The translations under genes and the position numbers were made by a program. Shown here one piece after another: positions 1-64,000 of a DNA stretch of 64,000 nt (position 1 is the stretch's first letter; each line of letters starts with the position of its first letter). The notes below the pieces were generated by a model that was not told the origin of the DNA, ran no database searches, and was given only the letters and a program-made list of their open reading frames with translations. Source of the DNA: Deltaproteobacteria bacterium (GTDB lineage Bacteria > Myxococcota_C > UBA6777); assembly GCA_002731275.1 (NCBI GenBank), contig PCBK01000052.1, forward strand, positions 310,001 to 374,000, in the 5' to 3' direction.

Positions 1-947
1 GCGATGATGGTGAGTGAACCACCTTCTTCGAGGTTACGCGCGGAGCCGAAGAAGCGCTTGGGCTTGTGCAGTGCGTTGGAGTCAACACCACCAGAGAGGA
101 TTTTACCGGAGGGAGGAACAACCGAGTTGTATGCACGTGCGAGACGTGTGATGGAGTCGAGGAGGATAACGACGTCGTTTTTGTGCTCGACGAGGCGTTT
201 TGCCTTCTCGATGACCATCTCAGCGACCTGTACGTGGCGTGCTGCTGGCTCATCAAATGTTGAAGAGACAACTTCACCGCTGACGGAGCGGGACATATCG
301 GTGACCTCTTCAGGACGTTCGTCGATGAGCAGAACGATCAAGATGATGTCGGGGTGATTTGCAGTGATCGCGTTTGCGATGTTTTGCATGAGGACAGTTT
401 TACCAGCACGTGGGGGGGAGACGATCAACGCACGTTGTCCACGTCCGATGGGCGTCAACAGGTTGATGATACGTGTGGAGTACTGACCTGCGTCAAACTC
501 GAGGTCGAGTCTTTCGTTGGGGTAAAGAGGCGTCAAGTTGTCGAAGAGGATTTTGTCCCTTGCGACTTCGGGCTCTTCAAAGTTCACTTTCTCAACCTTG
601 AGCAGTGCAAAGTAGCGCTCGGACTCTTTGGGGGGACGAATCTGTCCGGAGACAGTATCACCAGTGCGCAAGTTGAAGCGACGGATCTGGGAAGGTGATA
701 CGTAGATATCGTCTGGACCTGGAAGATAGTTGTAGTCTGGTGAGCGCAAGAAACCGAAGCCGTCGGGAAGGACTTCGAGGACACCTTCACCGTAAATCTG
801 GCCATCACGATCTGTTTGTGCTTGCAAAATAGCAAAGATCAACTCTTGGGTACGAAGGCCTGCGGCGTTCTCGATACCCATCTCTTTTGCCATTGCGTGG
901 AGTTCGGTTACTTTTTTGTCTTTCAGGTCATTGAGATTCAGGATCAT
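1..947 (-). CDS. rho: Transcription termination factor Rho (3' end outside window)
   Basis: ATP-dependent RNA helicase that ends transcription at C-rich, G-poor sites. The reading frame is open from ATG at 947 to the window edge, so the C-terminal part is missing. The translation starts [20 protein letters not shown], the usual N-terminal helical domain, followed by the cold-shock-like RNA-binding domain with [19 protein letters not shown] (about residues 60-80). The ATPase core carries the Walker A segment [14 protein letters not shown], the Walker B segment [18 protein letters not shown], and the [20 protein letters not shown] region. A GAGGAG ribosome site lies 10 bases before the ATG. The gene stands alone, 500 bases downstream of metG. 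Identification is firm. Confidence 0.97.
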
Positions 948-1293
948 AAGAAGATGACTCCTCAGTGGTTGACATGGAACCCTATTCACCCGGTATGGGC
1001 TCTGCCTCTCTTTACATGCGAGGGCATGATAGGTTCAGAATCATTGAAGGGAAAGTAAGCGTTTATTGGAAGTAGAATTCACCGCTTGTAGAGATGATTG
1101 ACTGAAGAATGGGCTGGATATTGTGTGATTCGATAGAGTTGTCTATTGCTTACAATACAACAGCTCACATATATGCTTGATAACAACTACATTGGGAATT
1201 TCATGATTGATTGTTTGTCCAGATTTTTAGGACAATGGTGGTATTATTGGTAAGTTTGGGGAAGATCCCAAAATAGGCAATAATTTTTTAGAG

Positions 1294-1321
1294 AATATAC
1301 ACCTTCACCAAAGTTTGTCAA
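1294..1321 (-). promoter_or_regulatory. Predicted sigma-70-type promoter of rho
   Basis: On the minus strand TTGACA (1316-1321) is followed after exactly 16 bases by TATATT (1294-1299). The start point would be near 1286, giving a leader of about 340 nt before the rho ATG at 947. Long leaders are known for autoregulated rho genes in other bacteria; regulation here is inferred. Confidence 0.6.
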
Positions 1322-1410
1322 GCCTTTTTTTGCTTCAGAAGATGACTACCTGAGAAAAGACCGGCGGTTACCCCGATGAAGAGGGATGTTTGAGGCGAGG
1401 TAAAGAACAC

Positions 1411-1446
1411 AAAAAAGAAGAGCCTTTCGCCTCTTTACGAGGCGAA
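1411..1446 (-). terminator. Rho-independent terminator of metG
   Basis: On the minus strand a perfect 8-bp stem, TTCGCCTC / GAGGCGAA with loop GTAAA (1426-1446), is followed by a T-rich run (1411-1420). It begins 8 bases after the metG stop codon. Confidence 0.8.
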
Positions 1447-1453
1447 GAGACCG

Positions 1454-3484
1454 TTAACTTACACGATCACCGGGTTTGGCTGGCGCAGGTGCAGAGACGA
1501 GCACAAGCTGATCATCAGATGGGCCTGTCGCGAGCACCATCCCCTCGCTCACACCAAACTTCATTTTGCGTGGTTTGAGATTCGCGACCATCACAATTTG
1601 CTGTCCAACCAACACCGAAGGATCCGGGAAACTCTTGCGGATCCCCGCAAACACATTCCTGGTATCTCCATCACCTACGTCGAGTGTGAGTTGGATGAGC
1701 TTCTTGGCCTTCTCGACGAGATTGGCCTCGACGATCTTCGCGACCCGCAGATCCGTTTTGATGAACGTATCAAACTCGATCTCATCGGCGATCGGCTCGC
1801 GAGGCTTCTCCTCAACTTTTGCGTCATCTTTGCTCTTGAGATCTTCTTTGCTCGCTTCGACGACCTTGTTGACGACCTTCATCTTGATACGCTCAGCGAG
1901 ACGTGTAAAGGGCTTAAGCTCCTGCTCTTCGAGGTCAAATGCGTTGGCATCTTCCCACGTCATCGGCTCAATGTTGAGGATCTCTTCGATCTGCCCTGCG
2001 TACTTAGGCAAGACAGGCTTGAGCAACGCAGCGACCGTCCGACAGCAGTTCGTCGCGAGTGTACACACTGCAAGAGCTGCATCTGGATCGGTCTTCACGA
2101 GCGCCCAAGGCGCTGCATCCTGGAAGTACTTGTTCGCCAAATCGGCGATCGCACAGATCTCTTTCACAGCGTGGTGGAAAGCGTACTTCTCGTAATTTTC
2201 GCGAACGAGTGGGATGTGCTTTTTGATATCCTCGATCAACGTCTTCGCGACCTCGTCGGTCGGCAACTTGCCCAGCGTCCCACCAAAGTTTTTGTGGACA
2301 AAGGGGATCGCGCGGCTCGCGAGATTCACGATCTTATTGATAAAGTCGGCGTTTACGCGGTTGACAAAGTCCTCAAAGTTGAGGTCGAGATCTTCATCTG
2401 TCCCCGAGAGCTTTGAAGCGTAGTAAAAACGCAAGTACTGTGGGTCGAGATGATCCAAGAAGGTGCGAGCCTTGATAAAGGTCCCACGAGACTTGGACAT
2501 CTTGCTCCCGTCCACCGTCAACATACCGTGTACGAGGACACGGCTCGGCAGCGTCAAGCCTGCGCTCTTAAGCATCGCTGGCCAAAACAGCGTGTGGAAG
2601 TAAATGATATCCTTCCCAATCACGTGGATGACTTCTGTGTCATCGCTACGCCAGAACTCATCGAAGGAGAGACCTTTCTCCTTGGCGTACTTCGCGGTTG
2701 TGGAGACGTATCCAATGGGCGCGTCGAGCCAGACATAGAAGTACTGATCTTCACGACCTGGGATGGGGAAACCAAAGTACGGCCCATCACGTGTGATGTC
2801 CCAGTCACGCAGACCATCTTTCAGCCAAGTCTCGACAAACTTGCGCGTCGAATCTTGAAGTCGACCGGGCTCTTTGACCCAACCTTCCAAAAACTCCTGG
2901 AAGTTGCCAAGACGCACAAAGACGTGCTCTGTCTTCTTTTTCACAGGGGGATTACCACACAACGAGCACTTCGGCTCTTTCAGCTCATTTGCGGTGTATG
3001 TTCGGTTACAATTTTCACAGACATCGCCGTATTGCTCGGGCGTTTTACAGAAGGGACAGGTCCCACGTAAAAAGCGATCGGGCAAAAAGCGCTTGTCGTG
3101 CTCACAATAGAATTGCTCGATCTCTCGCGTATCGGTGTGTCCACCTTCGACGAGGCTGTTGTAAACAAGCTCGGCAAATTCTTTGTTTTCTTCGCTGTGG
3201 GTTGTGTAAAAGTAGTCAAAACCGATCTGAAAATCAGCGAAATCTTTCTTGTGTTCTTCGTGGATCGCCGCGACAAGTTCTTCGGGCTTGATGCCTTGTT
3301 TGCTGGCGTTGAGCTCGATGGGTGTGCCGTGGGTGTCGTCAGCACACATGTAATGGGCGTCGTGTCCGACGTGCTTGAGAAAACGCACGAGGATATCTGT
3401 TTGGATGTATTCAACAAGATGCCCCAAATGGATACTTCCATTTGCATACGGCAATGCACTGGTCACCAAATACTTTTTCGACAT
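1454..3484 (-). CDS. metG: Methionyl-tRNA synthetase
   Basis: Charges tRNA-Met with methionine in the cytoplasm. The 676-residue protein has the class I signature GSIHLGHLVEYIQ near the N-terminus. A zinc-binding knob with four CxxC pairs follows (CPFC, CENC, CSLC plus nearby residues, about 140-180). The KMSKS loop appears as VDGSKMSKSRGTF (about 330). The C-terminal ~110 residues form an EMAP-II/Arc1-type tRNA-binding domain (FIKTDLRVAKIVEANLVEKA...), as in the dimeric long form such as E. coli MetG. It is followed by a strong terminator. The ccmC-like gene lies 256 bases upstream on the same strand. Confidence 0.98.
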   Translation of the reverse strand: MSKKYLVTSALPYANGSIHLGHLVEYIQTDILVRFLKHVGHDAHYMCADDTHGTPIELNASKQGIKPEELVAAIHEEHKKDFADFQIGFDYFYTTHSEENKEFAELVYNSLVEGGHTDTREIEQFYCEHDKRFLPDRFLRGTCPFCKTPEQYGDVCENCNRTYTANELKEPKCSLCGNPPVKKKTEHVFVRLGNFQEFLEGWVKEPGRLQDSTRKFVETWLKDGLRDWDITRDGPYFGFPIPGREDQYFYVWLDAPIGYVSTTAKYAKEKGLSFDEFWRSDDTEVIHVIGKDIIYFHTLFWPAMLKSAGLTLPSRVLVHGMLTVDGSKMSKSRGTFIKARTFLDHLDPQYLRFYYASKLSGTDEDLDLNFEDFVNRVNADFINKIVNLASRAIPFVHKNFGGTLGKLPTDEVAKTLIEDIKKHIPLVRENYEKYAFHHAVKEICAIADLANKYFQDAAPWALVKTDPDAALAVCTLATNCCRTVAALLKPVLPKYAGQIEEILNIEPMTWEDANAFDLEEQELKPFTRLAERIKMKVVNKVVEASKEDLKSKDDAKVEEKPREPIADEIEFDTFIKTDLRVAKIVEANLVEKAKKLIQLTLDVGDGDTRNVFAGIRKSFPDPSVLVGQQIVMVANLKPRKMKFGVSEGMVLATGPSDDQLVLVSAPAPAKPGDRVS

Positions 3485-3740
3485 TCTTCACTCTCACATG
3501 GTTTTAGGATGAACAGTTGAAAGATACGTATCTCAGTCGTTTTCTGCTTCGTCTGGTGTGCTGACACTCGACGAATCTGGACAATGCCCTTCTCTATTGG
3601 ACAGAAAAGCCTCGCGAAAGGTTCGACAAAATTCCACGGCGGCTTGGACGCCCCTTCGGATACAACATTTATGGTGTCTTGAAAAGAATTACTTTTGTTG
3701 GGCAGGACAGCGTCGAAAAAAAACGTTGCGAAGAAACGAC

Positions 3741-4451
3741 TTAATCTAACTCATCACAATGGAGCTTGATACGTCGGGCGAGATTGCGATTCTCTTCAAG
3801 GCGACGACGCACCCGCATCAGCAACAAAAACAGGAACAAAAAGGAGAAATTGAGCGTGTGGACCGTAATCCGCACCCACAGATCAAATTGCATCTTGTTG
3901 GGGTTGGGATGAAACCCCGGCGCGAAGCGCACAGAGAGATACACAAAAGGTACGGACAACGCACCAATAATCCCGAGAGAAGCTGAAGCAACACGCACCT
4001 GCTCGCCACTGTCTCCGTAGTTTCGCAACAAAAAGTACGCCCCCAAGATCATCCACAAGGCGAAGAAGCTCATCAAACGTGGATCACCCCAGTTCCAAAA
4101 TGTGTTCCAGCTCGGCTTGGCCCACAATGGTCCCGTGATCAAGACACCTGTCGCGAAGATAAAGCAAATCTCTGTCGCTGCGACCGCAAGAGTATCCCAA
4201 GACTCCTTACGGGTGACCAAGTAACCAATCGAAGCGATCAACACGATCAACAACCCTGACAACGATCCCCACGCACAAGGAAGATGGATGTAAAAGATCT
4301 TCTGCGACCACCAAGGCATTCCGTTGAGCTTGAGCAATGGCGCCTTGTAAAAGACAAACCACATCCCCACACAAAAAGACACTGTCGCCAACACACCCAA
4401 CAACAGATCCACCACTCGCGGTGGAAAGATCTTCGCTATGATTTCCTTCAT
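3741..4451 (-). CDS. ccmC: Cytochrome c biogenesis protein, CcmC-like
   Basis: Integral membrane protein of 236 residues with about six hydrophobic segments. The tryptophan-rich WWD-type signature is visible as WAKPSWNTFWNWGDPRLMSF (about 130-150), preceded by the conserved YIHLPCAW segment. A second histidine sits in the RITVHTLN helix. CcmC binds heme in the inner membrane and loads the heme chaperone CcmE. Size and order of segments favour CcmC over the longer CcsA. No other ccm gene is in the window, so if this is System I its partners are elsewhere. A T8 run with only a weak 4-bp stem lies just past the stop codon, and no convincing terminator is seen. Confidence 0.85.
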   Translation of the reverse strand: MKEIIAKIFPPRVVDLLLGVLATVSFCVGMWFVFYKAPLLKLNGMPWWSQKIFYIHLPCAWGSLSGLLIVLIASIGYLVTRKESWDTLAVAATEICFIFATGVLITGPLWAKPSWNTFWNWGDPRLMSFFALWMILGAYFLLRNYGDSGEQVRVASASLGIIGALSVPFVYLSVRFAPGFHPNPNKMQFDLWVRITVHTLNFSFLFLFLLLMRVRRRLEENRNLARRIKLHCDELD

Positions 4452-4657
4452 CTATCTATTCCTTTTACCTTTCTCGAAGTCACACGAGGGTCTGATCCTC
4501 ACCCACAACTCGTATCGACACACAAACTAGCAAAAGAAGCCCCACCAAACAACCCCTTGTCTGCACTGTTTCTCGACAGCGAGGGTTGATCTTTGCGTCA
4601 TTTCTTGGCACACTCCACCCAATTTTCACCAACTCACGAAACGTTGACTATGGGGAC

Positions 4658-4663
4658 AAGGAG
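4658..4663 (+). promoter_or_regulatory. Ribosome binding site fixing the start at 4670
   Basis: AAGGAG six bases before ATG 4670 selects this start over an in-frame upstream codon at 4586. Only the 4670 start places a signal peptide at the N-terminus. Confidence 0.75.
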
Positions 4664-4669
4664 AACAAT

Positions 4670-6325
4670 ATGCACTTGTTACGTCTCTCTTCACTTCATG
4701 CGGCACTCGCTACGACGATCTTTTTGAGCCTGAGCCTATTTTCTTTTCAGGCAGACGCGGGCCGATATCTGATCACCGTACTGGACGCCAAAATCACCAA
4801 AAAGAAAACCCAATTCAAACGGTGGGACACGGGCTTCGGAAGCATGACGCTCCCCGATAGTTACGTCGTCGTCGACATCGGCGGACAACGACTCACGACG
4901 ACCATCCAAAAAAACAACCTCACCCCCACATGGAATATCTCCAAGGCCTACACACTCAACGGAAACGAAAAAGTGTACCTCGAGGTGAGAGACAAGGATG
5001 GTTTCACAAGAGACGACCTCATCGGAAAAACAGATGTTCCTTTGAGCCAACTCATCAAAAATGGAAACGTCGCGTTTGGTAACGTCTTGTCCTTGCGTAT
5101 CAAAGTCCTCCGCATCGACAAACCAAAGCCACGCCCTGTCGTTCGCAAAGCACCTGTCGTCCCAAGACCAGTTGTTCGCAAAGTCGAACCCGCGCCTCGT
5201 AAAGTTGAGCCCGCGCCCCGCAAAGTCGAGCCTGCGCCTCGTAAAGTCGAGCCCGCGCCCCGTAAAGTCGAGCCCGCACCACGTAAAGTTGAGCCCGCCC
5301 CACGCAAAGTTGAGCCCGCGCCTCGCAAAGTCGAGCCCGCGCCTCGCAAAGTCGAGCCTGCACCTCGTGCAACAGCTCCCAAAGAGGACCCAAAAGTCGC
5401 GTTCTGTATTGGGATGATGAAGTTCTCCCTCTCCTGCTTGAAACAACAACAAGAAGCATTGAAAAACGCAACTGGCGCGCAAGCCAAAACAGCCAAGTTT
5501 CTCTCCATGATCATCGCACAGATCGAGAAGAACCTTCAGTTGAAAGACAAAAGCATGCTCATCAGCAAGTGCGACGCAGGTTTGAAACGCGACAAAATCA
5601 AACCCTCCGCAAAGTGCATGGCTTGCATCCAAAAACAAGGTTGCAAAGGCGCAAGAAACTGGAAAGTCAGCTGCGCCGCTGAGTGTAGTGCAACAACGCC
5701 TGCTCCAGCACCTCGAACAACAACGCCTGCTCCACGTAAAGTCGAGCCAGCGCCTCGCAAAGTCGAGCCAGCGCCACGTAAGGTCGAGCCAGCGCCACGT
5801 AAAGTCGAGCCCGCGCCCCGTAAAGTTGAGCCCGCGCCCCGTAAAGTTGAGCCCGCGCCTCGTAAAGTTGAGCCCGCACCACGCAAGGTTGAGCCCGCAC
5901 CTCGTAAAGTTGAGCCTGCGCCCCGTAAAGCTGAGCCTGCGCCCCGTAAAGCTGCACCAACAACCACAAACACGACGCCTGCACCAAAGACAACAGAAGC
6001 GATGACACCTGCAAAATTCTGCTCCTTGGTGACAAGTGAGTCACTGCGTTGCCTCAACGTCAAGTTGGAGCAATTCAAAGCAGATCCACAAAAAGCGCGC
6101 TCTGTGCAGTTCTTCAAGATGGTGATTGAGAAGTTCAAGAAAGATCGCAAGAAGAACGTCAACCGCTGTGTGACACAGTTTGCGAAGCACCAGAAAAAGC
6201 GCTCCTCACAAGGCAAGGCAGCCCTGACTTCCCAGCATCTTCAGAATTGCTGGAACTGCTTCAAGAAGGCAGGCTGTTCCCGCAACTCACGTAAAGCGTG
6301 TGCACCTGTCTGTACAGGAAAATAA
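4670..6325 (+). CDS. Secreted C2-domain protein with two heptad-repeat linkers and duplicated Cys domains
   Basis: 551-residue exported protein. Residues 1-30 are a signal peptide (hydrophobic core ending FSFQADA). A C2-like domain follows (about 31-135: YVVVDIGGQRLTTTI, LTPTWN, YLEVRDKDGFTRDDLIG), the type of fold that binds calcium or phospholipid. Nine copies of RKVEPAP then lead to a Cys-rich domain. Ten more heptads lead to a second Cys-rich domain at the C-terminus. The two Cys domains share an order: FC, SL-x-C, a lysine-rich stretch, then C-x2-C-x5-C-x(7-10)-C-x3-C, so they look like an internal duplication. The repeat arms are rich in Pro, Lys and Glu and are probably extended. Function is unknown; an envelope or surface protein is inferred. 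Confidence 0.8.
   Translation: MHLLRLSSLHAALATTIFLSLSLFSFQADAGRYLITVLDAKITKKKTQFKRWDTGFGSMTLPDSYVVVDIGGQRLTTTIQKNNLTPTWNISKAYTLNGNEKVYLEVRDKDGFTRDDLIGKTDVPLSQLIKNGNVAFGNVLSLRIKVLRIDKPKPRPVVRKAPVVPRPVVRKVEPAPRKVEPAPRKVEPAPRKVEPAPRKVEPAPRKVEPAPRKVEPAPRKVEPAPRKVEPAPRATAPKEDPKVAFCIGMMKFSLSCLKQQQEALKNATGAQAKTAKFLSMIIAQIEKNLQLKDKSMLISKCDAGLKRDKIKPSAKCMACIQKQGCKGARNWKVSCAAECSATTPAPAPRTTTPAPRKVEPAPRKVEPAPRKVEPAPRKVEPAPRKVEPAPRKVEPAPRKVEPAPRKVEPAPRKVEPAPRKAEPAPRKAAPTTTNTTPAPKTTEAMTPAKFCSLVTSESLRCLNVKLEQFKADPQKARSVQFFKMVIEKFKKDRKKNVNRCVTQFAKHQKKRSSQGKAALTSQHLQNCWNCFKKAGCSRNSRKACAPVCTGK
5177..5365 (+). repeat. Nine tandem 21-bp repeats coding RKVEPAP
   Basis: Nine uninterrupted 21-base units of the form CGYAAAGTYGARCCYGCNCCN. 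Differences between units are nearly all at third codon positions, so the peptide is under selection while the DNA has drifted. Confidence 0.95.
5735..5944 (+). repeat. Ten tandem 21-bp repeats coding RKVEPAP/RKAEPAP
   Basis: Second block of the same 21-base unit in the same gene, ten copies, the last reading RKAEPAP and followed by a decayed RKAAPTT. It separates the two Cys-rich domains. Confidence 0.95.
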
Positions 6326-6352
6326 GCCCATTCTCAGCGTCGTCTCCATTTG

Positions 6353-6526
6353 GGCCGTCGGATGGAAAAAAGAATACGGAAAATGAGACGAAGACAGAAG
6401 GTTGTTGCTGAAGCCACAGGCTTTGTGATTCGTCGTCGGCGTAGCGATGCTATGCCTTCTCCTCATGCCTTGCTTGAGGCCCCACCCACTGCCCTCTTGT
6501 CTTCGCTTTTTTTCCATCCGACGGCC
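6353..6526. repeat. 174-bp element with perfect 19-bp terminal inverted repeats
   Basis: GGCCGTCGGATGGAAAAAA at 6353-6371 is exactly complementary to 6508-6526. Further inward, CGAAGACAGAAGG (from about 6389) pairs imperfectly with CCCTCTTGTCTTCG (about 6492-6505). It could be a MITE-like insertion or a structured 3' UTR/small RNA. No clear target-site duplication is visible. Confidence 0.65.
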
Positions 6527-6560
6527 TTACAGTGGGCGCGATGTTGGTATACAAAGTCGC

Positions 6561-6600
6561 AATAGCTCTTTCGCTGACATGGTGGAAGAGCTATTTTTTT
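6561..6600 (+). terminator. Rho-independent terminator
   Basis: Perfect 10-bp stem AATAGCTCTT / AAGAGCTATT (6561-6570 with 6586-6595), 15-base loop, followed directly by a T run. It probably ends the transcript of the C2 protein gene or of a short RNA from the preceding element. Confidence 0.85.
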
Positions 6601-6674
6601 GTCATCGCACCGGAGAAACAGATTGACACAGTCTCCAAATACTCTGTGTCGATCCTCAAATACGAAAGGTTTGG

Positions 6675-7043
6675 ATGGATATGTTGAGAAAAGTGGTTCT
6701 GTGGAGTGTACTGGCACTGGGTCTCTCAGCCAGCGTAATATCTGTTGGTTGTACAGCATATTGTCCGGACCTTGCGGCAGAGTATGCCCTCACAGGCTGT
6801 GAAGGCGAGGATACCTGCAAAGTCACACAGCAGGGGTGCAACGTCGAGTTTACATGCGAAAAAGCTCTACAGTTTTGTTCGGGCCTTGCGTACAACGAGA
6901 CACTCAATATGAGCTGTACAGATCAAAACGGCGAGCGAATGCAAGCGATTGTCGTCGTGAAGGATAGAGATACGAAAGTCGTCAACATTACCTTTGCGCG
7001 TACAGGCAAGAAAGCCTGTCAGGGAACCTTGACGGCCAATTGA
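6675..7043 (+). CDS. Small Cys-rich secreted protein
   Basis: 122 residues beginning with a signal peptide (VVLWSVLALGLSASVISVGC). The Cys at the end of that segment is a possible lipobox cysteine, but Ser at -3 is unusual, so lipidation is uncertain. The mature part has about eight cysteines (CPDL, GCEGEDTC, GCNVEFTC, FCSG, SCTD, KACQG), suggesting disulfides. A second in-frame ATG at 6681 is equally possible; AAAGG at 6665-6669 fits either. It lies after a terminator and converges on the next gene. I do not recognise the family. Confidence 0.65.
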   Translation: MDMLRKVVLWSVLALGLSASVISVGCTAYCPDLAAEYALTGCEGEDTCKVTQQGCNVEFTCEKALQFCSGLAYNETLNMSCTDQNGERMQAIVVVKDRDTKVVNITFARTGKKACQGTLTAN

Positions 7044-7096
7044 ACCAGAAGCGTTTGGGGATGATGCGAAGAAAATACATGGGGGAAGTCAAAGAC

Positions 7097-7127
7097 TTGT
7101 GTGGGATTGGGGGAGGAATGTGTTTAG
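7097..7127 (-). terminator. Possible Rho-dependent termination tract
   Basis: The minus strand is G-free and C-rich for about 30 bases at and just beyond the stop codon at 7124, with no hairpin/T-run terminator nearby. This composition suits a Rho loading site; function is inferred. Confidence 0.3.
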
Positions 7128-9619
7128 CTTTTGGGGGTCTCTTTTCCACCCTCGAAGCCAGAAGAGAAGACACTGTCTAAATCGTTTTCATCGAGCCCTT
7201 CGAAGATTCCGTCCAAGCCTGCTTCGGGCTGGGACGGTTCATCCTTTTTTTTAGCGTCGCTGCCTCCGCTCTCAGAGAAACTAAACAGATCATCATCGTC
7301 GTCGTCAGCGAGGCCACTAAAGTCCTCTTCTTCGCCAAAGTCAAGCTCTCCGAATGGGTCGACTCCATCACGACGATCTTCGTCGAGCATACGCAGACCG
7401 TCGAGAATCAAACCATCGAGAGGCGCGCTAATGAGTTGTTCGGTCGCTTGTACACCAGGTTCGAAGCTAAACTCGCCTCTCTCCCAGCCGATGACTTTGT
7501 AAAAGGCTTGTTCGCCGTTGAGATTTTCAAACTCGGCGTTGACGACCTGACCTTCGTCGAGGTAGACAAAGCCAATTTTTTTGCTATTCGCAAGCGAAAG
7601 AGCGAGCTTACCGGTCCGACGTCCTTGTGAGAGGACCTGAAGGATATCGGGGGGTCCCATCTCTTCGAGAGAACCTTCGAGGCCACGTCTTGCGCCTCTT
7701 GAAGATGCATCCTCCCGAAGTTTTCGGTCTTTTTGGAGTTGTTGTACTTGTTTGTTGATCTTCGGCGCGATGATGTTCACACCCATCGACTTGATCAAGT
7801 AATCGCGAGCGACAGACATCCCTTGTTCGATCTTATCGTTGTCATTTTCGTTGGTCACGATCAAGAATTCAGGGACATGTTCGCACTCTTTCACGGCTTC
7901 GATGAAGCTAAAGCCATCACCATCACCGGGGAGTTCGAGGTCGAGAACAACGAGGTCGACACGTTCTTTTTTACACAACTCGATTGCAACGGAAGGATCG
8001 GCCGTTGTTTGTATCCAGAGTCCACGTTTGAGCAAGTGTCGTTCGAGCTCGTTGGTCATCTCTTCGTCAGAGTCGAGGAGAAGAACGCGAGAGATAGTAC
8101 CTTTGAGGTATTTCTCGATACGGAAGACCTCTTTCTCAAAGAGCTCAAGCAGCTCAGGATCGAAGAGTTTACCTTCGTGCATACGGAGTCGTTCAGCGAT
8201 CTCTTCTGCTTCGATGGATTCATCTTGGTAACGAAGATCTTCGTATGTATCGAGGAGAGAGAGGAGTCTCGCGCCGATTGGGATCTCAGTGCCTGCGGTT
8301 TGGTTGGGGAAGCCTTCACCATTGAATCGCTCGTACATGTGGGTGAGGATATCCATGGTGGGTGCAGGCAATTGGAAGCGTTGCACACGTTGCAAGAAGT
8401 CGTGATGATCTTGCTCCGTTTTTTCGCGAAGTTCTTCGTCTTGTGCGATGGAGAGCAAGCACGGATGAGGCTCGGGAAGGTCCATGTGGTGGAGGTAAAA
8501 CGCCATCCAGATGGTGTCACAATCAGCGGTCGGCAGGTCGAGCCGCTTGAGCATCATCCTAAGCAGAGGCTCTTGCAGTGAGAGGTGGTTTTTGTAGCGT
8601 TCGCTGTCGTGTTCGATGCGCTCGATAAAGGTCCGTGTAAGAGCAAGGACCTGGACACCACCAAGTGGTGAGAGGGAGCGCATACGGGGATCTGTTCCGC
8701 GCTCGATGGGTGCGCTTTCGCTCTCTCCATATTGATAGGAAGCGTTGGCGTTAGCGTTGGCATCAAAGGAGCCTGCGCCGGGTGTGACGTGGAGTCTTGT
8801 GACGTCGTCATCATCGAAGTCGTTGGCGTACGAGTCACCGTAGTAATCGTTTTGATTGTTGTAGTTGTACTCGTTTTGTCCACCGTAATATGAGTTGGGT
8901 GGAGGAGTTTCGTACGGTGTACGGTTGCCGTAGGTGTTGTCGGCGTAGGATTGGTTGACATCGTAATTGCTGTCGTAGGGGGCAGAGCCGCCAGAGGGCG
9001 TGTAGATCGAAGAACCAGCGCCACCGTAGTTTCCGCTCGCGGAGTCGGGCGCGACATACATGGTCCGCTCGGAGCTCTCGTATCCACTGTAGTCGCTGCT
9101 TGCGGACTCAGTGGAGGTCTCGTAGTTGGTGTAATTTTGCCCTTGTTGGACTTGGTTGAAGGCGTTGATTTCGCCACGGTAGTGCTTTCGAATCGCGGCT
9201 TGTACAGCGGATTGAAGCGCGACATACACACGCAGTTCTCGAACACGCGTGATCATATGGACTTCGCGAAGGCTGGCTTCGTTTTGTGGATCGGAGGTGA
9301 CGATCGAGAGAGTGCTGTTTTCGGAGTCAAAAAGCACCGGAATGAGATTGTATCGTTCGGCGATGTGAACGGGAAGCAGATCGAGTACTTGTTGGGGGAT
9401 TCGGGCCTTCGCGAGGCGCTCTGTGGAGACATAGCGCGTGCGAAATTCAGCGGCCAGAAATTGGAGAACGGTGGGTTCGGAGACGTACCCAAGACGCACG
9501 AGGATTTCCCCCAGGCGTCCTTCTTGGACTTGTTGTTGTCTGAGCGCTTCGTCGAGTTGCGCCTGGCTTATCACACCAGCCTGTACAAGTCGTTTGCCAA
9601 ACTTTTGATTGTCAAGCAT
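7124..9619 (-). CDS. Multidomain signalling protein: MshEN, degenerate HD-GYP, receiver, DUF4388
   Basis: 831-residue cytoplasmic protein. Residues 1-150 match the MshEN/GspE N-terminal domain, which in other proteins binds cyclic di-GMP. Residues 155-310 are a Tyr/Asn/Ser-rich linker. Residues 320-500 resemble an HD-GYP domain: the YERFNGEGFP segment (429-438) and IGARLLSLLDTYEDL (448-462) are kept, but the metal-binding HD is replaced (HHMDLPE at 377-383). Residues 510-635 form a receiver with phospho-acceptor D560 in LVVLDLELPG. Residues 645-750 are DUF4388 (LEGSLEEMGPPDILQVLSQG). The end is acidic. The order suggests an effector that senses cyclic di-GMP and phosphorylation rather than an active phosphodiesterase. 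It is followed downstream by a C-rich tract and preceded by the PP2C gene. Confidence 0.85.
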   Translation of the reverse strand: MLDNQKFGKRLVQAGVISQAQLDEALRQQQVQEGRLGEILVRLGYVSEPTVLQFLAAEFRTRYVSTERLAKARIPQQVLDLLPVHIAERYNLIPVLFDSENSTLSIVTSDPQNEASLREVHMITRVRELRVYVALQSAVQAAIRKHYRGEINAFNQVQQGQNYTNYETSTESASSDYSGYESSERTMYVAPDSASGNYGGAGSSIYTPSGGSAPYDSNYDVNQSYADNTYGNRTPYETPPPNSYYGGQNEYNYNNQNDYYGDSYANDFDDDDVTRLHVTPGAGSFDANANANASYQYGESESAPIERGTDPRMRSLSPLGGVQVLALTRTFIERIEHDSERYKNHLSLQEPLLRMMLKRLDLPTADCDTIWMAFYLHHMDLPEPHPCLLSIAQDEELREKTEQDHHDFLQRVQRFQLPAPTMDILTHMYERFNGEGFPNQTAGTEIPIGARLLSLLDTYEDLRYQDESIEAEEIAERLRMHEGKLFDPELLELFEKEVFRIEKYLKGTISRVLLLDSDEEMTNELERHLLKRGLWIQTTADPSVAIELCKKERVDLVVLDLELPGDGDGFSFIEAVKECEHVPEFLIVTNENDNDKIEQGMSVARDYLIKSMGVNIIAPKINKQVQQLQKDRKLREDASSRGARRGLEGSLEEMGPPDILQVLSQGRRTGKLALSLANSKKIGFVYLDEGQVVNAEFENLNGEQAFYKVIGWERGEFSFEPGVQATEQLISAPLDGLILDGLRMLDEDRRDGVDPFGELDFGEEEDFSGLADDDDDDLFSFSESGGSDAKKKDEPSQPEAGLDGIFEGLDENDLDSVFSSGFEGGKETPKS

Positions 9620-9847
9620 CCACTTTTATCCCGTCACTTTGGGTGCCGACTGTTGCAGCTTCAACACCTGGATAGTTTCTGAGTTCTTTAGAGTTGATCG
9701 AGGAATAAACGCTTTGCAGGGCAAAGTCGTCATCTGTCTTCAAAAGACAAACCTCACTTTACAAAAAATATCATTCACTCGTCAACCACCCATTGAGGAT
9801 GGGTATGGAGTAAGAGTCGGTTATTCGGCGAGAGAAAGACGATTGAT

Positions 9848-10840
9848 TTACGCGTTTTCATCAGGGACATTGGCGTCCTTTGCTGAAGCATCATCGACAT
9901 CATTGTCAGCAGAGTCGGATGAGAGAGAGGGGGTATCATCTTGTGCTTGTGAGGATTTTTTCTCTTTTGCGCTAGGAAGGATCGCCTCACCATCATCATC
10001 AGCAGCTGGGAGTCCAAAGGGAGGGGTATCTCCAAGAGGATCGATATCTTTTTGTGCTTGGTTGTCGGCTGCGACGACTTTTCCTTCACCGTTCATGTAT
10101 TCGAATACGATGACGGTGATGTTGTCTTCTCCACCACTTTCGTTGGCAGCGGCGACGAGTTTTTCGGCAATGGCTTGTGCGCTCGCGCTGTTTTGCACGA
10201 AGCTCTCAATGTCCTCTTCTTCGATCATCTTGGTCAGACCATCGCTACAAAGGACGACTCGATCACCAGGGAAGAGTTGCAAGGGAGCATCGCAAACATC
10301 AGGTTCAACGTGGGCACGGGGGCCAAGTGCGCGGCTAAGGATATGACTATCAGGGTGATCCTTGGCTTCTTCTTGGCTGAGCAGCCCAACATCGACAAAG
10401 TGCTGCACGACGGTATGATCGCGCGTCAGCTGCTGAAATTGCCCGGTGTCACGGAGGATATAAATCCGACTATCCCCAACGTGTGCGAGGTGGAGCAGAT
10501 CGCCTTGTACCATCGCGAGGACACAGGTGGACCCCATACGAGAGAGTTCTTCGTCTTGTTGTCCACGCAAATAAATGCGCTCGTTTGCGAGATAGATAGC
10601 TTGTCGAAGTGCTTTTTGGGGATGCTCGATATCGGCATCGCGAAAGTACTCTTCGATAGCTTCGACAACGAGGTGACTTGCGAGTGCTCCGCCTCGATAC
10701 CCCCCCATGCCATCAGCGACGATCAACACATGGCCATCTTTGATGGGTAAATCACCCATACTGTCTTCGTTCGCTGCACGTATTCTACCGACATCAGTAC
10801 AACGTCCGATGGGGGATCTTTGTCTATCCGAGGCCTTCAT
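9848..10840 (-). CDS. PP2C-family Ser/Thr protein phosphatase
   Basis: 330 residues. Metal-dependent phosphatase motifs run in order: GRIRAANEDS (about 18-27), LIVADGMGGYRGG (about 39-51), SRMGSTCVLA, HVGDSRIYIL, LTRDHT, SDGLTK, and GGEDNITVIV (about 235). All aspartates of the bimetal centre are present. The last 80 residues are acidic and low in complexity. It should dephosphorylate Ser/Thr kinase targets and is of the Stp/PrpC type. The kinase gene lies 229 bases upstream on the same strand, so the two are probable antagonists. An AAAGGAA ribosome site precedes the ATG. Confidence 0.93.
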   Translation of the reverse strand: MKASDRQRSPIGRCTDVGRIRAANEDSMGDLPIKDGHVLIVADGMGGYRGGALASHLVVEAIEEYFRDADIEHPQKALRQAIYLANERIYLRGQQDEELSRMGSTCVLAMVQGDLLHLAHVGDSRIYILRDTGQFQQLTRDHTVVQHFVDVGLLSQEEAKDHPDSHILSRALGPRAHVEPDVCDAPLQLFPGDRVVLCSDGLTKMIEEEDIESFVQNSASAQAIAEKLVAAANESGGEDNITVIVFEYMNGEGKVVAADNQAQKDIDPLGDTPPFGLPAADDDGEAILPSAKEKKSSQAQDDTPSLSSDSADNDVDDASAKDANVPDENA

Positions 10841-11069
10841 TCAGTCGTTCCTTTCGTCATCTTCACAGGGGGGAGGAGCGTCATATCGTTGATCACCTTG
10901 ACGTCCATCTTACAATAGAGCAGAAGTCCCCGCAAGGGGTGGTTGTTGAGACCCAGAAAAAGCCGACAAGAGAGCAAAAGTGTTCGAAGAAAGCACATGA
11001 CTTGACGGCATGAAACCGCGAGAGTTGTGTACGACAAATGATCCCACCATCGCCCTGCTCTGAGTATGT

Positions 11070-12521
11070 TTACCGGCGACGGCGGCGACGACGACGTCTT
11101 CGTCGTCGCGTCCTGCGTCGGAGACGACGTCTACGCTTTCGCACACGTCGACGTCGTTTGCGTCGACGGACCCTTCTTCTTCTTCGACGTTTTCTTCTTT
11201 TGACAACACGTTTGCGTTTGACGACCGCCTTCGCGACTTTGCGCCGACGCACCTTGCGCTTCTTTTTCTTATTGCGCTGCAGCTGAAGTGGGATCGCGAG
11301 TGACACGCGCTTGTCATCCCGGGTCAGACGTTTACCTTCTGTCCCGACTTGCATGTCTCTTGTGTGTGTTGTGTCGTGTGTATCTCGCTGCAACCAAAGA
11401 CCCACTCCCCACAACACGGCCAAAAACGCGATCGTTGCCATAAATGCAGGTAACAACCCACCTTGTGGGTGTGGGACAAACTCATCTTCAGGCATCACAG
11501 AAGGTCCGACTGAGGGCTTCTCCGCTTCCTTCCAAAAGGAGCTGCGCTTTTTCTTTGGTGCTGCAAGGCGGACTTTTCCGCCGCTGTATTGTGTGACCCA
11601 TTGCTTGAGGACCTGTCGCAGATCGCGACGATTGGCAGACCATTTCCCCAGGTCCTCTCCAGCAATCCGCGCAGACGCCGGTCGCATCTCAGGTTCCTTT
11701 TGCAACAAAGAGAGCACATAGTCCGCCAAAGGTGCTTCGATGTCTTTTGGTAGAGGTTTGGGAGGTTTTTGATTTTTCACGTTGATCACTTCGAGGATCT
11801 CAGCTTTTTTGCGCAGGCGATACGGATCTTTCCCACACAACAACTCGTACAAGACCATCCCCAACGCGTACAGATCGCTCTCAGAGCCGATCTGCTCCCC
11901 TTTTTTGCCCGCAAGTTGCTCTGGAGACATATACCGAGGCGTCCCCAGCAATGTCCCAGTGCGGGTCATCGAGGTATACTCAACGCGACTGATACCAAAA
12001 TCAGAGAGCTTGATCGAACCATCGATCCCAAGCAGCACATTTTCGGGCTTGAGATCGCGATGGATCACGCGATTTTGATGTAACTCTTCGAGCGCACGAG
12101 CGAGCGCACGGGCGATCCCAACAGCAACTGGTACAGGCAAGATCTTTTCTTGCTTGAGAAGTTGACGTAAATTGATACCCTCCACAAGTTCCATGCGGAT
12201 GTGCAACGCACCGTCAGCCTCAAACAGTTCGTGATATTGGGTAATGTTAGGATGTTGAAGACCAGCAGCTGCTTCATATTCAAGTCGAAAGCGCTTTTCA
12301 AAATTTCGTTCTTCCCGCAACGCAGGATCGAGTCGCTTCAGCGCATACTGAACGCCCGAGGTGTCTTGGACGCGGTAGACAGTGCCCATGCCCCCTTTTC
12401 CCAGCGGACGTCCGACGATCTGGAAACGTCCATCGATCACATCTCCACTACGAGGCTTGCTTGCTTTTTTTCGACTGTTTGCCTGGGTCTTTCCCTGCGG
12501 TGCTTGCTTACGCACTGGCAT
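11070..12521 (-). CDS. Transmembrane Ser/Thr protein kinase with poly-Arg C-terminal tail
   Basis: 483 residues, PknB/Hanks type. The kinase domain spans about 33-295: GKGGMGTVYRV (41-51), catalytic Lys62 in YALKRLD, HRDLKPEN (154-161, D156), DFG (174-176), GTPRYMSPEQL activation segment. All catalytic residues are intact. One membrane helix spans about 355-377. The final 68 residues (416-483) are almost only Arg and Lys, ending in twelve consecutive Arg. With the kinase domain inside, this tail would lie in the periplasm, against the positive-inside rule. AAAAGGAG sits six bases before the ATG. It is divergent from nadD and upstream of the PP2C phosphatase gene. Confidence 0.93.
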   Translation of the reverse strand: MPVRKQAPQGKTQANSRKKASKPRSGDVIDGRFQIVGRPLGKGGMGTVYRVQDTSGVQYALKRLDPALREERNFEKRFRLEYEAAAGLQHPNITQYHELFEADGALHIRMELVEGINLRQLLKQEKILPVPVAVGIARALARALEELHQNRVIHRDLKPENVLLGIDGSIKLSDFGISRVEYTSMTRTGTLLGTPRYMSPEQLAGKKGEQIGSESDLYALGMVLYELLCGKDPYRLRKKAEILEVINVKNQKPPKPLPKDIEAPLADYVLSLLQKEPEMRPASARIAGEDLGKWSANRRDLRQVLKQWVTQYSGGKVRLAAPKKKRSSFWKEAEKPSVGPSVMPEDEFVPHPQGGLLPAFMATIAFLAVLWGVGLWLQRDTHDTTHTRDMQVGTEGKRLTRDDKRVSLAIPLQLQRNKKKKRKVRRRKVAKAVVKRKRVVKRRKRRRRRRVRRRKRRRRVRKRRRRLRRRTRRRRRRRRRRRR

Positions 12522-12679
12522 GCTCCACTCCTTTTCCCGTATGTACCGGTATACTTGGACTTTTTAGAGTATCAGCACCAAGACCAACAGGCAATTTTTC
12601 TGCACGACAAGGATAAATCCAATCCCAGCGGGCAGATTCTCCACGCTCAAGCACAACCACGATCATAGAGGACGAGGAT

Positions 12680-13252
12680 ATGCCCGACACGACCAAACGG
12701 ATCGCTTTTTTTGGTGGCAGCTTCAACCCACCACACTTTAGTCACTTTCTCGCTGCGACATGGGCTCTTTGCACAGGCGAAGTCGACCAGATCTGGATGA
12801 CCCCATGCGCACAACACGCCTTTGGCAAACCACTCGCCCCCTTCCATCACCGCTTTGAAATGTGTCAGCTCGGCGCACAGCTCATCAGCCCCAAGATCAT
12901 CGTCTCCGATATCGAGCAGGACCGCTCCGGTACAAGCTATACCATCGACACCATCAAGCTCCTCAAACAACAACACCCACACAAACAATTCCGATTGATG
13001 ATCGGTTCAGATATCCTCGAACAAACGGACTCATGGAAGGACTTTGACGAACTCACCACCCTCGCGCCGCTCCTCCTCGTTCCGCGCGCTGGATGGCATG
13101 ACCCCGATGATCCAACCCCCCAACTCCCACAAATTTCATCCACAGAGATCCGAAAAGCGATCCTCACACAAAAAGACACCTCCCTCCTCCTCCCACAACC
13201 CATCCGTGATTACATCGAGACCCACAAACTCTACCAAAAAGAGATACGCTAA
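12680..13252 (+). CDS. nadD: Nicotinate-nucleotide adenylyltransferase
   Basis: 190 residues. Transfers AMP from ATP to nicotinate mononucleotide in NAD synthesis. The nucleotidyltransferase motif GGSFNPPHFSH (about 12-22) and the late motif ISSTEIR (about 152-158) are both present, as is the FRLMIGSDILEQTDSW segment typical of NadD. Slightly short but complete. It is divergent from the kinase gene, with 158 bases between the two starts. No hairpin terminator follows. It precedes sigma module 1 by 104 bases. Confidence 0.92.
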   Translation: MPDTTKRIAFFGGSFNPPHFSHFLAATWALCTGEVDQIWMTPCAQHAFGKPLAPFHHRFEMCQLGAQLISPKIIVSDIEQDRSGTSYTIDTIKLLKQQHPHKQFRLMIGSDILEQTDSWKDFDELTTLAPLLLVPRAGWHDPDDPTPQLPQISSTEIRKAILTQKDTSLLLPQPIRDYIETHKLYQKEIR

Positions 13253-13303
13253 CCCCCTATGATTTCAAAAGGGAATCAAGCGAAGTGCAAAAAAAAAGGG
13301 TTC

Positions 13304-13313
13304 TTTTGTCACA
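13304..13313 (+). promoter_or_regulatory. Box shared with the second sigma module
   Basis: TTTTGTCACA lies about 45 bases before the sigma gene of module 1. The same ten bases occur before the sigma gene of module 2. It may be the -35 region of an auto-regulated ECF promoter; this is speculative. Confidence 0.3.
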
Positions 13314-13356
13314 CATCCACACGCTCGCTCCGTATCAACTGTGAAAGACCCGGCAG

Positions 13357-13875
13357 ATGACTCGTGCGCATCCATCAGGAACCAAAACGTTGGCACCATC
13401 TCAACAAATCTTTGAACGTCTCTTTCGCAAACACTACGAGGAGATCAGACGCTATGTTGCGGGTATGTACCCCGAACATGCCGAAGACATCGTACAGGAT
13501 ACATTCATGAAGCTGCTCACAAACATCGACAACATCGAAGAACAAAGCGTACGTGCGTGGCTTTATCGTGTCGCATCCAACAAAGGCATCGACCTCACAC
13601 GCGCCAACCGCAGTCGAGAAAAGAGACATGAGCAAAGCCACACACCACAGCGCACGACACAACAAACAACCGAAGTCCAAGCCCTCGTAAGACTCGCCAT
13701 GCAGCGCCTCGCCCCCAAACAAGCGCAACTCCTTCATTTATATGGTGCAGGTCTTAGCTACGATGAGATGGCTGATGTCATGCAAGTCAAAAAGAGCAGC
13801 ATCTCACAGCTGTTGCTGCGAGCCAAACGCGCCTTCGAGCACGAGTTGGCCCTGACACAACGATCCCATACATAA
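13357..13875 (+). CDS. ECF-type RNA polymerase sigma factor (module 1)
   Basis: 172 residues with region 2 (LFRKHYEEIRRYVAGMYP, EDIVQDTFMKLL, AWLYRVASNKGIDLTR) and region 4 (MQRLAPKQAQLLHLYGAGLS, YDEMADVMQVKKSSISQLLL, RAKRAFE). Regions 1 and 3 are missing, as in ECF sigma factors. It directs polymerase to a small regulon, usually including its own operon. The downstream gene is its probable anti-sigma factor (20-base gap), followed by an exported caspase-like protein. The set is paralogous to 45615-48602. Confidence 0.9.
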   Translation: MTRAHPSGTKTLAPSQQIFERLFRKHYEEIRRYVAGMYPEHAEDIVQDTFMKLLTNIDNIEEQSVRAWLYRVASNKGIDLTRANRSREKRHEQSHTPQRTTQQTTEVQALVRLAMQRLAPKQAQLLHLYGAGLSYDEMADVMQVKKSSISQLLLRAKRAFEHELALTQRSHT

Positions 13876-13895
13876 TCTCGTAAGAGCGTATATTG

Positions 13896-14759
13896 ATGGA
13901 TACAAACATGGACAACCACACGATCGAAGACACACACCTTCAGGCTTATCTTCACGGCGAGCTTGCTCAACAAGAAGCACAGTCCCTCTCTGAGCACTTG
14001 CAAACAGACGCGGCTCTCCTCCAACGTTACCAAACACTACAGGAACAAGATCGCGTCATCATGTCCAACATCCAATTGCTTCAAGAAGTTCCAACACTCG
14101 ATCCAACTGAGGCGCTCAAAGACTTCTATCGACACACCCAAGCTCCCTCCAAGCCTTCATGGTGGGAACGATGGATGGGGGATATGCGAGCATCTTTTAT
14201 CCTCGCAACCACGGCATGTGCGGCGTTGGTGATGATGACCTACACACCCTCACAGCAGCAGGTCGCCTCGCACCCAACGCCTCCAGCTCTACGAAAAAAA
14301 GGGCTCGCCCATTCTCACACAACAGAAGAGAAGGACGTCGTCTTACAACTCGGCGCAGTCAACCACAACGCACCAAAATTGAAACGCATTGGACATGGGG
14401 ACACTTGCCGACAAGATGACGCCCTCAGCTTCGCATTCCACCTCAAAAGCCCCGGCTATCCCTATCTCTTCTTGGTCACGTCCAAAACACGTCTTCGCCT
14501 CTACCCTTTCTCGCAACAACAGGTGAAATGGTCCGCAGGAAACAAGCAGATCACACGCGCTGGCGTCGTACAACTCTACCAACTCAAACGACACCGTGGA
14601 CATGTACGTTTCGTCTTGATGAAGTCCAAAGAGCCTCTCTCCCCTTCTACCCTCTCGCGCTTCCAGCGACGTCTGTCCACACAGCAACACAGATCACGAC
14701 CCAATGTTGATGTGCTGGACATTCACGTCCAGAGCGCCCAACAGGGAGGTGGACAGTGA
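13896..14759 (+). CDS. Membrane anti-sigma-like protein without zinc ligands (module 1)
   Basis: About 287 residues. The N-terminal ~60 residues resemble an anti-sigma domain (HLQAYLHGELAQQEAQSLSE, HLQTDAALLQRY), but the C-x2-C pair of the ZAS zinc motif is replaced by non-Cys residues. One membrane helix follows at about 100-118 (FILATTACAALVMMTY). The C-terminal part (about 150-280) is outside and contains PYLFLVTSKTRLRLYPF, like DUF4384-type ligand domains. Start ATG 13896 is preferred to a TTG three bases earlier. The stop overlaps the next start as GTGA, so the caspase gene is translationally coupled. Confidence 0.75.
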   Translation: MDTNMDNHTIEDTHLQAYLHGELAQQEAQSLSEHLQTDAALLQRYQTLQEQDRVIMSNIQLLQEVPTLDPTEALKDFYRHTQAPSKPSWWERWMGDMRASFILATTACAALVMMTYTPSQQQVASHPTPPALRKKGLAHSHTTEEKDVVLQLGAVNHNAPKLKRIGHGDTCRQDDALSFAFHLKSPGYPYLFLVTSKTRLRLYPFSQQQVKWSAGNKQITRAGVVQLYQLKRHRGHVRFVLMKSKEPLSPSTLSRFQRRLSTQQHRSRPNVDVLDIHVQSAQQGGGQ

Positions 14760-16342
14760 GCGCTTCGAAATCGATCCGGTTCGGCGTCTCAATACTCGCG
14801 GTGGTGTGGTGTGTAGGCTCCCTTTTTGTGCCGACAACGAGTCACGCACAGTGGGTCTCAGCCAAACACATCAAACCCAATACACTGGGTTCAAAGAAGC
14901 TCGCGCTGTTGATCGGGATCTCCAAATTTACCAGCCCACAGTGGTCCAACATCGACTACGCGAGCAACGACGTCCACAAGATGGCACATGTCCTCAGGAA
15001 ACTCGGTAAATTCGACCGAATTATGCTGCGTACGTCGCAAAAGAACACGACAAAACAGTCGCTCTTGCAAGCCGTTAAGCGGCTTCGCGAGCATGTCAAA
15101 GTCTCCCTTGATACGGTCGTCGTGTACATCTCCTCACATGGCACCATCTCATCCCCCCCTGGTAACAAGCACAGGCTGCGGTACATCATCACCTCAGATA
15201 CGGACCAACGCATCACACAAACGGCGCTGCCTGTGCAAAAGTTGCTCAAGCTACTCAAAACCTTCCGCTCCAAGAAGGTCGTCTTGATCCTCGCCACCTG
15301 TTACACATACGCACCCAACAGCAAAGCGATCTTACACCCAGGACTCAAAGGTAACACCACCCCGACGCGTTCGTTGCGCACGCGAGCGATGCAAATCCTC
15401 AGCGCCGCAGCACGTTCTCAACCAGCCTTTGAATCGAGAACATTGCGCTCAGACGTGTACACTCACTTTTTCACAGAGTGTGCCAAAAAGCTCGCCAAGA
15501 AAGGTAAGAGGCAGATCACAGCGATCGACATACACGTGTGTGCGCTCGCACCGACAAGAGAGTTTGTCAAAAAGCACAAGGGCACCAACCAAGTTCCCGT
15601 CGTTTACTCCGAACGTGGCGCAAATTACGACATCCCTCTGATCCAATCGAAGACGACCAAACGACAGCTTGGCTACCTTCGGACAGCCTCTTTGTCCCCA
15701 GCGACCCGCTATACCATTGTCCGTCTTGGCGCAAAGAGCGCAAAACCGATCGACGCCTCAGCAGGCGAACTGCTCGCGCTGCCACCAGGGAGATACCGCA
15801 TCTCACAGGTCGACGCGCAGGGCAAAACGATATACGACAAAACCCTCAACATTCAACAAGACCAGATCGCCGAATGGAGCTCCGAATGGACCCTCGACGC
15901 ACAAGCTGGTGGCTGGTTCTCCCAAAAAGGCGGAACACAGCAATTATGGGGCGGGTATATCGGCGTTCATCACTCATTTTTTGGCTTGAAACTCGGTGTC
16001 TGGAGCACACAAAAGACTTACCTCGCCTCACCACCAAGCCAACAACTCTACCTCGAACTTCGAGGTGAAGCTGGTTTTCGCAACCAGTGGCATTCCTTTT
16101 CCTTGTTTACCGGAGCCTACGCATCCCTCGGCGTGATGTGGAAACACTTTCTCCATCCCGCACAACCGACAGGGGCCGCGAGCGTCTTCAACTACGGCGT
16201 GACCGTCACCCCCGGGCTATGGTTATCTCCAACCTGGGGCATCCATCTTCAGCTCGATGCAGGCTTCACGGTGCTTCAACTCGCAGAGCTCACAAACCAA
16301 TTTGAATGGTCCGCTCGCATCGGGTTGTACCACCGATTTTAA
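14756..16342 (+). CDS. Exported caspase-like (peptidase C14) protein with beta-rich C-terminus (module 1)
   Basis: 528 residues, GTG start preceded by GGGAGG. Signal peptide to about 31 (SLFVPTTSHA). The caspase/metacaspase fold covers about 47-290: KLALLIGISKF strand, SNDVHKMAHVLRKLG helix, catalytic His128 in VVYISSHG, catalytic Cys182 in VVLILATCYTYA. A small linking domain (about 310-370, LPPGRYRISQVD) is followed by about 150 residues of alternating hydrophobic strands ending in a terminal Phe (IGLYHRF), as in outer-membrane beta-barrels. It would lie in the periplasm or at the outer membrane. The substrate is unknown. The third gene of module 2 has the same architecture. Confidence 0.82.
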   Translation: MSASKSIRFGVSILAVVWCVGSLFVPTTSHAQWVSAKHIKPNTLGSKKLALLIGISKFTSPQWSNIDYASNDVHKMAHVLRKLGKFDRIMLRTSQKNTTKQSLLQAVKRLREHVKVSLDTVVVYISSHGTISSPPGNKHRLRYIITSDTDQRITQTALPVQKLLKLLKTFRSKKVVLILATCYTYAPNSKAILHPGLKGNTTPTRSLRTRAMQILSAAARSQPAFESRTLRSDVYTHFFTECAKKLAKKGKRQITAIDIHVCALAPTREFVKKHKGTNQVPVVYSERGANYDIPLIQSKTTKRQLGYLRTASLSPATRYTIVRLGAKSAKPIDASAGELLALPPGRYRISQVDAQGKTIYDKTLNIQQDQIAEWSSEWTLDAQAGGWFSQKGGTQQLWGGYIGVHHSFFGLKLGVWSTQKTYLASPPSQQLYLELRGEAGFRNQWHSFSLFTGAYASLGVMWKHFLHPAQPTGAASVFNYGVTVTPGLWLSPTWGIHLQLDAGFTVLQLAELTNQFEWSARIGLYHRF

Positions 16343-16405
16343 CGTTTCTGATTCTGTTCGCTTTTGACAACACAAGTATCCTTGACCAACAGGAGAACCA
16401 GGCAG

Positions 16406-18754
16406 ATGTATATCTCCAACACTCGACGTCTATCCGCCGCTCTCATGAGCGCCAGCGTCTTTTCTACTCTATTGTTTTTGTTCGCTTTTGGGTGTGGCAA
16501 AGGCCCTTATGAGCAGTGCCTCTCACAGCGAGATTGCCCAGTTGCACAAAGCTGCCTCAACAACCAGTGTGTCGCACCTCAACAAGAGAGACCCACCACA
16601 AACAACGAACCCAAACAAACACCGGATGCTGCTGCAAAGACAGAACCCACCATCCCAGAGAGAACACCAAGCGAACCGACGCTCCCAGAAGACAAGCCAA
16701 AAGAACCGACACCACAGTGTCGATCGGCACAAGATTGCGACGTCGATGAGTTGTGTGAGCAAGGCAAATGTGTCAAGCAGCCTGTACAAGCGGCCTGCGC
16801 GACGACAAAGTTCCTCGGTGCGTTGCCCCACCCATTTTCTCCAGGCTCAACACTCAAAGCAGCAGTCAGCCCCGACAGCAAAAGCTTGGCGACATTCTCC
16901 AACCAGCAATTTCACGTTTACAACATCGCGACTGGAAATACGATCTTCGTAGCACAATACGGCTCCTACAACACTGCAAACTCGGTCCGCTGGTCCCCTG
17001 ACGGCAAGTACGTGATGACCTCTCATGGTAACAATGTAAAGAATTTCGTGCTGATCTGGGATGTGCAAAACAAGAAAATGAAGTACGAGTGGAACGGATA
17101 CAACGCAGCCTTCATGAGTGACAACAAAACACTCGCGATCCAAACACAAAAAGACATCCTCTTCAGAGATCTCGCGACAGAAAAGGACATCAAGAAGGTC
17201 TCATTTACCACCCCCAACTTTTCGACCTCCGCACTCTTTCCGAGCGGAAAGTACGTGTTGCAGCACTCCGTCACCGATTTGGTCACAGTGTGGGATACAC
17301 AGACAGGAAAAAAATACAAAGAGTTCAGCATCTCAAGCAAGAACTCTTACAACACACTCACCAAGATTCTTAGCGATGACCTCGTCGTCATAGCGATTGG
17401 TGAAACCAGTGGCTTTTACACAGGGGTGGTATCCATCAGTCAGGAGAAAGTCATCCTCAAAATCGACAGACGTCAGGTCAATGCGATCGCGCTCGCTCCT
17501 AACGGACACGACTTGGTGTACGATGAAGAGACAGGTGGCACACTGATCCGACGTGATCTTCGTGATGTAAGTGTCAAAACAACATTCGATCTAAAGCTCG
17601 GGACACAGAGCAGAGTACAACGCCTCTCCTTTGCCCCTGATGGTAACCATATCATCACGTACACTTACAATTTCTCTTCAAAAACGTACTACTTACAATC
17701 GCGCAACACCACAGACTACGCTCTCGTCCAGGGAATGTACACACCAGGACAAAGTGACTTCCAGGTATCATTTAATACAGACGGGAGTGAGCTCTTGACG
17801 TTCTCTGGTGACGGATACTTTGCATATTGGGATCTGCCTGCGATTGAAAAAAGCAGCTACTTCAAGGTCAAGAGAATCGCGATGCACCCCCAAAAGGAGA
17901 GCTACAGCACCATCAACAAAGCACTTGTCAACAAATCATGGGACTTTACAGTGACACATGAGCGCTCACTCGCCACGCTCTGGGACAGCGCACAAAATCC
18001 AGTCAAGCTTCTCTCTGACACCACGACTGGTACAAAGAGCATGATGTTCTCGCCAAAAGGCGATAGAATCGTAGGGTTGTTTGGAGGCAAGGAGTTGTAT
18101 GTATGGGATACAACAGGCAAAGAGATCGCCAAGCAAACAATGTCTCCAGGCGATTCAAAGAACGATCTTATCGGCATCGATGGTGACACAGGAAAAGTGA
18201 TTACATCGCTGTACGACGGTCCAGGTCACACATTGGAGTTTCGGGATCCAGAGACGTTGATGGTGGTACACAAACACTCGACACCTTACGCAGCGTGGTC
18301 TTTTGCAACATCCGAAAAGGGTGGCTGGGTTGCGTTGGTCACACGTGAAAAAACCCTCCTCATTTTCGACGCTCGCACTGGAAAAGTCGTCCACACCTTC
18401 TCCACAACATTTGGCAATGGACGCGCGACATTCTCTCCATCAGGAAAATATGTCGCGCTTACCATCGCGAGCAAGGCGCTTATTTTCAACCTCAAAACAG
18501 GCCAAGCAGGTCCCTTGCTCGAAGGCAGCACACAAGCGCTCGCGTTCAGTCCAGACGACACACATGTCGCAATTGCTGCTGCAGGTGGAGATGTCACGTT
18601 GTGGAACATCCAAACAGGGAAACAGGTCTCCACGTTGGTCAACAAAGGCGGAAGCAGCACGGTCAAAGACATCAAGTTCGGACCCAAAGGACACTTCCTC
18701 ACATACTCTCTCCGCTCATCAGGAACAGCCCAACTGTGGTCTTGTGTAAAATAA
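16406..18754 (+). CDS. Lipoprotein with Cys modules and WD40-like beta-propeller
   Basis: 782 residues from ATG 16406. AGGAG lies 10 bases upstream; this start gives a lipoprotein signal ending LLFLFAFGC. The mature N-terminus has C-x5-C-x5-C-x4-C (CLSQRDCPVAQSCLNNQC), a Pro/Glu/Thr linker, then a second copy (CRSAQDCDVDELCEQGKC). The remaining ~640 residues are WD40/YVTN-like repeats (AVSPDSKSLATFS, VRWSPDGKYVMTS, LSFAPDGNHIITY, MFSPKGDRIVGL, ATFSPSGKYVALT, AFSPDDTHVAIA), enough for two propellers. It is a surface or periplasmic lipoprotein, probably a binding scaffold. It lies 63 bases downstream of module 1 and may be co-transcribed. A C/T-rich tract follows the stop. Confidence 0.85.
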   Translation: MYISNTRRLSAALMSASVFSTLLFLFAFGCGKGPYEQCLSQRDCPVAQSCLNNQCVAPQQERPTTNNEPKQTPDAAAKTEPTIPERTPSEPTLPEDKPKEPTPQCRSAQDCDVDELCEQGKCVKQPVQAACATTKFLGALPHPFSPGSTLKAAVSPDSKSLATFSNQQFHVYNIATGNTIFVAQYGSYNTANSVRWSPDGKYVMTSHGNNVKNFVLIWDVQNKKMKYEWNGYNAAFMSDNKTLAIQTQKDILFRDLATEKDIKKVSFTTPNFSTSALFPSGKYVLQHSVTDLVTVWDTQTGKKYKEFSISSKNSYNTLTKILSDDLVVIAIGETSGFYTGVVSISQEKVILKIDRRQVNAIALAPNGHDLVYDEETGGTLIRRDLRDVSVKTTFDLKLGTQSRVQRLSFAPDGNHIITYTYNFSSKTYYLQSRNTTDYALVQGMYTPGQSDFQVSFNTDGSELLTFSGDGYFAYWDLPAIEKSSYFKVKRIAMHPQKESYSTINKALVNKSWDFTVTHERSLATLWDSAQNPVKLLSDTTTGTKSMMFSPKGDRIVGLFGGKELYVWDTTGKEIAKQTMSPGDSKNDLIGIDGDTGKVITSLYDGPGHTLEFRDPETLMVVHKHSTPYAAWSFATSEKGGWVALVTREKTLLIFDARTGKVVHTFSTTFGNGRATFSPSGKYVALTIASKALIFNLKTGQAGPLLEGSTQALAFSPDDTHVAIAAAGGDVTLWNIQTGKQVSTLVNKGGSSTVKDIKFGPKGHFLTYSLRSSGTAQLWSCVK

Positions 18755-19097
18755 ACGCTCCTCCTCCCTCTTGTCCCCCAACCACTTCCCCTCCCTCCTT
18801 CTCAATATACTCGGCTTTTTGAGACCAAATGAACAAGCGTCAGGTCCAATGTGAGATGCGCACACATAAAAAGCATCTGTCACGTTTTGCTCATTTTGCG
18901 TCAAAGACTACCGTGACACGCTGAGCTGAGACACGTGAAGAGCATAAAATCGTCTTGTGTGATGGGAGATAGGAGATCATAAACCTTGACAAGGCTTATG
19001 GAGATAAGAGACAATCCCAAACTTATACAGGATGGTGCTAAATCATTCATAAAACAAGAATATTTGTTTCACAATTGTAACATTTTGTGTCCCCTCT

Positions 19098-19119
19098 AGC
19101 AGATTGAACACAATCTGCT
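19098..19119 (+). promoter_or_regulatory. Perfect 9-bp hairpin in leader of the IPT lipoprotein gene
   Basis: AGCAGATTG / CAATCTGCT with an AACA loop, followed by shorter nested stems of GAGAA/TTCTC and a T6 run (about 19145-19150). It could be an attenuator-like structure or a terminator. The gene begins 76 bases further on. Confidence 0.45.
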
Positions 19120-19182
19120 TGAGAAGGTTTCTCTCAGAGAAAACTTTTTTCATCATTGTTGGGTTTCGCACTCTTTTCTACT

Positions 19183-19189
19183 AAGGAGG
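19183..19189 (+). promoter_or_regulatory. Ribosome binding site fixing GTG start at 19195
   Basis: AAGGAGG five bases before GTG 19195. This start produces a normal lipoprotein signal; an in-frame TTG 39 bases upstream has no ribosome site. Confidence 0.8.
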
Positions 19190-19194
19190 CTATT

Positions 19195-22100
19195 GTGTTT
19201 CGTGTACGTACATTCAAAACTTACGCTGTGTTTTTGGGCATCCTCGCCTTGCTCGCAGCAGGCTGCAGCGACCCACCAGCGGTCGAAGACTATTGCGAAA
19301 AGCAAGCAGACTGTCCCACAGGACAACGTTGTATCAAAAACAAATGTACAACACCTGTCATCCAACTTGAGGCTCCTTACGCAGATCCCGGTAGCAAACA
19401 AAAAGTCCGCCAAAACACCAAAGTTGAGCTTGACGGTTCAAAATCAAGCGATCCAGAGGGGGGCAACCTGACATTTGCCTGGAGTTTCGTCTCCAAACCC
19501 GACGCTAGCAAAGCAGACTTTGACGATGCTACGGCTGAAAAGCCAACCTTCTTTGCGGACGCTGAGGGCAAATTTGTCGTGCAGCTGATCGTCAAGAGCG
19601 ACAAGTCGGAAAAAGAGAGTGAGCCCCAAGAGGTCATCATCACAGTCACAGGTAAGGACCTCAACTCCGCTCCCATCACGAACGCCGGCGCCGATCTTGT
19701 GACAGGCGTCAACAAGACCATCAAAATCGACGGTTCGAGCTCCACCGACCCTGACGGAGATCCCATCACATACAAATGGACCCTCGCCTCCAAGCCTTCA
19801 GGAAGTCAAGCAGAGCTCACAGATGCCGAGACAGCGACCCCCTCACTGACCCCCGACGTCGCAGGAAAATACATCGTCGAGTTGGTTGTCAGTGATGGTC
19901 TGGAAGACGGAAATGTCGACAGCGTTACAATTACAGCGCTGACAGACTTTGACCTCGTCCCCCAACTCGACAGCATGACCCCCACAGAGGCCTTCTCCGA
20001 AGCGGCTCCCAAAGTGGTGCTGAAAGGCTCTGGTTTTTCAGCGAATGCTCTCGTCCTTTTCCGAGGACGCTCAATCCAAAGCAAAGACGTCAACATCAAA
20101 GACGACAAAGAGATCGAGATCACGCTCAACTTGCAAGGGATCTCTGCAGGCGTCCACAAAATGAAGGTGCGCAACCCCAACGGAAAAGAGAGCGCGGAGC
20201 TTGACTTCACCGTCAAAGACATCCCCATCCCCAAAATCGACAGCCTGTCTCCTCCCGCAGCAGGGATCGGAGTCAAGCTGACACTCAAGGTCACAGGGAC
20301 TGGCTTTGTCCCGACCTCTGAGGTGCTCTTCCAAGGTACTGCGCTCCAGACGACCTTCGTTAAAGACACGGAAATCACCGCAGAGCTAGACCTGAGCCAA
20401 ACACCTGACGGCACCTACACAGTCGCAGTCCGTAACCCCGGAAACAGAACCTCCCCCACAGTGGACTTCAAGGTGCTCCCTCCAGGACTGCCACCTGTAC
20501 TCAATGTCCTCAACCCACCATACAGCATCTTAGGAAAACAGCTCGCATTCAGTGTCCACGGGACGGGTTTCGCTCCAGGCGCTGTGATCATCTTTGATGG
20601 CAAACCGCTCAACTCCAACCGCGTCCGCCGCGACGAGATCCAGGCAGTCCCTCACCTCGACCTCACTGGTGTCAAAGAAGGTGAGTACGATGTCTGGGTA
20701 CGTAACCCTGACGGAACCACCTCTGGAAAAGAAAAGTTCCGCGTAGAAGGTGTCGATCCCACACCACAGATCGATCGCATCCTGCCCTTCCAGGTCTACC
20801 TCGATGACTCCACAAATGTGATCTCTGTCTATGGTAAGAACTTCCGCGCCGATCCTGTTTTCTACATCGGCACAAACAAGATCCCCACCTCCGCGATCCG
20901 CGTGAGAAGCTCCACATACATCGAAGTCAAAGTGGACACGACAAAAGGAACCTGGACGTCAGGCAAATTCTCATCCTACGTCGAGAGCAAAAGTGGAAAG
21001 AAATCCAACAAGTTCGATCTCACAGTCACATACCGTATTCCCTCACTCTCCTACATGAGCCCTGGCGGGTGGACCAACGGCTGCGACACAGACGTCGATG
21101 TCTACGGAAGCAACTTTGTTCCCAAAGCCAAGCTCAACTTTGGCAGCACGGAATACAGCGCAGCGAGCACAACACACAAGCTCACGTACATCGACGACAC
21201 ACACATGCGCTTTAAGTTGAAGGCCACTTCACTCAGCGCGACGACCCACCAAGTCAATGTTGTCAACGGCCCCAACGCTAAATCAGGCAACGTGAGCTTT
21301 GTCATTCGCGCGAGCACAAGCATCCCCAAACCACAAATCAGAGAAGTACGACCAGCCTCGGCACAAGCCGACACTTCCCTTGTTTTTACTCTCAACTACA
21401 ACAGCCCTGGTTACTTCTTGCAGGGCGCTTATATCGTGTTCAACGGCAAAAAGTTGGGGACGACATGTAGCAGCTCCACCAGCACGTATTGCTCAGGCAT
21501 GACTGCCAAGCTCGACCTCGCAGGTATCAAACCAGGCAAATACGAACTGTACGTCCACAACCCATGTGGCACCAAGAGCGATCCCTGGCCCTTTATCGTC
21601 ACCGATCCTCCCAAACCCCACATCAGCAAGGTATCTCCTGCATACGCCAACCCAGGTGATAAAAAACTCATCGGTATCGCCGGTGTGAACTTCACCAAGG
21701 GGGCGAAGATCTTGTGGGACGGAAAGGCCATCGCGACGACCTACTCCTCCGACAAGGAACTCTTCACAGCCAACACGATCGACTTCACCAACGACAAAGC
21801 AGGTGACAAACACACCATCCAGGTCGATAACGGGAATGGTCAAAAGACGGCTGTTGTAACCTTCTCAGTATTGGACAAACAACACGCCCCCATCATCGAC
21901 AACTTGTCCTTGACTGCGTTCGATCGAGGAAAATCCTATAACGGCGTCAATGTGACAGGTTCAGGCTTTACAGCGAACACCAAAGTTCATTTCAACGGAA
22001 AAGCCATCACCACGATCTTCAACTCCTCGATCTCGCTGACCATCAGCGGTCTCGACTTCACGAATCTCCCAGCAGGGACGTACTTTGTGGTCGCCAAAGA

Positions 22101-24444
22101 CGGCACCAAAGAGAGCAACGCCTTCCCCATTTACGGAAAAGCATTGCCACCACCAAGAATCGATTACCTGCGCAATTACGACCTGTTCGCCAACAGAGAT
22201 GGCGCACGTATGTACATCTATGGCGGGAACTTCTGTAAACCAGGGACTTCGACATATCGATGTGGCACCAATCCCAAGGTCGTCATCCTCGATAAAAACA
22301 AGAAGGACTACGGAAGCAGCTACAAGATCTCCAGCACCTACCTGGGTTCAAGTTACGCATACGTATACGGGACACTCGACGCGACCAAGATGCCTGCAGG
22401 CGACTACACAGTCTACCTTGAGTTGCCCACAGGTGAACGCAGTAACCCCGCACCGTTCGCGTTGACAGAGGCACCTGGACCTGAGATCACGTCATTGTCT
22501 CCGAGGTTCATCCGCGCAACAAGCACATCGACAAGAGTTTCCGTTTACGGAAAGTACTTTGCGAAGACGAGCACAGGCTCCTCGACAGCATTTGTCGGCC
22601 TCAAAACGTTCCCAACACAGTACAGCTCCACGACGAGGGTATACATCACCATCAGCAAGGGCGCGCTCGCAGAAGGGACACACAACCTCGTGATACGTAA
22701 CCCCGACGGCAAGATGTCCAAGCCATTTCCCATGGCGATCGTAGGTACGGACCCCATCATCACACGTATTGCTTGGTATACACCTTCTCAACCGTATGCA
22801 GGCCGTGTGTTCAGCTATCTCCGTGTATACGGAACCAACTGGACCAAAGGCATGCAGTGGCTCGTCGATGGCAAGCCCTACACGGCGACACCAACGAGAA
22901 CACCGTACTGTTATGTGACGACTTCGACGACCAGCGAGTCTTACTGTAGCCTCTACAACTTCAGCACCGTCGGCCTCAAACCTGGCCAACACACGCTGCA
23001 GTACAAGTACGGCACCAAGGTCTCCAAACTCTTTACTTTCACACTCACCAAAGGACCTGCGCCTGTCTTGACCTCCTTCTCCCCTGCGTATGCAGGAAAA
23101 GGAACCAAAACACGTATCACCGCGACAGGAAAAGAGTTGACCAACGGTGCGACGCTCATGTCAGGACTGCAGGTCATTCCAACGACTTACAGCTCTACAT
23201 CGAGAGTCTACTTTGACATCGATACAACAAACATGACGACAGGCATTCACAAGTTGACCTTGCGCAACCCTGATGGACAGCTATCCAACACGCTCGATTT
23301 CACAGTCTTGCCAAAGCTCGCGCCGATCATCTTCTACGCGAGTCCAGACATGGTCAACGCAACGGGCAAAGGTTCGCTGTACATCTACGGTAAAAACTTC
23401 GACGCAAATTCAAAAGTGAGCATCAACGGTACGACTGTCACCGCATCTTTCCGCTCGGGTACAACACCTTCGTTCTACATCACTTCGAGCGCGTACACCG
23501 AGTCTGCGACAGGGTACAAGGTCATCATCACCAACAGCGATGGGACCAAGTCCAACGAGTACGATATTTCGGTCAAAGGGATAGGAAAACCATTTATCAG
23601 GTATACCTCACCGCGTTACCTCTACCCAGGAAGCTCACGAACAGTCTATGTGTATGGGTATGGCTTCGGAAAGAACTCGGTCGTCCAGGTCGATGGTCAG
23701 GCACAACTCACAACGGTCTCAAGCACCGGAAGCTATGTACGTTTTACGTACACACCAGCAGCCACAACGACAGTCAAAGACCTCAAAATCAAGGTCCTTT
23801 CGGGGATTATAGCATCCGATGAGTTTACATTGTCTGTCATTCCAAGTTCATCGTATACACCGAGAATCACTTCGGTCTCACCGTCAAGTGCGACCGCAGG
23901 TTCCTCTAGCTACTCAACGATCTACGTGTATGGTTCGGGCTTTAGCAACAGCAGCGCCACCAAAACCAAAATCTACCAGGATGGCAAAGCCGTCGCGCTG
24001 ACCACTTACTCCAGCACAACAAGAGTGTACAGTCGGATGACGCTGGACTTCAAACAGTCCAAACCTGGACACATGTACTGGTACGTCACCAACGGTACAA
24101 AGCGCAGTAATGTCATGCCGACACGTATCGAGAGCCGCCTGATGCAAGGGCAGAGACCACGCATCACCAACATGGACCCATACTTTGCGCAACCCAACAA
24201 GTCAGTGACGTTGACCTTGTCCATGAGCAACATGTCTTCATCGACCGTCGCCAACTACGACGTCATCGTCAAAGGTCCGGGATTGCCAGCTGCTGGTAAG
24301 ACCTTCTCCTTGGTTTACTCCGCGGGCTACAAGACGACGATCAACACGACAGGATGGCAAAAAGGCGTGTATACTATCTACGTCAAACACAAGACCAACA
24401 CAGGCGAAATTTCCGGTGGTGCAGGTCTTGTCGTGATCCCCTGA
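19195..24444 (+). CDS. Giant lipoprotein with PKD-like and about 16 IPT/TIG domains
   Basis: 1749 residues. The lipoprotein signal ends LALLAAGC, followed by one C-x5-C-x5-C-x4-C module (CEKQADCPTGQRCIKNKC). Two PKD-like domains follow (PGSKQKVRQNTKVELDGSKS and TGVNKTIKIDGSSSTDPDGD). Then about 16 IPT/TIG immunoglobulin-like repeats run to the C-terminus, each opening with a P-x-I-x-x-hydrophobic-SP pattern (IPKIDSLSPPAAG, KPHISKVSPAYAN, GPEITSLSPRFIR, TPRITSVSPSSAT and others). Such chains of Ig-like domains form long surface stalks or adhesins. No enzymatic domain is seen. The stop is followed by a 50-base G-free tract. Confidence 0.85.
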   Translation: MFRVRTFKTYAVFLGILALLAAGCSDPPAVEDYCEKQADCPTGQRCIKNKCTTPVIQLEAPYADPGSKQKVRQNTKVELDGSKSSDPEGGNLTFAWSFVSKPDASKADFDDATAEKPTFFADAEGKFVVQLIVKSDKSEKESEPQEVIITVTGKDLNSAPITNAGADLVTGVNKTIKIDGSSSTDPDGDPITYKWTLASKPSGSQAELTDAETATPSLTPDVAGKYIVELVVSDGLEDGNVDSVTITALTDFDLVPQLDSMTPTEAFSEAAPKVVLKGSGFSANALVLFRGRSIQSKDVNIKDDKEIEITLNLQGISAGVHKMKVRNPNGKESAELDFTVKDIPIPKIDSLSPPAAGIGVKLTLKVTGTGFVPTSEVLFQGTALQTTFVKDTEITAELDLSQTPDGTYTVAVRNPGNRTSPTVDFKVLPPGLPPVLNVLNPPYSILGKQLAFSVHGTGFAPGAVIIFDGKPLNSNRVRRDEIQAVPHLDLTGVKEGEYDVWVRNPDGTTSGKEKFRVEGVDPTPQIDRILPFQVYLDDSTNVISVYGKNFRADPVFYIGTNKIPTSAIRVRSSTYIEVKVDTTKGTWTSGKFSSYVESKSGKKSNKFDLTVTYRIPSLSYMSPGGWTNGCDTDVDVYGSNFVPKAKLNFGSTEYSAASTTHKLTYIDDTHMRFKLKATSLSATTHQVNVVNGPNAKSGNVSFVIRASTSIPKPQIREVRPASAQADTSLVFTLNYNSPGYFLQGAYIVFNGKKLGTTCSSSTSTYCSGMTAKLDLAGIKPGKYELYVHNPCGTKSDPWPFIVTDPPKPHISKVSPAYANPGDKKLIGIAGVNFTKGAKILWDGKAIATTYSSDKELFTANTIDFTNDKAGDKHTIQVDNGNGQKTAVVTFSVLDKQHAPIIDNLSLTAFDRGKSYNGVNVTGSGFTANTKVHFNGKAITTIFNSSISLTISGLDFTNLPAGTYFVVAKDGTKESNAFPIYGKALPPPRIDYLRNYDLFANRDGARMYIYGGNFCKPGTSTYRCGTNPKVVILDKNKKDYGSSYKISSTYLGSSYAYVYGTLDATKMPAGDYTVYLELPTGERSNPAPFALTEAPGPEITSLSPRFIRATSTSTRVSVYGKYFAKTSTGSSTAFVGLKTFPTQYSSTTRVYITISKGALAEGTHNLVIRNPDGKMSKPFPMAIVGTDPIITRIAWYTPSQPYAGRVFSYLRVYGTNWTKGMQWLVDGKPYTATPTRTPYCYVTTSTTSESYCSLYNFSTVGLKPGQHTLQYKYGTKVSKLFTFTLTKGPAPVLTSFSPAYAGKGTKTRITATGKELTNGATLMSGLQVIPTTYSSTSRVYFDIDTTNMTTGIHKLTLRNPDGQLSNTLDFTVLPKLAPIIFYASPDMVNATGKGSLYIYGKNFDANSKVSINGTTVTASFRSGTTPSFYITSSAYTESATGYKVIITNSDGTKSNEYDISVKGIGKPFIRYTSPRYLYPGSSRTVYVYGYGFGKNSVVQVDGQAQLTTVSSTGSYVRFTYTPAATTTVKDLKIKVLSGIIASDEFTLSVIPSSSYTPRITSVSPSSATAGSSSYSTIYVYGSGFSNSSATKTKIYQDGKAVALTTYSSTTRVYSRMTLDFKQSKPGHMYWYVTNGTKRSNVMPTRIESRLMQGQRPRITNMDPYFAQPNKSVTLTLSMSNMSSSTVANYDVIVKGPGLPAAGKTFSLVYSAGYKTTINTTGWQKGVYTIYVKHKTNTGEISGGAGLVVIP

Positions 24445-24494
24445 TTCCTCCTCCTCCTTCTCCATCCATCCCCCTTCAAATCTTTCCCCCAAAA
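24445..24494 (+). terminator. Possible Rho-dependent termination tract
   Basis: Fifty bases without a single G directly after the stop codon at 24444, made mostly of C and T. No hairpin terminator is nearby. A role as Rho loading site is inferred from composition only. Confidence 0.35.
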
Positions 24495-24628
24495 GACGCC
24501 CTCCACAAAGCAGGGTGCCCTTGCCTCCGTATGACTTCAGTGTTATAAGAGAAGCACTTTCTGAGAACTTGATTTCTTTGAAGAATCCAAGATGATGCAC
24601 TTATCTCACTCTGAGCAAAGGAGGGCTC

Positions 24629-25516
24629 ATGCGCACCCCTTACACACGAATTGGACTCTCATTGATCATCCTGCTGTTTTCCACAGGGTGTATCTGGAAG
24701 AGCAAGCACGAAAAGATCGTCGCAGGTCTCAACACCAAGATCAAAGGTTTACAAAAAGAGAAGAGTGATCTCCAATCACAACTCGACACACGTACCGCCG
24801 ATCTGAAAAAAATGACCACCCGCCGCAACAGACTCGCCAAGATCCGTATCAACCTCACGGCTCGACTCAGAAAAGTCACCAAGCTGCGAACACAGTGTCT
24901 GACAGATCTCAAACAGCTCGCCAACAAAGGCGGTAAACTCAGCCAACGCCTCTCTCAAGCGATCGACCAGATCCAGAGACTCCAGGCAATCGCGGACAAA
25001 CGCAAAGCGCTCTTTGACAAGCTCAGAGCCTCCTTTCAGTCAATGGTCGATGCAGGAAAGCTCAGGGTCAAAATGGTCAACGGGATGCTCGTCCTTCAAC
25101 TCGCCGAAAAGATCCTCTTTGCTTCGGGTAAATACAAACTCAAAAGTGAAGGGAAAGACGCGATCAAACAGGTCGCGACGCTCCTCAAAGACATGAAGCG
25201 ACGTTGGCAAGTCACAGGACACACGGACTCAAAAGGGACACCTGCCGTCAACTGGAATCTCTCCATCAGACGCGCCATGGCGGTCCTCAAGGTCATGCTC
25301 AAAGAAGGTATGCCACCTGAGTACATCTCCGCTGCAGGATTCGGGCAATATCAACCCACAGCGCCCAACGATACGCCCGAAAACCGCTCGCTCAACAGAC
25401 GCACGGAGATCGCATTGATCCCCAACCTCAAAGAGTTGCAGCTCGCCCAAGCCCCCTCCCCATTCTGGGCGTGTAAGGTCGCAGCGCGACGAGTACGTCG
25501 CGTCTCCAAAATGTAA
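24629..25516 (+). CDS. OmpA-family peptidoglycan-binding lipoprotein
   Basis: 295 residues. AAAGGAGG precedes ATG 24629. The lipoprotein signal ends LLFSTGC. Residues 25-140 form a Lys/Gln/Leu-rich coiled coil. Residues 155-275 are an OmpA C-terminal domain: EKILFASGKYKLKSEG, VTGHTDSKGTPAVNWNLSIR, RAMAVLKVMLKEGMPPEYIS, and NRRTEIALIP. This domain binds diaminopimelate peptidoglycan, so the protein likely links the outer membrane to the cell wall. The C-terminal tail is basic. Another G-free C/T tract follows the stop. Confidence 0.92.
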   Translation: MRTPYTRIGLSLIILLFSTGCIWKSKHEKIVAGLNTKIKGLQKEKSDLQSQLDTRTADLKKMTTRRNRLAKIRINLTARLRKVTKLRTQCLTDLKQLANKGGKLSQRLSQAIDQIQRLQAIADKRKALFDKLRASFQSMVDAGKLRVKMVNGMLVLQLAEKILFASGKYKLKSEGKDAIKQVATLLKDMKRRWQVTGHTDSKGTPAVNWNLSIRRAMAVLKVMLKEGMPPEYISAAGFGQYQPTAPNDTPENRSLNRRTEIALIPNLKELQLAQAPSPFWACKVAARRVRRVSKM

Positions 25517-25546
25517 TCCCCTCCTCTCTTCTCCCTCCCCCACTTT
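25517..25546 (+). terminator. Possible Rho-dependent termination tract
   Basis: Thirty G-free bases of C and T directly after the stop of the OmpA-like gene. Inferred role only. Confidence 0.3.
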
Positions 25547-25590
25547 GCATTTCAAAAATTGAAACGTCTTACAAAAACGGCCTGTTTCGC

Positions 25591-25619
25591 TTCACTGTCC
25601 TCGGACAATATGGTAGAAT
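25591..25619 (+). promoter_or_regulatory. Predicted promoter for the secreted-protein/matrixin operon
   Basis: TTCACT (25591-25596), 17-base spacer, TAGAAT (25614-25619). Confidence 0.45.
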
Positions 25620-25745
25620 CCCCATGTCTCGGTCGCAAATAGAGACCGAAGATTTGCAACTTTTCTTATCGATATTGGTTCCTTCATAACAGTGACCGCA
25701 TACGATTTTCTTTCAGGCTCACTTCCGTGTTCTTTGTTCATCCAA

Positions 25746-25790
25746 CAACCTCAGTCGCGCGCTTGTCAAACGCGCAGGACACAGAGGTTG
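25746..25790 (+). promoter_or_regulatory. Two-part RNA hairpin in operon leader
   Basis: CAACCTC pairs with GAGGTTG at the base (25746-25752 with 25784-25790), and GCGCG pairs with CGCGC inside (25757-25761 with 25771-25775). Regulatory role is unknown. Confidence 0.4.
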
Positions 25791-25879
25791 GACATCGCCC
25801 CTGCTCCTACAGGGCAATATACTATTTTTTATCACACGCTTACTTGGTGCAAGGACAACTCAGTCCTCAAGAGGAACTT

Positions 25880-26605
25880 ATGAGACATATGAGACATATG
25901 ACGAACTCGCTCTTCTCTGTGACGCTCCCCACACGCGTTTGTGCATGGGCAGTCCTGGTATGGATCGCTTTTTCGACCCTCACAACACACGCACATGCCA
26001 TGACCATCGTCCACATGAGCGACCAACAGCTCGTCGAAGCGTCCACGCTCATTGTGCGTGGGAAAGTCATCAAAAAACACTCCATGTGGATTGGGCAAAA
26101 GACCACCATCGTCACACAAGTCACGATCAGTGTGTACGAAGAGGTCCTTGGCAGGACTGCTCCTGCAACTGTCACGATTCGCCACTACGGTGGGACTGTT
26201 GGAGACTTCAGCATGGGCCTGGAGCACGCTCCCCACTTCGCCCAAAACGAAGAGGTGGTTGTATTCCTTCACACCAACAAATACATCCCCAACGAATACC
26301 TCCTCACTGGATGGACACAGGGAAAATGGACTGTCAATCGACCAGAATCGACGACACCAACATCCTCAACAGACTTGCCCGTGACGATCCATCGAGTCCA
26401 GACACCCAGCAGGATCATCGTCCCCAAGACGCTCACACTCCAAACCAACACCAAACAAACCAATATCGCACGACAAGAAGACTACAAGACCTTCGTCACG
26501 CGGCTCAAAACGTATTGGACAACCTTGCAAAAGAAACGCACCCTCAAGCTCACACCAACACCGAACAAACAGTCCATCAAACCTTCTTCTAAGGGAGCGA
26601 ACTAA
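25880..26605 (+). CDS. Secreted protein encoded with the matrixin-like protease
   Basis: About 241 residues from ATG 25880, chosen because GAGGA lies just upstream and a signal peptide follows (VCAWAVLVWIAFSTLTTHAHA). Three MRHM-type Met codons follow one another, so the exact start is uncertain. The mature part opens MTIVHMSDQQLVEASTLIVR, then TTIVTQVTISVYEEVLGRT, IRHYGGTVGDFSMGL, and NEEVVVFLHTN. I recall this pattern from secreted proteins of unknown function found near matrixin-type proteases in myxobacteria, but cannot name the family with certainty. The stop overlaps the next start by one base (TAATG), indicating co-translation. A protease partner or inhibitor role is only a guess. Confidence 0.75.
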   Translation: MRHMRHMTNSLFSVTLPTRVCAWAVLVWIAFSTLTTHAHAMTIVHMSDQQLVEASTLIVRGKVIKKHSMWIGQKTTIVTQVTISVYEEVLGRTAPATVTIRHYGGTVGDFSMGLEHAPHFAQNEEVVVFLHTNKYIPNEYLLTGWTQGKWTVNRPESTTPTSSTDLPVTIHRVQTPSRIIVPKTLTLQTNTKQTNIARQEDYKTFVTRLKTYWTTLQKKRTLKLTPTPNKQSIKPSSKGAN

Positions 26606-28947
26606 TGGTACGTTTTAAGCATATCTCATCCTGGTTTGTGTTGTGTACCATGTGTATGTCAGGTGCATCTGGTGCTTGGGCATGGAACTCTCTTCAATCA
26701 GGTGGGCGCTGCAAACAGACAAACATCTCATGTCGCTCAACCATTGGTAACGCAGGGGGAGCGGGCTCTTGCTGTGATCCAAGACAGTCCAATATCCTGA
26801 CCTGTGAGACCCAAAACGAATGCCAAGGAGGAAGCCCCCACAAGTGGAAAACGCTCCCCTACCAATGGCAACTCAACCTCAACAACATGGCTGGCCAAAG
26901 CGGCTACCAGGGCATCTCCGCGAGCCAAATTGAATCAGCGACCAAGCTCGCACACGACGCCTGGACCAAGCCCACATGTACGGGCTTTACACACAAATAC
27001 AACGGACAGACATCCTCAAGAGCCTCGACGGGAGATCGCAAAAATATCGTCTTTCTCGCGAGTCCATCCAACTGGGCCCAAATGGGTCTGCCTTCGGCTG
27101 CGCTCGCCGTCACAAGACCCATCGCATCGGGAAGTACGCTGTATGACACGGACATCGTCGTCAACCCTGTCCCTGGAGGACGTCCCTGGGGGATCACCCC
27201 AAATGTAGGACGTTCAAACATGGACTACGCCGATGTGATGGCCCACGAAGTCGGCCACGCGTTGGGCTTTGGACACGCAGGCCCCAAATCATCCCTGATG
27301 TATTTCTCGATTCGTGGAGTCGGACCTGTCTTCTCAGGACTCTCAAGCGACGAAGAGGCTGGCGTTTGTACGATTTACCCTGTGACGAAATGTAGTTCAG
27401 ATGCGCAATGTGGTGGTGGCTGTAGGGTCTGTACGAATGGGACCTGCCAACAAAAGACGGTCAGCCCTGCAACGAGCGCCTGCAAGGGTTGTACGACGGA
27501 CGCACAATGTGGAAGCGGCGCACAATGTGTGAGTGTAGGTGGTCAAATGCGCTGCCTTACGACATGCGCGACGGGCGATTGCTGTCCTTCTGGCAATACC
27601 TGCAAGAGCCTCTCTGGAAAACGCGTCTGTGCACCAGACAGTGGCGCTTGTCCAGCGCTCTCATGCAGCAACAACACACAATGTGGTGCAGGTGAGATAT
27701 GCGCAGGTGGGACATGTCAAAAAGCCTGCCAAAATGACAGCGAATGCCCTACAGGTTCGGGATGCAGAAACAACGTTTGTACCCAACTCGCCCCAGGAAA
27801 ACTCGGTCAGCCATGTAGCAGCCAGCTGCCTTGTGAGAGTGGTCTGAGCTGCTTTCAGACGAGCAAAGGACAGCTCTGCTCACGTGAGTGTGGCAGCAGC
27901 TCCAGCGCAGGCTTCCCAGCAGGTCAACAAGGCGCACAATGTAACGGCTCATCTTGTGATAATGGTGCAAGCTGCGTAGGATTCCGCTCCTCAACAGGCA
28001 CGACGCAGGTCTGTATCACCCGTTGTACCTCCAGCACAGTCTGTAACAACGTCGGCGGCAAGTGCTTTCGACTCAGTGGTAGCAATTTCGCTGGCTGTTT
28101 TTGCCAAAGTGACTCCGATTGCAAAAGCGGGCAGAGTTGTAACAAAACAGTCCTCGGTCCGCTCGGCTTGGGTCTCGGAGCTTGTGGGACACCAGCCGCG
28201 ACAACATGTCCCTCAGGGTATGCCTGCACACCTGTCTCAGGTAAGCAGGTCTGTGTCCCCGGAGGTGCAACAAACAACTGCGGCAATGGTACCTGCGACG
28301 CCGGTGAGACGTGTTCGTCATGTGCACAAGACTGCGCTTGTCCGAGTGGGCAAACCTGCCAGGGTGGGACGTGTCAAACCAACGCTTCTAACAATTGTGG
28401 AAACGGCACCTGCGATGCCAACGAAGACTGTACTTCGTGCGCGCAAGACTGTCCCTGTGTGTCTGGAAAACGCTGTAACAACGGCGTTTGTGAGACCTTC
28501 ACACCTCCCGCGACTTGCGGAAATGGAACCTGCGATGCGACAGAAGACTGTACGACATGTGCGCAAGACTGTCCTTGTGGCACAGGAAAACAATGCACAA
28601 ATGGCGTTTGCTTGGCACCACCTTCGACGGAGCCAACCTCCCCGACCTCCGACGCCGGTAACACACAAGAACCCACAAGTCCCGACGGTTCTGTCATTGA
28701 TAAGGAGAGCGGACAAAAACAAGCCGGACAGCTTGGACAACCTTGTAAAGCAGATGGGACTTGTGAGCCTGGTGGCTTCTGCTACACCAAAGAAGATGGC
28801 AGCAACATCTGCTTGCTCGAAGAAGATCCCCGTATCAAACCCGCAGGTTGTGGCTGTCACACACCTTCGACACATATCCCTCTCTCCCTCACATTCTTCC
28901 TCCTGTTCTTGTTTGGCTTGAGAAGACGACACCGTCCTGCCCGATAA
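26605..28947 (+). CDS. Matrixin-like zinc metalloprotease with Cys modules and MYXO-CTERM-type anchor
   Basis: 780 residues with AAGGGAG before the ATG. Signal peptide to about 27 (CMSGASGAWA). The protease domain covers about 75-260. It has the metzincin zinc site HEVGHALGFGH followed by the Met-turn SSLMYFSIR. About 450 residues of Cys-rich repeats follow, including C-x5-C-x5-C-x4-C units (CSNNTQCGAGEICAGGTC) and three CGNGTCDA-x-E-x-C repeats. The C-terminus is CGCH, a hydrophobic helix (LSLTFFLLFLFG) and LRRRHR, the layout of MYXO-CTERM sorting tags processed by a myxosortase. It is expected to be surface-anchored after Cys lipidation. It forms an operon with the preceding secreted protein. 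Confidence 0.87.
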   Translation: MVRFKHISSWFVLCTMCMSGASGAWAWNSLQSGGRCKQTNISCRSTIGNAGGAGSCCDPRQSNILTCETQNECQGGSPHKWKTLPYQWQLNLNNMAGQSGYQGISASQIESATKLAHDAWTKPTCTGFTHKYNGQTSSRASTGDRKNIVFLASPSNWAQMGLPSAALAVTRPIASGSTLYDTDIVVNPVPGGRPWGITPNVGRSNMDYADVMAHEVGHALGFGHAGPKSSLMYFSIRGVGPVFSGLSSDEEAGVCTIYPVTKCSSDAQCGGGCRVCTNGTCQQKTVSPATSACKGCTTDAQCGSGAQCVSVGGQMRCLTTCATGDCCPSGNTCKSLSGKRVCAPDSGACPALSCSNNTQCGAGEICAGGTCQKACQNDSECPTGSGCRNNVCTQLAPGKLGQPCSSQLPCESGLSCFQTSKGQLCSRECGSSSSAGFPAGQQGAQCNGSSCDNGASCVGFRSSTGTTQVCITRCTSSTVCNNVGGKCFRLSGSNFAGCFCQSDSDCKSGQSCNKTVLGPLGLGLGACGTPAATTCPSGYACTPVSGKQVCVPGGATNNCGNGTCDAGETCSSCAQDCACPSGQTCQGGTCQTNASNNCGNGTCDANEDCTSCAQDCPCVSGKRCNNGVCETFTPPATCGNGTCDATEDCTTCAQDCPCGTGKQCTNGVCLAPPSTEPTSPTSDAGNTQEPTSPDGSVIDKESGQKQAGQLGQPCKADGTCEPGGFCYTKEDGSNICLLEEDPRIKPAGCGCHTPSTHIPLSLTFFLLFLFGLRRRHRPAR

Positions 28948-28953
28948 TGTCTC

Positions 28954-28978
28954 TTTGGGGTAGGTCTTCGACCCCAAA
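28954..28978 (+). terminator. Hairpin after the matrixin gene
   Basis: TTTGGGGT / ACCCCAAA, 8 bp, 9-base loop, beginning seven bases after the stop codon. There is no T run after it, so it may stabilise the 3' end rather than terminate by itself. Confidence 0.45.
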
Positions 28979-29052
28979 CGAGAAAGACAGCAACCCCCTT
29001 TCCCCTCAATACACCCATAGAGAACCCTATATCGCCTCCACGCGGGTGTTGG

Positions 29053-29081
29053 TTGACTCTTGCACTGTCACCTGCTAGTTT
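29053..29081 (+). promoter_or_regulatory. Candidate promoter of the OsmC gene
   Basis: TTGACT (29053-29058), 17-base spacer, TAGTTT (29076-29081). The -10 match is weak. A GTATC..GATAC hairpin with a T5/A5 extension lies in the leader at 29099-29124. Confidence 0.3.
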
Positions 29082-29182
29082 CTCCGACACGATGCAAAAC
29101 GTATCCTTTTTACATCAAAAAGATACACAAAAACCATTGCCTGCGTGTAATGTCCCACATGGAAAGATGAGGAGAGCCCAAG

Positions 29183-29626
29183 ATGGCCAACCCAAAAGTC
29201 AAATGGATCGATGGTATGAACTTTGTAGGTGTCGACGCCGACGGGCGTGGCACATTGATCTCCGGCAGCAGCGACGGCCCTGGCGTCAGCCCTATGCAGA
29301 TGTTGCTTTTGGGCCTTGGGAGCTGCTCCTCTGTCGACGTCGTGATCATCCTTAAAAAACAACGACAACCACTCGAAGATATCGAAGTCGAACTTCGAGG
29401 TGTTCGAGGTGATGAGCCACCACGTCCCTACCAAGATATCGACATGCACTTCATCGTCACAGGACATGGACTCGACACCAACAAAGTCGAACGAGCGATC
29501 AAGCTCAGCACTGAAAAATACTGTGGCGCCCACGGCACGCTCTCAGGCGTCGCCAACATCAAAACAACTTATGAGATCCGCGACCCAAAAGCCCCGACTG
29601 AGGCCGAAGAGACAACGGAATCCTAA
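29183..29626 (+). CDS. OsmC/Ohr-family protein
   Basis: 147 residues. The OsmC fold is shown by GVSPMQMLLLGLGSCSSVDV (about 34-53) with the first redox Cys, and by VERAIKLSTEKYCGAHGTLS with the second. These two cysteines reduce organic peroxides in characterised members. The short form with a KYC motif is closest to YhfA-like OsmC proteins, so peroxide reduction is likely but not certain. GAGGAG precedes the ATG by about 10 bases. The phosphorylase gene starts 73 bases downstream. Confidence 0.88.
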   Translation: MANPKVKWIDGMNFVGVDADGRGTLISGSSDGPGVSPMQMLLLGLGSCSSVDVVIILKKQRQPLEDIEVELRGVRGDEPPRPYQDIDMHFIVTGHGLDTNKVERAIKLSTEKYCGAHGTLSGVANIKTTYEIRDPKAPTEAEETTES

Positions 29627-29699
29627 ACAACTTCACTCTCTCATACTCAACTTCACGTGAGCAAACTCGACTGCTCCCTTCGCCCAGGAGAACGCAAAG

Positions 29700-32249
29700 A
29701 TGCGGCTCAAACGATTCTCTGTTACATCTCAACTCCCCTCGACGCTCCAATTTCTGCAAGAGCTCAGCAACAACCTTTGGTGGAGTTGGAACCCCGACGC
29801 GACCCAACTCTTTCAAAGTATGGACCCAACCCTCTGGAAGCAGCTCAACCACAACCCTGTTAAGTTGTTGCATATGCTGTCCCAAACACAACTCAAAGAC
29901 CTCTCAGAAGACCAAGCTTTTCTCGCCAAACTACAATCCGTACAGACACAGTTCCAGACCTACATCGAGAGTACAGAGAAGGTCCGCGCGGCCAACACGA
30001 CACTCACCTCCCCTGTCGCGTACTTCTCTGCGGAGTTTGGGCTACACGAGTCCCTGCCTGTCTACTCAGGAGGGTTGGGGATCCTTGCGGGAGATCATTG
30101 CAAGTCAGCCTCCGATCTCGCGTTGCCTCTCGTCGGCGTCGGACTTCTCTACAAGTCTGGCTACTTCGTACAGAGCTTGACGCCAGAAGGTGTTCAAGAA
30201 GCGCACTACCCAGACAACAACTTCGACGATCTCCCGATCAACCCAATCCTTCGGGATGGAAAAGAGTTGCGCATTCAACTTACGATCGCAGGCGAAGAGG
30301 TGCTCGTCAAATGTTGGGAGGTCAACGTCGGTCGTATCAAGCTCTACTTGATGGACACAGACATTCCCGAAAACAGCCCACAAGCTCGCGTCGTGACCTC
30401 ACGCCTTTATGGCGGTGGGACAGAGACCCGCATCGCGCAAGAGATGCTGCTCGGGATCGGTGGTGTGAGGATGCTCAAGGCCCTCGACATCAACCCCTCC
30501 GTCTTCCATATCAACGAAGGACACGCAGCCTTCCTCGGTCTCGAACGTATCGCAGATGTAATCCGTGAACAAGGTCTGCAATTTGAAGAAGCCTGCGAAC
30601 TGCTCGCCACAGAGCAAGTCTTTACGACCCACACCCCCGTCCCAGCAGGACACGATCGCTTTGACCGCAACCTCGTTGAGCGGTTTGTTGGACCGATCCT
30701 CGCGGAGATGGGGCTCGCCTTTGAAAAAGTCTGGCAGCTCGGCAAAGAGGTCCAAGAAGATGGTCGCCACCTCTTCTGTATGACCATCCTCGCGCTCAAC
30801 ACTTCGAAAGGCAGTAACGGCGTCAGCATGTTGCACGGAAAAGTCTCACGTGACATGTGGAAGAAGCAGTGGCCATCCGTCCCCGTCGATGAAGTCCCCA
30901 TCGGACACATCACCAACGGTGTTCACTCAATGACTTGGCTTGGACACGAGATCGGCGCGCTGTACGAGAAGCATCTCGGCAAAGACTGGGAAGAACACAA
31001 GCTCGATAGAGATTTTTGGGATGGTGTTGATGCATTCGACGACAAAGAGTTGTGGGACGCACACAGCGCTCAAAAGCAACGCCTCGTCGATCTGATTCGA
31101 GAGCGCACATTCGCCCAAAGAGACCGTTTTCAGGAACCCGCAGCGCAGCGCGATCAAGCGCGCAAGATGCTCGATCCACAAGCGCTCACGATCGGCTTCG
31201 CCCGACGTTTTGCGCCCTACAAACGCGCGTCGTTGGTTTTTAAAGACCCAGAGCGCCTGCGTAGAATCCTCAACGCCCCCGGACGCCCCGTCCAAATCGT
31301 CTTTGCCGGAAAGTCTCACCCACACAACCAAGAAGGGAAAGATCTGATCAAAGAGGTCTACCAATTCTCTCGTGAGGAAGGCTTTGAAGGAAAAGTCGTG
31401 TTTATCGAGGATTATGACGCAAACATCGGACGCCATCTCGTACAAGGTGTCGATGTGTGGCTCAACAACCCCATCCGCCCCCAAGAGGCTAGCGGCACGA
31501 GCGGACAAAAAGTTCCACTCAATGGTGGTCTCAACTTCAGCATCCTCGACGGTTGGTGGGTCGAAGGGTACGAAGGTGACAATGGCTGGGCCATTGGCGA
31601 TGGTATGGAATATGGCCAACGCGACAACCAGGACTACATGGACGCACACTCCTTGTACGACATCCTCGAACAGCAGATCATCCCAGCCTACTATCACCGC
31701 GATGCAGAAGGACTTCCAGACACATGGCTTCAGTACATGCGTCGCTCCATGAAGAGCGTCAACCCAGCGTTTAACACGCGACGTATGGTCCTCGATTACA
31801 CACGACAAATGTACGAACCAGCCGAAACAAAAGGCGCACTCTTGCGTAAGGATGCATTTGGACTCGCCAAAGACCTCCACGCCTGGAAACAAGCCATGCA
31901 ACAACAGTGGTCACAAATCGAGATCCTTCAGACCTCATCCTTCCCCAAAAATCGTCTCGCTGTCGGCGAGACCTACACCATCGAGGCAGACGTAAAACTC
32001 GGCTCGATCTCTCCAAGTGATGTACGTGTCGAACTTTACGTCGGTCGCTTTGATGAACACAACGCATGCGAACTCTCACAAGCGCTCGCGATGACGTTAA
32101 AAGGAGACAAAGGCCCAGGAACGCATCACTTCGAGGTTGTGTTTACACCTGAAGACTCCGGTGATTACGGTTATAACATCCGTATTCTCCCCACCCACCC
32201 ACACCTCATGCACCCCCACGAGACCGGTCTCCTCACTTGGGGAGAGTAA
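29700..32249 (+). CDS. glgP: Alpha-glucan (glycogen/maltodextrin) phosphorylase
   Basis: 849 residues, GT35 family, the shorter bacterial/archaeal type. It releases glucose 1-phosphate from alpha-1,4-glucans with PLP. The N-terminal DUF3417 region has NNLWWSWNPDATQLF. The catalytic core includes AYFSAEFGLHESLPVYSGGL, HINEGHAAFLGLERI, VFTTHTPVPAGHDRF, GFARRFAPYKRASL. The PLP-lysine segment is EASGTSGQKVPLNGGLNFS, where most relatives have Met instead of Gln before the Lys. AGGAGAA precedes ATG 29700. Its 3' end overlaps the convergent histidine kinase gene by 17 bases. Confidence 0.93.
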   Translation: MRLKRFSVTSQLPSTLQFLQELSNNLWWSWNPDATQLFQSMDPTLWKQLNHNPVKLLHMLSQTQLKDLSEDQAFLAKLQSVQTQFQTYIESTEKVRAANTTLTSPVAYFSAEFGLHESLPVYSGGLGILAGDHCKSASDLALPLVGVGLLYKSGYFVQSLTPEGVQEAHYPDNNFDDLPINPILRDGKELRIQLTIAGEEVLVKCWEVNVGRIKLYLMDTDIPENSPQARVVTSRLYGGGTETRIAQEMLLGIGGVRMLKALDINPSVFHINEGHAAFLGLERIADVIREQGLQFEEACELLATEQVFTTHTPVPAGHDRFDRNLVERFVGPILAEMGLAFEKVWQLGKEVQEDGRHLFCMTILALNTSKGSNGVSMLHGKVSRDMWKKQWPSVPVDEVPIGHITNGVHSMTWLGHEIGALYEKHLGKDWEEHKLDRDFWDGVDAFDDKELWDAHSAQKQRLVDLIRERTFAQRDRFQEPAAQRDQARKMLDPQALTIGFARRFAPYKRASLVFKDPERLRRILNAPGRPVQIVFAGKSHPHNQEGKDLIKEVYQFSREEGFEGKVVFIEDYDANIGRHLVQGVDVWLNNPIRPQEASGTSGQKVPLNGGLNFSILDGWWVEGYEGDNGWAIGDGMEYGQRDNQDYMDAHSLYDILEQQIIPAYYHRDAEGLPDTWLQYMRRSMKSVNPAFNTRRMVLDYTRQMYEPAETKGALLRKDAFGLAKDLHAWKQAMQQQWSQIEILQTSSFPKNRLAVGETYTIEADVKLGSISPSDVRVELYVGRFDEHNACELSQALAMTLKGDKGPGTHHFEVVFTPEDSGDYGYNIRILPTHPHLMHPHETGLLTWGE

Positions 32250-33870
32250 GCGAAACAAAAAAGGTCGTTCCCACACCTTCTTCTGTCTCAAACCATATCC
32301 TACCACCGTGTAGATCGACGATATGCTTGCTGATGGAGAGCCCGAGACCTGTTCCCTTCACGCTCCTCGTGCTTCCCATTTCAGCCTGCGTAAACTTCTC
32401 AAAGACCCTACCTTTGAGTTCCTCAGCGATCCCTCCCCCATGATCTTTCACTTGCAACACAACCTCCTCCTCTTTCCGCGTCGCGCATACCTCGATCGTG
32501 CTCCCTTCAGGAGAGAACTTGCAGGCGTTTGACAACAGATTGGCCATCACCTGCTTCATCCGCTGTTCATCCGCCTCAAAGTAGATATCGCAACACTCAC
32601 CGAGCACAACGGAGACTTTGTGGTGTTCGGCGTAGCTTTGGTTTTCATCGAGACACACCTGCAGAAACGGACACAACGCAATCTTTGTAATCTGTAAAGT
32701 ATACGCGCTGCGTTCGAGCTTCTCCATATCCAGCAGATCATTGATCAGAAAAAGCAGACGAACGCTATTTTTTTCAGCGATGTTGAGTAAGTCTTTGCTC
32801 CTCTTTTCACTGATCGTGATCAGTCCACTGTTGAGAAGCTGAATCGCTCCCTTTATCGAAGTGAGAGGTGTGCGCAGCTCGTGACTGACGACGGAGATAA
32901 ACTCCTCCTTCACGCCCTGCAAGATTTTCTCTTCGGTGACATCGTACATATATCCATGCCAAAGCGTCGACCCATCAGCTTCTTGCACAGGTGTTGATCT
33001 GATATGAATCCAACGCTCCCCTCGCGTAGGCAAAATCACACGGACCTCTTGAGACCAGGGAGTTTCGTTCTTTTGGGCAGCCATCGCGCTCGCAAAGAGT
33101 CCAGCGATGTCATCGGGATGTAAAATGTCGACAAAGCGCTCGCTGTTTTTTTGTAGCTCGGAGGCAGGGATACCCAAAAGGCGTTCAACCGAGTCGCTCA
33201 TGTACGGAAAGGTGAAATGTCCATCAGGTGTCAGGCGACATTGGTGGATGACACCTGGCACGTTCTTAGTGATGTAGCGCAGGTTGGTCGCGAGCGCGTG
33301 TGTCTCTGTGTATTGTAGATGAACGCCCCTGGCCATCCGCCATCCCACATACGCCCATAACATCGAGAAGCTCGCGACGCTCCAAATCATGGTCCCCCAC
33401 ACAACAGGGGTTCGCGCGAGCTTCGCGTAATCGACATCAAAACGCAACCAACCCGTGACGGCCAAATACGCAGTGACCGACAACGCCACAACGGAGAGTA
33501 AAAGCAAGACGACAGTATCGCGACGTCGCAAAAACAACATCGAAGAAAAGAAAAAGAACAACAAAAACAATTGACTCCCCGCCATCGGTCCAATCTGCGA
33601 GATCGGAATCATCCCCGCCAACCACAAACACGACAACAGCGCGGAGACCCGAGCGAGGTAAGAAAGTCTATCTCTCGACAACCATGTTACCAGCAACACC
33701 AGTAACAAAGCGAAGTGCAAGAGCATAAAGCCACGCATCCCCACAACCCACGCACGGCCGATGGACAACGTCGCAGCAGGAAGACCCACCAATACAAGTC
33801 CGAGGATCAACTGATCCAACAGACGATTTTGTAGTGCATACAAAGACTGAGGAGGAGAAACTGCCGGCAT
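32233..33870 (-). CDS. Membrane PAS-domain sensor histidine kinase
   Basis: 545 residues. The N-terminal 185 residues hold about six membrane helices and no recognised sensor family. A PAS domain follows (about 195-315; FTFPYMSDSVERLLGIPASE, HPDDIAGL, WIHIRSTPVQEADGS). The HisKA box is EEFISVVSHELRTPLTSIKG (phospho-acceptor His about 331). The ATPase domain has NLLSNACKFSPEG (N box), DHGGGI (G1), KGTGLGLSISKHIVDLHGG (G2). All catalytic boxes are intact. No response regulator is adjacent, so it is an orphan kinase. Its 3' end overlaps glgP by 17 bases. Confidence 0.92.
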   Translation of the reverse strand: MPAVSPPQSLYALQNRLLDQLILGLVLVGLPAATLSIGRAWVVGMRGFMLLHFALLLVLLVTWLSRDRLSYLARVSALLSCLWLAGMIPISQIGPMAGSQLFLLFFFFSSMLFLRRRDTVVLLLLSVVALSVTAYLAVTGWLRFDVDYAKLARTPVVWGTMIWSVASFSMLWAYVGWRMARGVHLQYTETHALATNLRYITKNVPGVIHQCRLTPDGHFTFPYMSDSVERLLGIPASELQKNSERFVDILHPDDIAGLFASAMAAQKNETPWSQEVRVILPTRGERWIHIRSTPVQEADGSTLWHGYMYDVTEEKILQGVKEEFISVVSHELRTPLTSIKGAIQLLNSGLITISEKRSKDLLNIAEKNSVRLLFLINDLLDMEKLERSAYTLQITKIALCPFLQVCLDENQSYAEHHKVSVVLGECCDIYFEADEQRMKQVMANLLSNACKFSPEGSTIEVCATRKEEEVVLQVKDHGGGIAEELKGRVFEKFTQAEMGSTRSVKGTGLGLSISKHIVDLHGGRIWFETEEGVGTTFFVSLTLPK

Positions 33871-34259
33871 TCATCCAATCCTATCACCTATGAGAGAGAC
33901 AACCACACAAACCAAACAGTGAACAATCCGACAAAAACGCATACATGCTCCCCCACAATCTAACATGTATCAAAAAAGAATGAAACAGCAAGTGGATACA
34001 AAAAATTGAAAAAGTGTGGTGCACTTCGAGAATGCCCTGCGATATTCCTTGTGCAATGGCAAACAAACACGTGAAGCCCTTCTCACATATCTCGAGGACC
34101 AGGCGAACCCGGAAACGATTGGGAAATGAAAAAGTGTGTTCCTACAGCCTAGGCTTTACGTGTTTGCCTCTCCTTTGCGATGTCCACAGAGGTCCGTACA
34201 CCTCTTTTGACAAGACCACTTTCTTTTCAGACATTGTTTTGACCCCTAAGGAGTTAAAA
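33871..34259. other. Gene-free divergent interval
   Basis: AT-rich, with GAAAAAGTGTG occurring twice (about 34009 and 34127). It carries an imperfect inverted repeat at 34058-34168 and a TTGACA near 34207 with no good -10. No gene: in-frame codons upstream of 34260 lack a ribosome site. Confidence 0.5.
34058..34168 (+). repeat. Imperfect inverted repeat in leader of the cationic protein gene
   Basis: The left arm at 34058-34078 (around AAACAAACACGTGAAGCC) is complementary to the right arm at 34152-34168 (GGCTTTACGTGTTTGCC), except for a 4-base insertion and one mismatch. The arms are 73 bases apart. It could form a long stem in the leader RNA. Confidence 0.45.
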
Positions 34260-34925
34260 ATGAAAAAGCTTTTGACGTTGACATGCACTTTGTTCTTTGC
34301 GTTCGCAGCATTCGTAGTTTCCGCCCAAGCATCCGGCGAAGTCAAGTGTAAGCAGCTCTACCAAAAAGGGACTGATGGCATCAAAAAAGACACAAAATGC
34401 AAAAACGATGCGATGAATGTCTTCAAAAAACTTCAGTCACAGCTTCGCACTTGCCGTGCTCATAGAAATAATATCAAGAACTGTAACCGCGCCAAACGAA
34501 AGCAAGCGAGAGCATGTCGTGGACAAAAGCGCTCCTGCAAAAAAGTCTGCCGTGGTGGCAAAAAACAGTGCGTCAGAAGCTGCCGTCGTGGCAAACGAAC
34601 TTGCGTAAAGGCGTGTCCCCGTGGACGTCGTGGTAAAAACTGCCGCAGGAGCTGCAAGCGCTGTGTTCGTGGTTGTCGCAAAGCGAAGCGTTCCTGTAAA
34701 AAAGTCTGCCGCGGTGTCAGCCGTGGTTGTCTCGGTGCTGCGCGCAGCACAGCACGTGCCTGCCGCAACAACGCACGTAGTCTCCAAGCATTTGCGGTCT
34801 GCCGTAACGCTCGCAGCCTCACAGCAAAAGCGACAGGTCGCATCTTCTCCTGTGGTTGGAAACACTACGGAAGAGCTGTCACATGCTCCGCCGGCTCTAT
34901 CGTCCGTAGCCTTCAACAGAAATAA
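34260..34925 (+). CDS. Secreted Arg/Lys/Cys-rich repetitive protein
   Basis: 221 residues; AAGGAG (34248-34253) sets ATG 34260. Signal peptide ends about residue 25 (FVVSAQA). The middle (about 75-165) is built of short units with paired cysteines and basic residues: ACRGQKRSCKKVC, RGGKKQCVRSC, RRGKRTCVKAC, RKAKRSCKKVC. Most follow C-x3-C with 6-10 basic residues between pairs. The ends have ordinary composition with a few Cys. It is strongly cationic and probably disulfide-bonded outside the cytoplasm. Possible roles include binding anionic surface polymers or DNA, or antimicrobial activity; none is shown. A pyrimidine-rich tract follows the stop. No family recognised. Confidence 0.75.
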   Translation: MKKLLTLTCTLFFAFAAFVVSAQASGEVKCKQLYQKGTDGIKKDTKCKNDAMNVFKKLQSQLRTCRAHRNNIKNCNRAKRKQARACRGQKRSCKKVCRGGKKQCVRSCRRGKRTCVKACPRGRRGKNCRRSCKRCVRGCRKAKRSCKKVCRGVSRGCLGAARSTARACRNNARSLQAFAVCRNARSLTAKATGRIFSCGWKHYGRAVTCSAGSIVRSLQQK

Positions 34926-34978
34926 TCCAACCCCTCCCGCCTTCCTCTCCCTCTCTCATTGATCCCCCTCCCAAAACA
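34926..34978 (+). terminator. Possible Rho-dependent termination tract
   Basis: About 50 bases of C/T with only two G, directly after the stop. Inferred role. Confidence 0.3.
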
Positions 34979-35023
34979 GAATAATGTGTGTCCATTTCTA
35001 TGCTTTGACGATAAGAGGCGTTC

Positions 35024-35875
35024 ATGTACACACCCATCCCCTTCCATTTTGAAGCCGATCAGCGCTTTGTCCAGCTCGAAACCATGGGCAAAGGACCAAG
35101 CCTTCTTGTCATCGTAGGAGGTCCGGGGCTCAGTCACCGCTATCTTTCCCCTTATCTCCACGCGCTCGCTGAAGACTTCACGCTTTACGTGTACGATCAG
35201 ACAGGCTGTGGACGCTCCGAAACACTTCCTGAATCCGAGCACTACACTCTCCACAGAGAGCGCCTCCTCATGCAACAATTGCTCGCTTACTGTAAGCGTA
35301 CCAATCCCGAGCATCCAGTCTACATCATGGGGCATTCATTTGGCGCTTTACAAGTGATGGGGCTGTTGTGTGAGTCACGCGACAACATCGTCGACAAAGC
35401 GATCCTAATGACCTCCATGCCGATCTACCAAACCCCCAAAGATAATGCTCTGTTAACCAGACTTCTTAGATTGCGCCCAGATATGAAGGATCGCTACTTT
35501 GCGCTCAATCGCATCCGCCGCAAACGTCCGTGGACAAAGGCCGAACAAAACGAAGCCGTCGCAGTTGGTTTGTCTGGAGGATTGATCGAACCCGACAGGA
35601 TCTTCGAGTTGGATTTTGACTACAACCCGATCATCGTCGAACACTTTGCCCTTGAATACCCCTCCTACGATTTACGCGAACGTGCCGCAGGTGTCACGCT
35701 TCCGATCCATGTGATTGCAGGCAAACACGACTTCTTTACGTTGGACAAACAACAGGACATTGCGAACGCTTTCCCCAACGCATCCCTCGATATTTTTGAA
35801 GAATCCGCGCACTTTCCGTTCTTCGAGCAACCCACACGATTCACCCAGTCAGTGCGCGACTTTCTCAAGTCATAA
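35024..35875 (+). CDS. Alpha/beta hydrolase, proline iminopeptidase-like
   Basis: 283 residues. The oxyanion segment is LVIVGGPGLSHRY (about 27-39) and the nucleophile elbow is YIMGHSFGALQV (Ser about 108). The acid Asp is in VIAGKHDFFT and the His in EESAHFPFFEQP near the end. GGPG plus DQTGCGRSE is typical of the proline iminopeptidase/prolinase branch (family S33), but substrate cannot be fixed from sequence. No signal peptide, so cytoplasmic. It lies alone, followed by the inverted-repeat element before convergent proA. Confidence 0.85.
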   Translation: MYTPIPFHFEADQRFVQLETMGKGPSLLVIVGGPGLSHRYLSPYLHALAEDFTLYVYDQTGCGRSETLPESEHYTLHRERLLMQQLLAYCKRTNPEHPVYIMGHSFGALQVMGLLCESRDNIVDKAILMTSMPIYQTPKDNALLTRLLRLRPDMKDRYFALNRIRRKRPWTKAEQNEAVAVGLSGGLIEPDRIFELDFDYNPIIVEHFALEYPSYDLRERAAGVTLPIHVIAGKHDFFTLDKQQDIANAFPNASLDIFEESAHFPFFEQPTRFTQSVRDFLKS

Positions 35876-35904
35876 TATCTTTTTTTTCCTGGACGTAGCC
35901 TAAC

Positions 35905-36011
35905 TGGTCCTCTCGCTAAAAGGACATACGCTATCGAGGTCGGACACAAGGCCCGACCCTACGGGAAAAAATGCAATATCATGCTCATGCGCTTACTTCG
36001 CGAGAGGACCA
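35905..36011. repeat. 107-bp element with perfect 12-bp inverted ends and a central hairpin
   Basis: TGGTCCTCTCGC at 35905-35916 is exactly complementary to 36000-36011. Between them GGTCGG..CCGACC forms a second hairpin (about 35938-35958). It sits between two convergent genes and may be a small mobile element or a shared terminator-like structure. Confidence 0.55.
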
Positions 36012-36022
36012 CTTACATTTTG

Positions 36023-37285
36023 TCACTCGCGGATCTGCCCCTGTCCAAAGGCAAAGAACTTCTTCGACGTGAGCTCTTCGAGTCCCATCGGTCCAAACGA
36101 GTGAAGGCGCGATGTCGAGATCCCGATCTCCGCTCCCAATCCCAACTGAAAACCATCGTTGAAGCGCGTTGAAGCGTTGATCAAAACGAGCGACGATTGC
36201 ACGTCTTGCAAAAACGCATGACCAGTCGCGTAATCATCTGTCACGATGGCCTCTGTGTGTCCGGAGCCATATGTCTCGATATGCTCAATCGCAGAAGACA
36301 TATCATCGATCACACGAACGGCGAGGATCAGATCGAGGTACTCAGCCCCCCAATCCTCTTCGCTTGCAGGTGTGCAGGCGTCACCGAGGATCTTCTGCGT
36401 CCGCTCACATCCTCGCAGCGAGACCCCTCTCTCCTGAAAAGCAGCCGCGACTTGGGGCAAGAACGTCTCTGCGACCTGCTCGTGCACCAACATCGTCTCC
36501 ATTGCGTTGCAGACTCCGGGCCGCTGGGCTTTGGCGTTCACACAGATCTCCGTAGCCATGTCCAGGTTTGCATGTTGGTCGACGTAGACGTGACACACAC
36601 CTTTGTAGTGCTTCAAAACCGGCATTCTGGCGTGCTCTGCGACAAAACGAATAAGCGTCTCTCCCCCTCTAGGGATCATCACGTCGATGAACTCCTCTTG
36701 CTTGAGCAGCTCAAGCACAGCAGCTCGATCTGTTGTCGGGACGAGTTGGACGGCGTCTGTTGGCAGACCGACCTCTTTCATGACGTCTTGGAAGATCTCG
36801 GCGAGGCAGGTGTTGGAGTGAAAGGCTTCGGAGCCGCCACGTAGGATCACGGCGTTTCCAGACTTCATACAGAGCGCCGCCGCCTCGATGGTCACATTGG
36901 GGCGAGACTCGTAGATAATCCCAATGACACCGAGGGGAATACGCATCTGACCGACACGCAATCCGTTGGGGCGCGTCCACATCTTGGTGACCTCCCCGAC
37001 AGGATCGGGAAGCGCGGCGACATCACGGAGCCCCTGACAGAGATCCGCGAGGACCTTCTCACTGAGTCGCAAGCGATCGCGTTTGGCACCAGTGAGACCG
37101 CGTTCATCTGCAGCGTCGAGATCCTTTTGATTGGCCGCTGCGATCTGCTCGTGTGAGGCTTCAAGACGCGCAGCGAGACGCAACAAGGCCTGATCTTTGA
37201 GGCCAGTGTTGACGCGAGACATTGCGTTGCCAGCGCGCCTCGCGCGCTGACTCAACTCGTGAATGACTTGTTGGATTTCCATCAT
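36023..37285 (-). CDS. proA: Gamma-glutamyl phosphate reductase
   Basis: 420 residues. Second step of proline synthesis: NADPH-dependent reduction of gamma-glutamyl phosphate. Aldehyde-dehydrogenase-like fold with [20 protein letters not shown] (about 118-137), [17 protein letters not shown], and the catalytic Cys segment [16 protein letters not shown]. Near the end, [20 protein letters not shown] is canonical for ProA. Its ATGATGG start overlaps the proB stop by four bases, so the pair is translationally coupled. Either of two adjacent ATGs may be used. Confidence 0.97.
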
Positions 37286-38439
37286 GCTTCTCCTACGCGT
37301 ATCGGCTCATTTGCCAACACAAAATGATCGCGATGAATCACTTCATCGGCGTATTTATACCCAAGTATGTTCTCAATCTCATCGCTTCTGTGTCCTTTGA
37401 TCTGCTGCACCTCCGTCGAGGGGTAATTGCAAAGTCCATGACCGATCAAGCCCCCCTGTTCATCGACACATTGCACACAAGCAGCTTCACCAAAGACGCC
37501 CTCGACATGTGTGATCCCCACAGGCAACACGGAGCGTCCTTGTTGCCTAAGGGCGTGGCTCGCGCCAGCATCAAGATGGAGCACCCCTTCGGGCTGCGCG
37601 AGTCGCGCGAGCCACCACTTTTTGCTCTGAGGGCGTTTTTGAGAGGGAACAAATAGCGTCCCTGGCGTCTCTCCAGCAAATAACTCCAACAGAATGTCAC
37701 GACGTTGGCCTGAGAGCACGAGCATCGGCACACCAAGCTCCATACACTTGGACGCCGCCATCAACTTGCTGCGCATCCCGCCTGTCCCGACCATACTCGA
37801 CGTCCTACCTGTCGCCTCGATCAACGTCTCATCGATCGTCTCGACGAGTGGGATCAACTGTGCGTCAGGCACTTTGCGTGGATCGTTGTCGTACAAGCCT
37901 TCCGTGTCCGTCAGAATGATCACCAGATCTGCGCCGATTAACCCGGCCATCCAGGCCGCGAGCTGATCGTTATCGCCAAACTTGATCTCATCCACTGCGA
38001 CCGTGTCGTTCTCGTTAACGACAGGGATCACACCCCAACCAAAGAGCGTGTCGATGGTATAACGTGCGTTGAGATAGCGCTCTCTCGTGCGCAGATCCTG
38101 CGCCGTCAACAACAATTGCGCGACGCGCAGTTCGTGTTTGTCAAACGCGTCTTCCCAGGCCTGCATCAATTGTCCCTGGCCAATCGCCGCTGCCGCTTGC
38201 TTTTGAGGAATGGTCCGAGGACGATCCGTACGTCCCATACGCCGGATCCCCGCGGCGACAGCTCCAGAAGAGACCACCAATACGTCAACACCTGCCGCAC
38301 GAATATCCGCGAGTTGATCGCCAATACGGTGGATATTCAGCCGATGAAGACCGTCGTCTTTTGTCAACGTCGAGCTGCCGATCTTCACGATAACGCGACG
38401 ACAACTCTCCAAAATGTCCTTTTGAATCTCCGCTCTCAT
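37282..38439 (-). CDS. proB: Glutamate 5-kinase
   Basis: 385 residues from ATG 38439. First step of proline synthesis, phosphorylating glutamate. Motifs: [86 protein letters not shown]-terminal PUA domain (about 285-375) is present, as in E. coli ProB. The frame stays open for 126 codons upstream, but start 38439 matches the normal family N-terminus. It is first gene of proBA, with a large hairpin about 155 bases upstream of the start. Confidence 0.96.
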
Positions 38440-38744
38440 AAGCAATTGTCTCTCTATCAGGCCAGTCCAAGAAAAAAGTGTACGAAAAAAAGGAACTGCG
38501 TTGTGCCCTATACCAGAATCCATCACAAAAACAAAGACACCTTCATCACCTTGCAAAAAAGAGATACGCGTTCTACTTTTGAACCACAACATCCACAGAG
38601 GACACGCTCTTTGCACTCCCCTTGCCTTTGTACGTCTTGGAGCGTATGGAGCCTCTGTGGTAAAGTAGGTTCTGCCTTTGTCTGAGTGTGTGACGAGGGT
38701 GGATAAATTCAAGATTGAAGAAACAAAGCTGACAGCTTTGATGG
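38440..38744. other. Divergent interval between proB and the TPR-like gene
   Basis: No gene. It holds the cruciform-forming repeat at 38593-38660. No consensus promoter is clear on either strand. Confidence 0.5.
38593..38660. promoter_or_regulatory. 68-bp two-stem inverted repeat in the proBA upstream region
   Basis: Outer arms CCACAGAGG / CCTCTGTGG (38593-38601 with 38652-38660) are perfect. Inner arms ACGCTC / GAGCGT (38604-38609 with 38640-38645) are also perfect. Read from either strand it gives a stable RNA structure; it could also be an operator pair. Role unknown. Confidence 0.5.
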
Positions 38745-39614
38745 ATGTGTAAGGTGTTACGATTTCGATATATATGTATGTGTTTGTGTTTGAGTTGTAT
38801 GGTTGTATCAGATGCACAAGCAGACCAAGCTGAGCGTCTTTATTTCAAGGCGATGAAGTTGTTTCGTAGCAAACAATGGGATGCCTCACAAAAAGCCTTC
38901 AAGCGGACTCTCGTGCTGCTTAGCAAGCGCGCTCCCAAGGGAAAGAAACAGCGGGTACTGCTCCAACTCGGAAGATGTGATCTGCTCTATCACCTCGCCT
39001 TGCTCGCACAAAAACAGGCCCGCCCTCAAGCTCGCTGCCTTCATTTGCAAGACCTCATCGGGCGCCTTCAGGGGCTCCCGAAGGGGTGGCGAAGATGGCG
39101 CGTCAATCGACTCCTTCCCAAACGTTTTGCCCACGCGAAGACGCTCTTCTCACGTTGCGGAAAAGTCCCCACTCCACTTCACTTCGCACTCTCCCCAAAA
39201 GAGACAAAGCTCGAATGGTTAACGAACACAACACCTCCTTCTTGGACCCCATTACAAGGGACACATCTGAAGACGACACAGCGCAGTCTCAAGATCAGAT
39301 TGACGGCCAAAGGGTACATCCCCCAAACACACACGCTCACCCTCCAAGCATGGAAAACACAACGCTTCTCCTACACCCTCAAGCCTAAGCCGACGCCAGC
39401 CCGTCGTACGCCTGTCATCGTCGCGATCAAACCCCCAACGGACAGACCCCCTCAAAAGGCGAAGAAAAAATCATCCCTGCTGGCCTCCCCGTGGCTGTGG
39501 GTCGGGATCGGGGGTTCTGCTGTGCTCGTTGCGGGGATCGTCGTAACAGCTGTTGCCCTACAACCAAAAGACGAGATGGTCCTCGTGATCGAGCCATCCA
39601 AACGCAACCCTTGA
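38745..39614 (+). CDS. TPR/PEGA-like envelope protein with C-terminal membrane helix
   Basis: 289 residues. Signal peptide of about 26 (CMCLCLSCMVVSDAQA), then a TPR-like helical section (AERLYFKAMKLFRSKQWDAS, QKAFKRTL). A PEGA-like section follows (about 150-215, SLKIRLTAKGYIPQTHTL), then a Pro/Lys linker and a membrane helix near the end (SPWLWVGIGGSAVLVAGIVV). This order is frequent in Myxococcota envelope proteins of unknown function. The next gene starts nine bases after the stop, so the two are probably one operon. Confidence 0.75.
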   Translation: MCKVLRFRYICMCLCLSCMVVSDAQADQAERLYFKAMKLFRSKQWDASQKAFKRTLVLLSKRAPKGKKQRVLLQLGRCDLLYHLALLAQKQARPQARCLHLQDLIGRLQGLPKGWRRWRVNRLLPKRFAHAKTLFSRCGKVPTPLHFALSPKETKLEWLTNTTPPSWTPLQGTHLKTTQRSLKIRLTAKGYIPQTHTLTLQAWKTQRFSYTLKPKPTPARRTPVIVAIKPPTDRPPQKAKKKSSLLASPWLWVGIGGSAVLVAGIVVTAVALQPKDEMVLVIEPSKRNP

Positions 39615-39622
39615 GGTCCACG

Positions 39623-42600
39623 ATGTCCAAGCTCACACCACGCATCACCATCCTTCTCGTGCTCCTCCTGACCGTTGTGTCATGTGGTGCGCCTCAATTT
39701 CGCATGCAGCTGTACTATCCTCCAGATGAACCTGAGCTGGAGACGACGATACAGTCTTTCTCCGTCCATGTCGGCGGTGAGGGTATCAAAGAAGATAAAC
39801 ACGGTAGCTTTTCGGACCGCAACACCCCCTTTCGACTCGAACAGCTCAAGTGCAGTGAGACCCAAAAAGCACAAGAGTGGGCGTTTACAATCACAGGTCT
39901 GAAAGACAGCGTCCCCTACGCGATGGGCAAACAATACCTCGAAGGTGTCTGCCAACAACAAGCAGGCCTCAAAGTCTTCGTCAGCAGGACAGATGCCTTC
40001 TCAACATTGGGATTGCCCACGGCAGATGGCACATCAAAGGCCGCCTCCCTGCCAAAAGGTCTCATAGGACACCAAACACTGCGACTTCAAGATGGCCGTG
40101 TACTCATCCTTGGCGGCCTCCAAATCAGTCGTTCTTTTGAGAGCCCACTCAACACATCGAGCCTCTTTGGACTTCGTCAATTCCCAAAGGACAGTCAACT
40201 CAGCAAAGGAACATGGATCTACGATCCAGCCAGCGGAACGCTCGAAGCAGGTCCAACGTTACGTATCCCCCGCGCATTTTTTACAGCGACAGAGCGCGCA
40301 GATGGTTCGGTTTGGCTGATCGGGGGCATCACACAAACCGATGACAATGCCCTCGACATCGTCAAAGACACAGAGCTCCTCACACCTGTACAAGGTCACA
40401 TTACGGCGCAGAGTCCGAGTACAAAAGGTCCTCCCCTTCAGGCAGGTCGCGCGTTTCACACACTGACCCCCATCCGCTCCTCACAGGGACAACAAACGAC
40501 ATACGTCGTGTACGGTGGACTCTCCTCTACAGAACCTCTGCTCGCCCCTCATCTCGAAAGTTTCGAATATAACAGCAAAGAAACCAATGCAGAATGGACA
40601 GTCACAGAGCTGCCTCAAGCTCACCAACGACTGCTCCACACAGCGAACTACCTGCCTCTCACAGGGCAAGCAGATGAAGCCCCACAGGGATACCTCGTCA
40701 TTACCGGAGGGATAGGTCCATTCAATGATGGACAGGGGATTCGATACAAAACACACGGGAGCGTCTTGCGCCTTACACGACAAAATGGCGAATGGATTGT
40801 CCCCGAAGCCACAGAAGCACTGTCCAAAGAGCGAGCTGGACATACAGTGACCCAATTGCCCGATGGTCGTTTTGTCGTCATCGGTGGCTTTGTCGGAAAG
40901 ATCGCAGCCGACCTTGGCGATGCGCTGCGCCCAGAAAAAACACAAGCCTCCCTCGAATGGCTCTCCAACAGAGCCCGCACAAAGTACACATTCACCAATG
41001 AGTCCGGTGATACCAAACAAGAACTCACGCTCCCTGCGGCCGTACTTCACACGACGACCCTCTTACACGATGGTAGATTGCTGATCTCAGGTGGCGTCCA
41101 AGCCGACGAAAAAGGCATCAACACAAACAAAACAGGCTTTGTGCTCACCCCAAACGCAAGAGGGATTCGACTGTCAGAGAAGCGACCTCCCCTCAAGTAT
41201 CCCCGTCACTTCCACACAACCGTCCAACTGCGCAACCACTCGCTCCTGCTGTTGGGTGGTATCCAAACACAAACGGATGGCCAACTCACGCACCAACCCC
41301 AACAGACCATCGAGAGCTACTACCCAGCGACTGCACCTGATGCAGGGATCGACAAGTGGAAGAGTTGCTACTCGGGAGACGCGAAAACTCGCCACATCGG
41401 CGAATGCCGCGATGGTACGTCAGGCACTGAGGGAGAACAATGCCTCAACGAGATCGTCCCCACACCCGAAGAGTGCAACGGAAAAGATGATGACTGTGAC
41501 GGTTTGATCGACAACGCAGACAAGTGCAAATGCGACCAAGGTGTCCAACAACTTTGTGGAAAAAGCGAAGGTGAATGTCTTCAGGGTACCCAACAATGTG
41601 TCAACGGCACGTGGGGACCTTGCGAAGGTGAGCGAAAACCCTCGCCGGAGCTCTGTGACGGCAAAGACAACGACTGTGACGGCCAAATTGATAATGGGAT
41701 GCAGGGACTTCCTCTACAACAAGAGTGTTATCCACAGTCAACAGGTTGCACCAAGGTTGAAGGTGATACAACGACTTACAAATGCGAGGGAGTCTGCCGC
41801 GCTGGCACCCAGTCCTGTACTGCAGGCAAGTGGGGAGCTTGCAACAATCCAATCCTTCCAAAAGATGAAGTCTGTGATGGTGCGGACAATGACTGTGATG
41901 GCAAAAGCGACAACAATGCAGACGGCACACTCCTTACGAAGAGTTGTTATACAGGCCAAGATGCCAACACCAAAGGCGTCGGTACCTGCAAAGCAGGTAC
42001 ACAAACTTGTACCAATGGTGAGTGGCAAGGAGTCTGTGTTGGAGAAGTCACCCCCAACACACAAGAAGCCTGTGATGGAAAAGACGACAACTGCGACGGA
42101 CAGATCGATGAGACATGTCAATGTAAACCTGGTAAGACACAAAAATGCTTCACAGGTCCTTCTAGCCAGTGTTCAGGAGGAATGTGTCAGGGGCTCTGTA
42201 AGTACGGAGAACAGCTTTGCGATACGGACGGAAATTGGGGAAAATGTAAGGACGCTGTTGTAGGCACCACTGAGACATGTGACGGTGAAGACAACGACTG
42301 CGACGGCCAAGTCGACAACGCGATCCCAAAAGTCGGAACTGATTGTACGATCAAGAAGTTCAACGGGATGACTATTCAGGGAGCCTGCACCAAAGGCTCA
42401 TTTGTCTGCATTCAAGGGAACCTCGAATGCGAGCCAGGCACACCAAAGGAAGAGACCTGCAACAACGAAGACGACGACTGTGATGGACAGATCGACAATC
42501 AAAAGAGCACACAAGATGCACTCGTACGTCCTTGTATCTCCGCAGACAACGCTGGGTGTAAACCCGATGGCAAAGGAGGCTATACCTGCACGGGAGCATG

Positions 42601-43999
42601 CAAAGCCGCAACGCAGACATGCAACAAAGGCACCTGGAGCACGTGCAAAGATACCAAACCCACACTCGAACGATGTCACCTCGACGCCTCCAAGCAGCCC
42701 ATTGATGACGACTGCGATGGCCACATCGATGAAGTCTGTTACACCGCAACGGTTTATAAAGACAAAGAAAATGACATGTTCGATATCGCCGTCCACCCCA
42801 CAGGCAATTACTTCCCAATGATCGCTTATGACGGTCGTATGAACTACGCAGACAAAACCAAAAACTTCGGCTACAGGTTCAGCCATACGTTTAACAGGGT
42901 ACCTGGTTTGGATATCAGCCCAACCAAAATCCCAGTTCAAAAGAAGGTTGGCAGCCACAACATCACAACCCCTCAGTATCTGTTTGTTACATCAGAACAA
43001 GAAAAGCGTCTCCTTCGAAAAGATCGTATTCAGCTGCGTTTTTACCTCGCGAGCAGCTCAATCTTTACAGGCAGTACCGTTGAAACCTACAGCTTCACAA
43101 ACGCTAGCGTCCCTGCGGATGTGAAGTTTGCCAAGGATCGACTGTTCGTCCTCGTGCGCGATCAAAAGAAGCTCTACCAAGTTCGCTTTGGCACCTTTGG
43201 GAAAGACAAATTGAGCAACACTTCGATCTCCCTCAGTACGGGAACCGTCAGTTGCCAGCCACTGCGTCTTGCTGTTCATGAAGGCAAAAAGTTGATCGCT
43301 GTGAGCTGCAACCCGCTCGCGATATACGGCTCACGCGACGTCTTTGAGCGGCGTCCAATCCCTACACCTGGAAACGTACGTAAAGCCAGTCAACACGATC
43401 GCATTATGCTGCTCAGTTACAAAAACAACACCCTCAAAGTCCTCCACAGTGTCCCCCTCAGCTTACCCAACCAAACAGTCAATGCGCCTCTTGACCTGAC
43501 CTTCACGGACGCGGTCGATCCAACAACCAACACCAAAAAGACCTATCTACTGGTGACACACCTTGGTAAAGACGACTCCACTCGTATTGAGCCAGGGATC
43601 ACCTTCCTTGAGCTGGATGGCAACAACGTCCCCAAAATCCTCAAGACCATCCCCTCAAGACTCAGCAACTCGACTTCCCTTGTTCGACCTATCGGTGTTC
43701 GCGTCACACCAGGCGCAGATCCCCTTGTACTCGTCTCCTCACAAACGTACGCTCCTAACGGACTACAACTCCAAAACGGCATTGTTGTGACATTTTACCT
43801 CTCGGAGCTGCTTCAAGGAAACAGTGCGTCTGCTCTACAGAGCTTTCCATACAACAAGCCAGCAAACTTCCTCGAACAGAGTCCAACAGGACATATCTTC
43901 GCTGTCCCATTTGTCGAGCCAGGAAAACTCTTCAGCACAACAAATATTACGGTCTTCCAGCGCACAAGAAAAACGTCGGTGCTTCCAGTGACTCCGTAA
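39623..43999 (+). CDS. Large lipoprotein with Kelch repeats and seven MopE-type acidic repeats
   Basis: 1458 residues from ATG 39623, giving a lipoprotein signal ending LLLTVVSC. Residues about 130-590 contain Kelch-like repeats (LRLQDGRVLILGG, ERADGSVWLIGG, TQLPDGRFVVIGG, TLLHDGRLLISGG, LRNHSLLLLGG), a beta-propeller. Residues about 615-1040 hold seven C-(D/N)-G-x-D-(D/N)-x-C-D-G-x-x-D units (CNGKDDDCDGLIDN, CDGKDNDCDGQIDN and others), resembling the metal-binding motif of MopE. They are separated by Cys-rich spacers with GxW (GTWGPC, GKWGAC). The last ~400 residues resemble another beta-rich domain. It is a surface lipoprotein, with Ca or Cu binding possible by family resemblance. Confidence 0.85.
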   Translation: MSKLTPRITILLVLLLTVVSCGAPQFRMQLYYPPDEPELETTIQSFSVHVGGEGIKEDKHGSFSDRNTPFRLEQLKCSETQKAQEWAFTITGLKDSVPYAMGKQYLEGVCQQQAGLKVFVSRTDAFSTLGLPTADGTSKAASLPKGLIGHQTLRLQDGRVLILGGLQISRSFESPLNTSSLFGLRQFPKDSQLSKGTWIYDPASGTLEAGPTLRIPRAFFTATERADGSVWLIGGITQTDDNALDIVKDTELLTPVQGHITAQSPSTKGPPLQAGRAFHTLTPIRSSQGQQTTYVVYGGLSSTEPLLAPHLESFEYNSKETNAEWTVTELPQAHQRLLHTANYLPLTGQADEAPQGYLVITGGIGPFNDGQGIRYKTHGSVLRLTRQNGEWIVPEATEALSKERAGHTVTQLPDGRFVVIGGFVGKIAADLGDALRPEKTQASLEWLSNRARTKYTFTNESGDTKQELTLPAAVLHTTTLLHDGRLLISGGVQADEKGINTNKTGFVLTPNARGIRLSEKRPPLKYPRHFHTTVQLRNHSLLLLGGIQTQTDGQLTHQPQQTIESYYPATAPDAGIDKWKSCYSGDAKTRHIGECRDGTSGTEGEQCLNEIVPTPEECNGKDDDCDGLIDNADKCKCDQGVQQLCGKSEGECLQGTQQCVNGTWGPCEGERKPSPELCDGKDNDCDGQIDNGMQGLPLQQECYPQSTGCTKVEGDTTTYKCEGVCRAGTQSCTAGKWGACNNPILPKDEVCDGADNDCDGKSDNNADGTLLTKSCYTGQDANTKGVGTCKAGTQTCTNGEWQGVCVGEVTPNTQEACDGKDDNCDGQIDETCQCKPGKTQKCFTGPSSQCSGGMCQGLCKYGEQLCDTDGNWGKCKDAVVGTTETCDGEDNDCDGQVDNAIPKVGTDCTIKKFNGMTIQGACTKGSFVCIQGNLECEPGTPKEETCNNEDDDCDGQIDNQKSTQDALVRPCISADNAGCKPDGKGGYTCTGACKAATQTCNKGTWSTCKDTKPTLERCHLDASKQPIDDDCDGHIDEVCYTATVYKDKENDMFDIAVHPTGNYFPMIAYDGRMNYADKTKNFGYRFSHTFNRVPGLDISPTKIPVQKKVGSHNITTPQYLFVTSEQEKRLLRKDRIQLRFYLASSSIFTGSTVETYSFTNASVPADVKFAKDRLFVLVRDQKKLYQVRFGTFGKDKLSNTSISLSTGTVSCQPLRLAVHEGKKLIAVSCNPLAIYGSRDVFERRPIPTPGNVRKASQHDRIMLLSYKNNTLKVLHSVPLSLPNQTVNAPLDLTFTDAVDPTTNTKKTYLLVTHLGKDDSTRIEPGITFLELDGNNVPKILKTIPSRLSNSTSLVRPIGVRVTPGADPLVLVSSQTYAPNGLQLQNGIVVTFYLSELLQGNSASALQSFPYNKPANFLEQSPTGHIFAVPFVEPGKLFSTTNITVFQRTRKTSVLPVTP

Positions 44000-44023
44000 A
44001 TGTAAAGTTTTTTGAGAAGAGAC

Positions 44024-45436
44024 TCAATCGAGCAGACATCGATCGATGTGTTGGAGAAGAGACGTTTGTCGAAGGGTTTCGCGGGTAGAGGAGGAGAGAC
44101 CGTTCATACGCAGATCGAGACGACGCAGCTTTGGGAGGGGTTCAAATGCTCGAAGACGCATGGCACCTTCATCACCGAGTTGATTGCCCATCAAATCCAG
44201 AGAGCGTAAACGCGCACCAAGCGAAGAAGACAACAGCGCCATCACCCCATCAGCGCTCAGTCGGTTGTGTGCGAGTCCCAAGACCTCGACCTTGCGCAAA
44301 AATGGAGACTGAATCAGTGAAAGAAGACCCCTGTCATCCAGATCATTATTGGGTAGCCACAACACACGTACCCCTTGCAGCCAAGGAGACTGCGCGAGCG
44401 CTTGTAGACCGTGGTTGCTGAGCTGTGTGCTCCCAAGGCGAAGTTCTTGTAGACCGACGAGGTGGGACGCTTGCGATAACGCGACCGCCCCCTTCTCTGA
44501 GAGCGGATTTGAACATAAAGAGAGCTTCTCTAACTTCGTCAGATGGGCAGATTGCGCGATCGCCTCGGCACCTGCTGCGCTGATCCTCGATGCATGCAAA
44601 TCCAACGAACGCAGCGCCCTCAAGTGCGGAGAGTTCGCGATCGTCACTGCGCCTTGTGTCCCAATAAAGGTTTGACTGAGATTGAGATGTGTGAGCTTTG
44701 AGAGATGGGGAGCATGTGCGAGCACACTCGCGGAGAGCCGTCCAACGGCGTTTGCCCCGAGATTCAGGTGGGTCAAATTGGCGATCCGAGGTGAACCAAG
44801 TAGCCCACGAATCCCAACATCTCCGATATCGTTGTTGTACAGGTACAAATGGGTCAGCCGCGTCATCATGGGATGGCGCAGTAACTCTTGGAGCCCAGCT
44901 GTCCCGATGCGATTGGCAGGAGCAGAGTGGTGGCTGTTGAGATTGAGATAGCGCAACTCAGGCAGATCAACTGCATAGACAGAGGAGAGATAGCGAGGCC
45001 CATCACGTGTGAGTAAATTATCGCTCAGATCGAGATAGTGAAGTTGTGACAGGTCTGTATATTGGATAAGCGCGTTGAGCTCCGCGTCTGTCACATGGCA
45101 TCCACCCAAGTCGAGCATTTTGACAAACGGCCAGAGCGGATGTAGAGGCTCTTCACCGAGTAAGGCATCTTTCCAAGAGGGCACGGAACGACATAGAATC
45201 GCAGGCCAATGAGACAAGTGTTCTCTAGCATAAGAGAGCGCAAGATCAAGTCCAGCCCCCCTCGTCCAGCTTGCAAACAAATCACACAGACGCGCCCAAT
45301 TTTCCTCATTAGGCGTGTAGAGTAGATTGCGAAGTGATTGCCAATCCTCACATCCAACCATCCCATCTGTCCTTTCATCGAGATCCAGCCGCTCCTTGGC
45401 CGAATACTTTTGAAACATTGTCTTGTTTGCCATCAT
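44024..45436 (-). CDS. Leucine-rich-repeat protein, ribonuclease-inhibitor type
   Basis: About 470 residues, no signal peptide, so probably cytoplasmic. The N-terminal ~95 residues are helical and unrecognised (NEENWARLCDLFASWTRGAG). From about 115 to the end run roughly eleven LRRs of 26-29 residues with the RI-type pattern (LSQLHYLDLSDNLLTRDG, LTHLYLYNNDIGDVGIRG, LTHLNLGANAVGRL, LEKLSLCSNPLSEKGA, LRSLDLMGNQLGDEGA). It is probably a protein-binding scaffold. Start choice is uncertain: ATG 45436, the adjacent ATG, or ATG 45418; none has a strong ribosome site. It is divergent from module 2, whose sigma gene begins 179 bases away. Confidence 0.8.
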   Translation of the reverse strand: MMANKTMFQKYSAKERLDLDERTDGMVGCEDWQSLRNLLYTPNEENWARLCDLFASWTRGAGLDLALSYAREHLSHWPAILCRSVPSWKDALLGEEPLHPLWPFVKMLDLGGCHVTDAELNALIQYTDLSQLHYLDLSDNLLTRDGPRYLSSVYAVDLPELRYLNLNSHHSAPANRIGTAGLQELLRHPMMTRLTHLYLYNNDIGDVGIRGLLGSPRIANLTHLNLGANAVGRLSASVLAHAPHLSKLTHLNLSQTFIGTQGAVTIANSPHLRALRSLDLHASRISAAGAEAIAQSAHLTKLEKLSLCSNPLSEKGAVALSQASHLVGLQELRLGSTQLSNHGLQALAQSPWLQGVRVLWLPNNDLDDRGLLSLIQSPFLRKVEVLGLAHNRLSADGVMALLSSSLGARLRSLDLMGNQLGDEGAMRLRAFEPLPKLRRLDLRMNGLSSSTRETLRQTSLLQHIDRCLLD

Positions 45437-45517
45437 AGCACACGAACGCGAAGACAGCGAGTTGTCCAAGAGTGAGAAAGAGAAACCCACCGTATATCGG
45501 GAAAAATGCCCCCCCAC

Positions 45518-45544
45518 GACAAAAAAGATGCGATTTTTTTTGTC
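45518..45544. repeat. AT-rich 9-bp inverted repeat between the LRR gene and module 2
   Basis: GACAAAAAA / TTTTTTGTC around a 9-base loop (45518-45526 with 45536-45544). The right arm overlaps the shared TTTTGTCACA box. Confidence 0.45.
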
Positions 45545-45547
45545 ACA
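45538..45547 (+). promoter_or_regulatory. Box shared with sigma module 1
   Basis: TTTTGTCACA about 68 bases before the sigma gene of module 2, identical to the box before module 1. Candidate ECF promoter element or operator; the bases further downstream do not align well between the two. Confidence 0.3.
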
Positions 45548-45614
45548 AATGGTTTTGTGATGGTGTTTTCATCGCACAAAGACTGGCTGTGACAGCGCGA
45601 CAGAGGAAGAGCAC

Positions 45615-46154
45615 GTGACGCAGAAACAAGAAGACGCATTCAAGGAGGCATTCATGCGGTACTATGGTCAAATTCATAGACACCTGCATCGCCTTTTAGG
45701 GAACAAAGAAGAAGCTGACGATGTCGCTCAGCTCGTCTTTATGCGCTTTCATGAGCACTTTGCAGAAGTTGAGCCAGACAAGGCCAAAGCGTGGTTGTAC
45801 AAAACGGCGACGCGACACGGGCTCAATACGCTGCGAGGGAAAAAGCGATTTCGACGATGGCAAGAGAAAGCCAAACATCAACCGATGACCCCTCAAGACG
45901 AACAACGCCCACCAGAAGAGCTCCTGCTCGAACAAGATGAAAGAGCGCATGTGCGTGCGACACTGAGTAAGCTAGCGCCCCGTGATGCTCGCATTCTCTC
46001 GCTGTTTTTCTCCGGTCTCAAGAGTTACAAAGAGATCGCTGAAGAGATCGATGTCCAACCAGGCTCAGTAGGGACACTGCTCGCACGCGCCAAACGCGCA
46101 TTCAAAAAAGAGTACGCCTCATCGCCTCATACACCCGCAAGGAGGAACCCGTGA
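45615..46154 (+). CDS. ECF-type RNA polymerase sigma factor (module 2)
   Basis: 179 residues, GTG start preceded by GAGGAAGAG. Region 2 is seen in AFMRYYGQIHRHLHRLLGNK, ADDVAQLVFMRFHEHF, and AWLYKTATRHGLNTLRGK. Region 4 is seen in LSKLAPRDARILSLFFSGLK, SYKEIAEEIDVQPGSVGTLL, and ARAKRAFKKE. Gene order sigma, anti-sigma, caspase repeats that of module 1. The stop codon overlaps the anti-sigma GTG start as GTGA, so these two are coupled. Confidence 0.92.
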   Translation: MTQKQEDAFKEAFMRYYGQIHRHLHRLLGNKEEADDVAQLVFMRFHEHFAEVEPDKAKAWLYKTATRHGLNTLRGKKRFRRWQEKAKHQPMTPQDEQRPPEELLLEQDERAHVRATLSKLAPRDARILSLFFSGLKSYKEIAEEIDVQPGSVGTLLARAKRAFKKEYASSPHTPARRNP

Positions 46155-47011
46155 GTTGTGACGAAGGCCGCATCCAGGCTTACCTCGATGACTCCCTTCC
46201 AGAGCACGAGCTCACCGAGCTTGAAGAACACCTGGAACATTGTCCACAATGCCAGGACACGCTGCAATCGTTGTGCGCATTACAGGAAGATGTGTCTCTT
46301 GCCCTCTCTTCCGTGTTGTATCCGATGGATGCAGAACCCATCGAGACAGAGCACGAGCACTGGACGAGCTTCGCGCAAACGCTGCCCTCCCCCACACAGG
46401 AAACCACCTGGACGCAGTGGTTCTCCCTCTGGTTTTCGGGCAGACAACCATACATCTTTGTGGCCGGCTTTGCCTGCTTGCTCATTGTAGGGTTGTATCT
46501 TCCAGCGCTCATCCAGCCGACGACACAACCTCACAACAATTGGAAAGGTGAGCACGACATCGAATTGTTCCACATGTGCCGCTCCCCACAAGGGATCCTT
46601 CGGCGATGTCCGACAGAGCAAGGAGCGAGCTTACCTCCTCGCGCGCTGATCCAATTTACCTACCACGCGAGAGTCGGAAAAACCCCTCTTCAGACAATGA
46701 TCTTAAGCATCAACGCACGCGGTGAGATCGCCCCCTACGTTCCCTTCAATCAACCACACAGTCTCGCCCTCACACAGGCAAAGGGGACACTCCCTGTTGG
46801 CCAATCGCTCGAATTGGATGATTACTTGGGAAAAGAGCTGATCGTCGCTATCATAGCGAAGAAACCCTTTCAGCTCTCGCAAGCCAAAGAGATACTCGCA
46901 AAGGCATATCAACAACACGCTCATTCTCTCCAAAGGATGGCGATAGAGAAGAAAGGATGGTCTATCCAAACATGGTTGATCGAAAAGCGACCGACCTCAT
47001 TTAAGCCGTAG
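46151..47011 (+). CDS. ZAS-type membrane anti-sigma factor (module 2)
   Basis: 286 residues, GTG start with AAGGAGG five bases upstream. N-terminal zinc-binding anti-sigma motif: C3 and the H-x3-C-x2-C set in EEHLEHCPQC (about 25-34). These residues are known to hold zinc in ZAS anti-sigma factors that bind and release ECF sigma factors. One membrane helix at about 101-119 (IFVAGFACLLIVGLYLPALI). The outer part (about 150-280) begins with a short Cys-containing stretch (MCRSPQGILRRC), then beta-rich sequence like that in the module 1 partner. The caspase gene begins ten bases after its stop. Confidence 0.9.
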   Translation: MSCDEGRIQAYLDDSLPEHELTELEEHLEHCPQCQDTLQSLCALQEDVSLALSSVLYPMDAEPIETEHEHWTSFAQTLPSPTQETTWTQWFSLWFSGRQPYIFVAGFACLLIVGLYLPALIQPTTQPHNNWKGEHDIELFHMCRSPQGILRRCPTEQGASLPPRALIQFTYHARVGKTPLQTMILSINARGEIAPYVPFNQPHSLALTQAKGTLPVGQSLELDDYLGKELIVAIIAKKPFQLSQAKEILAKAYQQHAHSLQRMAIEKKGWSIQTWLIEKRPTSFKP

Positions 47012-47021
47012 GAGGGAAAGT

Positions 47022-48602
47022 ATGTGGCGACTGTTTCTGTTCTGTGTGCTGTGTGGAGCGTCGACCTCGGCGTGGGCGGGAGAGGCACGACTCGCGCTGT
47101 TGGTCGCACATGAACAGGGATGGACTGGCGAGCCACGGCTCAAGTACGCGATCCAGGGTGATCTATTGCCCATGGCCCAAACGATGAGGAGGCTGGGCTT
47201 TAGGGTCCAGGTCGTGCAAAATCCCTCCGCAGCCTATCTGCGTGAGGTGCTCAAACAAGTCGTCAAATACACACGTCGTCGCAAGATCTCGACCTTCGTG
47301 TTCTATTACTCAGGGCATGCAGGCAGGTTCTCTTTCCACCTCGGCAAGCGCAAAAAACGCCCTCTGCAATACCAGGAGTTTTTGCAGTACTTCCAAAAAA
47401 TACAGAGCAGGCGGCGGGTCGCGATCTTTGACTCCTGTTACAGTGGAGAGATCATCCGACAATTTGGTAGCCTTCAGCGCTACAGAAAACTCCTTCAAAA
47501 CGGTCAACTCAAAGGAGTACGTGCGCGCAGAGCGTTTGATTTGAGCAATCTCAAGCTCCCCAAGAAAGGCGATGAGCGAGGCATACGGATCATCTCCTCC
47601 AGTCTCGGTGTCGCCTGGGAAGTCCATCGCTACAAAGCCTCCGTCTTTACCTACCACTTCCTCAAAGGTCTTAAAGGTGCGGCTGATCTTGACCGTGACG
47701 GCAAAATCACAGTTGATGAGCTGTTCGATTATGCCAGCCGCAGTGTCCAACAAGAGACAGGGCAGCGTCCCGAACAGCTCATCTTGATGAGGCGAAACAC
47801 ACCTTACGCTTTCGCCCCAGCGTACAACAGTCGTTTGCGTATCGGCTCCCAAATCATCGGCCACCTCAGAATCTCCGTGTCCAACTTTGTGTGGTCTCAG
47901 CACAAAAGCCAACGCGCGCCTCTCAAGCTCGCGATCGTCGCAGGCAAAGGACAGGTCGAGCTTAAACACAAACAGCGCTGCTACAGACAGCAGATCAGCA
48001 TCCCCAATCGCAGCGAGATCACCCTGCGCAATCGCTGGATCGCGATCTCATGTCATCGATGGTCAGGCAAAAAGAAGGGACTGATCGAGCTGCCCACACA
48101 ACTTCGCAGAGAGGTCCCCTTCAAAGCATCGTTCTCCATCGGCGCCGCCGGCTCTCTTCTCAGCTCCGCGCTCGCAGGAACAGAGCGGCTCGGTGGTGGT
48201 TCTTTTGTCTTTCACGTGATGCCAAAAGAGAGCCTCTTGTTGTTTGGTGCGAGGCTCGGATTTTGGGGGACCTCCAAGGTCTTTTCACAACAAACACTCC
48301 AACAGTTCTACACAGAGCTGCGATTGGAAGGTGGTCTTCACCTCAAGTATCTGCCGTTATCCTTGATGTTGGGGGGATATGTTTCGGGAGGATTGCTGTT
48401 TCAGGATATCAACGCAGAGGCGTCGCGAACAGGGACGATGATGCGATACGGAGGGACACTTCAGCTCTCTTTGTGGTTCCACTCGACAATACTACTTCGA
48501 GCGAGCGTCGATGGTGGCGCCTCCCTCTCACGCCGCTCACAAGCTTGGAAGCACTTGCCCGATTGGACGATGCGACTAGGATTTGCCTATCACTTTCAGT
48601 GA
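47022..48602 (+). CDS. Exported caspase-like (peptidase C14) protein with beta-rich C-terminus (module 2)
   Basis: 526 residues; AGGAGGG precedes ATG 47022. Signal peptide to about 19 (CGASTSAWA). Caspase fold about 21-250: LALLVAHEQGW, catalytic His99 in FVFYYSGHAG, catalytic Cys139 in VAIFDSCYSGE. After it comes DLDRDGKITVDELFDYA, an EF-hand-like loop that may bind calcium (some metacaspases are calcium-activated). The last ~170 residues are alternating strands ending LGFAYHFQ, resembling an outer-membrane barrel. The protein is about the same length as its module 1 counterpart but diverged. Location in the outer membrane is inferred. Confidence 0.85.
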   Translation: MWRLFLFCVLCGASTSAWAGEARLALLVAHEQGWTGEPRLKYAIQGDLLPMAQTMRRLGFRVQVVQNPSAAYLREVLKQVVKYTRRRKISTFVFYYSGHAGRFSFHLGKRKKRPLQYQEFLQYFQKIQSRRRVAIFDSCYSGEIIRQFGSLQRYRKLLQNGQLKGVRARRAFDLSNLKLPKKGDERGIRIISSSLGVAWEVHRYKASVFTYHFLKGLKGAADLDRDGKITVDELFDYASRSVQQETGQRPEQLILMRRNTPYAFAPAYNSRLRIGSQIIGHLRISVSNFVWSQHKSQRAPLKLAIVAGKGQVELKHKQRCYRQQISIPNRSEITLRNRWIAISCHRWSGKKKGLIELPTQLRREVPFKASFSIGAAGSLLSSALAGTERLGGGSFVFHVMPKESLLLFGARLGFWGTSKVFSQQTLQQFYTELRLEGGLHLKYLPLSLMLGGYVSGGLLFQDINAEASRTGTMMRYGGTLQLSLWFHSTILLRASVDGGASLSRRSQAWKHLPDWTMRLGFAYHFQ

Positions 48603-48607
48603 ACACG

Positions 48608-49285
48608 TTAGAAGGGGCGGAACCCAAGCTGAATCAGATAGAGGTAGAGCAAGATACGTGGGATACGAAGCAACGAGATCAACAAGAACACACTAAAGCG
48701 CAGCCGCACGATCCCACACGCCCACGACGCAAAAGAATACGGGATGGGGGTCAACGCCGCGATCCCAACAGCCGTGTAGCCATATCGTCGGACAAGCGCA
48801 TAGGCTTCAGCCCCCCTACCCTCGATAAAACGGATAAACCAAGGCACCTCACGTAGCCACCATCCGATCCAGAAACCGACCGCTCCGCCCGCCAAACTTC
48901 CGCCTGTCGACCACGCGATCACGCTCCAAAAAGACATCCCACCTTGGATCCCAAAAAACGACAACACGTCATTCGGAAAGGGAAACGCAACGCCATCGAT
49001 CAACAACCAACCAACGGCAATCCCCGGTCCTCCCACAGCCTTCACAAAGCCCGCAGAGAACTTCATCAACGGCTCACGAATCCAGATCCCCACAAGCAGC
49101 AGGGCAACGACCAACGCCGCAAAGGCGATCAGCGTCCGTATCAACAGACCACGAAAGTCGACCGTGACCTCTTTGTACAATTCGCCGTCCTCGGCGTCTC
49201 GTTCGATCTTGTCTTCGATCAACTCTTCTATCTCTTTCTCAGCAGATACACTCTCTTCTACAGAAGGGGACGTCTCTTGTGTCAT
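48608..49285 (-). CDS. DedA/VTT-family membrane protein
   Basis: 225 residues from ATG 49285 (GAAAGG nine bases upstream; an in-frame TTG nine bases earlier lacks spacing). Glu-rich cytoplasmic N-terminus, then about five membrane segments. The VTT (SNARE-associated) signature region is visible in GGSLAGGAVGFWIGWWLREV and VGIAALTPIPYSFASWACG. DedA proteins move or scramble phospholipids and undecaprenyl phosphate. The gene lies 46 bases downstream of the creatininase-family gene, probably in one operon, and converges with module 2 with a 5-base gap. Confidence 0.85.
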   Translation of the reverse strand: MTQETSPSVEESVSAEKEIEELIEDKIERDAEDGELYKEVTVDFRGLLIRTLIAFAALVVALLLVGIWIREPLMKFSAGFVKAVGGPGIAVGWLLIDGVAFPFPNDVLSFFGIQGGMSFWSVIAWSTGGSLAGGAVGFWIGWWLREVPWFIRFIEGRGAEAYALVRRYGYTAVGIAALTPIPYSFASWACGIVRLRFSVFLLISLLRIPRILLYLYLIQLGFRPF

Positions 49286-49340
49286 CAAGTTCAACCTTTC
49301 TTCAACGACTCACAATGTGGGGATAGATATCCTCGTCACA

Positions 49341-50333
49341 CTACCAAACCGCGCTGCGAAATCCTACAACACGTTCAAAAACCCATCCAATAAGAGGCAC
49401 AGTAAAAGCCCATCGTACAGGCCACAAAGGCGAATGACATGCTGACATTGGTGTGGTCCCATTGAGCACTTCGTCGAGCGCGAGTTGACTGTGCTTTGAA
49501 AGAATGTCGAACATTTGCTGTCCTAACTCAGCCGATGAGACCGACGGTTTCCCCGCATAGGAGTCCTCTTCAAAGTAGCGTATTTTGTAGCGAAACCCGC
49601 GCAAAAGTTCCCACAACGTCGGCTTCGCACCTTTTTGAAGTGGTGCCTTCCCAGCCTCCTCCAACACGCGCTCTACAGTGCGTTGTGGCAGGTCTTCATA
49701 TCCGCCTTTAACCTTCTCACCGAGAAGATACAACATCATCGAGGTTTCGACCGCGCCACCATGTGCATCACCCGCCAAGTCCTCCCGACTCACCCCTTCG
49801 ATCTCCGAGAAGACGTCCGAGAGATCCGAGGAGCCTTTGGTCAAACGACCTATTAACATCGAAAAGACCGACAACATCCTCGTGTTGTACTTGCGATTCA
49901 CCCGATCACAGGCCACCTCGATGGGTACAAAATGTCTCGGACCACCGTGAAAACTCGTCACCCAGATATCGCGAAACCCTTGCTTCGCCAAACTTCGTCC
50001 CAAATCCTCCACCACCCTGATAATCGTCGACGGACGGAACTGCACAGAGCCCGACTGTGGCACGACATCAGACGCCACAAACAGCGACGGCAAGCGCAAA
50101 AACTGCAGCTTTGGATGCGCCTCGTGAAGAAGCTCAATCGTCCGCTCCATAAGACATTCAGCCTCCCACACATCCGTCACAACAGGCAGATGAGGACCAT
50201 GCACTTCCATCGGCGAGAGCGTCACACACACCACCGTGTTCGCATGATCCACCTGCGCAAAATCCTCACCACTCATGTCCTTCCACTCCCGAAGGTATGG
50301 CTTCGGCTTCTTCTCAAATTGTACCTTACCCAT
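49341..50333 (-). CDS. Creatininase-family amidohydrolase
   Basis: 330 residues. Metal ligands typical of the family are present: PMEVHGPHLPVVTD (about 42-55), VTSFHGGPRHFV (about 125), and GDAHGGAVETSMML (about 200). Known members cleave cyclic or linear amides (creatinine, riboflavin and F420 biosynthesis intermediates, mycofactocin peptides), so the substrate is open. The C-terminal ~45 residues are hydrophobic (WAFTVPLIGWVFERVVGF), which is unusual and suggests membrane association. It is divergent from the TetR gene, whose operator region is shared. Confidence 0.85.
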   Translation of the reverse strand: MGKVQFEKKPKPYLREWKDMSGEDFAQVDHANTVVCVTLSPMEVHGPHLPVVTDVWEAECLMERTIELLHEAHPKLQFLRLPSLFVASDVVPQSGSVQFRPSTIIRVVEDLGRSLAKQGFRDIWVTSFHGGPRHFVPIEVACDRVNRKYNTRMLSVFSMLIGRLTKGSSDLSDVFSEIEGVSREDLAGDAHGGAVETSMMLYLLGEKVKGGYEDLPQRTVERVLEEAGKAPLQKGAKPTLWELLRGFRYKIRYFEEDSYAGKPSVSSAELGQQMFDILSKHSQLALDEVLNGTTPMSACHSPLWPVRWAFTVPLIGWVFERVVGFRSAVW

Positions 50334-50382
50334 GATCTTCCTACCTTTTTGGTCTCTTCTATTTTTTTACACCCCGTGACAC

Positions 50383-50410
50383 TTGACACTCAGTGCCAGA
50401 TTATTATAAT
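50383..50410 (+). promoter_or_regulatory. Consensus sigma-70 promoter of the TetR gene
   Basis: TTGACA (50383-50388), 16-base spacer, TATAAT (50405-50410). Both hexamers are perfect consensus. The TetR start is 45 bases downstream of the -10. Confidence 0.75.
50384..50398. promoter_or_regulatory. Candidate TetR operator overlapping the -35
   Basis: TGACACT-C-AGTGCCA is a 15-bp near-palindrome with one mismatch. It covers the -35 hexamer of the TetR promoter, the usual place for autorepression. Confidence 0.55.
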
Positions 50411-50454
50411 GGCGATATTCTCAAAAAGCAACAAGCAAAGACAAGAAGGTAGAG

Positions 50455-51051
50455 ATGGCAGAAGATTCCGGTTTAAGGGAACGAAAGAAAGCGCAAACAC
50501 AGCGAGCATTGTTGGACGCAGCGCAAGCATTGTTTGCAGAGCGAGGTTTCGACGCGACAAAGATCGAAGATATCACGGCACGCGCAGACGTCTCTCGTAG
50601 GACCTTCTTTCGTTATTTTCCGAGCAAGGAGGCGGTCGTCTTTCCAGCCCAGGCACAGCGGCTTAAGCGTTTTCGCGAGTTGTTGAAGAGGAGAGGAGAA
50701 GAGAGTCCCTTTGACGCAGTCCAAAGAGCGTGCTTTTCACTCGCCGAAGAGTTTATGGAACATCGCCAAGAATTGCTACAGCAACAACAGATCATCGAAT
50801 CATCCATGCTCTTGATCGCATACGATCAAAAGCTCGATCGAGACTGGGAGCTGGCGATTGTCCAGGAGCTCGCAGCAGGTACGAACGCGACGGAGGATCA
50901 ATGTCGTCGCTATCGCCTGATGGCAGGTGCGATTATGGGTCTGGTACGTGCGGCCTTGCGAGAGTGGTTCGCGAGTGAGTGCACCATTGACCTCGCGGCG
51001 CTCGGACAGGAAGGACTCACCACCTTACTGCGCAGCTTTGAAGAGAGCTAA
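50455..51051 (+). CDS. TetR-family transcriptional repressor
   Basis: 198 residues. The N-terminal helix-turn-helix is typical: RALLDAAQALFAERGFDATK, IEDITARADVSRRTFFRYFP, SKEAVVF. The ligand-binding C-terminus is not assignable to a ligand. It is transcribed from a consensus promoter overlapped by a palindrome, so autoregulation is likely. Its neighbour 87 bases downstream is a PLP-dependent lyase, and a divergent creatininase-family gene lies upstream; these are the obvious candidate targets. Confidence 0.92.
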   Translation: MAEDSGLRERKKAQTQRALLDAAQALFAERGFDATKIEDITARADVSRRTFFRYFPSKEAVVFPAQAQRLKRFRELLKRRGEESPFDAVQRACFSLAEEFMEHRQELLQQQQIIESSMLLIAYDQKLDRDWELAIVQELAAGTNATEDQCRRYRLMAGAIMGLVRAALREWFASECTIDLAALGQEGLTTLLRSFEES

Positions 51052-51075
51052 ACACGACACACAACCCCCATCAAA

Positions 51076-51090
51076 TGGACACTGTGTTCA
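51076..51090. promoter_or_regulatory. Second operator-like palindrome before the PLP lyase gene
   Basis: TGGACAC-T-GTGTTCA, a 15-bp near-palindrome with one mismatch. It shares the GGACACT/GACACT core with the operator before the TetR gene. TetR control of the lyase gene is inferred. Confidence 0.35.
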
Positions 51091-51138
51091 TGACGATGCA
51101 CGAACGTATTGATGTTCACTGACATAACGGAGAGAGCC

Positions 51139-52581
51139 ATGAAGATCCCAGCACAAGGTCTAAGCCAGGAAGCGTTGTTTGAAAAGATGGAATCTTACAG
51201 AGAGAACGATGTCACCTGGCGTGACGGTCGCACATGGGCATACGTCTATGATGCCGGACCAGAGGTCGAATCTGTGATCAAAAAAGCCTACATGAGCTTT
51301 TTGTCAGAGAACGCGCTCGATCCAACAGTCTTTCCTAGCCTCCTCCGCTTCGAGAATGAGGTCATCGCGATGGCCGCCGACCATCTCAACGGAGACGAGA
51401 ATGTCGTCGGGAACTTCACAAGTGGTGGCACAGAGAGCATCATTTTGACGGTGAAAACGGCACGTGACTACTACCGCAAACACAAACCAGAGATCACACA
51501 GCCCGAGATGATCTTGCCAGTCACTGCGCACGCAGCCTTTCACAAAGCGGCTCACTACCTCGACGTAAAGCCCGTCCTCGTCCCTATCAATCCAGAAGAC
51601 TACCGCGCAGATCCAGAAAAGATGCGCGAAGCGATCAACGAAAACACCATCCTCCTCGTCGGATCGGCGATCTCTTACGCTCATGGTGTCGTCGATCCCA
51701 TCGAAGAGATCGGTAAGATTGCCCTCGAACACGATCTACTCTTTCACGTCGACGCGTGTATGGGTGGCTTCTTGCTTCCATACTTCCGCCGTCTCGGTGG
51801 AGACGTCCCACCATTTGGATTCGAAGTTCCCGGTGTCACCTCGATGTCCATGGACCTCCACAAGTATGGCTTCGCGGCCAAAGGTGCGTCTGTCATCCTG
51901 CACAAAAACAAAGACATCCGAAAACACCAAATCTACGCCTGCGCCAACTGGACGGGCTACACCATCATCAACCCAACCGTACAAAGCACCAAGTCAGGTG
52001 GTCCCCTCGCCGGCGCTTGGGCGGTCCTCAACTTCATCGGTGACGAAGGCTATATGAAGCTCGCCAAACAGATGTACGACGCGACCCAAAAGATCGTCGA
52101 AGGCATCGAGGCCATTGATGGACTCGACCTGCTCGTACGTCCCGACATGAACCTCGTCGCCTTTACCTCAGATGTTGCCGATATCTTCCACGTCGCAGAC
52201 GAGATGAACGCCAAAGGCTGGTACGTTCAACCACAGCTCGGCTACGAAGATTGTCCTCCCAACATTCACCTCTCGATCAACCCCAAGAGCGCACGGTGGG
52301 TCGATGACCTGCTCGCAGACCTCAAGGTAAGCCTCGAAGCCGCCAAACAGCTCAAGCAGTCTGAGATCGTCGAATCGCTCAAAGACATGCTCGGCTCAGT
52401 GGACACTGCGACGATCGACGACTCGATGTACACGCAGATGATGGCGATGGCAGGGATCGAAGGCGCCAATCTCCCCGATCGTATGGCTGAGATCAACCAA
52501 CTCCTCAACACCTTGCCCCCTGACTTCAAAGAAAAAATGCTCGTCAACTTCCTCAACGATCTCTTCACCCCTGCTTCTTAG
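51139..52581 (+). CDS. PLP-dependent lyase/decarboxylase, sphingosine-1-phosphate lyase-like
   Basis: 480 residues from ATG 51139 with GGAGAGAG just upstream; an in-frame TTG/ATG pair about ten codons earlier has no ribosome site. Group II PLP fold: GNFTSGGTESIILTVKTARD, LFHVDACMGGFLLP, and the Schiff-base Lys in TSMSMDLHKYGFAAKGASVI. The closest characterised type I recognise is sphingosine-1-phosphate lyase, which cleaves phosphorylated long-chain bases. The bacterial substrate could be a sphingoid base or an amino acid. The C-terminal ~70 residues are extra and helical (DDSMYTQMMAMAGIEGANLP). A C/T-rich stretch follows the stop. Confidence 0.87.
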   Translation: MKIPAQGLSQEALFEKMESYRENDVTWRDGRTWAYVYDAGPEVESVIKKAYMSFLSENALDPTVFPSLLRFENEVIAMAADHLNGDENVVGNFTSGGTESIILTVKTARDYYRKHKPEITQPEMILPVTAHAAFHKAAHYLDVKPVLVPINPEDYRADPEKMREAINENTILLVGSAISYAHGVVDPIEEIGKIALEHDLLFHVDACMGGFLLPYFRRLGGDVPPFGFEVPGVTSMSMDLHKYGFAAKGASVILHKNKDIRKHQIYACANWTGYTIINPTVQSTKSGGPLAGAWAVLNFIGDEGYMKLAKQMYDATQKIVEGIEAIDGLDLLVRPDMNLVAFTSDVADIFHVADEMNAKGWYVQPQLGYEDCPPNIHLSINPKSARWVDDLLADLKVSLEAAKQLKQSEIVESLKDMLGSVDTATIDDSMYTQMMAMAGIEGANLPDRMAEINQLLNTLPPDFKEKMLVNFLNDLFTPAS

Positions 52582-52687
52582 CACAGGCCCTCCCACACTC
52601 CTCCTACAACGTGCCTCTTTTTCGACAATCTTTCCTTTCACAGGTGATCGTGACTATATTCGTGACATCAAAAAAGGAATGTTTGTC

Positions 52688-54361
52688 ATGATGATGTATA
52701 CACGTATTGCCCTTCTCTTCTTGTTGCCTTGTGTTTTGTTGTTTGGGTTGCTCAATTGCACCCCCAACGATGCGCTCCACCGTGGAGAGTGTCCCTCAAC
52801 CTCCAAGACAACTCTGCTCGTCGATCTCTACCATTCACGCAAGCAAAACCACGAAGCATACCGCCTGACCAAGGGAAACTACAATTACCAGGGGGTCTTT
52901 GGATATGCACGTGTGATGGACCACTTGATACGCAACGACATTCAGGTCGACTCCTTGCGCGAAAAACCCCTCACAGACGTCTGCATGATGAAGTACGACG
53001 CGGTCTTTATCAATCTCCTGCACGAAGATCGCCCCAACTTCTCTGACGATGAGCTTCAACAACTACAGTCTTACGTGCAACAAGGTGGTGGATTGTTTGT
53101 GATCGCAGATCACACCAACGTCTATCGCCACGCAGAGCGCCTTAACCCCTTGCTCAAACCCATGGGGATCGAGGTCCTGTTTAGCACCGCAGCCGATACC
53201 CCTCCCTCCTTTGCGATCGGTGGAAATGGGTGGATCAAGGTCTTCTCGTTTGAGACACACCCTGTCACAGAAGCGCTGCAGATGATCAGCTTACAAACTG
53301 GTGGGGCGTTTAAAACGGACTTTGGTGTCGCAAAGAGCTCAAAGTCGAGCTTTGCGGATTATTGGGATGAGAGCGATTGGAGCGGGTTTTATGGGGACTG
53401 GAAACACAACGGCAACGTCGCCCTTGAACCCAAAGGCCCTCTCTCTGTCGTCGCAGCCAATACGTGGGGTCAGGGTCGTGTCGTCGTCGCAGGAGACCAG
53501 AATATGTTTGGTGACGCATGGGTCCACGTAGGCGATAACTTTTCGCTGTTCATGAACGCTATCACGTGGGTCACCAAGCGCGAAAAAGAGACACCACACC
53601 TGCGCGACATCCCCTTCCCTGGGCTGAAGATCGGCGTCGACATGAACCACTCAAAAGACGCCCCAGGCCAGACAGGACCGGATGGCTTTTACAGCTTCTA
53701 CGCACACCTCAACCGCGATCGCGACGTCCAGGCCCGAGCGATCCGACAGTTCGACAAAAAAGATGATGTGCTGTGGTTACTCTCCCCCCAAAATACGTTC
53801 TCATCCTCACAGCGCGACACGATCCGTACATACTTGAAGGACGGAAACACTGTCATCCTCTCCTTCTCATCGGACAGGCTCACTGCAGCAACGATCCAAT
53901 TACTTCATTCGATTGCCCCGGATTTTCGGTGGGAGACCGCACAAAAAACATACACACTTGATACAAAAGCAGATAGAGAGGCCCTTCTCAAGCTGCGTCC
54001 AGCACGGATCAGGGCGGCGCTCCCGCTCTCCTCAGAGCTGCTGACGGACGCACAGAAGCTCTCGCTCGGTGCGGCAGGAATGGAGCTCGACTTGCCCTCC
54101 TCAAAGAGCCCAACGTTGCTTGATATTCGCTCAGATTGGGGAAAACCCTTTATTCAGGCTTCGTATGAAAAGCAGACATTCGACATTGCACGCAGGAAGG
54201 CGGTCGAGAAAGGTGAGCTGATTATCTTCGTACAGGATGGTTTTTGGCGTAGCCCAACGCTCAAAGCAAAAGCTGTGGAAGCCCCAGGTGCCCTCGGACA
54301 AAAAGCTGTCAAATTGCTCTACCACCTGCTCGACTATCTCAAGTCCAAGCACAAGCAATAA
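52688..54361 (+). CDS. Lipoprotein with GATase-like (DUF4350-type) domain
   Basis: About 557 residues. AAAAGGA lies about ten bases before the first of three consecutive ATGs (52688, 52691, 52694). Lipoprotein signal ends LLFGLLNC. The first half resembles the glutamine-amidotransferase-like fold of DUF4350/IFT52-type proteins: MKYDAVFINLLHEDRPNFSD, YVQQGGGLFVIADHTNVYRH, GQGRVVVAGDQNMFGDAW. The second half repeats a similar pattern (LSPQNTFSSSQRDTIRTYLK, DGNTVILSFSSDRLTAATIQ), so there may be two such domains. No catalytic Cys triad is seen; a binding role is likely. It ends two bases before the convergent GGDEF gene. Confidence 0.7.
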   Translation: MMMYTRIALLFLLPCVLLFGLLNCTPNDALHRGECPSTSKTTLLVDLYHSRKQNHEAYRLTKGNYNYQGVFGYARVMDHLIRNDIQVDSLREKPLTDVCMMKYDAVFINLLHEDRPNFSDDELQQLQSYVQQGGGLFVIADHTNVYRHAERLNPLLKPMGIEVLFSTAADTPPSFAIGGNGWIKVFSFETHPVTEALQMISLQTGGAFKTDFGVAKSSKSSFADYWDESDWSGFYGDWKHNGNVALEPKGPLSVVAANTWGQGRVVVAGDQNMFGDAWVHVGDNFSLFMNAITWVTKREKETPHLRDIPFPGLKIGVDMNHSKDAPGQTGPDGFYSFYAHLNRDRDVQARAIRQFDKKDDVLWLLSPQNTFSSSQRDTIRTYLKDGNTVILSFSSDRLTAATIQLLHSIAPDFRWETAQKTYTLDTKADREALLKLRPARIRAALPLSSELLTDAQKLSLGAAGMELDLPSSKSPTLLDIRSDWGKPFIQASYEKQTFDIARRKAVEKGELIIFVQDGFWRSPTLKAKAVEAPGALGQKAVKLLYHLLDYLKSKHKQ

Positions 54362-54362
54362 G

Positions 54363-55331
54363 CTAGACAGCGACGCGATCCCGCCCCATCTTCTTGGCCT
54401 TGTAAAGTGCTTCATCGGCCATCTGGATCACATCCTCTCCATCATCCCCAACATTCGCCGTCGCGACACCAAGTGAGATCGTAATCCCTTGCAACTCTTT
54501 TCCCTCAAGATCGAGGATCGACTCAGCGCGAACAGCGTCACATAAACGCTGTGCCACCTCCAACGCGATCTTTTGTGAGGCTCCCTGAAGCAACACCAAG
54601 AACTCCTCTCCACCAAACCGAATGGGCATATCACTCACGCGGATACACCGGCGAATCACCTTTGCAAGACCGATCAACGCTCGATCCCCCGCGAGATGCC
54701 CATAATCGTCGTTGTACTTTTTGAAGTGATCGACGTCGAGCATGATCACAGAGAAAGGCTCCTTCTTCTCCTGACAACGACGTACAACACGACACAAATA
54801 CTCATCCAGCCAGCGACGGTTGTATAGATCTGTGAGCGGATCGATGTGTGCGTAATGTTGAAATTGTTGCTCCCGCTTTAACCCTGCGATGATCAGTTGG
54901 TTATTGTGACGTAATCTCTGGGAGAGTGTGTACAGCATATTCCGCGCAAAGGCGTGAGACGAGTTGATCAGGTGCCAAAGTGTCTTTTGGGAGATCTTCA
55001 AGAGACGACTGTCACGCTCCGCAACGACGAAGGCCGAGGCGTGCTTCTCTTCGATAATCGACATCTCACCAACACACTCCCCAACTTCAAGACAGATGAT
55101 CGGCGCATCTTCTAACGAGCCAAGGTGGATACACAAACGTCCAGACAACAACAGATACACATCATCACCGGACTGTCCCGGCTCGAGTAGAATGTCTCCT
55201 TCCTTCAACTCACAGATCGGACAGGCTTCCAATGCTGATGCCCCAAGTGACGGGTCCACCCCTTGAAACAATGGGAAATTCGCATACATACTAAAAGAAG
55301 AAGTGTTTGGAGTAGACATAATCTTCATCAT
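54363..55331 (-). CDS. Cyclic-nucleotide-binding diguanylate cyclase
   Basis: About 322 residues. The N-terminal cNMP-binding fold (about 20-135) has GDILLEPGQSGDDVYLLLSG and VGECVGEMSIIEEKHASAFV. The GGDEF domain (about 165-320) has DPLTDLYNRRWLDEYL, VIMLDVDHFKKYNDDYGHLA, active site FGGEEF. An RVSD sits five residues before GGEEF, matching the inhibitory RxxD site, so product inhibition is likely. It should make cyclic di-GMP under control of a small ligand bound at the N-terminus. Start is uncertain between 55331 (ATGATGAAG), 55316, and a GTG at 55376. Confidence 0.92.
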   Translation of the reverse strand: MMKIMSTPNTSSFSMYANFPLFQGVDPSLGASALEACPICELKEGDILLEPGQSGDDVYLLLSGRLCIHLGSLEDAPIICLEVGECVGEMSIIEEKHASAFVVAERDSRLLKISQKTLWHLINSSHAFARNMLYTLSQRLRHNNQLIIAGLKREQQFQHYAHIDPLTDLYNRRWLDEYLCRVVRRCQEKKEPFSVIMLDVDHFKKYNDDYGHLAGDRALIGLAKVIRRCIRVSDMPIRFGGEEFLVLLQGASQKIALEVAQRLCDAVRAESILDLEGKELQGITISLGVATANVGDDGEDVIQMADEALYKAKKMGRDRVAV

Positions 55332-55732
55332 TCCACCATATCGCTCATACCAATCGGTGCTCGCGCAAAGGAGCACACATCCTCATCAATACGTTTGCAT
55401 CTTATCACATGAATAGAGCGGAAGAGCGGAATTTTTCAAGAAATCTCACATCCTCCCATTCAACAAACATCCTCGACAAAACACACGCAGACAAAAAGGA
55501 CAATGTCTCGTTTTGAGACCATGTCTTCAAGGGCTCACAAAGCGACTGCAAAAACACCCAAGCCATGCCCTACACAACTGTGCGAAGGGGGTTGCGAGAT
55601 ACGGTAGAGTGCGCTACTCTGTCTGAACGTGTGCAGAGACCTTCTGAGAAGGACGCTGCAGCACACTCACTTGGTGTGATAAGGGGTGGACCTCGCTGTT
55701 CACTCTCATGGTTCTCGGACGTGGTGAAGGGT
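55332..55732. other. Gene-free divergent interval
   Basis: No convincing gene; the frame of the next protein is open upstream but has no ribosome site or family match there. GTCTC/GAGAC hairpin at about 55505-55519. No clear promoter on either strand. Confidence 0.45.
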
Positions 55733-58700
55733 ATGCAAAAACAAGCGGGAACGTGGCTCGCAGGAAATCAATATGTGCTCGTTGAGAAAGTACACCAGGA
55801 TGGTCCAATAGAGTTCTGGAATGCGCGTCAACAAGGATCTTTGGGGTCTGGACAAAATGTCCTCTTAGCGCTACCACACGAGCTCTACCTGGCGAATGCA
55901 GAGAGGAAGGCCTTGTTGCAAGCGAGGCATCAACAAACACGCCTCCAGCCCCACAAGAACATCTTGCCACTTGCACACATCCACGGCCAAGAATTTCTGG
56001 TATACAAACCATTCTCAGGGCTCACTCTGCGTCAACTGTTGCAGTCTTTCGCAAGTGGCGCACATACAATCCCCTGGCCCTCAGCGGTCAAAATCGTCAC
56101 GTTGGTGTGTCGTGGACTTCAGTTTTTGTACGACAGCCCAACACCGATACTTCACGGCGATCTGCGCCCAGAAAATATCCTGCTCAACGCCCAAGGAGAC
56201 ATCGTCTTTGTGCAGGTAGGTGAGCTTCATCTCTGGCAAGATCTTTTCCCCCAATGGCCCGAAGTGGTCCTACGTCGCCTCTCCTACGCCGCGCCAGAGA
56301 GATGGATGGAGTCCTCCACCAGAATCTCCCCACAAGCCGATATGTTCTCTCTCGGTGTGCTCTTATACGAGTTGTTGTGTGGACACCTTCCATTCGAAGG
56401 AAACAACATCAAACAACTCCAAAGCACCATGCTCGCTCCCCCAAAGAAATTGCAAAGACAACTCGCGCACGTCCCGAGAGAGCTCCACACAACCATCCGA
56501 AAGTTGTTGTCCTTTTCTCCAACAGCGCGATACAACTCAAGCGCCGAGCTGCAAAAAGTACTCGAAGAGATCCTCTACTCCTACGATGAGTACCCGGACA
56601 AACACAACCTGACACAACTGTACCGCACAGCAAGACCTCGCCCCGCCACTGGCAGCTACATGGCACTCAACGCCGCGCCGACATCGTCAGGACGTCGATA
56701 TGATGACGATGATGATGATGAGATCGAGATACTCGAAGAAATTGATGACATCGAAGAGATTGATGATTTTGACCTCGTCGAGCTGCTCGAAGAAGAAGAA
56801 GATCTACACTCCGAAGAACTCCGTCCGGTCCAATCACTGACCTCCTCGGCACCAGCACAGCACACAGAAACACCAAGCGCCGAGTTCGAGGACCTGCTGA
56901 GTGATCTGATGACCTTCTCTGAGTCCCTTGAAGACCTCGAAGCGGTCGGACATGACGATCCTGTCCCCCACTCTTATTCAAGCGCCAGCATTGACGCCTT
57001 ACCAGCAGCATCTCCCTTCGCTGTCTCCGCACAGTCCGCACAAGAGAGTTCATTCCCAGACGAGTTGATGCTCCCCCTCGAAGAAGATAACCCCACCTAC
57101 ATCGGCGAAGAAGACGAGAGCGAGATGACTCTGATCGCCGAGTTTGACGAAGAGGACGAGCCGACCTTTATCGCTCCCTCTCAACTCAATCCAAACGCCC
57201 CACCTGTCGAATGGGATGAAGAAGACGATCTGGATGTCCCGACCAACATCCAAAACATTCCCCCTCCCCCTCCTCCTTTTGGTGGGCGCAAGGACCCCTT
57301 TGATGTCCCCTCTCAACCTTCGCCCTTTGATACCCCGTCTCCACCTTCGCCTTTTGACACACAAGCCCCGTCTCCTTCTGCACTTGACTTTTACGAAGAT
57401 CCCTTCGCAGAAGACGACGATACAGACATCTCATTTGCCGCCAAAGAAGCGCTCACCTCTTCTCCGACCCAACCACCACAGGCGCTCTTTTCCAGCACTG
57501 TGATGGGAGAGCAAGACGAGCAACTCGACTTTCTCGACGACGATGACATCGAGTTGGTTGAAGATTTCGGTGATGCGACGCTGCTTCCTGGTGACATGAC
57601 GTATATCCCAGAGCCAGCACAAGCAAATGCCAACGCACAACGTACGCTCGTTCCAGGCGAGGTGACAGAGTTCCCAGGCGACGCAACGCAAATGGCATAT
57701 GACAAGCCAACACCCCCAACGACGTCGCCGAAAAACATTCCAATCGCTTCACCATCACGACCTGGTCCTCCTGTCGCTTCACCATCACAACCTGGTCCTC
57801 CTGTCGCTTCACCATCAAGACCTGGACCACCGACTGCTTCACCATCGAGACCAACACCTCCAGTCGCTTCGGCTGGAAAGCGGCCTATCCCCATCGCATC
57901 TCCACCGCATTTTGCACAAACCACACCGGAGCGTGCAGACTTCTCCGCAGAGCAAGTCAGCGCTCTCGAAGAGCTCGCACCTCACCCCGACAAGCCGACC
58001 TCTTCCAAAGGTATCTGGTTTTTCTTGCCGCTGATCTTGATCTTACTCTCCATCGGCGGACTCGCAACAGCAGCCGTGTTGTATCCTCAACTCTTCAGTG
58101 GTCTTTGGGGAGAAAGCAAGAACCCCACAACTCCTCTGGCAAGGACGAACCAAAAAGAAAAGACACCTCCTCCTCCACCCACTAGACCTGAAGACGCACC
58201 TCTCGTCGCACCAAAGAGCATCCCCACACCCAAACAGGCTCCATCCAAAGAGAAGGTACCGACAGAGGTGAAGATCCCCGACGCCGTTGATCCCCCTCGA
58301 CGCGTGACCCCTCCAACACGAGCGAGACCTGCCGAACCATCTCGTCCGAGAAAAAGACGTGAAACACGTCCAGCTCCGAGACGTCCGGTCCGCAAACGCC
58401 TCACGCGTAGACGTCCTCCTAAAAGGAGAACGAGACGCAAACCGCCAAAAAGAATACAGCCCAAAGCTTTCACAGGTGCCGAGATCTCGATCAAGCCAGC
58501 GTGTACGATCTATATCGACAACAAAAAGCAAGGCTCCTCTTCACCAACGCTCAAAATCGCGCTCTCCGCAGGAACACATCGTGTGCGCTGTGTCAATCGC
58601 AAGGCCCACTACCAAAAGGCCTTCACGCTCAATATCAAAAAGGGACAGACCACACGCCACAACAGCACCTCTGCAATCGGTACGCTGATCGTACGTTCAA

Positions 58701-58918
58701 CCCCTTGGTCTATCATTCAGGCCGGAAGATACGGTTTTGTAGGACGCTCAGGGCAACGCATCCAGTTGCCTGTTGGAAAATATAGACTTGTGCTGTTCAA
58801 AAAGGGGAGCAAAATACCAGGTCCAGGGATGCAAGTCATCCTCAGAAATATCCAACTGCGTGCAGGTAAAGTCACAAGAACCAAAATGGTTTCATTTCCC
58901 ACATTTGACGATGAATAA
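55733..58918 (+). CDS. Transmembrane pseudokinase with acidic linker and PEGA-like C-terminus
   Basis: 1061 residues from ATG 55733 (GAAGGG upstream). Residues 12-290 have a protein-kinase fold: HGDLRPENILLN (141-152) and YAAPERW (185-191) are kept. The VAIK Lys is missing (LALP at 45-48) and the DFG Asp is replaced (QVGEL at 161-165). The Gly-rich loop is also absent. Phosphotransfer is therefore unlikely. Residues 325-760 are a long acidic then Pro/Ser-rich linker with repeated SPFDTPSPP and PVASPSRPG units. A membrane helix follows (FFLPLILILLSIGGLATAAV, about 775-800), then an Arg/Pro-rich region and two PEGA-like segments. It is a probable scaffold across the inner membrane. The next gene starts 15 bases on. 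Confidence 0.85.
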   Translation: MQKQAGTWLAGNQYVLVEKVHQDGPIEFWNARQQGSLGSGQNVLLALPHELYLANAERKALLQARHQQTRLQPHKNILPLAHIHGQEFLVYKPFSGLTLRQLLQSFASGAHTIPWPSAVKIVTLVCRGLQFLYDSPTPILHGDLRPENILLNAQGDIVFVQVGELHLWQDLFPQWPEVVLRRLSYAAPERWMESSTRISPQADMFSLGVLLYELLCGHLPFEGNNIKQLQSTMLAPPKKLQRQLAHVPRELHTTIRKLLSFSPTARYNSSAELQKVLEEILYSYDEYPDKHNLTQLYRTARPRPATGSYMALNAAPTSSGRRYDDDDDDEIEILEEIDDIEEIDDFDLVELLEEEEDLHSEELRPVQSLTSSAPAQHTETPSAEFEDLLSDLMTFSESLEDLEAVGHDDPVPHSYSSASIDALPAASPFAVSAQSAQESSFPDELMLPLEEDNPTYIGEEDESEMTLIAEFDEEDEPTFIAPSQLNPNAPPVEWDEEDDLDVPTNIQNIPPPPPPFGGRKDPFDVPSQPSPFDTPSPPSPFDTQAPSPSALDFYEDPFAEDDDTDISFAAKEALTSSPTQPPQALFSSTVMGEQDEQLDFLDDDDIELVEDFGDATLLPGDMTYIPEPAQANANAQRTLVPGEVTEFPGDATQMAYDKPTPPTTSPKNIPIASPSRPGPPVASPSQPGPPVASPSRPGPPTASPSRPTPPVASAGKRPIPIASPPHFAQTTPERADFSAEQVSALEELAPHPDKPTSSKGIWFFLPLILILLSIGGLATAAVLYPQLFSGLWGESKNPTTPLARTNQKEKTPPPPPTRPEDAPLVAPKSIPTPKQAPSKEKVPTEVKIPDAVDPPRRVTPPTRARPAEPSRPRKRRETRPAPRRPVRKRLTRRRPPKRRTRRKPPKRIQPKAFTGAEISIKPACTIYIDNKKQGSSSPTLKIALSAGTHRVRCVNRKAHYQKAFTLNIKKGQTTRHNSTSAIGTLIVRSTPWSIIQAGRYGFVGRSGQRIQLPVGKYRLVLFKKGSKIPGPGMQVILRNIQLRAGKVTRTKMVSFPTFDDE

Positions 58919-58933
58919 GGCAGGAGAAAACAA

Positions 58934-60082
58934 ATGCAGGAGATCTTGCTAGAGCTCAACCCTCTCGCACAAAACTACGTGCAATCCACCACACCTCCAC
59001 GCATGAAAAAAATGGCGGCGTCCGGTAAACTGCCGTTGCCTCCCCAACAGATGGTCTTCCTCCTGTATATCCTCGCACAGGAAGAAGACCAAAGCATCGC
59101 GCAACAAGCCGCACAGAGCTTTCGAGAGCTTCCAGACGGAGCCTTCAACACGCTCCTCAAAGATCCCCAATGTAAAGCGCCTATCCTCGACTTCATCGCA
59201 CAAAACTGCTACGACAGCGCACAAAAGATCCACGACGTCCTGCTCCACACCAACACCACCGACAACACTGTCGCATGGCTCGCCCAATTCATCGAAGGTG
59301 AAAACCTCGGTCTGATTGTACAAAACCAGCAAAGACAGCAGCGCAACCCGGCCATCGTCGTCTGTCTCTTACGCAACCCGGCACTGAGCCAAGATCAACG
59401 TTCACGTGTCATCGAGTTTGCTATCCGCGAAAATATCCCCACAGGACTAAGCAAAGAAGAACTCCGTCCCTACGTCGCAGAGGGTCTCCTCGAAGAGCTC
59501 ACCCAAACGAGCGCCGAAGAAGTCCTCGCAGAAGCCCAAAAAGAACCCGAAGAAGAAGAGATCCCCGAAGAACTGATCGAGGAAACAGCAGAAGAGTTGG
59601 CTGCCGCCAACAACCCCCTCGCGAAGTACAGCCGCGTCGAAGAAGAAGAGACCCCAGAAGAAGAAGAGAAGCGCCTGACCATCGAGCAACAAGTCGCGAC
59701 GTGGTCCGTCTCGCAAAAAATCAAGGGCGCGATGAAGGGCAACAAACAGCTCCGGACCATGCTCGTACGCGACTCCAACAGACTCGTCTGTACGGCAGTC
59801 CTCAAAAACCCTCGCGTCACAGAATCCGAAATTATCAGCCTCTCCAAAAGCCGAAGTGTCTCCGATGATGTCATCCGGGATATCACCCGTAACCGCGAAT
59901 GGATGAAGGTCTACACTGTAAAGGTCAATCTCGCAGCAAACCCCAAGTGCCCGAGAGCCGTCGCGTTACGCCTCCTCAACCACCTCCGCGCAAACGATCT
60001 ACGTTCGCTCGTCAGCAACAAAAACGTCCCCGGCGAGATCTCACGCGCCGCAAAGAAGCTCGCCTCTTCACGCAAACGATAA
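58934..60082 (+). CDS. HEAT-like repeat protein of unknown function
   Basis: 382 residues; GGCAGGAGAA precedes the ATG. All-helical. The N-terminal half has HEAT/leucine-rich-variant-like pairs (FLLYILAQEEDQSIAQQAAQ, PAIVVCLLRNPALSQDQRSR). A Glu/Ala-rich segment (about 190-245) separates it from a second set (LVCTAVLKNPRVTESEIISL, KVNLAANPKCPRAVALRLLN, LVSNKNVPGEISRAAKKLAS). No signal peptide or membrane helix. Related proteins occur in other delta-type bacteria, to my recollection, without known role. It is encoded between the pseudokinase and mobA with gaps of 15 and 9 bases, so probably one operon; it could bind the pseudokinase. Confidence 0.75.
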   Translation: MQEILLELNPLAQNYVQSTTPPRMKKMAASGKLPLPPQQMVFLLYILAQEEDQSIAQQAAQSFRELPDGAFNTLLKDPQCKAPILDFIAQNCYDSAQKIHDVLLHTNTTDNTVAWLAQFIEGENLGLIVQNQQRQQRNPAIVVCLLRNPALSQDQRSRVIEFAIRENIPTGLSKEELRPYVAEGLLEELTQTSAEEVLAEAQKEPEEEEIPEELIEETAEELAAANNPLAKYSRVEEEETPEEEEKRLTIEQQVATWSVSQKIKGAMKGNKQLRTMLVRDSNRLVCTAVLKNPRVTESEIISLSKSRSVSDDVIRDITRNREWMKVYTVKVNLAANPKCPRAVALRLLNHLRANDLRSLVSNKNVPGEISRAAKKLASSRKR

Positions 60083-60091
60083 GCCCCTACC

Positions 60092-60667
60092 ATGTATCCT
60101 CTCTACATTCTCTCCGGCGGAAAAAGCTCGCGATTTGGTAGTGACAAAGCCCTCGCAAGACTTCACGGGCGTCCTCTTCTCCTCCATGTCCACGAACTCT
60201 TCAAAAAGTACAGCTCGGAGACCTTGATCCTCTCAGGCGACAAAGACAACTACCCCACCCTCCCCTTCCCCTGTCTCCCAGACATCACCCCACACCAAGG
60301 TCCCCTAGGAGGTCTCGTGACGGCCCTTCATCATCACGCGACCAAAGCGCCGACGTGGTTCTTCCTCGTCTCGTGTGATCTCGCCGGCATTCAACACACC
60401 TGGATCGAGCAGCTCTTGCAACACACAGACGCAAATACACACGCGATCGTCTACCGCGATCAACACCACTGGGAACCCCTCTTTGCCCTCTATCACACCT
60501 CCATCGCGCCTCTCGTGCAACAACAGCTAGACAATGGACAACGTGCGATGTGGAAGCTCCTTGAAGCCGCCAACACAACCGCACTTCCAAAGCCTGCCGA
60601 CTGGCACAAAGCGACGCAAATCAACCATCCAGACGATCTACTCGCACATATCCACAAAGGGAGTTGA
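60092..60667 (+). CDS. mobA: Molybdenum cofactor guanylyltransferase
   Basis: 191 residues. Adds GMP to molybdopterin to form the MGD cofactor. N-terminal nucleotide motif LSGGKSSRFGSDKALARL, then LPDITPHQGPLGGLVTAL, and the metal-binding FFLVSCDLAG. The C-terminus is somewhat divergent but has QRAMWKLLEAA. It starts nine bases after the HEAT-like gene. Other molybdopterin genes are not in the window. Confidence 0.9.
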   Translation: MYPLYILSGGKSSRFGSDKALARLHGRPLLLHVHELFKKYSSETLILSGDKDNYPTLPFPCLPDITPHQGPLGGLVTALHHHATKAPTWFFLVSCDLAGIQHTWIEQLLQHTDANTHAIVYRDQHHWEPLFALYHTSIAPLVQQQLDNGQRAMWKLLEAANTTALPKPADWHKATQINHPDDLLAHIHKGS

Positions 60668-60765
60668 TCGGGCCAAAGAAGCTTGGGAAGAAGCATAGGA
60701 AAATCTTGGGAAGAAACAAAGAGGTGTAGGGGAGATGTACCGGGAAGTTAGGGAGAGGAGGAGTC
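60668..60765 (-). terminator. C/T-rich tract downstream of the DUF1501 gene
   Basis: On the minus strand the 95 bases after the DUF1501 stop are dominated by C and T with few G (for example CTCCTCCTCTCCCTAACTTC). No hairpin with T run was seen on either strand. Possible Rho site, inferred. Confidence 0.3.
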
Positions 60766-62154
60766 TTACGATTCAGGCTTGAAACAGGGGAGCCCTTCGT
60801 TGAGACGGAAGTTCTTGATGTCGTAGCCAGCGTTGTCCATGACGGACGCGAGCACGAGCTTCGGTGTGAGCACAACAGCATCGGAACCTGTATCAATCTC
60901 ACCTGTTACCGGGCTGATCGCTTCAGGGTTCATACCAAACTTGGAGGAAGCGCCGATCACTTTGTTGCTCGGTACACCAGCGCCGATCAAGAGCGCGGAG
61001 TTGACCAGCGAGTGGTCACGTCCATCACGGCTGTTGATCAACGTCGTACGTGTAAACTCGCTGAAGCACAGGATCGTGGTGTAATCAAACAACGTCTTGG
61101 AGGGCTTCAAGGGGTGTGGTGTTTGCTTCAGATCTGTGACGAGTGTGTCGAGCAGCTCGAATCCATCGTACAGACGTTGTGGTTGAAGAGTGCTCCACTC
61201 AGGTCCGTGTGTATCGAGACCACGCGCGATCTCAATGGAGACACATTGCGCGACTTGATACTTGATCGCCTGATACGCCATCGCCGCCTGTGCTTGTGTA
61301 GAAGAAAGCGAGGAGGGAATTCTGTACCGCTTTTTGAGCGCAGCCAACTCGCTGTTCGACGTATCGTTGAAGTTAAAGAGTTTGCCGAGATTGCTATCGA
61401 CGAGCACGCGTGATTTCTTTTGCGCGTCTTTGAGCAACGTCATCAACCCGTCAGCGTTAAGTGAGACAGGATCGCAATCGGGAACATCGCGTCTGTAGGC
61501 TTCGAGGAGCTTCCTCATCTCATTTTTGGGCGAGGAAGGACCATCTTTGAGTGTGGACAACAGGTCATCGACACTGGAGACGCGAAGACCACTGGCAAAC
61601 GCCTGGTGGCCCTGGTTGTAGGTCTCAACACGGACAGAGAGGTTGGGGATGATCGAGAGATCGCCCTGCTCCGCGACGATCTGTGTGGGGATCGAAGAGC
61701 CGTTTGCGTTGGAACCTTGTGGCATCTTTCCGGTGATGAAGTAACGACGGCCCACTTGGTGGCTGACGGTGTCCATCGAGATCCCACGAACAACACAGGA
61801 GTCTTGAAAGTGATTGTTTGCGAAAGACTCCATGACAGGTCCAAACGCGATGTTGGAGCCACTGGGTTGGACGAGATCCACATTGAACTTGGAGCGTCCA
61901 CCGCCAAGATCACATCGATCCCAGTCCAACATAATCTTGCTGTTTTTGCTGTTGCTGTCTTTGAAGTCAGCGCTGTTGGGGTCCCGTGGATCGAGACAGA
62001 GCAGGTGATCCCACCCTCCCTGGAAGTAACAGAAGATGAAATTGCGCAGAGGCTCTTTTGGGTTTGCTTTCAAAGGCGCACGAAATGGCGTCAGAGCAAA
62101 TGTTCCAGCCCCAAGCGTCAATGCTTTGAGTACATTACGTCGATTCATATGCAT
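60766..62154 (-). CDS. DUF1501 protein with Tat signal
   Basis: 462 residues from ATG 62154; GAGGAG (62164-62169) lies nine bases upstream. The N-terminus MNRRNVLKALTLGAGTFAL is a twin-arginine signal, so the protein is exported folded. DUF1501 features: FIFCYFQGGWDHLLCLDP near the start, VVRGISMDTVSHQVGRRYFI, and CFSEFTRTTLINSRDGRDHS near the end. It is related to sulfatase/alkaline-phosphatase folds, but activity is unproven. DUF1501 genes commonly sit beside DUF1592/CxxCH proteins, as here. It is the last gene of a three-gene operon. Confidence 0.9.
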   Translation of the reverse strand: MHMNRRNVLKALTLGAGTFALTPFRAPLKANPKEPLRNFIFCYFQGGWDHLLCLDPRDPNSADFKDSNSKNSKIMLDWDRCDLGGGRSKFNVDLVQPSGSNIAFGPVMESFANNHFQDSCVVRGISMDTVSHQVGRRYFITGKMPQGSNANGSSIPTQIVAEQGDLSIIPNLSVRVETYNQGHQAFASGLRVSSVDDLLSTLKDGPSSPKNEMRKLLEAYRRDVPDCDPVSLNADGLMTLLKDAQKKSRVLVDSNLGKLFNFNDTSNSELAALKKRYRIPSSLSSTQAQAAMAYQAIKYQVAQCVSIEIARGLDTHGPEWSTLQPQRLYDGFELLDTLVTDLKQTPHPLKPSKTLFDYTTILCFSEFTRTTLINSRDGRDHSLVNSALLIGAGVPSNKVIGASSKFGMNPEAISPVTGEIDTGSDAVVLTPKLVLASVMDNAGYDIKNFRLNEGLPCFKPES

Positions 62155-62179
62155 GACTTGGTTCTCCTCTTCGACAAGA

Positions 62180-62911
62180 TCAATATGCGAAAAATTCGGG
62201 GGAAGTGACGATCGCGACACAGACGTTTTGCCACGCTTTGCTCACGCTTTTGGTGGCAGCGAGTGTGGCGTCATATAATTTCCGAAGGTGCTCGATCTCT
62301 TTTGTCGAATTGGGCTCAACCAGCACCGCGTGAAACTTCAAACGCAAGAAGCGAAGGTTTCGATTAACTTCGTAATTCGCGGCTTTACCGTCAATCCCCC
62401 AATAGCGAATCACGCTTCGTTTTTCACCATTGGCCTCTTTCAAGTCCGCTTCGACAGCTTTTTCACAAACCGCACCAGCCATGTCATCCATAAATTTCAT
62501 AAACAAGGGCGTTGCTTCGCGAATATTTTGTGTGAGTTGAAGGTAGTCAGCTTCACCAAGAGTACGGGCATAATAATCAAACCAAGTCTCAGTCACCTTG
62601 CCTTCGCTGTTTGTCTTGCGGGCCCAAGTCAATCCATTGAAGAGTTTGGGGATTGAGCGTCGCAGTTGATCGATACTGACACGCAAAGGTTTGCGACCAT
62701 AACGGGGCTCCATCTCCCCTTTCTTTGTCGTCTTGGGTTCCATCTTGGTCCAGTGGTTGGTAAACTTCGATGGAGCGACTGTCACGACTCTTTCGACAGG
62801 CTTTTTAATGACAGGCGTGGTTTGTTTGGGGACAGGTGCAGCGTCTTGACAGGCCACCAAACCAAAGACGGCGACCAAACCAAACAGCATCATCTGTGTG
62901 ATTGATTTCAT
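62180..62911 (-). CDS. Lipoprotein of the DUF1501 operon
   Basis: 243 residues. Lipoprotein signal ends AVFGLVAC. The body is helical with few landmarks: LRRSIPKLFNGLTWARKTN, TWFDYYARTLGEADYLQLTQ. It ends WQNVCVAIVTSPEFFAY, the SPEF-type C-terminus that also closes DUF1585/DUF1592-like proteins. Start ATG 62911 is preceded by AGGAGT. The next gene starts 25 bases beyond its stop. Likely a partner of the two neighbouring exported proteins; no enzyme motif seen. Confidence 0.75.
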   Translation of the reverse strand: MKSITQMMLFGLVAVFGLVACQDAAPVPKQTTPVIKKPVERVVTVAPSKFTNHWTKMEPKTTKKGEMEPRYGRKPLRVSIDQLRRSIPKLFNGLTWARKTNSEGKVTETWFDYYARTLGEADYLQLTQNIREATPLFMKFMDDMAGAVCEKAVEADLKEANGEKRSVIRYWGIDGKAANYEVNRNLRFLRLKFHAVLVEPNSTKEIEHLRKLYDATLAATKSVSKAWQNVCVAIVTSPEFFAY

Positions 62912-62922
62912 TGGAGGACTCC

Positions 62923-64000
62923 TTATTGGTTGAGCAAGCGGCCTTGCTTGTACTCAGGTGACATGACAACAGCTTTTGCCAATTGGGAGAAGCTGTACTT
63001 TCCGTTTTTAAATTGCTCGGCCAATTTTGTGATGATGTTGGACTGCTGTGAGTAAGGAGCATGTCCCATCAACCACTGCCACACATTCGTCGCTGCGCAT
63101 TGACCAAATGCGCCGGAGTCGATCGATTTTTGTGCGATTCCAATCGGGCCTTGTTCGATATTTTTTGCCATCTCAGGTGTCGCAAACAAGTACGCACGGA
63201 GCTTTCCGCGGTATGGATCCTCGTCGGGGTGTCCTGGTGTCACCAGATAAAAGCGACGACAATTTGAGTTGTTGCGACCACTCGATCCAGCACACACATC
63301 ATCGAATGTGGGGTAGGTATCGAGGTTCAGTGGAGCCAATCCGGACTCCATCCAACGTCCCCAATACGCGGCTGCTGGCTCGACTGACTGGTGACAGTAT
63401 TTACATCCACAACGTTTCATCAAGTTGGGCTCATCGTGGCATCGATCGCTCGCAGGTGGCAAACCTGATGAAGGAGCTTGGAACGCTTTGCACAAAAATG
63501 CGTTGTAAAAGCGGTTGGCGCGGCTTCTGTTCGCCGAGAACTTCAGTAAGAAGCCGGGCAAAGTCAACACACCTGCATGTAGCTGCTTGCGCTGTGTCTC
63601 GACCCACCGAGTCCCTTCGCTGTATTTGAGAGCGGGGACGGAGTAGTTTTGCTCTTTGTTGATGAAGATCCCACCGGCCTTCGTTTGATAACGAAGGTAG
63701 TGAGAGAGGCGACCATTAATTTGGAGGCTTTTGCCTGTGATCACATTTGTGTAGGGTTGTTTTTTGTCGATGATGTTTTGGACAAAACGAAGCAGTTGTT
63801 CGCCAAGATCTTTGGTCAACTGTGCCTGGACAGTGTTTGTCATACAGTAGCGCATGTTGGGACCACAACCGCAGCCTTTGGGGGCTGTGCTCTCACCACA
63901 GTTGTATGTACGACCATTTGTGTGCTTGGCGCTCTCCGCTTGTTGCGCATCATACGCACAAAATTTGTACTCTTTGTCAGGTGCCCAGTAGGGCTTGATC
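62923..64000 (-). CDS. Exported CxxCH protein, DUF1592/DUF1588-like (5' end outside window)
   Basis: The frame is open from the right edge to the stop at 62923, giving at least 359 residues; internal Met codons are not the true start. It contains CGCKYCHQSVEPAAAYWGRW, a CxxCH heme-attachment motif in the setting seen in planctomycete-type cytochrome domains (DUF1588/DUF1592). Several extra Cys pairs lie upstream (YNCGE, GCGCGPN, RYC). The C-terminus is SQLAKAVVMSPEYKQGR, again the SPE-x motif. It begins the operon that continues with the lipoprotein and DUF1501 genes, with an 11-base gap. The heme role is inferred from the motif. Confidence 0.82.
   Translation of the reverse strand, partial: IKPYWAPDKEYKFCAYDAQQAESAKHTNGRTYNCGESTAPKGCGCGPNMRYCMTNTVQAQLTKDLGEQLLRFVQNIIDKKQPYTNVITGKSLQINGRLSHYLRYQTKAGGIFINKEQNYSVPALKYSEGTRWVETQRKQLHAGVLTLPGFLLKFSANRSRANRFYNAFLCKAFQAPSSGLPPASDRCHDEPNLMKRCGCKYCHQSVEPAAAYWGRWMESGLAPLNLDTYPTFDDVCAGSSGRNNSNCRRFYLVTPGHPDEDPYRGKLRAYLFATPEMAKNIEQGPIGIAQKSIDSGAFGQCAATNVWQWLMGHAPYSQQSNIITKLAEQFKNGKYSFSQLAKAVVMSPEYKQGRLLNQ

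Follow-up and report, generated by a model that had tools for sequence, protein, structure and literature searches.

A repeated sigma/anti-sigma/orthocaspase module suggests a site-1 protease role for a barrel-tethered bacterial caspase

The role of bacterial caspase homologues has been debated for two decades, usually in the frame of programmed cell death. What, then, does an exported caspase do when its gene follows those of an ECF sigma factor and a membrane anti-sigma factor? We addressed this question in a window of 64,000 nt (assembly GCA_002731275.1, contig PCBK01000052.1, positions 310,001 to 374,000) from a Deltaproteobacteria bacterium (Myxococcota_C; UBA6777). An earlier note on this DNA had described two such loci and suggested, as a plausible model, a response to envelope damage in which the sigma factor induces, or the caspase cleaves, surface proteins.

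Architecture of the two modules

The order sigma, one-pass anti-sigma, exported caspase is present at both loci, referred to as modules A and B, and the six open reading frames lie where the earlier note placed them, all on the + strand. Module A comprises an ECF sigma of 172 aa (13357..13875; Sigma70_r2, 2.9e-12; r4_2, 1.3e-8; TIGR02937, 3.7e-23), an anti-sigma of 288 aa (13893..14759) and a caspase of 528 aa (14756..16342). Module B comprises an ECF sigma of 179 aa (45615..46154; Pfam Sigma70_r2, 1.7e-12; r4_2, 9.4e-9), an anti-sigma of 286 aa (46151..47011) and a caspase of 526 aa (47022..48602). The junctions are as tight as had been claimed for an operon: a 17-base gap and a 4-base overlap in module A, and a 4-base overlap and a 10-base gap in module B. 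The listed start of the module A anti-sigma is TTG, with ATG codons within the next few codons. Both sigmas are short, consist of regions 2 and 4 only and match Sigma70_r2, r4_2 and TIGR02937 over the cut-offs, which places them in the ECF group. The modules are homologous: the C-terminal domains of the caspases are 29% identical over 143 aa (E 1e-13) and the sigmas share 33% identity over 163 columns.

The anti-sigmas have predicted transmembrane segments at residues 100-118 (A) and 102-120 (B). According to Pfam, the N-terminus of anti-sigma B is a zinc finger (zf-HC2, 1.7e-7, over the cut-off), while the match of anti-sigma A is below the cut-off (0.006); its annotation draws on the paralog alignment and the transmembrane/linker scan. 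In an alignment of the window copies with their paralogs (18 sequences), a zinc finger occurs in only 7; anti-sigma activity is assigned by position, transmembrane segment and, in those 7, the zinc finger. At E<1, 14 of the 18 match DUF4384 (PF14326; best 5e-12). Neither window copy matched it alone, so their membership rests on the paralog alignment, by which their periplasmic part is classed as DUF4384-like.

The third gene products match Peptidase_C14 (PF00656) over the curated cut-off (5.1e-15 for A, 8.3e-14 for B), and AlphaFold2 models place a caspase fold in both, as the earlier note had anticipated. A PDB sequence search with the full-length caspases found no relative, but the fold search did. 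Residues 19-267 of caspase B align with caspase-7 (VIA Z 23.1), and caspase A matched caspase-9 and caspase-6 in Foldseek (E about 1e-5). The catalytic dyads are intact, as reported previously, and invariant in the family alignments A6 and A5: His128 (15137..15139, +) and Cys182 (15299..15301, +) in caspase A, and His99 (47316..47318, +) and Cys139 (47436..47438, +) in caspase B. The dyad is kept in all 99 caspases paired with an anti-sigma. Caspase B also contains an EF-hand-like loop, DLDRDGKITVDEL (47679..47732, +), a possible Ca2+ site (EF-hand_5 E 0.0018, below the curated cut-off).

A barrel of 8 to 12 strands had been predicted at the C-terminus. The AlphaFold2 models contain eight antiparallel C-terminal strands in both proteins, within residues 379-527 of caspase A (15890..16336, +) and 369-525 of caspase B (48126..48596, +). 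Barrel B resembles NspA, Ail, OmpX and OmpA (E about 1e-7 to 1e-6) and barrel A resembles OprF, OmpX and Ail in Foldseek. Based on C-terminus statistics, the end of caspase B (...RLGFAYHFQ) is similar to an OMP beta-signal. With eight antiparallel predicted transmembrane strands and an OMP C-terminal signature, the modelled barrels appear to be of the OmpA/OmpX type. Export of the caspases is supported, as is a small outer-membrane-type barrel, whose insertion into the membrane is a prediction. No barrel was recognised in a few relatives from the same genome (L031, L034, L036). Type Va autotransporters have a 12-stranded translocator and were ruled out by the eight strands of both models; autotransporter-type surface display was therefore rejected as the main reading. 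No Pfam match to the Plug or STN domains of TonB-dependent signalling receptors was found in either caspase. Finally, Pfam identified Peptidase_C14 without TPR or CHAT domains in the window caspases, which excludes a Csx29-type TPR-CHAT protease.

A motif shared by the anti-sigma linker and the caspase loop

An (R)xKG motif is near-universal in the periplasmic linker that adjoins the transmembrane segment of the anti-sigmas. KG occurs in 67 of 78 linkers, as compared with 21.8±3.9 (maximum 39) in composition-preserving shuffles, and RxKG in 42 of 78, as compared with 1.7±1.3 in shuffles and 1/78 in each of three control regions. When the sequences are clustered at 30% identity, 24/31 still have KG. 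In a ranking of all anti-sigma alignment columns by conservation, K and G take two of the first three places. By contrast, only 1 of 13 membrane anti-sigmas outside modules, from the same and related genomes and with module members taken out by hand, has KG. In the window, the predicted cleavage sites are K136-G137 of anti-sigma A (14298..14303, +; coordinates by residue count) and K132-G133 of anti-sigma B (46544..46549, +; linker scan).

The caspases have the same (R)xKG, in the loop that follows the catalytic Cys and is usually where self-cleavage takes place. The predicted sites are K198-G199 in caspase A (15347..15352, +; invariant columns in A6) and K164-G165 in caspase B (47511..47516, +; both residues at least 90% in A5). 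Among 99 caspases, P1 is K in 96 and P1' is G in 98; the corresponding linker counts are 88 and 92. In the three caspases in which the loop Lys is replaced (R, R and M), the partner linker has the identical replacement in all three. The permutation P value for these R/R, R/R and M/M pairs is 2e-4; like the Fisher values, it is uncorrected for the relatedness of pairs. The two R/R pairs are possibly related by descent, and there is only one Met pair. Mismatched pairs also occur. The anti-sigma has K-S instead of K-G in L038, L150, L151, L154 and, by eye, L025, and Q-G in L026; it has MG opposite a caspase KG in the near-identical L127, L140 and L143, and RG opposite KG in L171, L177 and L172.

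The linker KG might instead be a structural feature or serve another protease, its likeness to the caspase loop reflecting coincidence or basic-linker bias. The linkers are indeed short and basic, and there are few R/R and M/M pairs. Nevertheless, we consider this explanation very improbable: the KG signal is absent from the shuffles, control regions and non-module anti-sigmas, the two residues stand out for their conservation, and the replacements are matched.

The S1-pocket positions bear on a possible preference for a basic P1 residue. In AtMC4, a hydroxyl at the position two before the catalytic His binds the P1 Lys (PMC7206013). Ser or Thr occupies this position in 98/99 module caspases; the only one without it is the M/M caspase. 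Asp is present two residues before the catalytic Cys in 86/99. The other 13, including caspase A, carry Ala; their S1 pocket is therefore altered, and KG is kept. In AtMC4, moreover, the first self-cut falls on a Lys of the linker that follows the Cys, and in the resting enzyme Lys225 blocks the active site until cut (PMC7206013).

The latter observation raises the possibility that the linker KG occupies the active site of the caspase without being cut, serving to inhibit or tether it, such that the anti-sigma controls the caspase and a signal releases both. The motif and covariation data fit this arrangement equally. However, AtMC4 makes its first cut at this very Lys, and an invariant dyad speaks for catalysis and against a pure pseudosubstrate role. 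We regard this arrangement as rather unlikely.

A proposed site-1 protease and its alternatives

We propose that the barrel-tethered caspase probably acts as a dedicated site-1 protease: it would mature by self-cleavage, cut its own anti-sigma at K|G and free the sigma. In this mechanism, the one-pass anti-sigma would hold the sigma at the inner membrane and present a short linker and the DUF4384-like domain to the periplasm. The orthocaspase would be exported and anchored in the outer membrane by its 8-stranded barrel, and its caspase domain would lie on the periplasmic side, opposite the anti-sigma. Candidate triggers are Ca2+, the barrel and the DUF4384-like domain. On triggering, the caspase would first cleave its own loop at (R)xK|G, beyond the catalytic Cys. 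The matured enzyme would then make the site-1 cut at the counterpart (R)xK|G of the juxtamembrane linker; the anti-sigma would be lost and the sigma set free, with possible feedback, the caspase gene lying in the same operon.

This proposal departs from the earlier suggestion that the caspase cleaves surface proteins: the sequence evidence points nearer, to the anti-sigma encoded alongside and its juxtamembrane linker, which makes it more likely that the caspase itself belongs to the signalling switch. A version of the earlier suggestion has the sigma switch on production of an outer-membrane caspase whose substrates are other proteins of the periplasm or cell surface, such as exported ones encoded just downstream, while other proteases inactivate the anti-sigma. 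In most modules of the source genome, a same-strand gene follows, often large, and several of these encode lipoproteins or other exported proteins; the gene of a 796-aa WD40-like exported protein lies 21 bases downstream of caspase A. There is also precedent in a cyanobacterial orthocaspase whose substrate is an antitoxin encoded by a neighbouring gene (PMC7935541). However, the gene downstream of module B is on the opposite strand, and downstream genes vary between copies while the sigma/anti-sigma part is constant across phyla. This alternative also leaves the matched KG motif and covariation unexplained, and we consider it unlikely.

If true, the site-1 protease model adds a caspase, placed at the outer membrane, to the proteases that start ECF signalling and ties bacterial caspases to trans-envelope gene regulation, not death. 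The module points to a specific substrate for a large class of exported caspases: the co-encoded anti-sigma, at one dipeptide. For a role as toxin or cell-death effector, the analysis turned up evidence in neither direction.

The proposed cut near the membrane by a periplasmic protease resembles that in RseA/DegS/RpoE and other RIP-controlled ECF systems. DegS belongs to the trypsin-like PDZ proteases and sits in the inner membrane; by contrast, the candidate site-1 protease is a caspase, encoded in every module and predicted to be anchored in the outer membrane. As in FecA/FecR/FecI-type systems, one locus encodes a predicted outer-membrane barrel protein, a one-pass inner-membrane anti-sigma and an ECF sigma. 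However, the barrel has 8 strands and is not a large TonB-dependent one, a TonB plug or signalling domain was not seen, and the part expected in the periplasm is a protease. In Csx29/Csx30/CASP-sigma of type III-E CRISPR, a caspase-family protease frees an ECF sigma by cutting its inhibitor (PMC10028731). The likeness lies in a caspase-superfamily protease encoded near, and directed against, the inhibitor of an ECF-type sigma; for the modules, the cut is a proposal. Csx29 differs in being a cytoplasmic TPR-CHAT protein activated by target RNA on Cas7-11 (PMC10028731), and Csx30 is not an inhibitor of the DUF4384 membrane type, whereas the module anti-sigma is predicted to span the inner membrane and its caspase to be exported, fused to an outer-membrane-type barrel. 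EACC2-caspase neighbourhoods with an ECF sigma and DUF1822 (PMC8195603), and ECF54 with CHAT proteases (PMC8999054), likewise have protease genes beside an ECF sigma. As described there, these have effector-associated or TRADD-N domains, or have no anti-sigma, and an outer-membrane barrel is not part of the description (PMC8195603, PMC8999054).

Distribution of the modules

The earlier note had treated the module as an unfamiliar system. Yet sigma-70/metacaspase operons have been on record since 2012, when Asplund-Samuelsson et al. described them in Myxococcus xanthus, Anaeromyxobacter, Haliangium, Sorangium, Ralstonia and Fibrobacter (PMC3501461); for M. xanthus DK1622, four are reported. Like the modules, these combine a caspase-domain gene with a sigma-70 family factor, in overlapping lineages (Myxococcota, Fibrobacteres), and are very likely the same system. 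The operon section of that paper deals with sigma factors only, without an anti-sigma, a DUF4384-like domain, a caspase barrel, a shared cleavage motif or a mechanism. The DUF4384-like part of the anti-sigma, the (R)xKG shared by linker and caspase loop, and the matched replacements appear to be new.

Describing the module as a pair understated its number. The genome has about 20: 19 exported caspases are paired with a module-type anti-sigma (1 in a divergent arrangement), and one more is on contig C23. The anti-sigma search used a profile built from the copies in the source genome. The three-gene order, which had been expected in related genomes, was found there and recurs in Spirochaetota, Fibrobacterota, Myxococcota and Reinekea (Reinekea sp. 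G2M2-21, a cultured species). Modules thus occur in several bacterial phyla, at up to about twenty copies per genome. A search based on the caspase only, with a profile of a 4-sequence alignment, supplied 69 distant loci, a set biased towards caspase-B-like members. The anti-sigma is directly upstream of the caspase in 49 of them, and both sigma and anti-sigma in 46. In 10 further loci, the sigma is downstream instead; 12 of the 69 are near a contig start. Overlaps between module genes are typically 4 bases. Overall, these data support dedicated ECF/anti-sigma control of the caspases.

Among the paralogs of this one genome, anti-sigma and caspase distances correlate (r=0.66, P<=0.0005); the correlation of sigma and caspase distances was not significant (r=0.12). 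We see about even chances that a class of surface signalling found across phyla uses outer-membrane-anchored orthocaspases as site-1 proteases, each dedicated to its own ECF anti-sigma, and that co-evolution of S1 pocket, self-cleavage site and substrate site helps to keep the ~20 paralogous circuits of one cell orthogonal. The roughly 20 copies in one genome would then give natural parallel protease-substrate pairs for studies of specificity.

Upstream of the paralogs, enrichment of TGTCAC was not found (4/16 vs 1.0 expected; the commonest 6-mer in shuffles reaches 7). Within the window, TTTTGTCACA occurs exactly twice, upstream of each sigma gene (13304 and 45538), a lead only towards a shared promoter.

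Two operons among many in one genome

An ORF check placed all six genes where the earlier note had them. Sigma, anti-sigma and caspase genes lie at 13357–13875, 13893–14759 and 14756–16342 in module A and at 45615–46154, 46151–47011 and 47022–48602 in module B, all on the forward strand. As claimed, the junctions are tight: in module A, 17 bases separate sigma from anti-sigma and the latter overlaps the caspase gene by 4 bases; in module B, sigma and anti-sigma overlap by 4 bases and 10 bases precede the caspase gene. Pfam and NCBIfam bore out the proposed identities as ECF sigma factors, zf-HC2-type anti-sigmas and Peptidase_C14 proteins, the zf-HC2 match being over the cut-off in module B and below it in module A. 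The catalytic residues named for the caspases (H128/C182 and H99/C139) were invariant in family alignments. The two caspases share a C-terminal domain (29% identity over 143 amino acids, E 1e-13).

A WD40-like exported protein of 796 residues (16364–18754) begins 21 bases past caspase A, and many paralogous modules are likewise followed by large genes for exported proteins or lipoproteins, which differ in kind. Divergent to module B is a 497-residue leucine-rich-repeat protein (44024–45517, reverse strand); a Ser/Thr kinase-like protein with one transmembrane segment and a long, Arg/Lys-rich C-terminal tail is encoded at 11070–12521 (reverse strand). The window contains exactly two copies of TTTTGTCACA, at 13304–13313 and 45538–45547, ~45–80 bases upstream of each sigma gene; the core of this sequence was not enriched across all paralogs.

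The description of the modules as a pair did not hold. The genome that the window comes from spans 10.75 Mb in 200 contigs (~95% complete, 5.5% contamination) and contains 21 Peptidase_C14 matches. When every ORF was taken into account, 19 exported caspases had an anti-sigma of this kind as partner, in one case (locus L031) divergently arranged. A recognisable ECF sigma was also present in 16 of the 19. One further module lies on contig C23. In three modules whose caspases are closest to caspase A, the upstream gene encodes a protein that is remotely sigma-like (probability 91 to an ECF profile by hhalign, E 1.2e-6) and has an altered region-4 part (L027:8270–9061, reverse; L033:5024–5596, forward; L036:8435–9001, reverse); these proteins may make up a novel group of divergent sigmas. 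Each of four further genomes from the window's family had 8–21 caspase matches. Outside the family, a 9.0-Mb genome (G032) encodes six related caspases (L183–L188), some with the same module.

Distribution of the gene order

A caspase-only query run against 84,980 species genomes yielded matches in Treponema and other spirochaetes, Fibrobacteres, Myxococcota, Acidobacteria MAGs and Reinekea. The three-gene order was indeed found elsewhere: sigma plus anti-sigma accompanied the caspase in 46 of 69 distant loci. The anti-sigma was directly upstream of the caspase in 49, and the sigma was downstream instead in 10. Seven loci (L086, L088, L099, L106, L124, L132 and L135) have another layout, in which at least one gene separates the caspase from a following sigma and anti-sigma. 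In Treponema locus L111 (6139–10831), Pfam identified a TonB-dependent receptor, ExbB, two ExbD and TonB after the caspase gene, and L122, L126 and L139 are similar; such loci suggest that the module is tied to energised outer-membrane transport.

The sigma–caspase link is already known: Asplund-Samuelsson et al. (2012) reported that metacaspase genes share operons with sigma-70 factors in Myxococcus xanthus and in five further genera (PMC3501461). A literature search reaching few subscription journals found no paper covering the module beyond this link.

Caspase structure and predicted location

AlphaFold2 models of caspases A and B (mean pLDDT 71.2 and 78.6; pTM 0.48 and 0.54) contained the anticipated caspase fold and barrel, the latter as eight antiparallel strands running to the C-terminus, together with an N-terminal helix (signal peptide) and a small beta domain. 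The low pTM values mean that the models do not fix the mutual arrangement of the domains. The strands of caspase B were mostly above pLDDT 90, and its caspase part matched caspase-7 (VIA Z 23). Between them, the barrels matched NspA, Ail, OmpX, OmpA and OprF (E 1e-7 to 1e-4). C-termini resembling the OMP beta-signal occurred in 13 of 19 paralogs (1.2 by shuffling) and 27 of 50 distant members (2.5 by shuffling). Because the barrel is C-terminal and has only eight strands, the caspase domain is predicted to face the periplasm. Four module caspases (L031, L033, L034 and L036) lack a clear C-terminal barrel; three have hydrophobic helices, and that of L033 ends in a long repeat region (GLQIAGL..-like).

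Each of the 18 anti-sigma paralogs has one transmembrane segment; 7 have a zinc finger at the N-terminus, and 14 a DUF4384-like domain on the periplasmic side. All nine DUF4384 matches in the genome, contig C23 included, were at caspase modules. The fusion of DUF4384 to 23 of 473 cyanobacterial orthocaspases (PMC8283722) suggests that the two domains are directly connected.

A motif common to anti-sigma and caspase

The linker between the anti-sigma transmembrane segment and the DUF4384-like domain contained KG in 67 of 78 proteins (21.8 ± 3.9 in shuffled linkers), typically 10–25 residues past the membrane, and RxKG in 42 (1.7 ± 1.3 in shuffled linkers; 1/78 in each control region of the same proteins). 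The KG enrichment persisted after clustering, and in the full anti-sigma alignment the motif's G and K both ranked in the top three columns by conservation. Among 13 membrane zf-HC2 proteins from the same and related genomes, left after module members were taken out by hand, one had a linker KG. Almost all caspases carry K-G, mostly as RxKG(G), in the loop past the catalytic Cys, a position comparable to Lys225 of the plant metacaspase AtMC4, which is its first self-cleavage site and which, while AtMC4 is at rest, lies between the catalytic residues (PMC7206013). The simplest account, which we consider probable, treats the module as a switch and the caspase as the putative site-1 protease of its own anti-sigma. 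An effector role for the caspase is, in our estimation, unlikely. That the linker motif is instead a pseudosubstrate seems improbable, and that it is unrelated to the caspase more improbable still. A caspase-superfamily protease frees an ECF sigma in the Csx29/Csx30 system, although partners, compartment and trigger differ there (PMC10028731).

Distance matrices of anti-sigma and caspase were correlated across 16 modules of the window's genome (r 0.66, P ≤ 0.0005). The correlation was weak for sigma and anti-sigma (r 0.26, P 0.015) and not significant for sigma and caspase (r 0.12). These values fit anti-sigma and caspase being the closest partners within the module.

The loop P1 residue was not Lys in three of 99 paired caspases (Arg in L035a and L158, Met in L037), and each caspase's own anti-sigma carried the same replacement (RTR|GG, ITR|GS and RWM|GG, respectively; 3/3, permutation P 2e-4, kinship ignored). 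Other pairs depart from this agreement, among them anti-sigmas with K-S where most have K-G, and anti-sigmas with MG or RG whose caspase has KG. The L037 caspase is also the only one of the 99 with Ala, not Ser/Thr, two residues before the catalytic His, where the Ser of AtMC4 bonds the P1 Lys side chain (PMC7206013). Caspase A and 12 relatives have Ala for Asp two before the Cys, yet KG is kept in nearly all.
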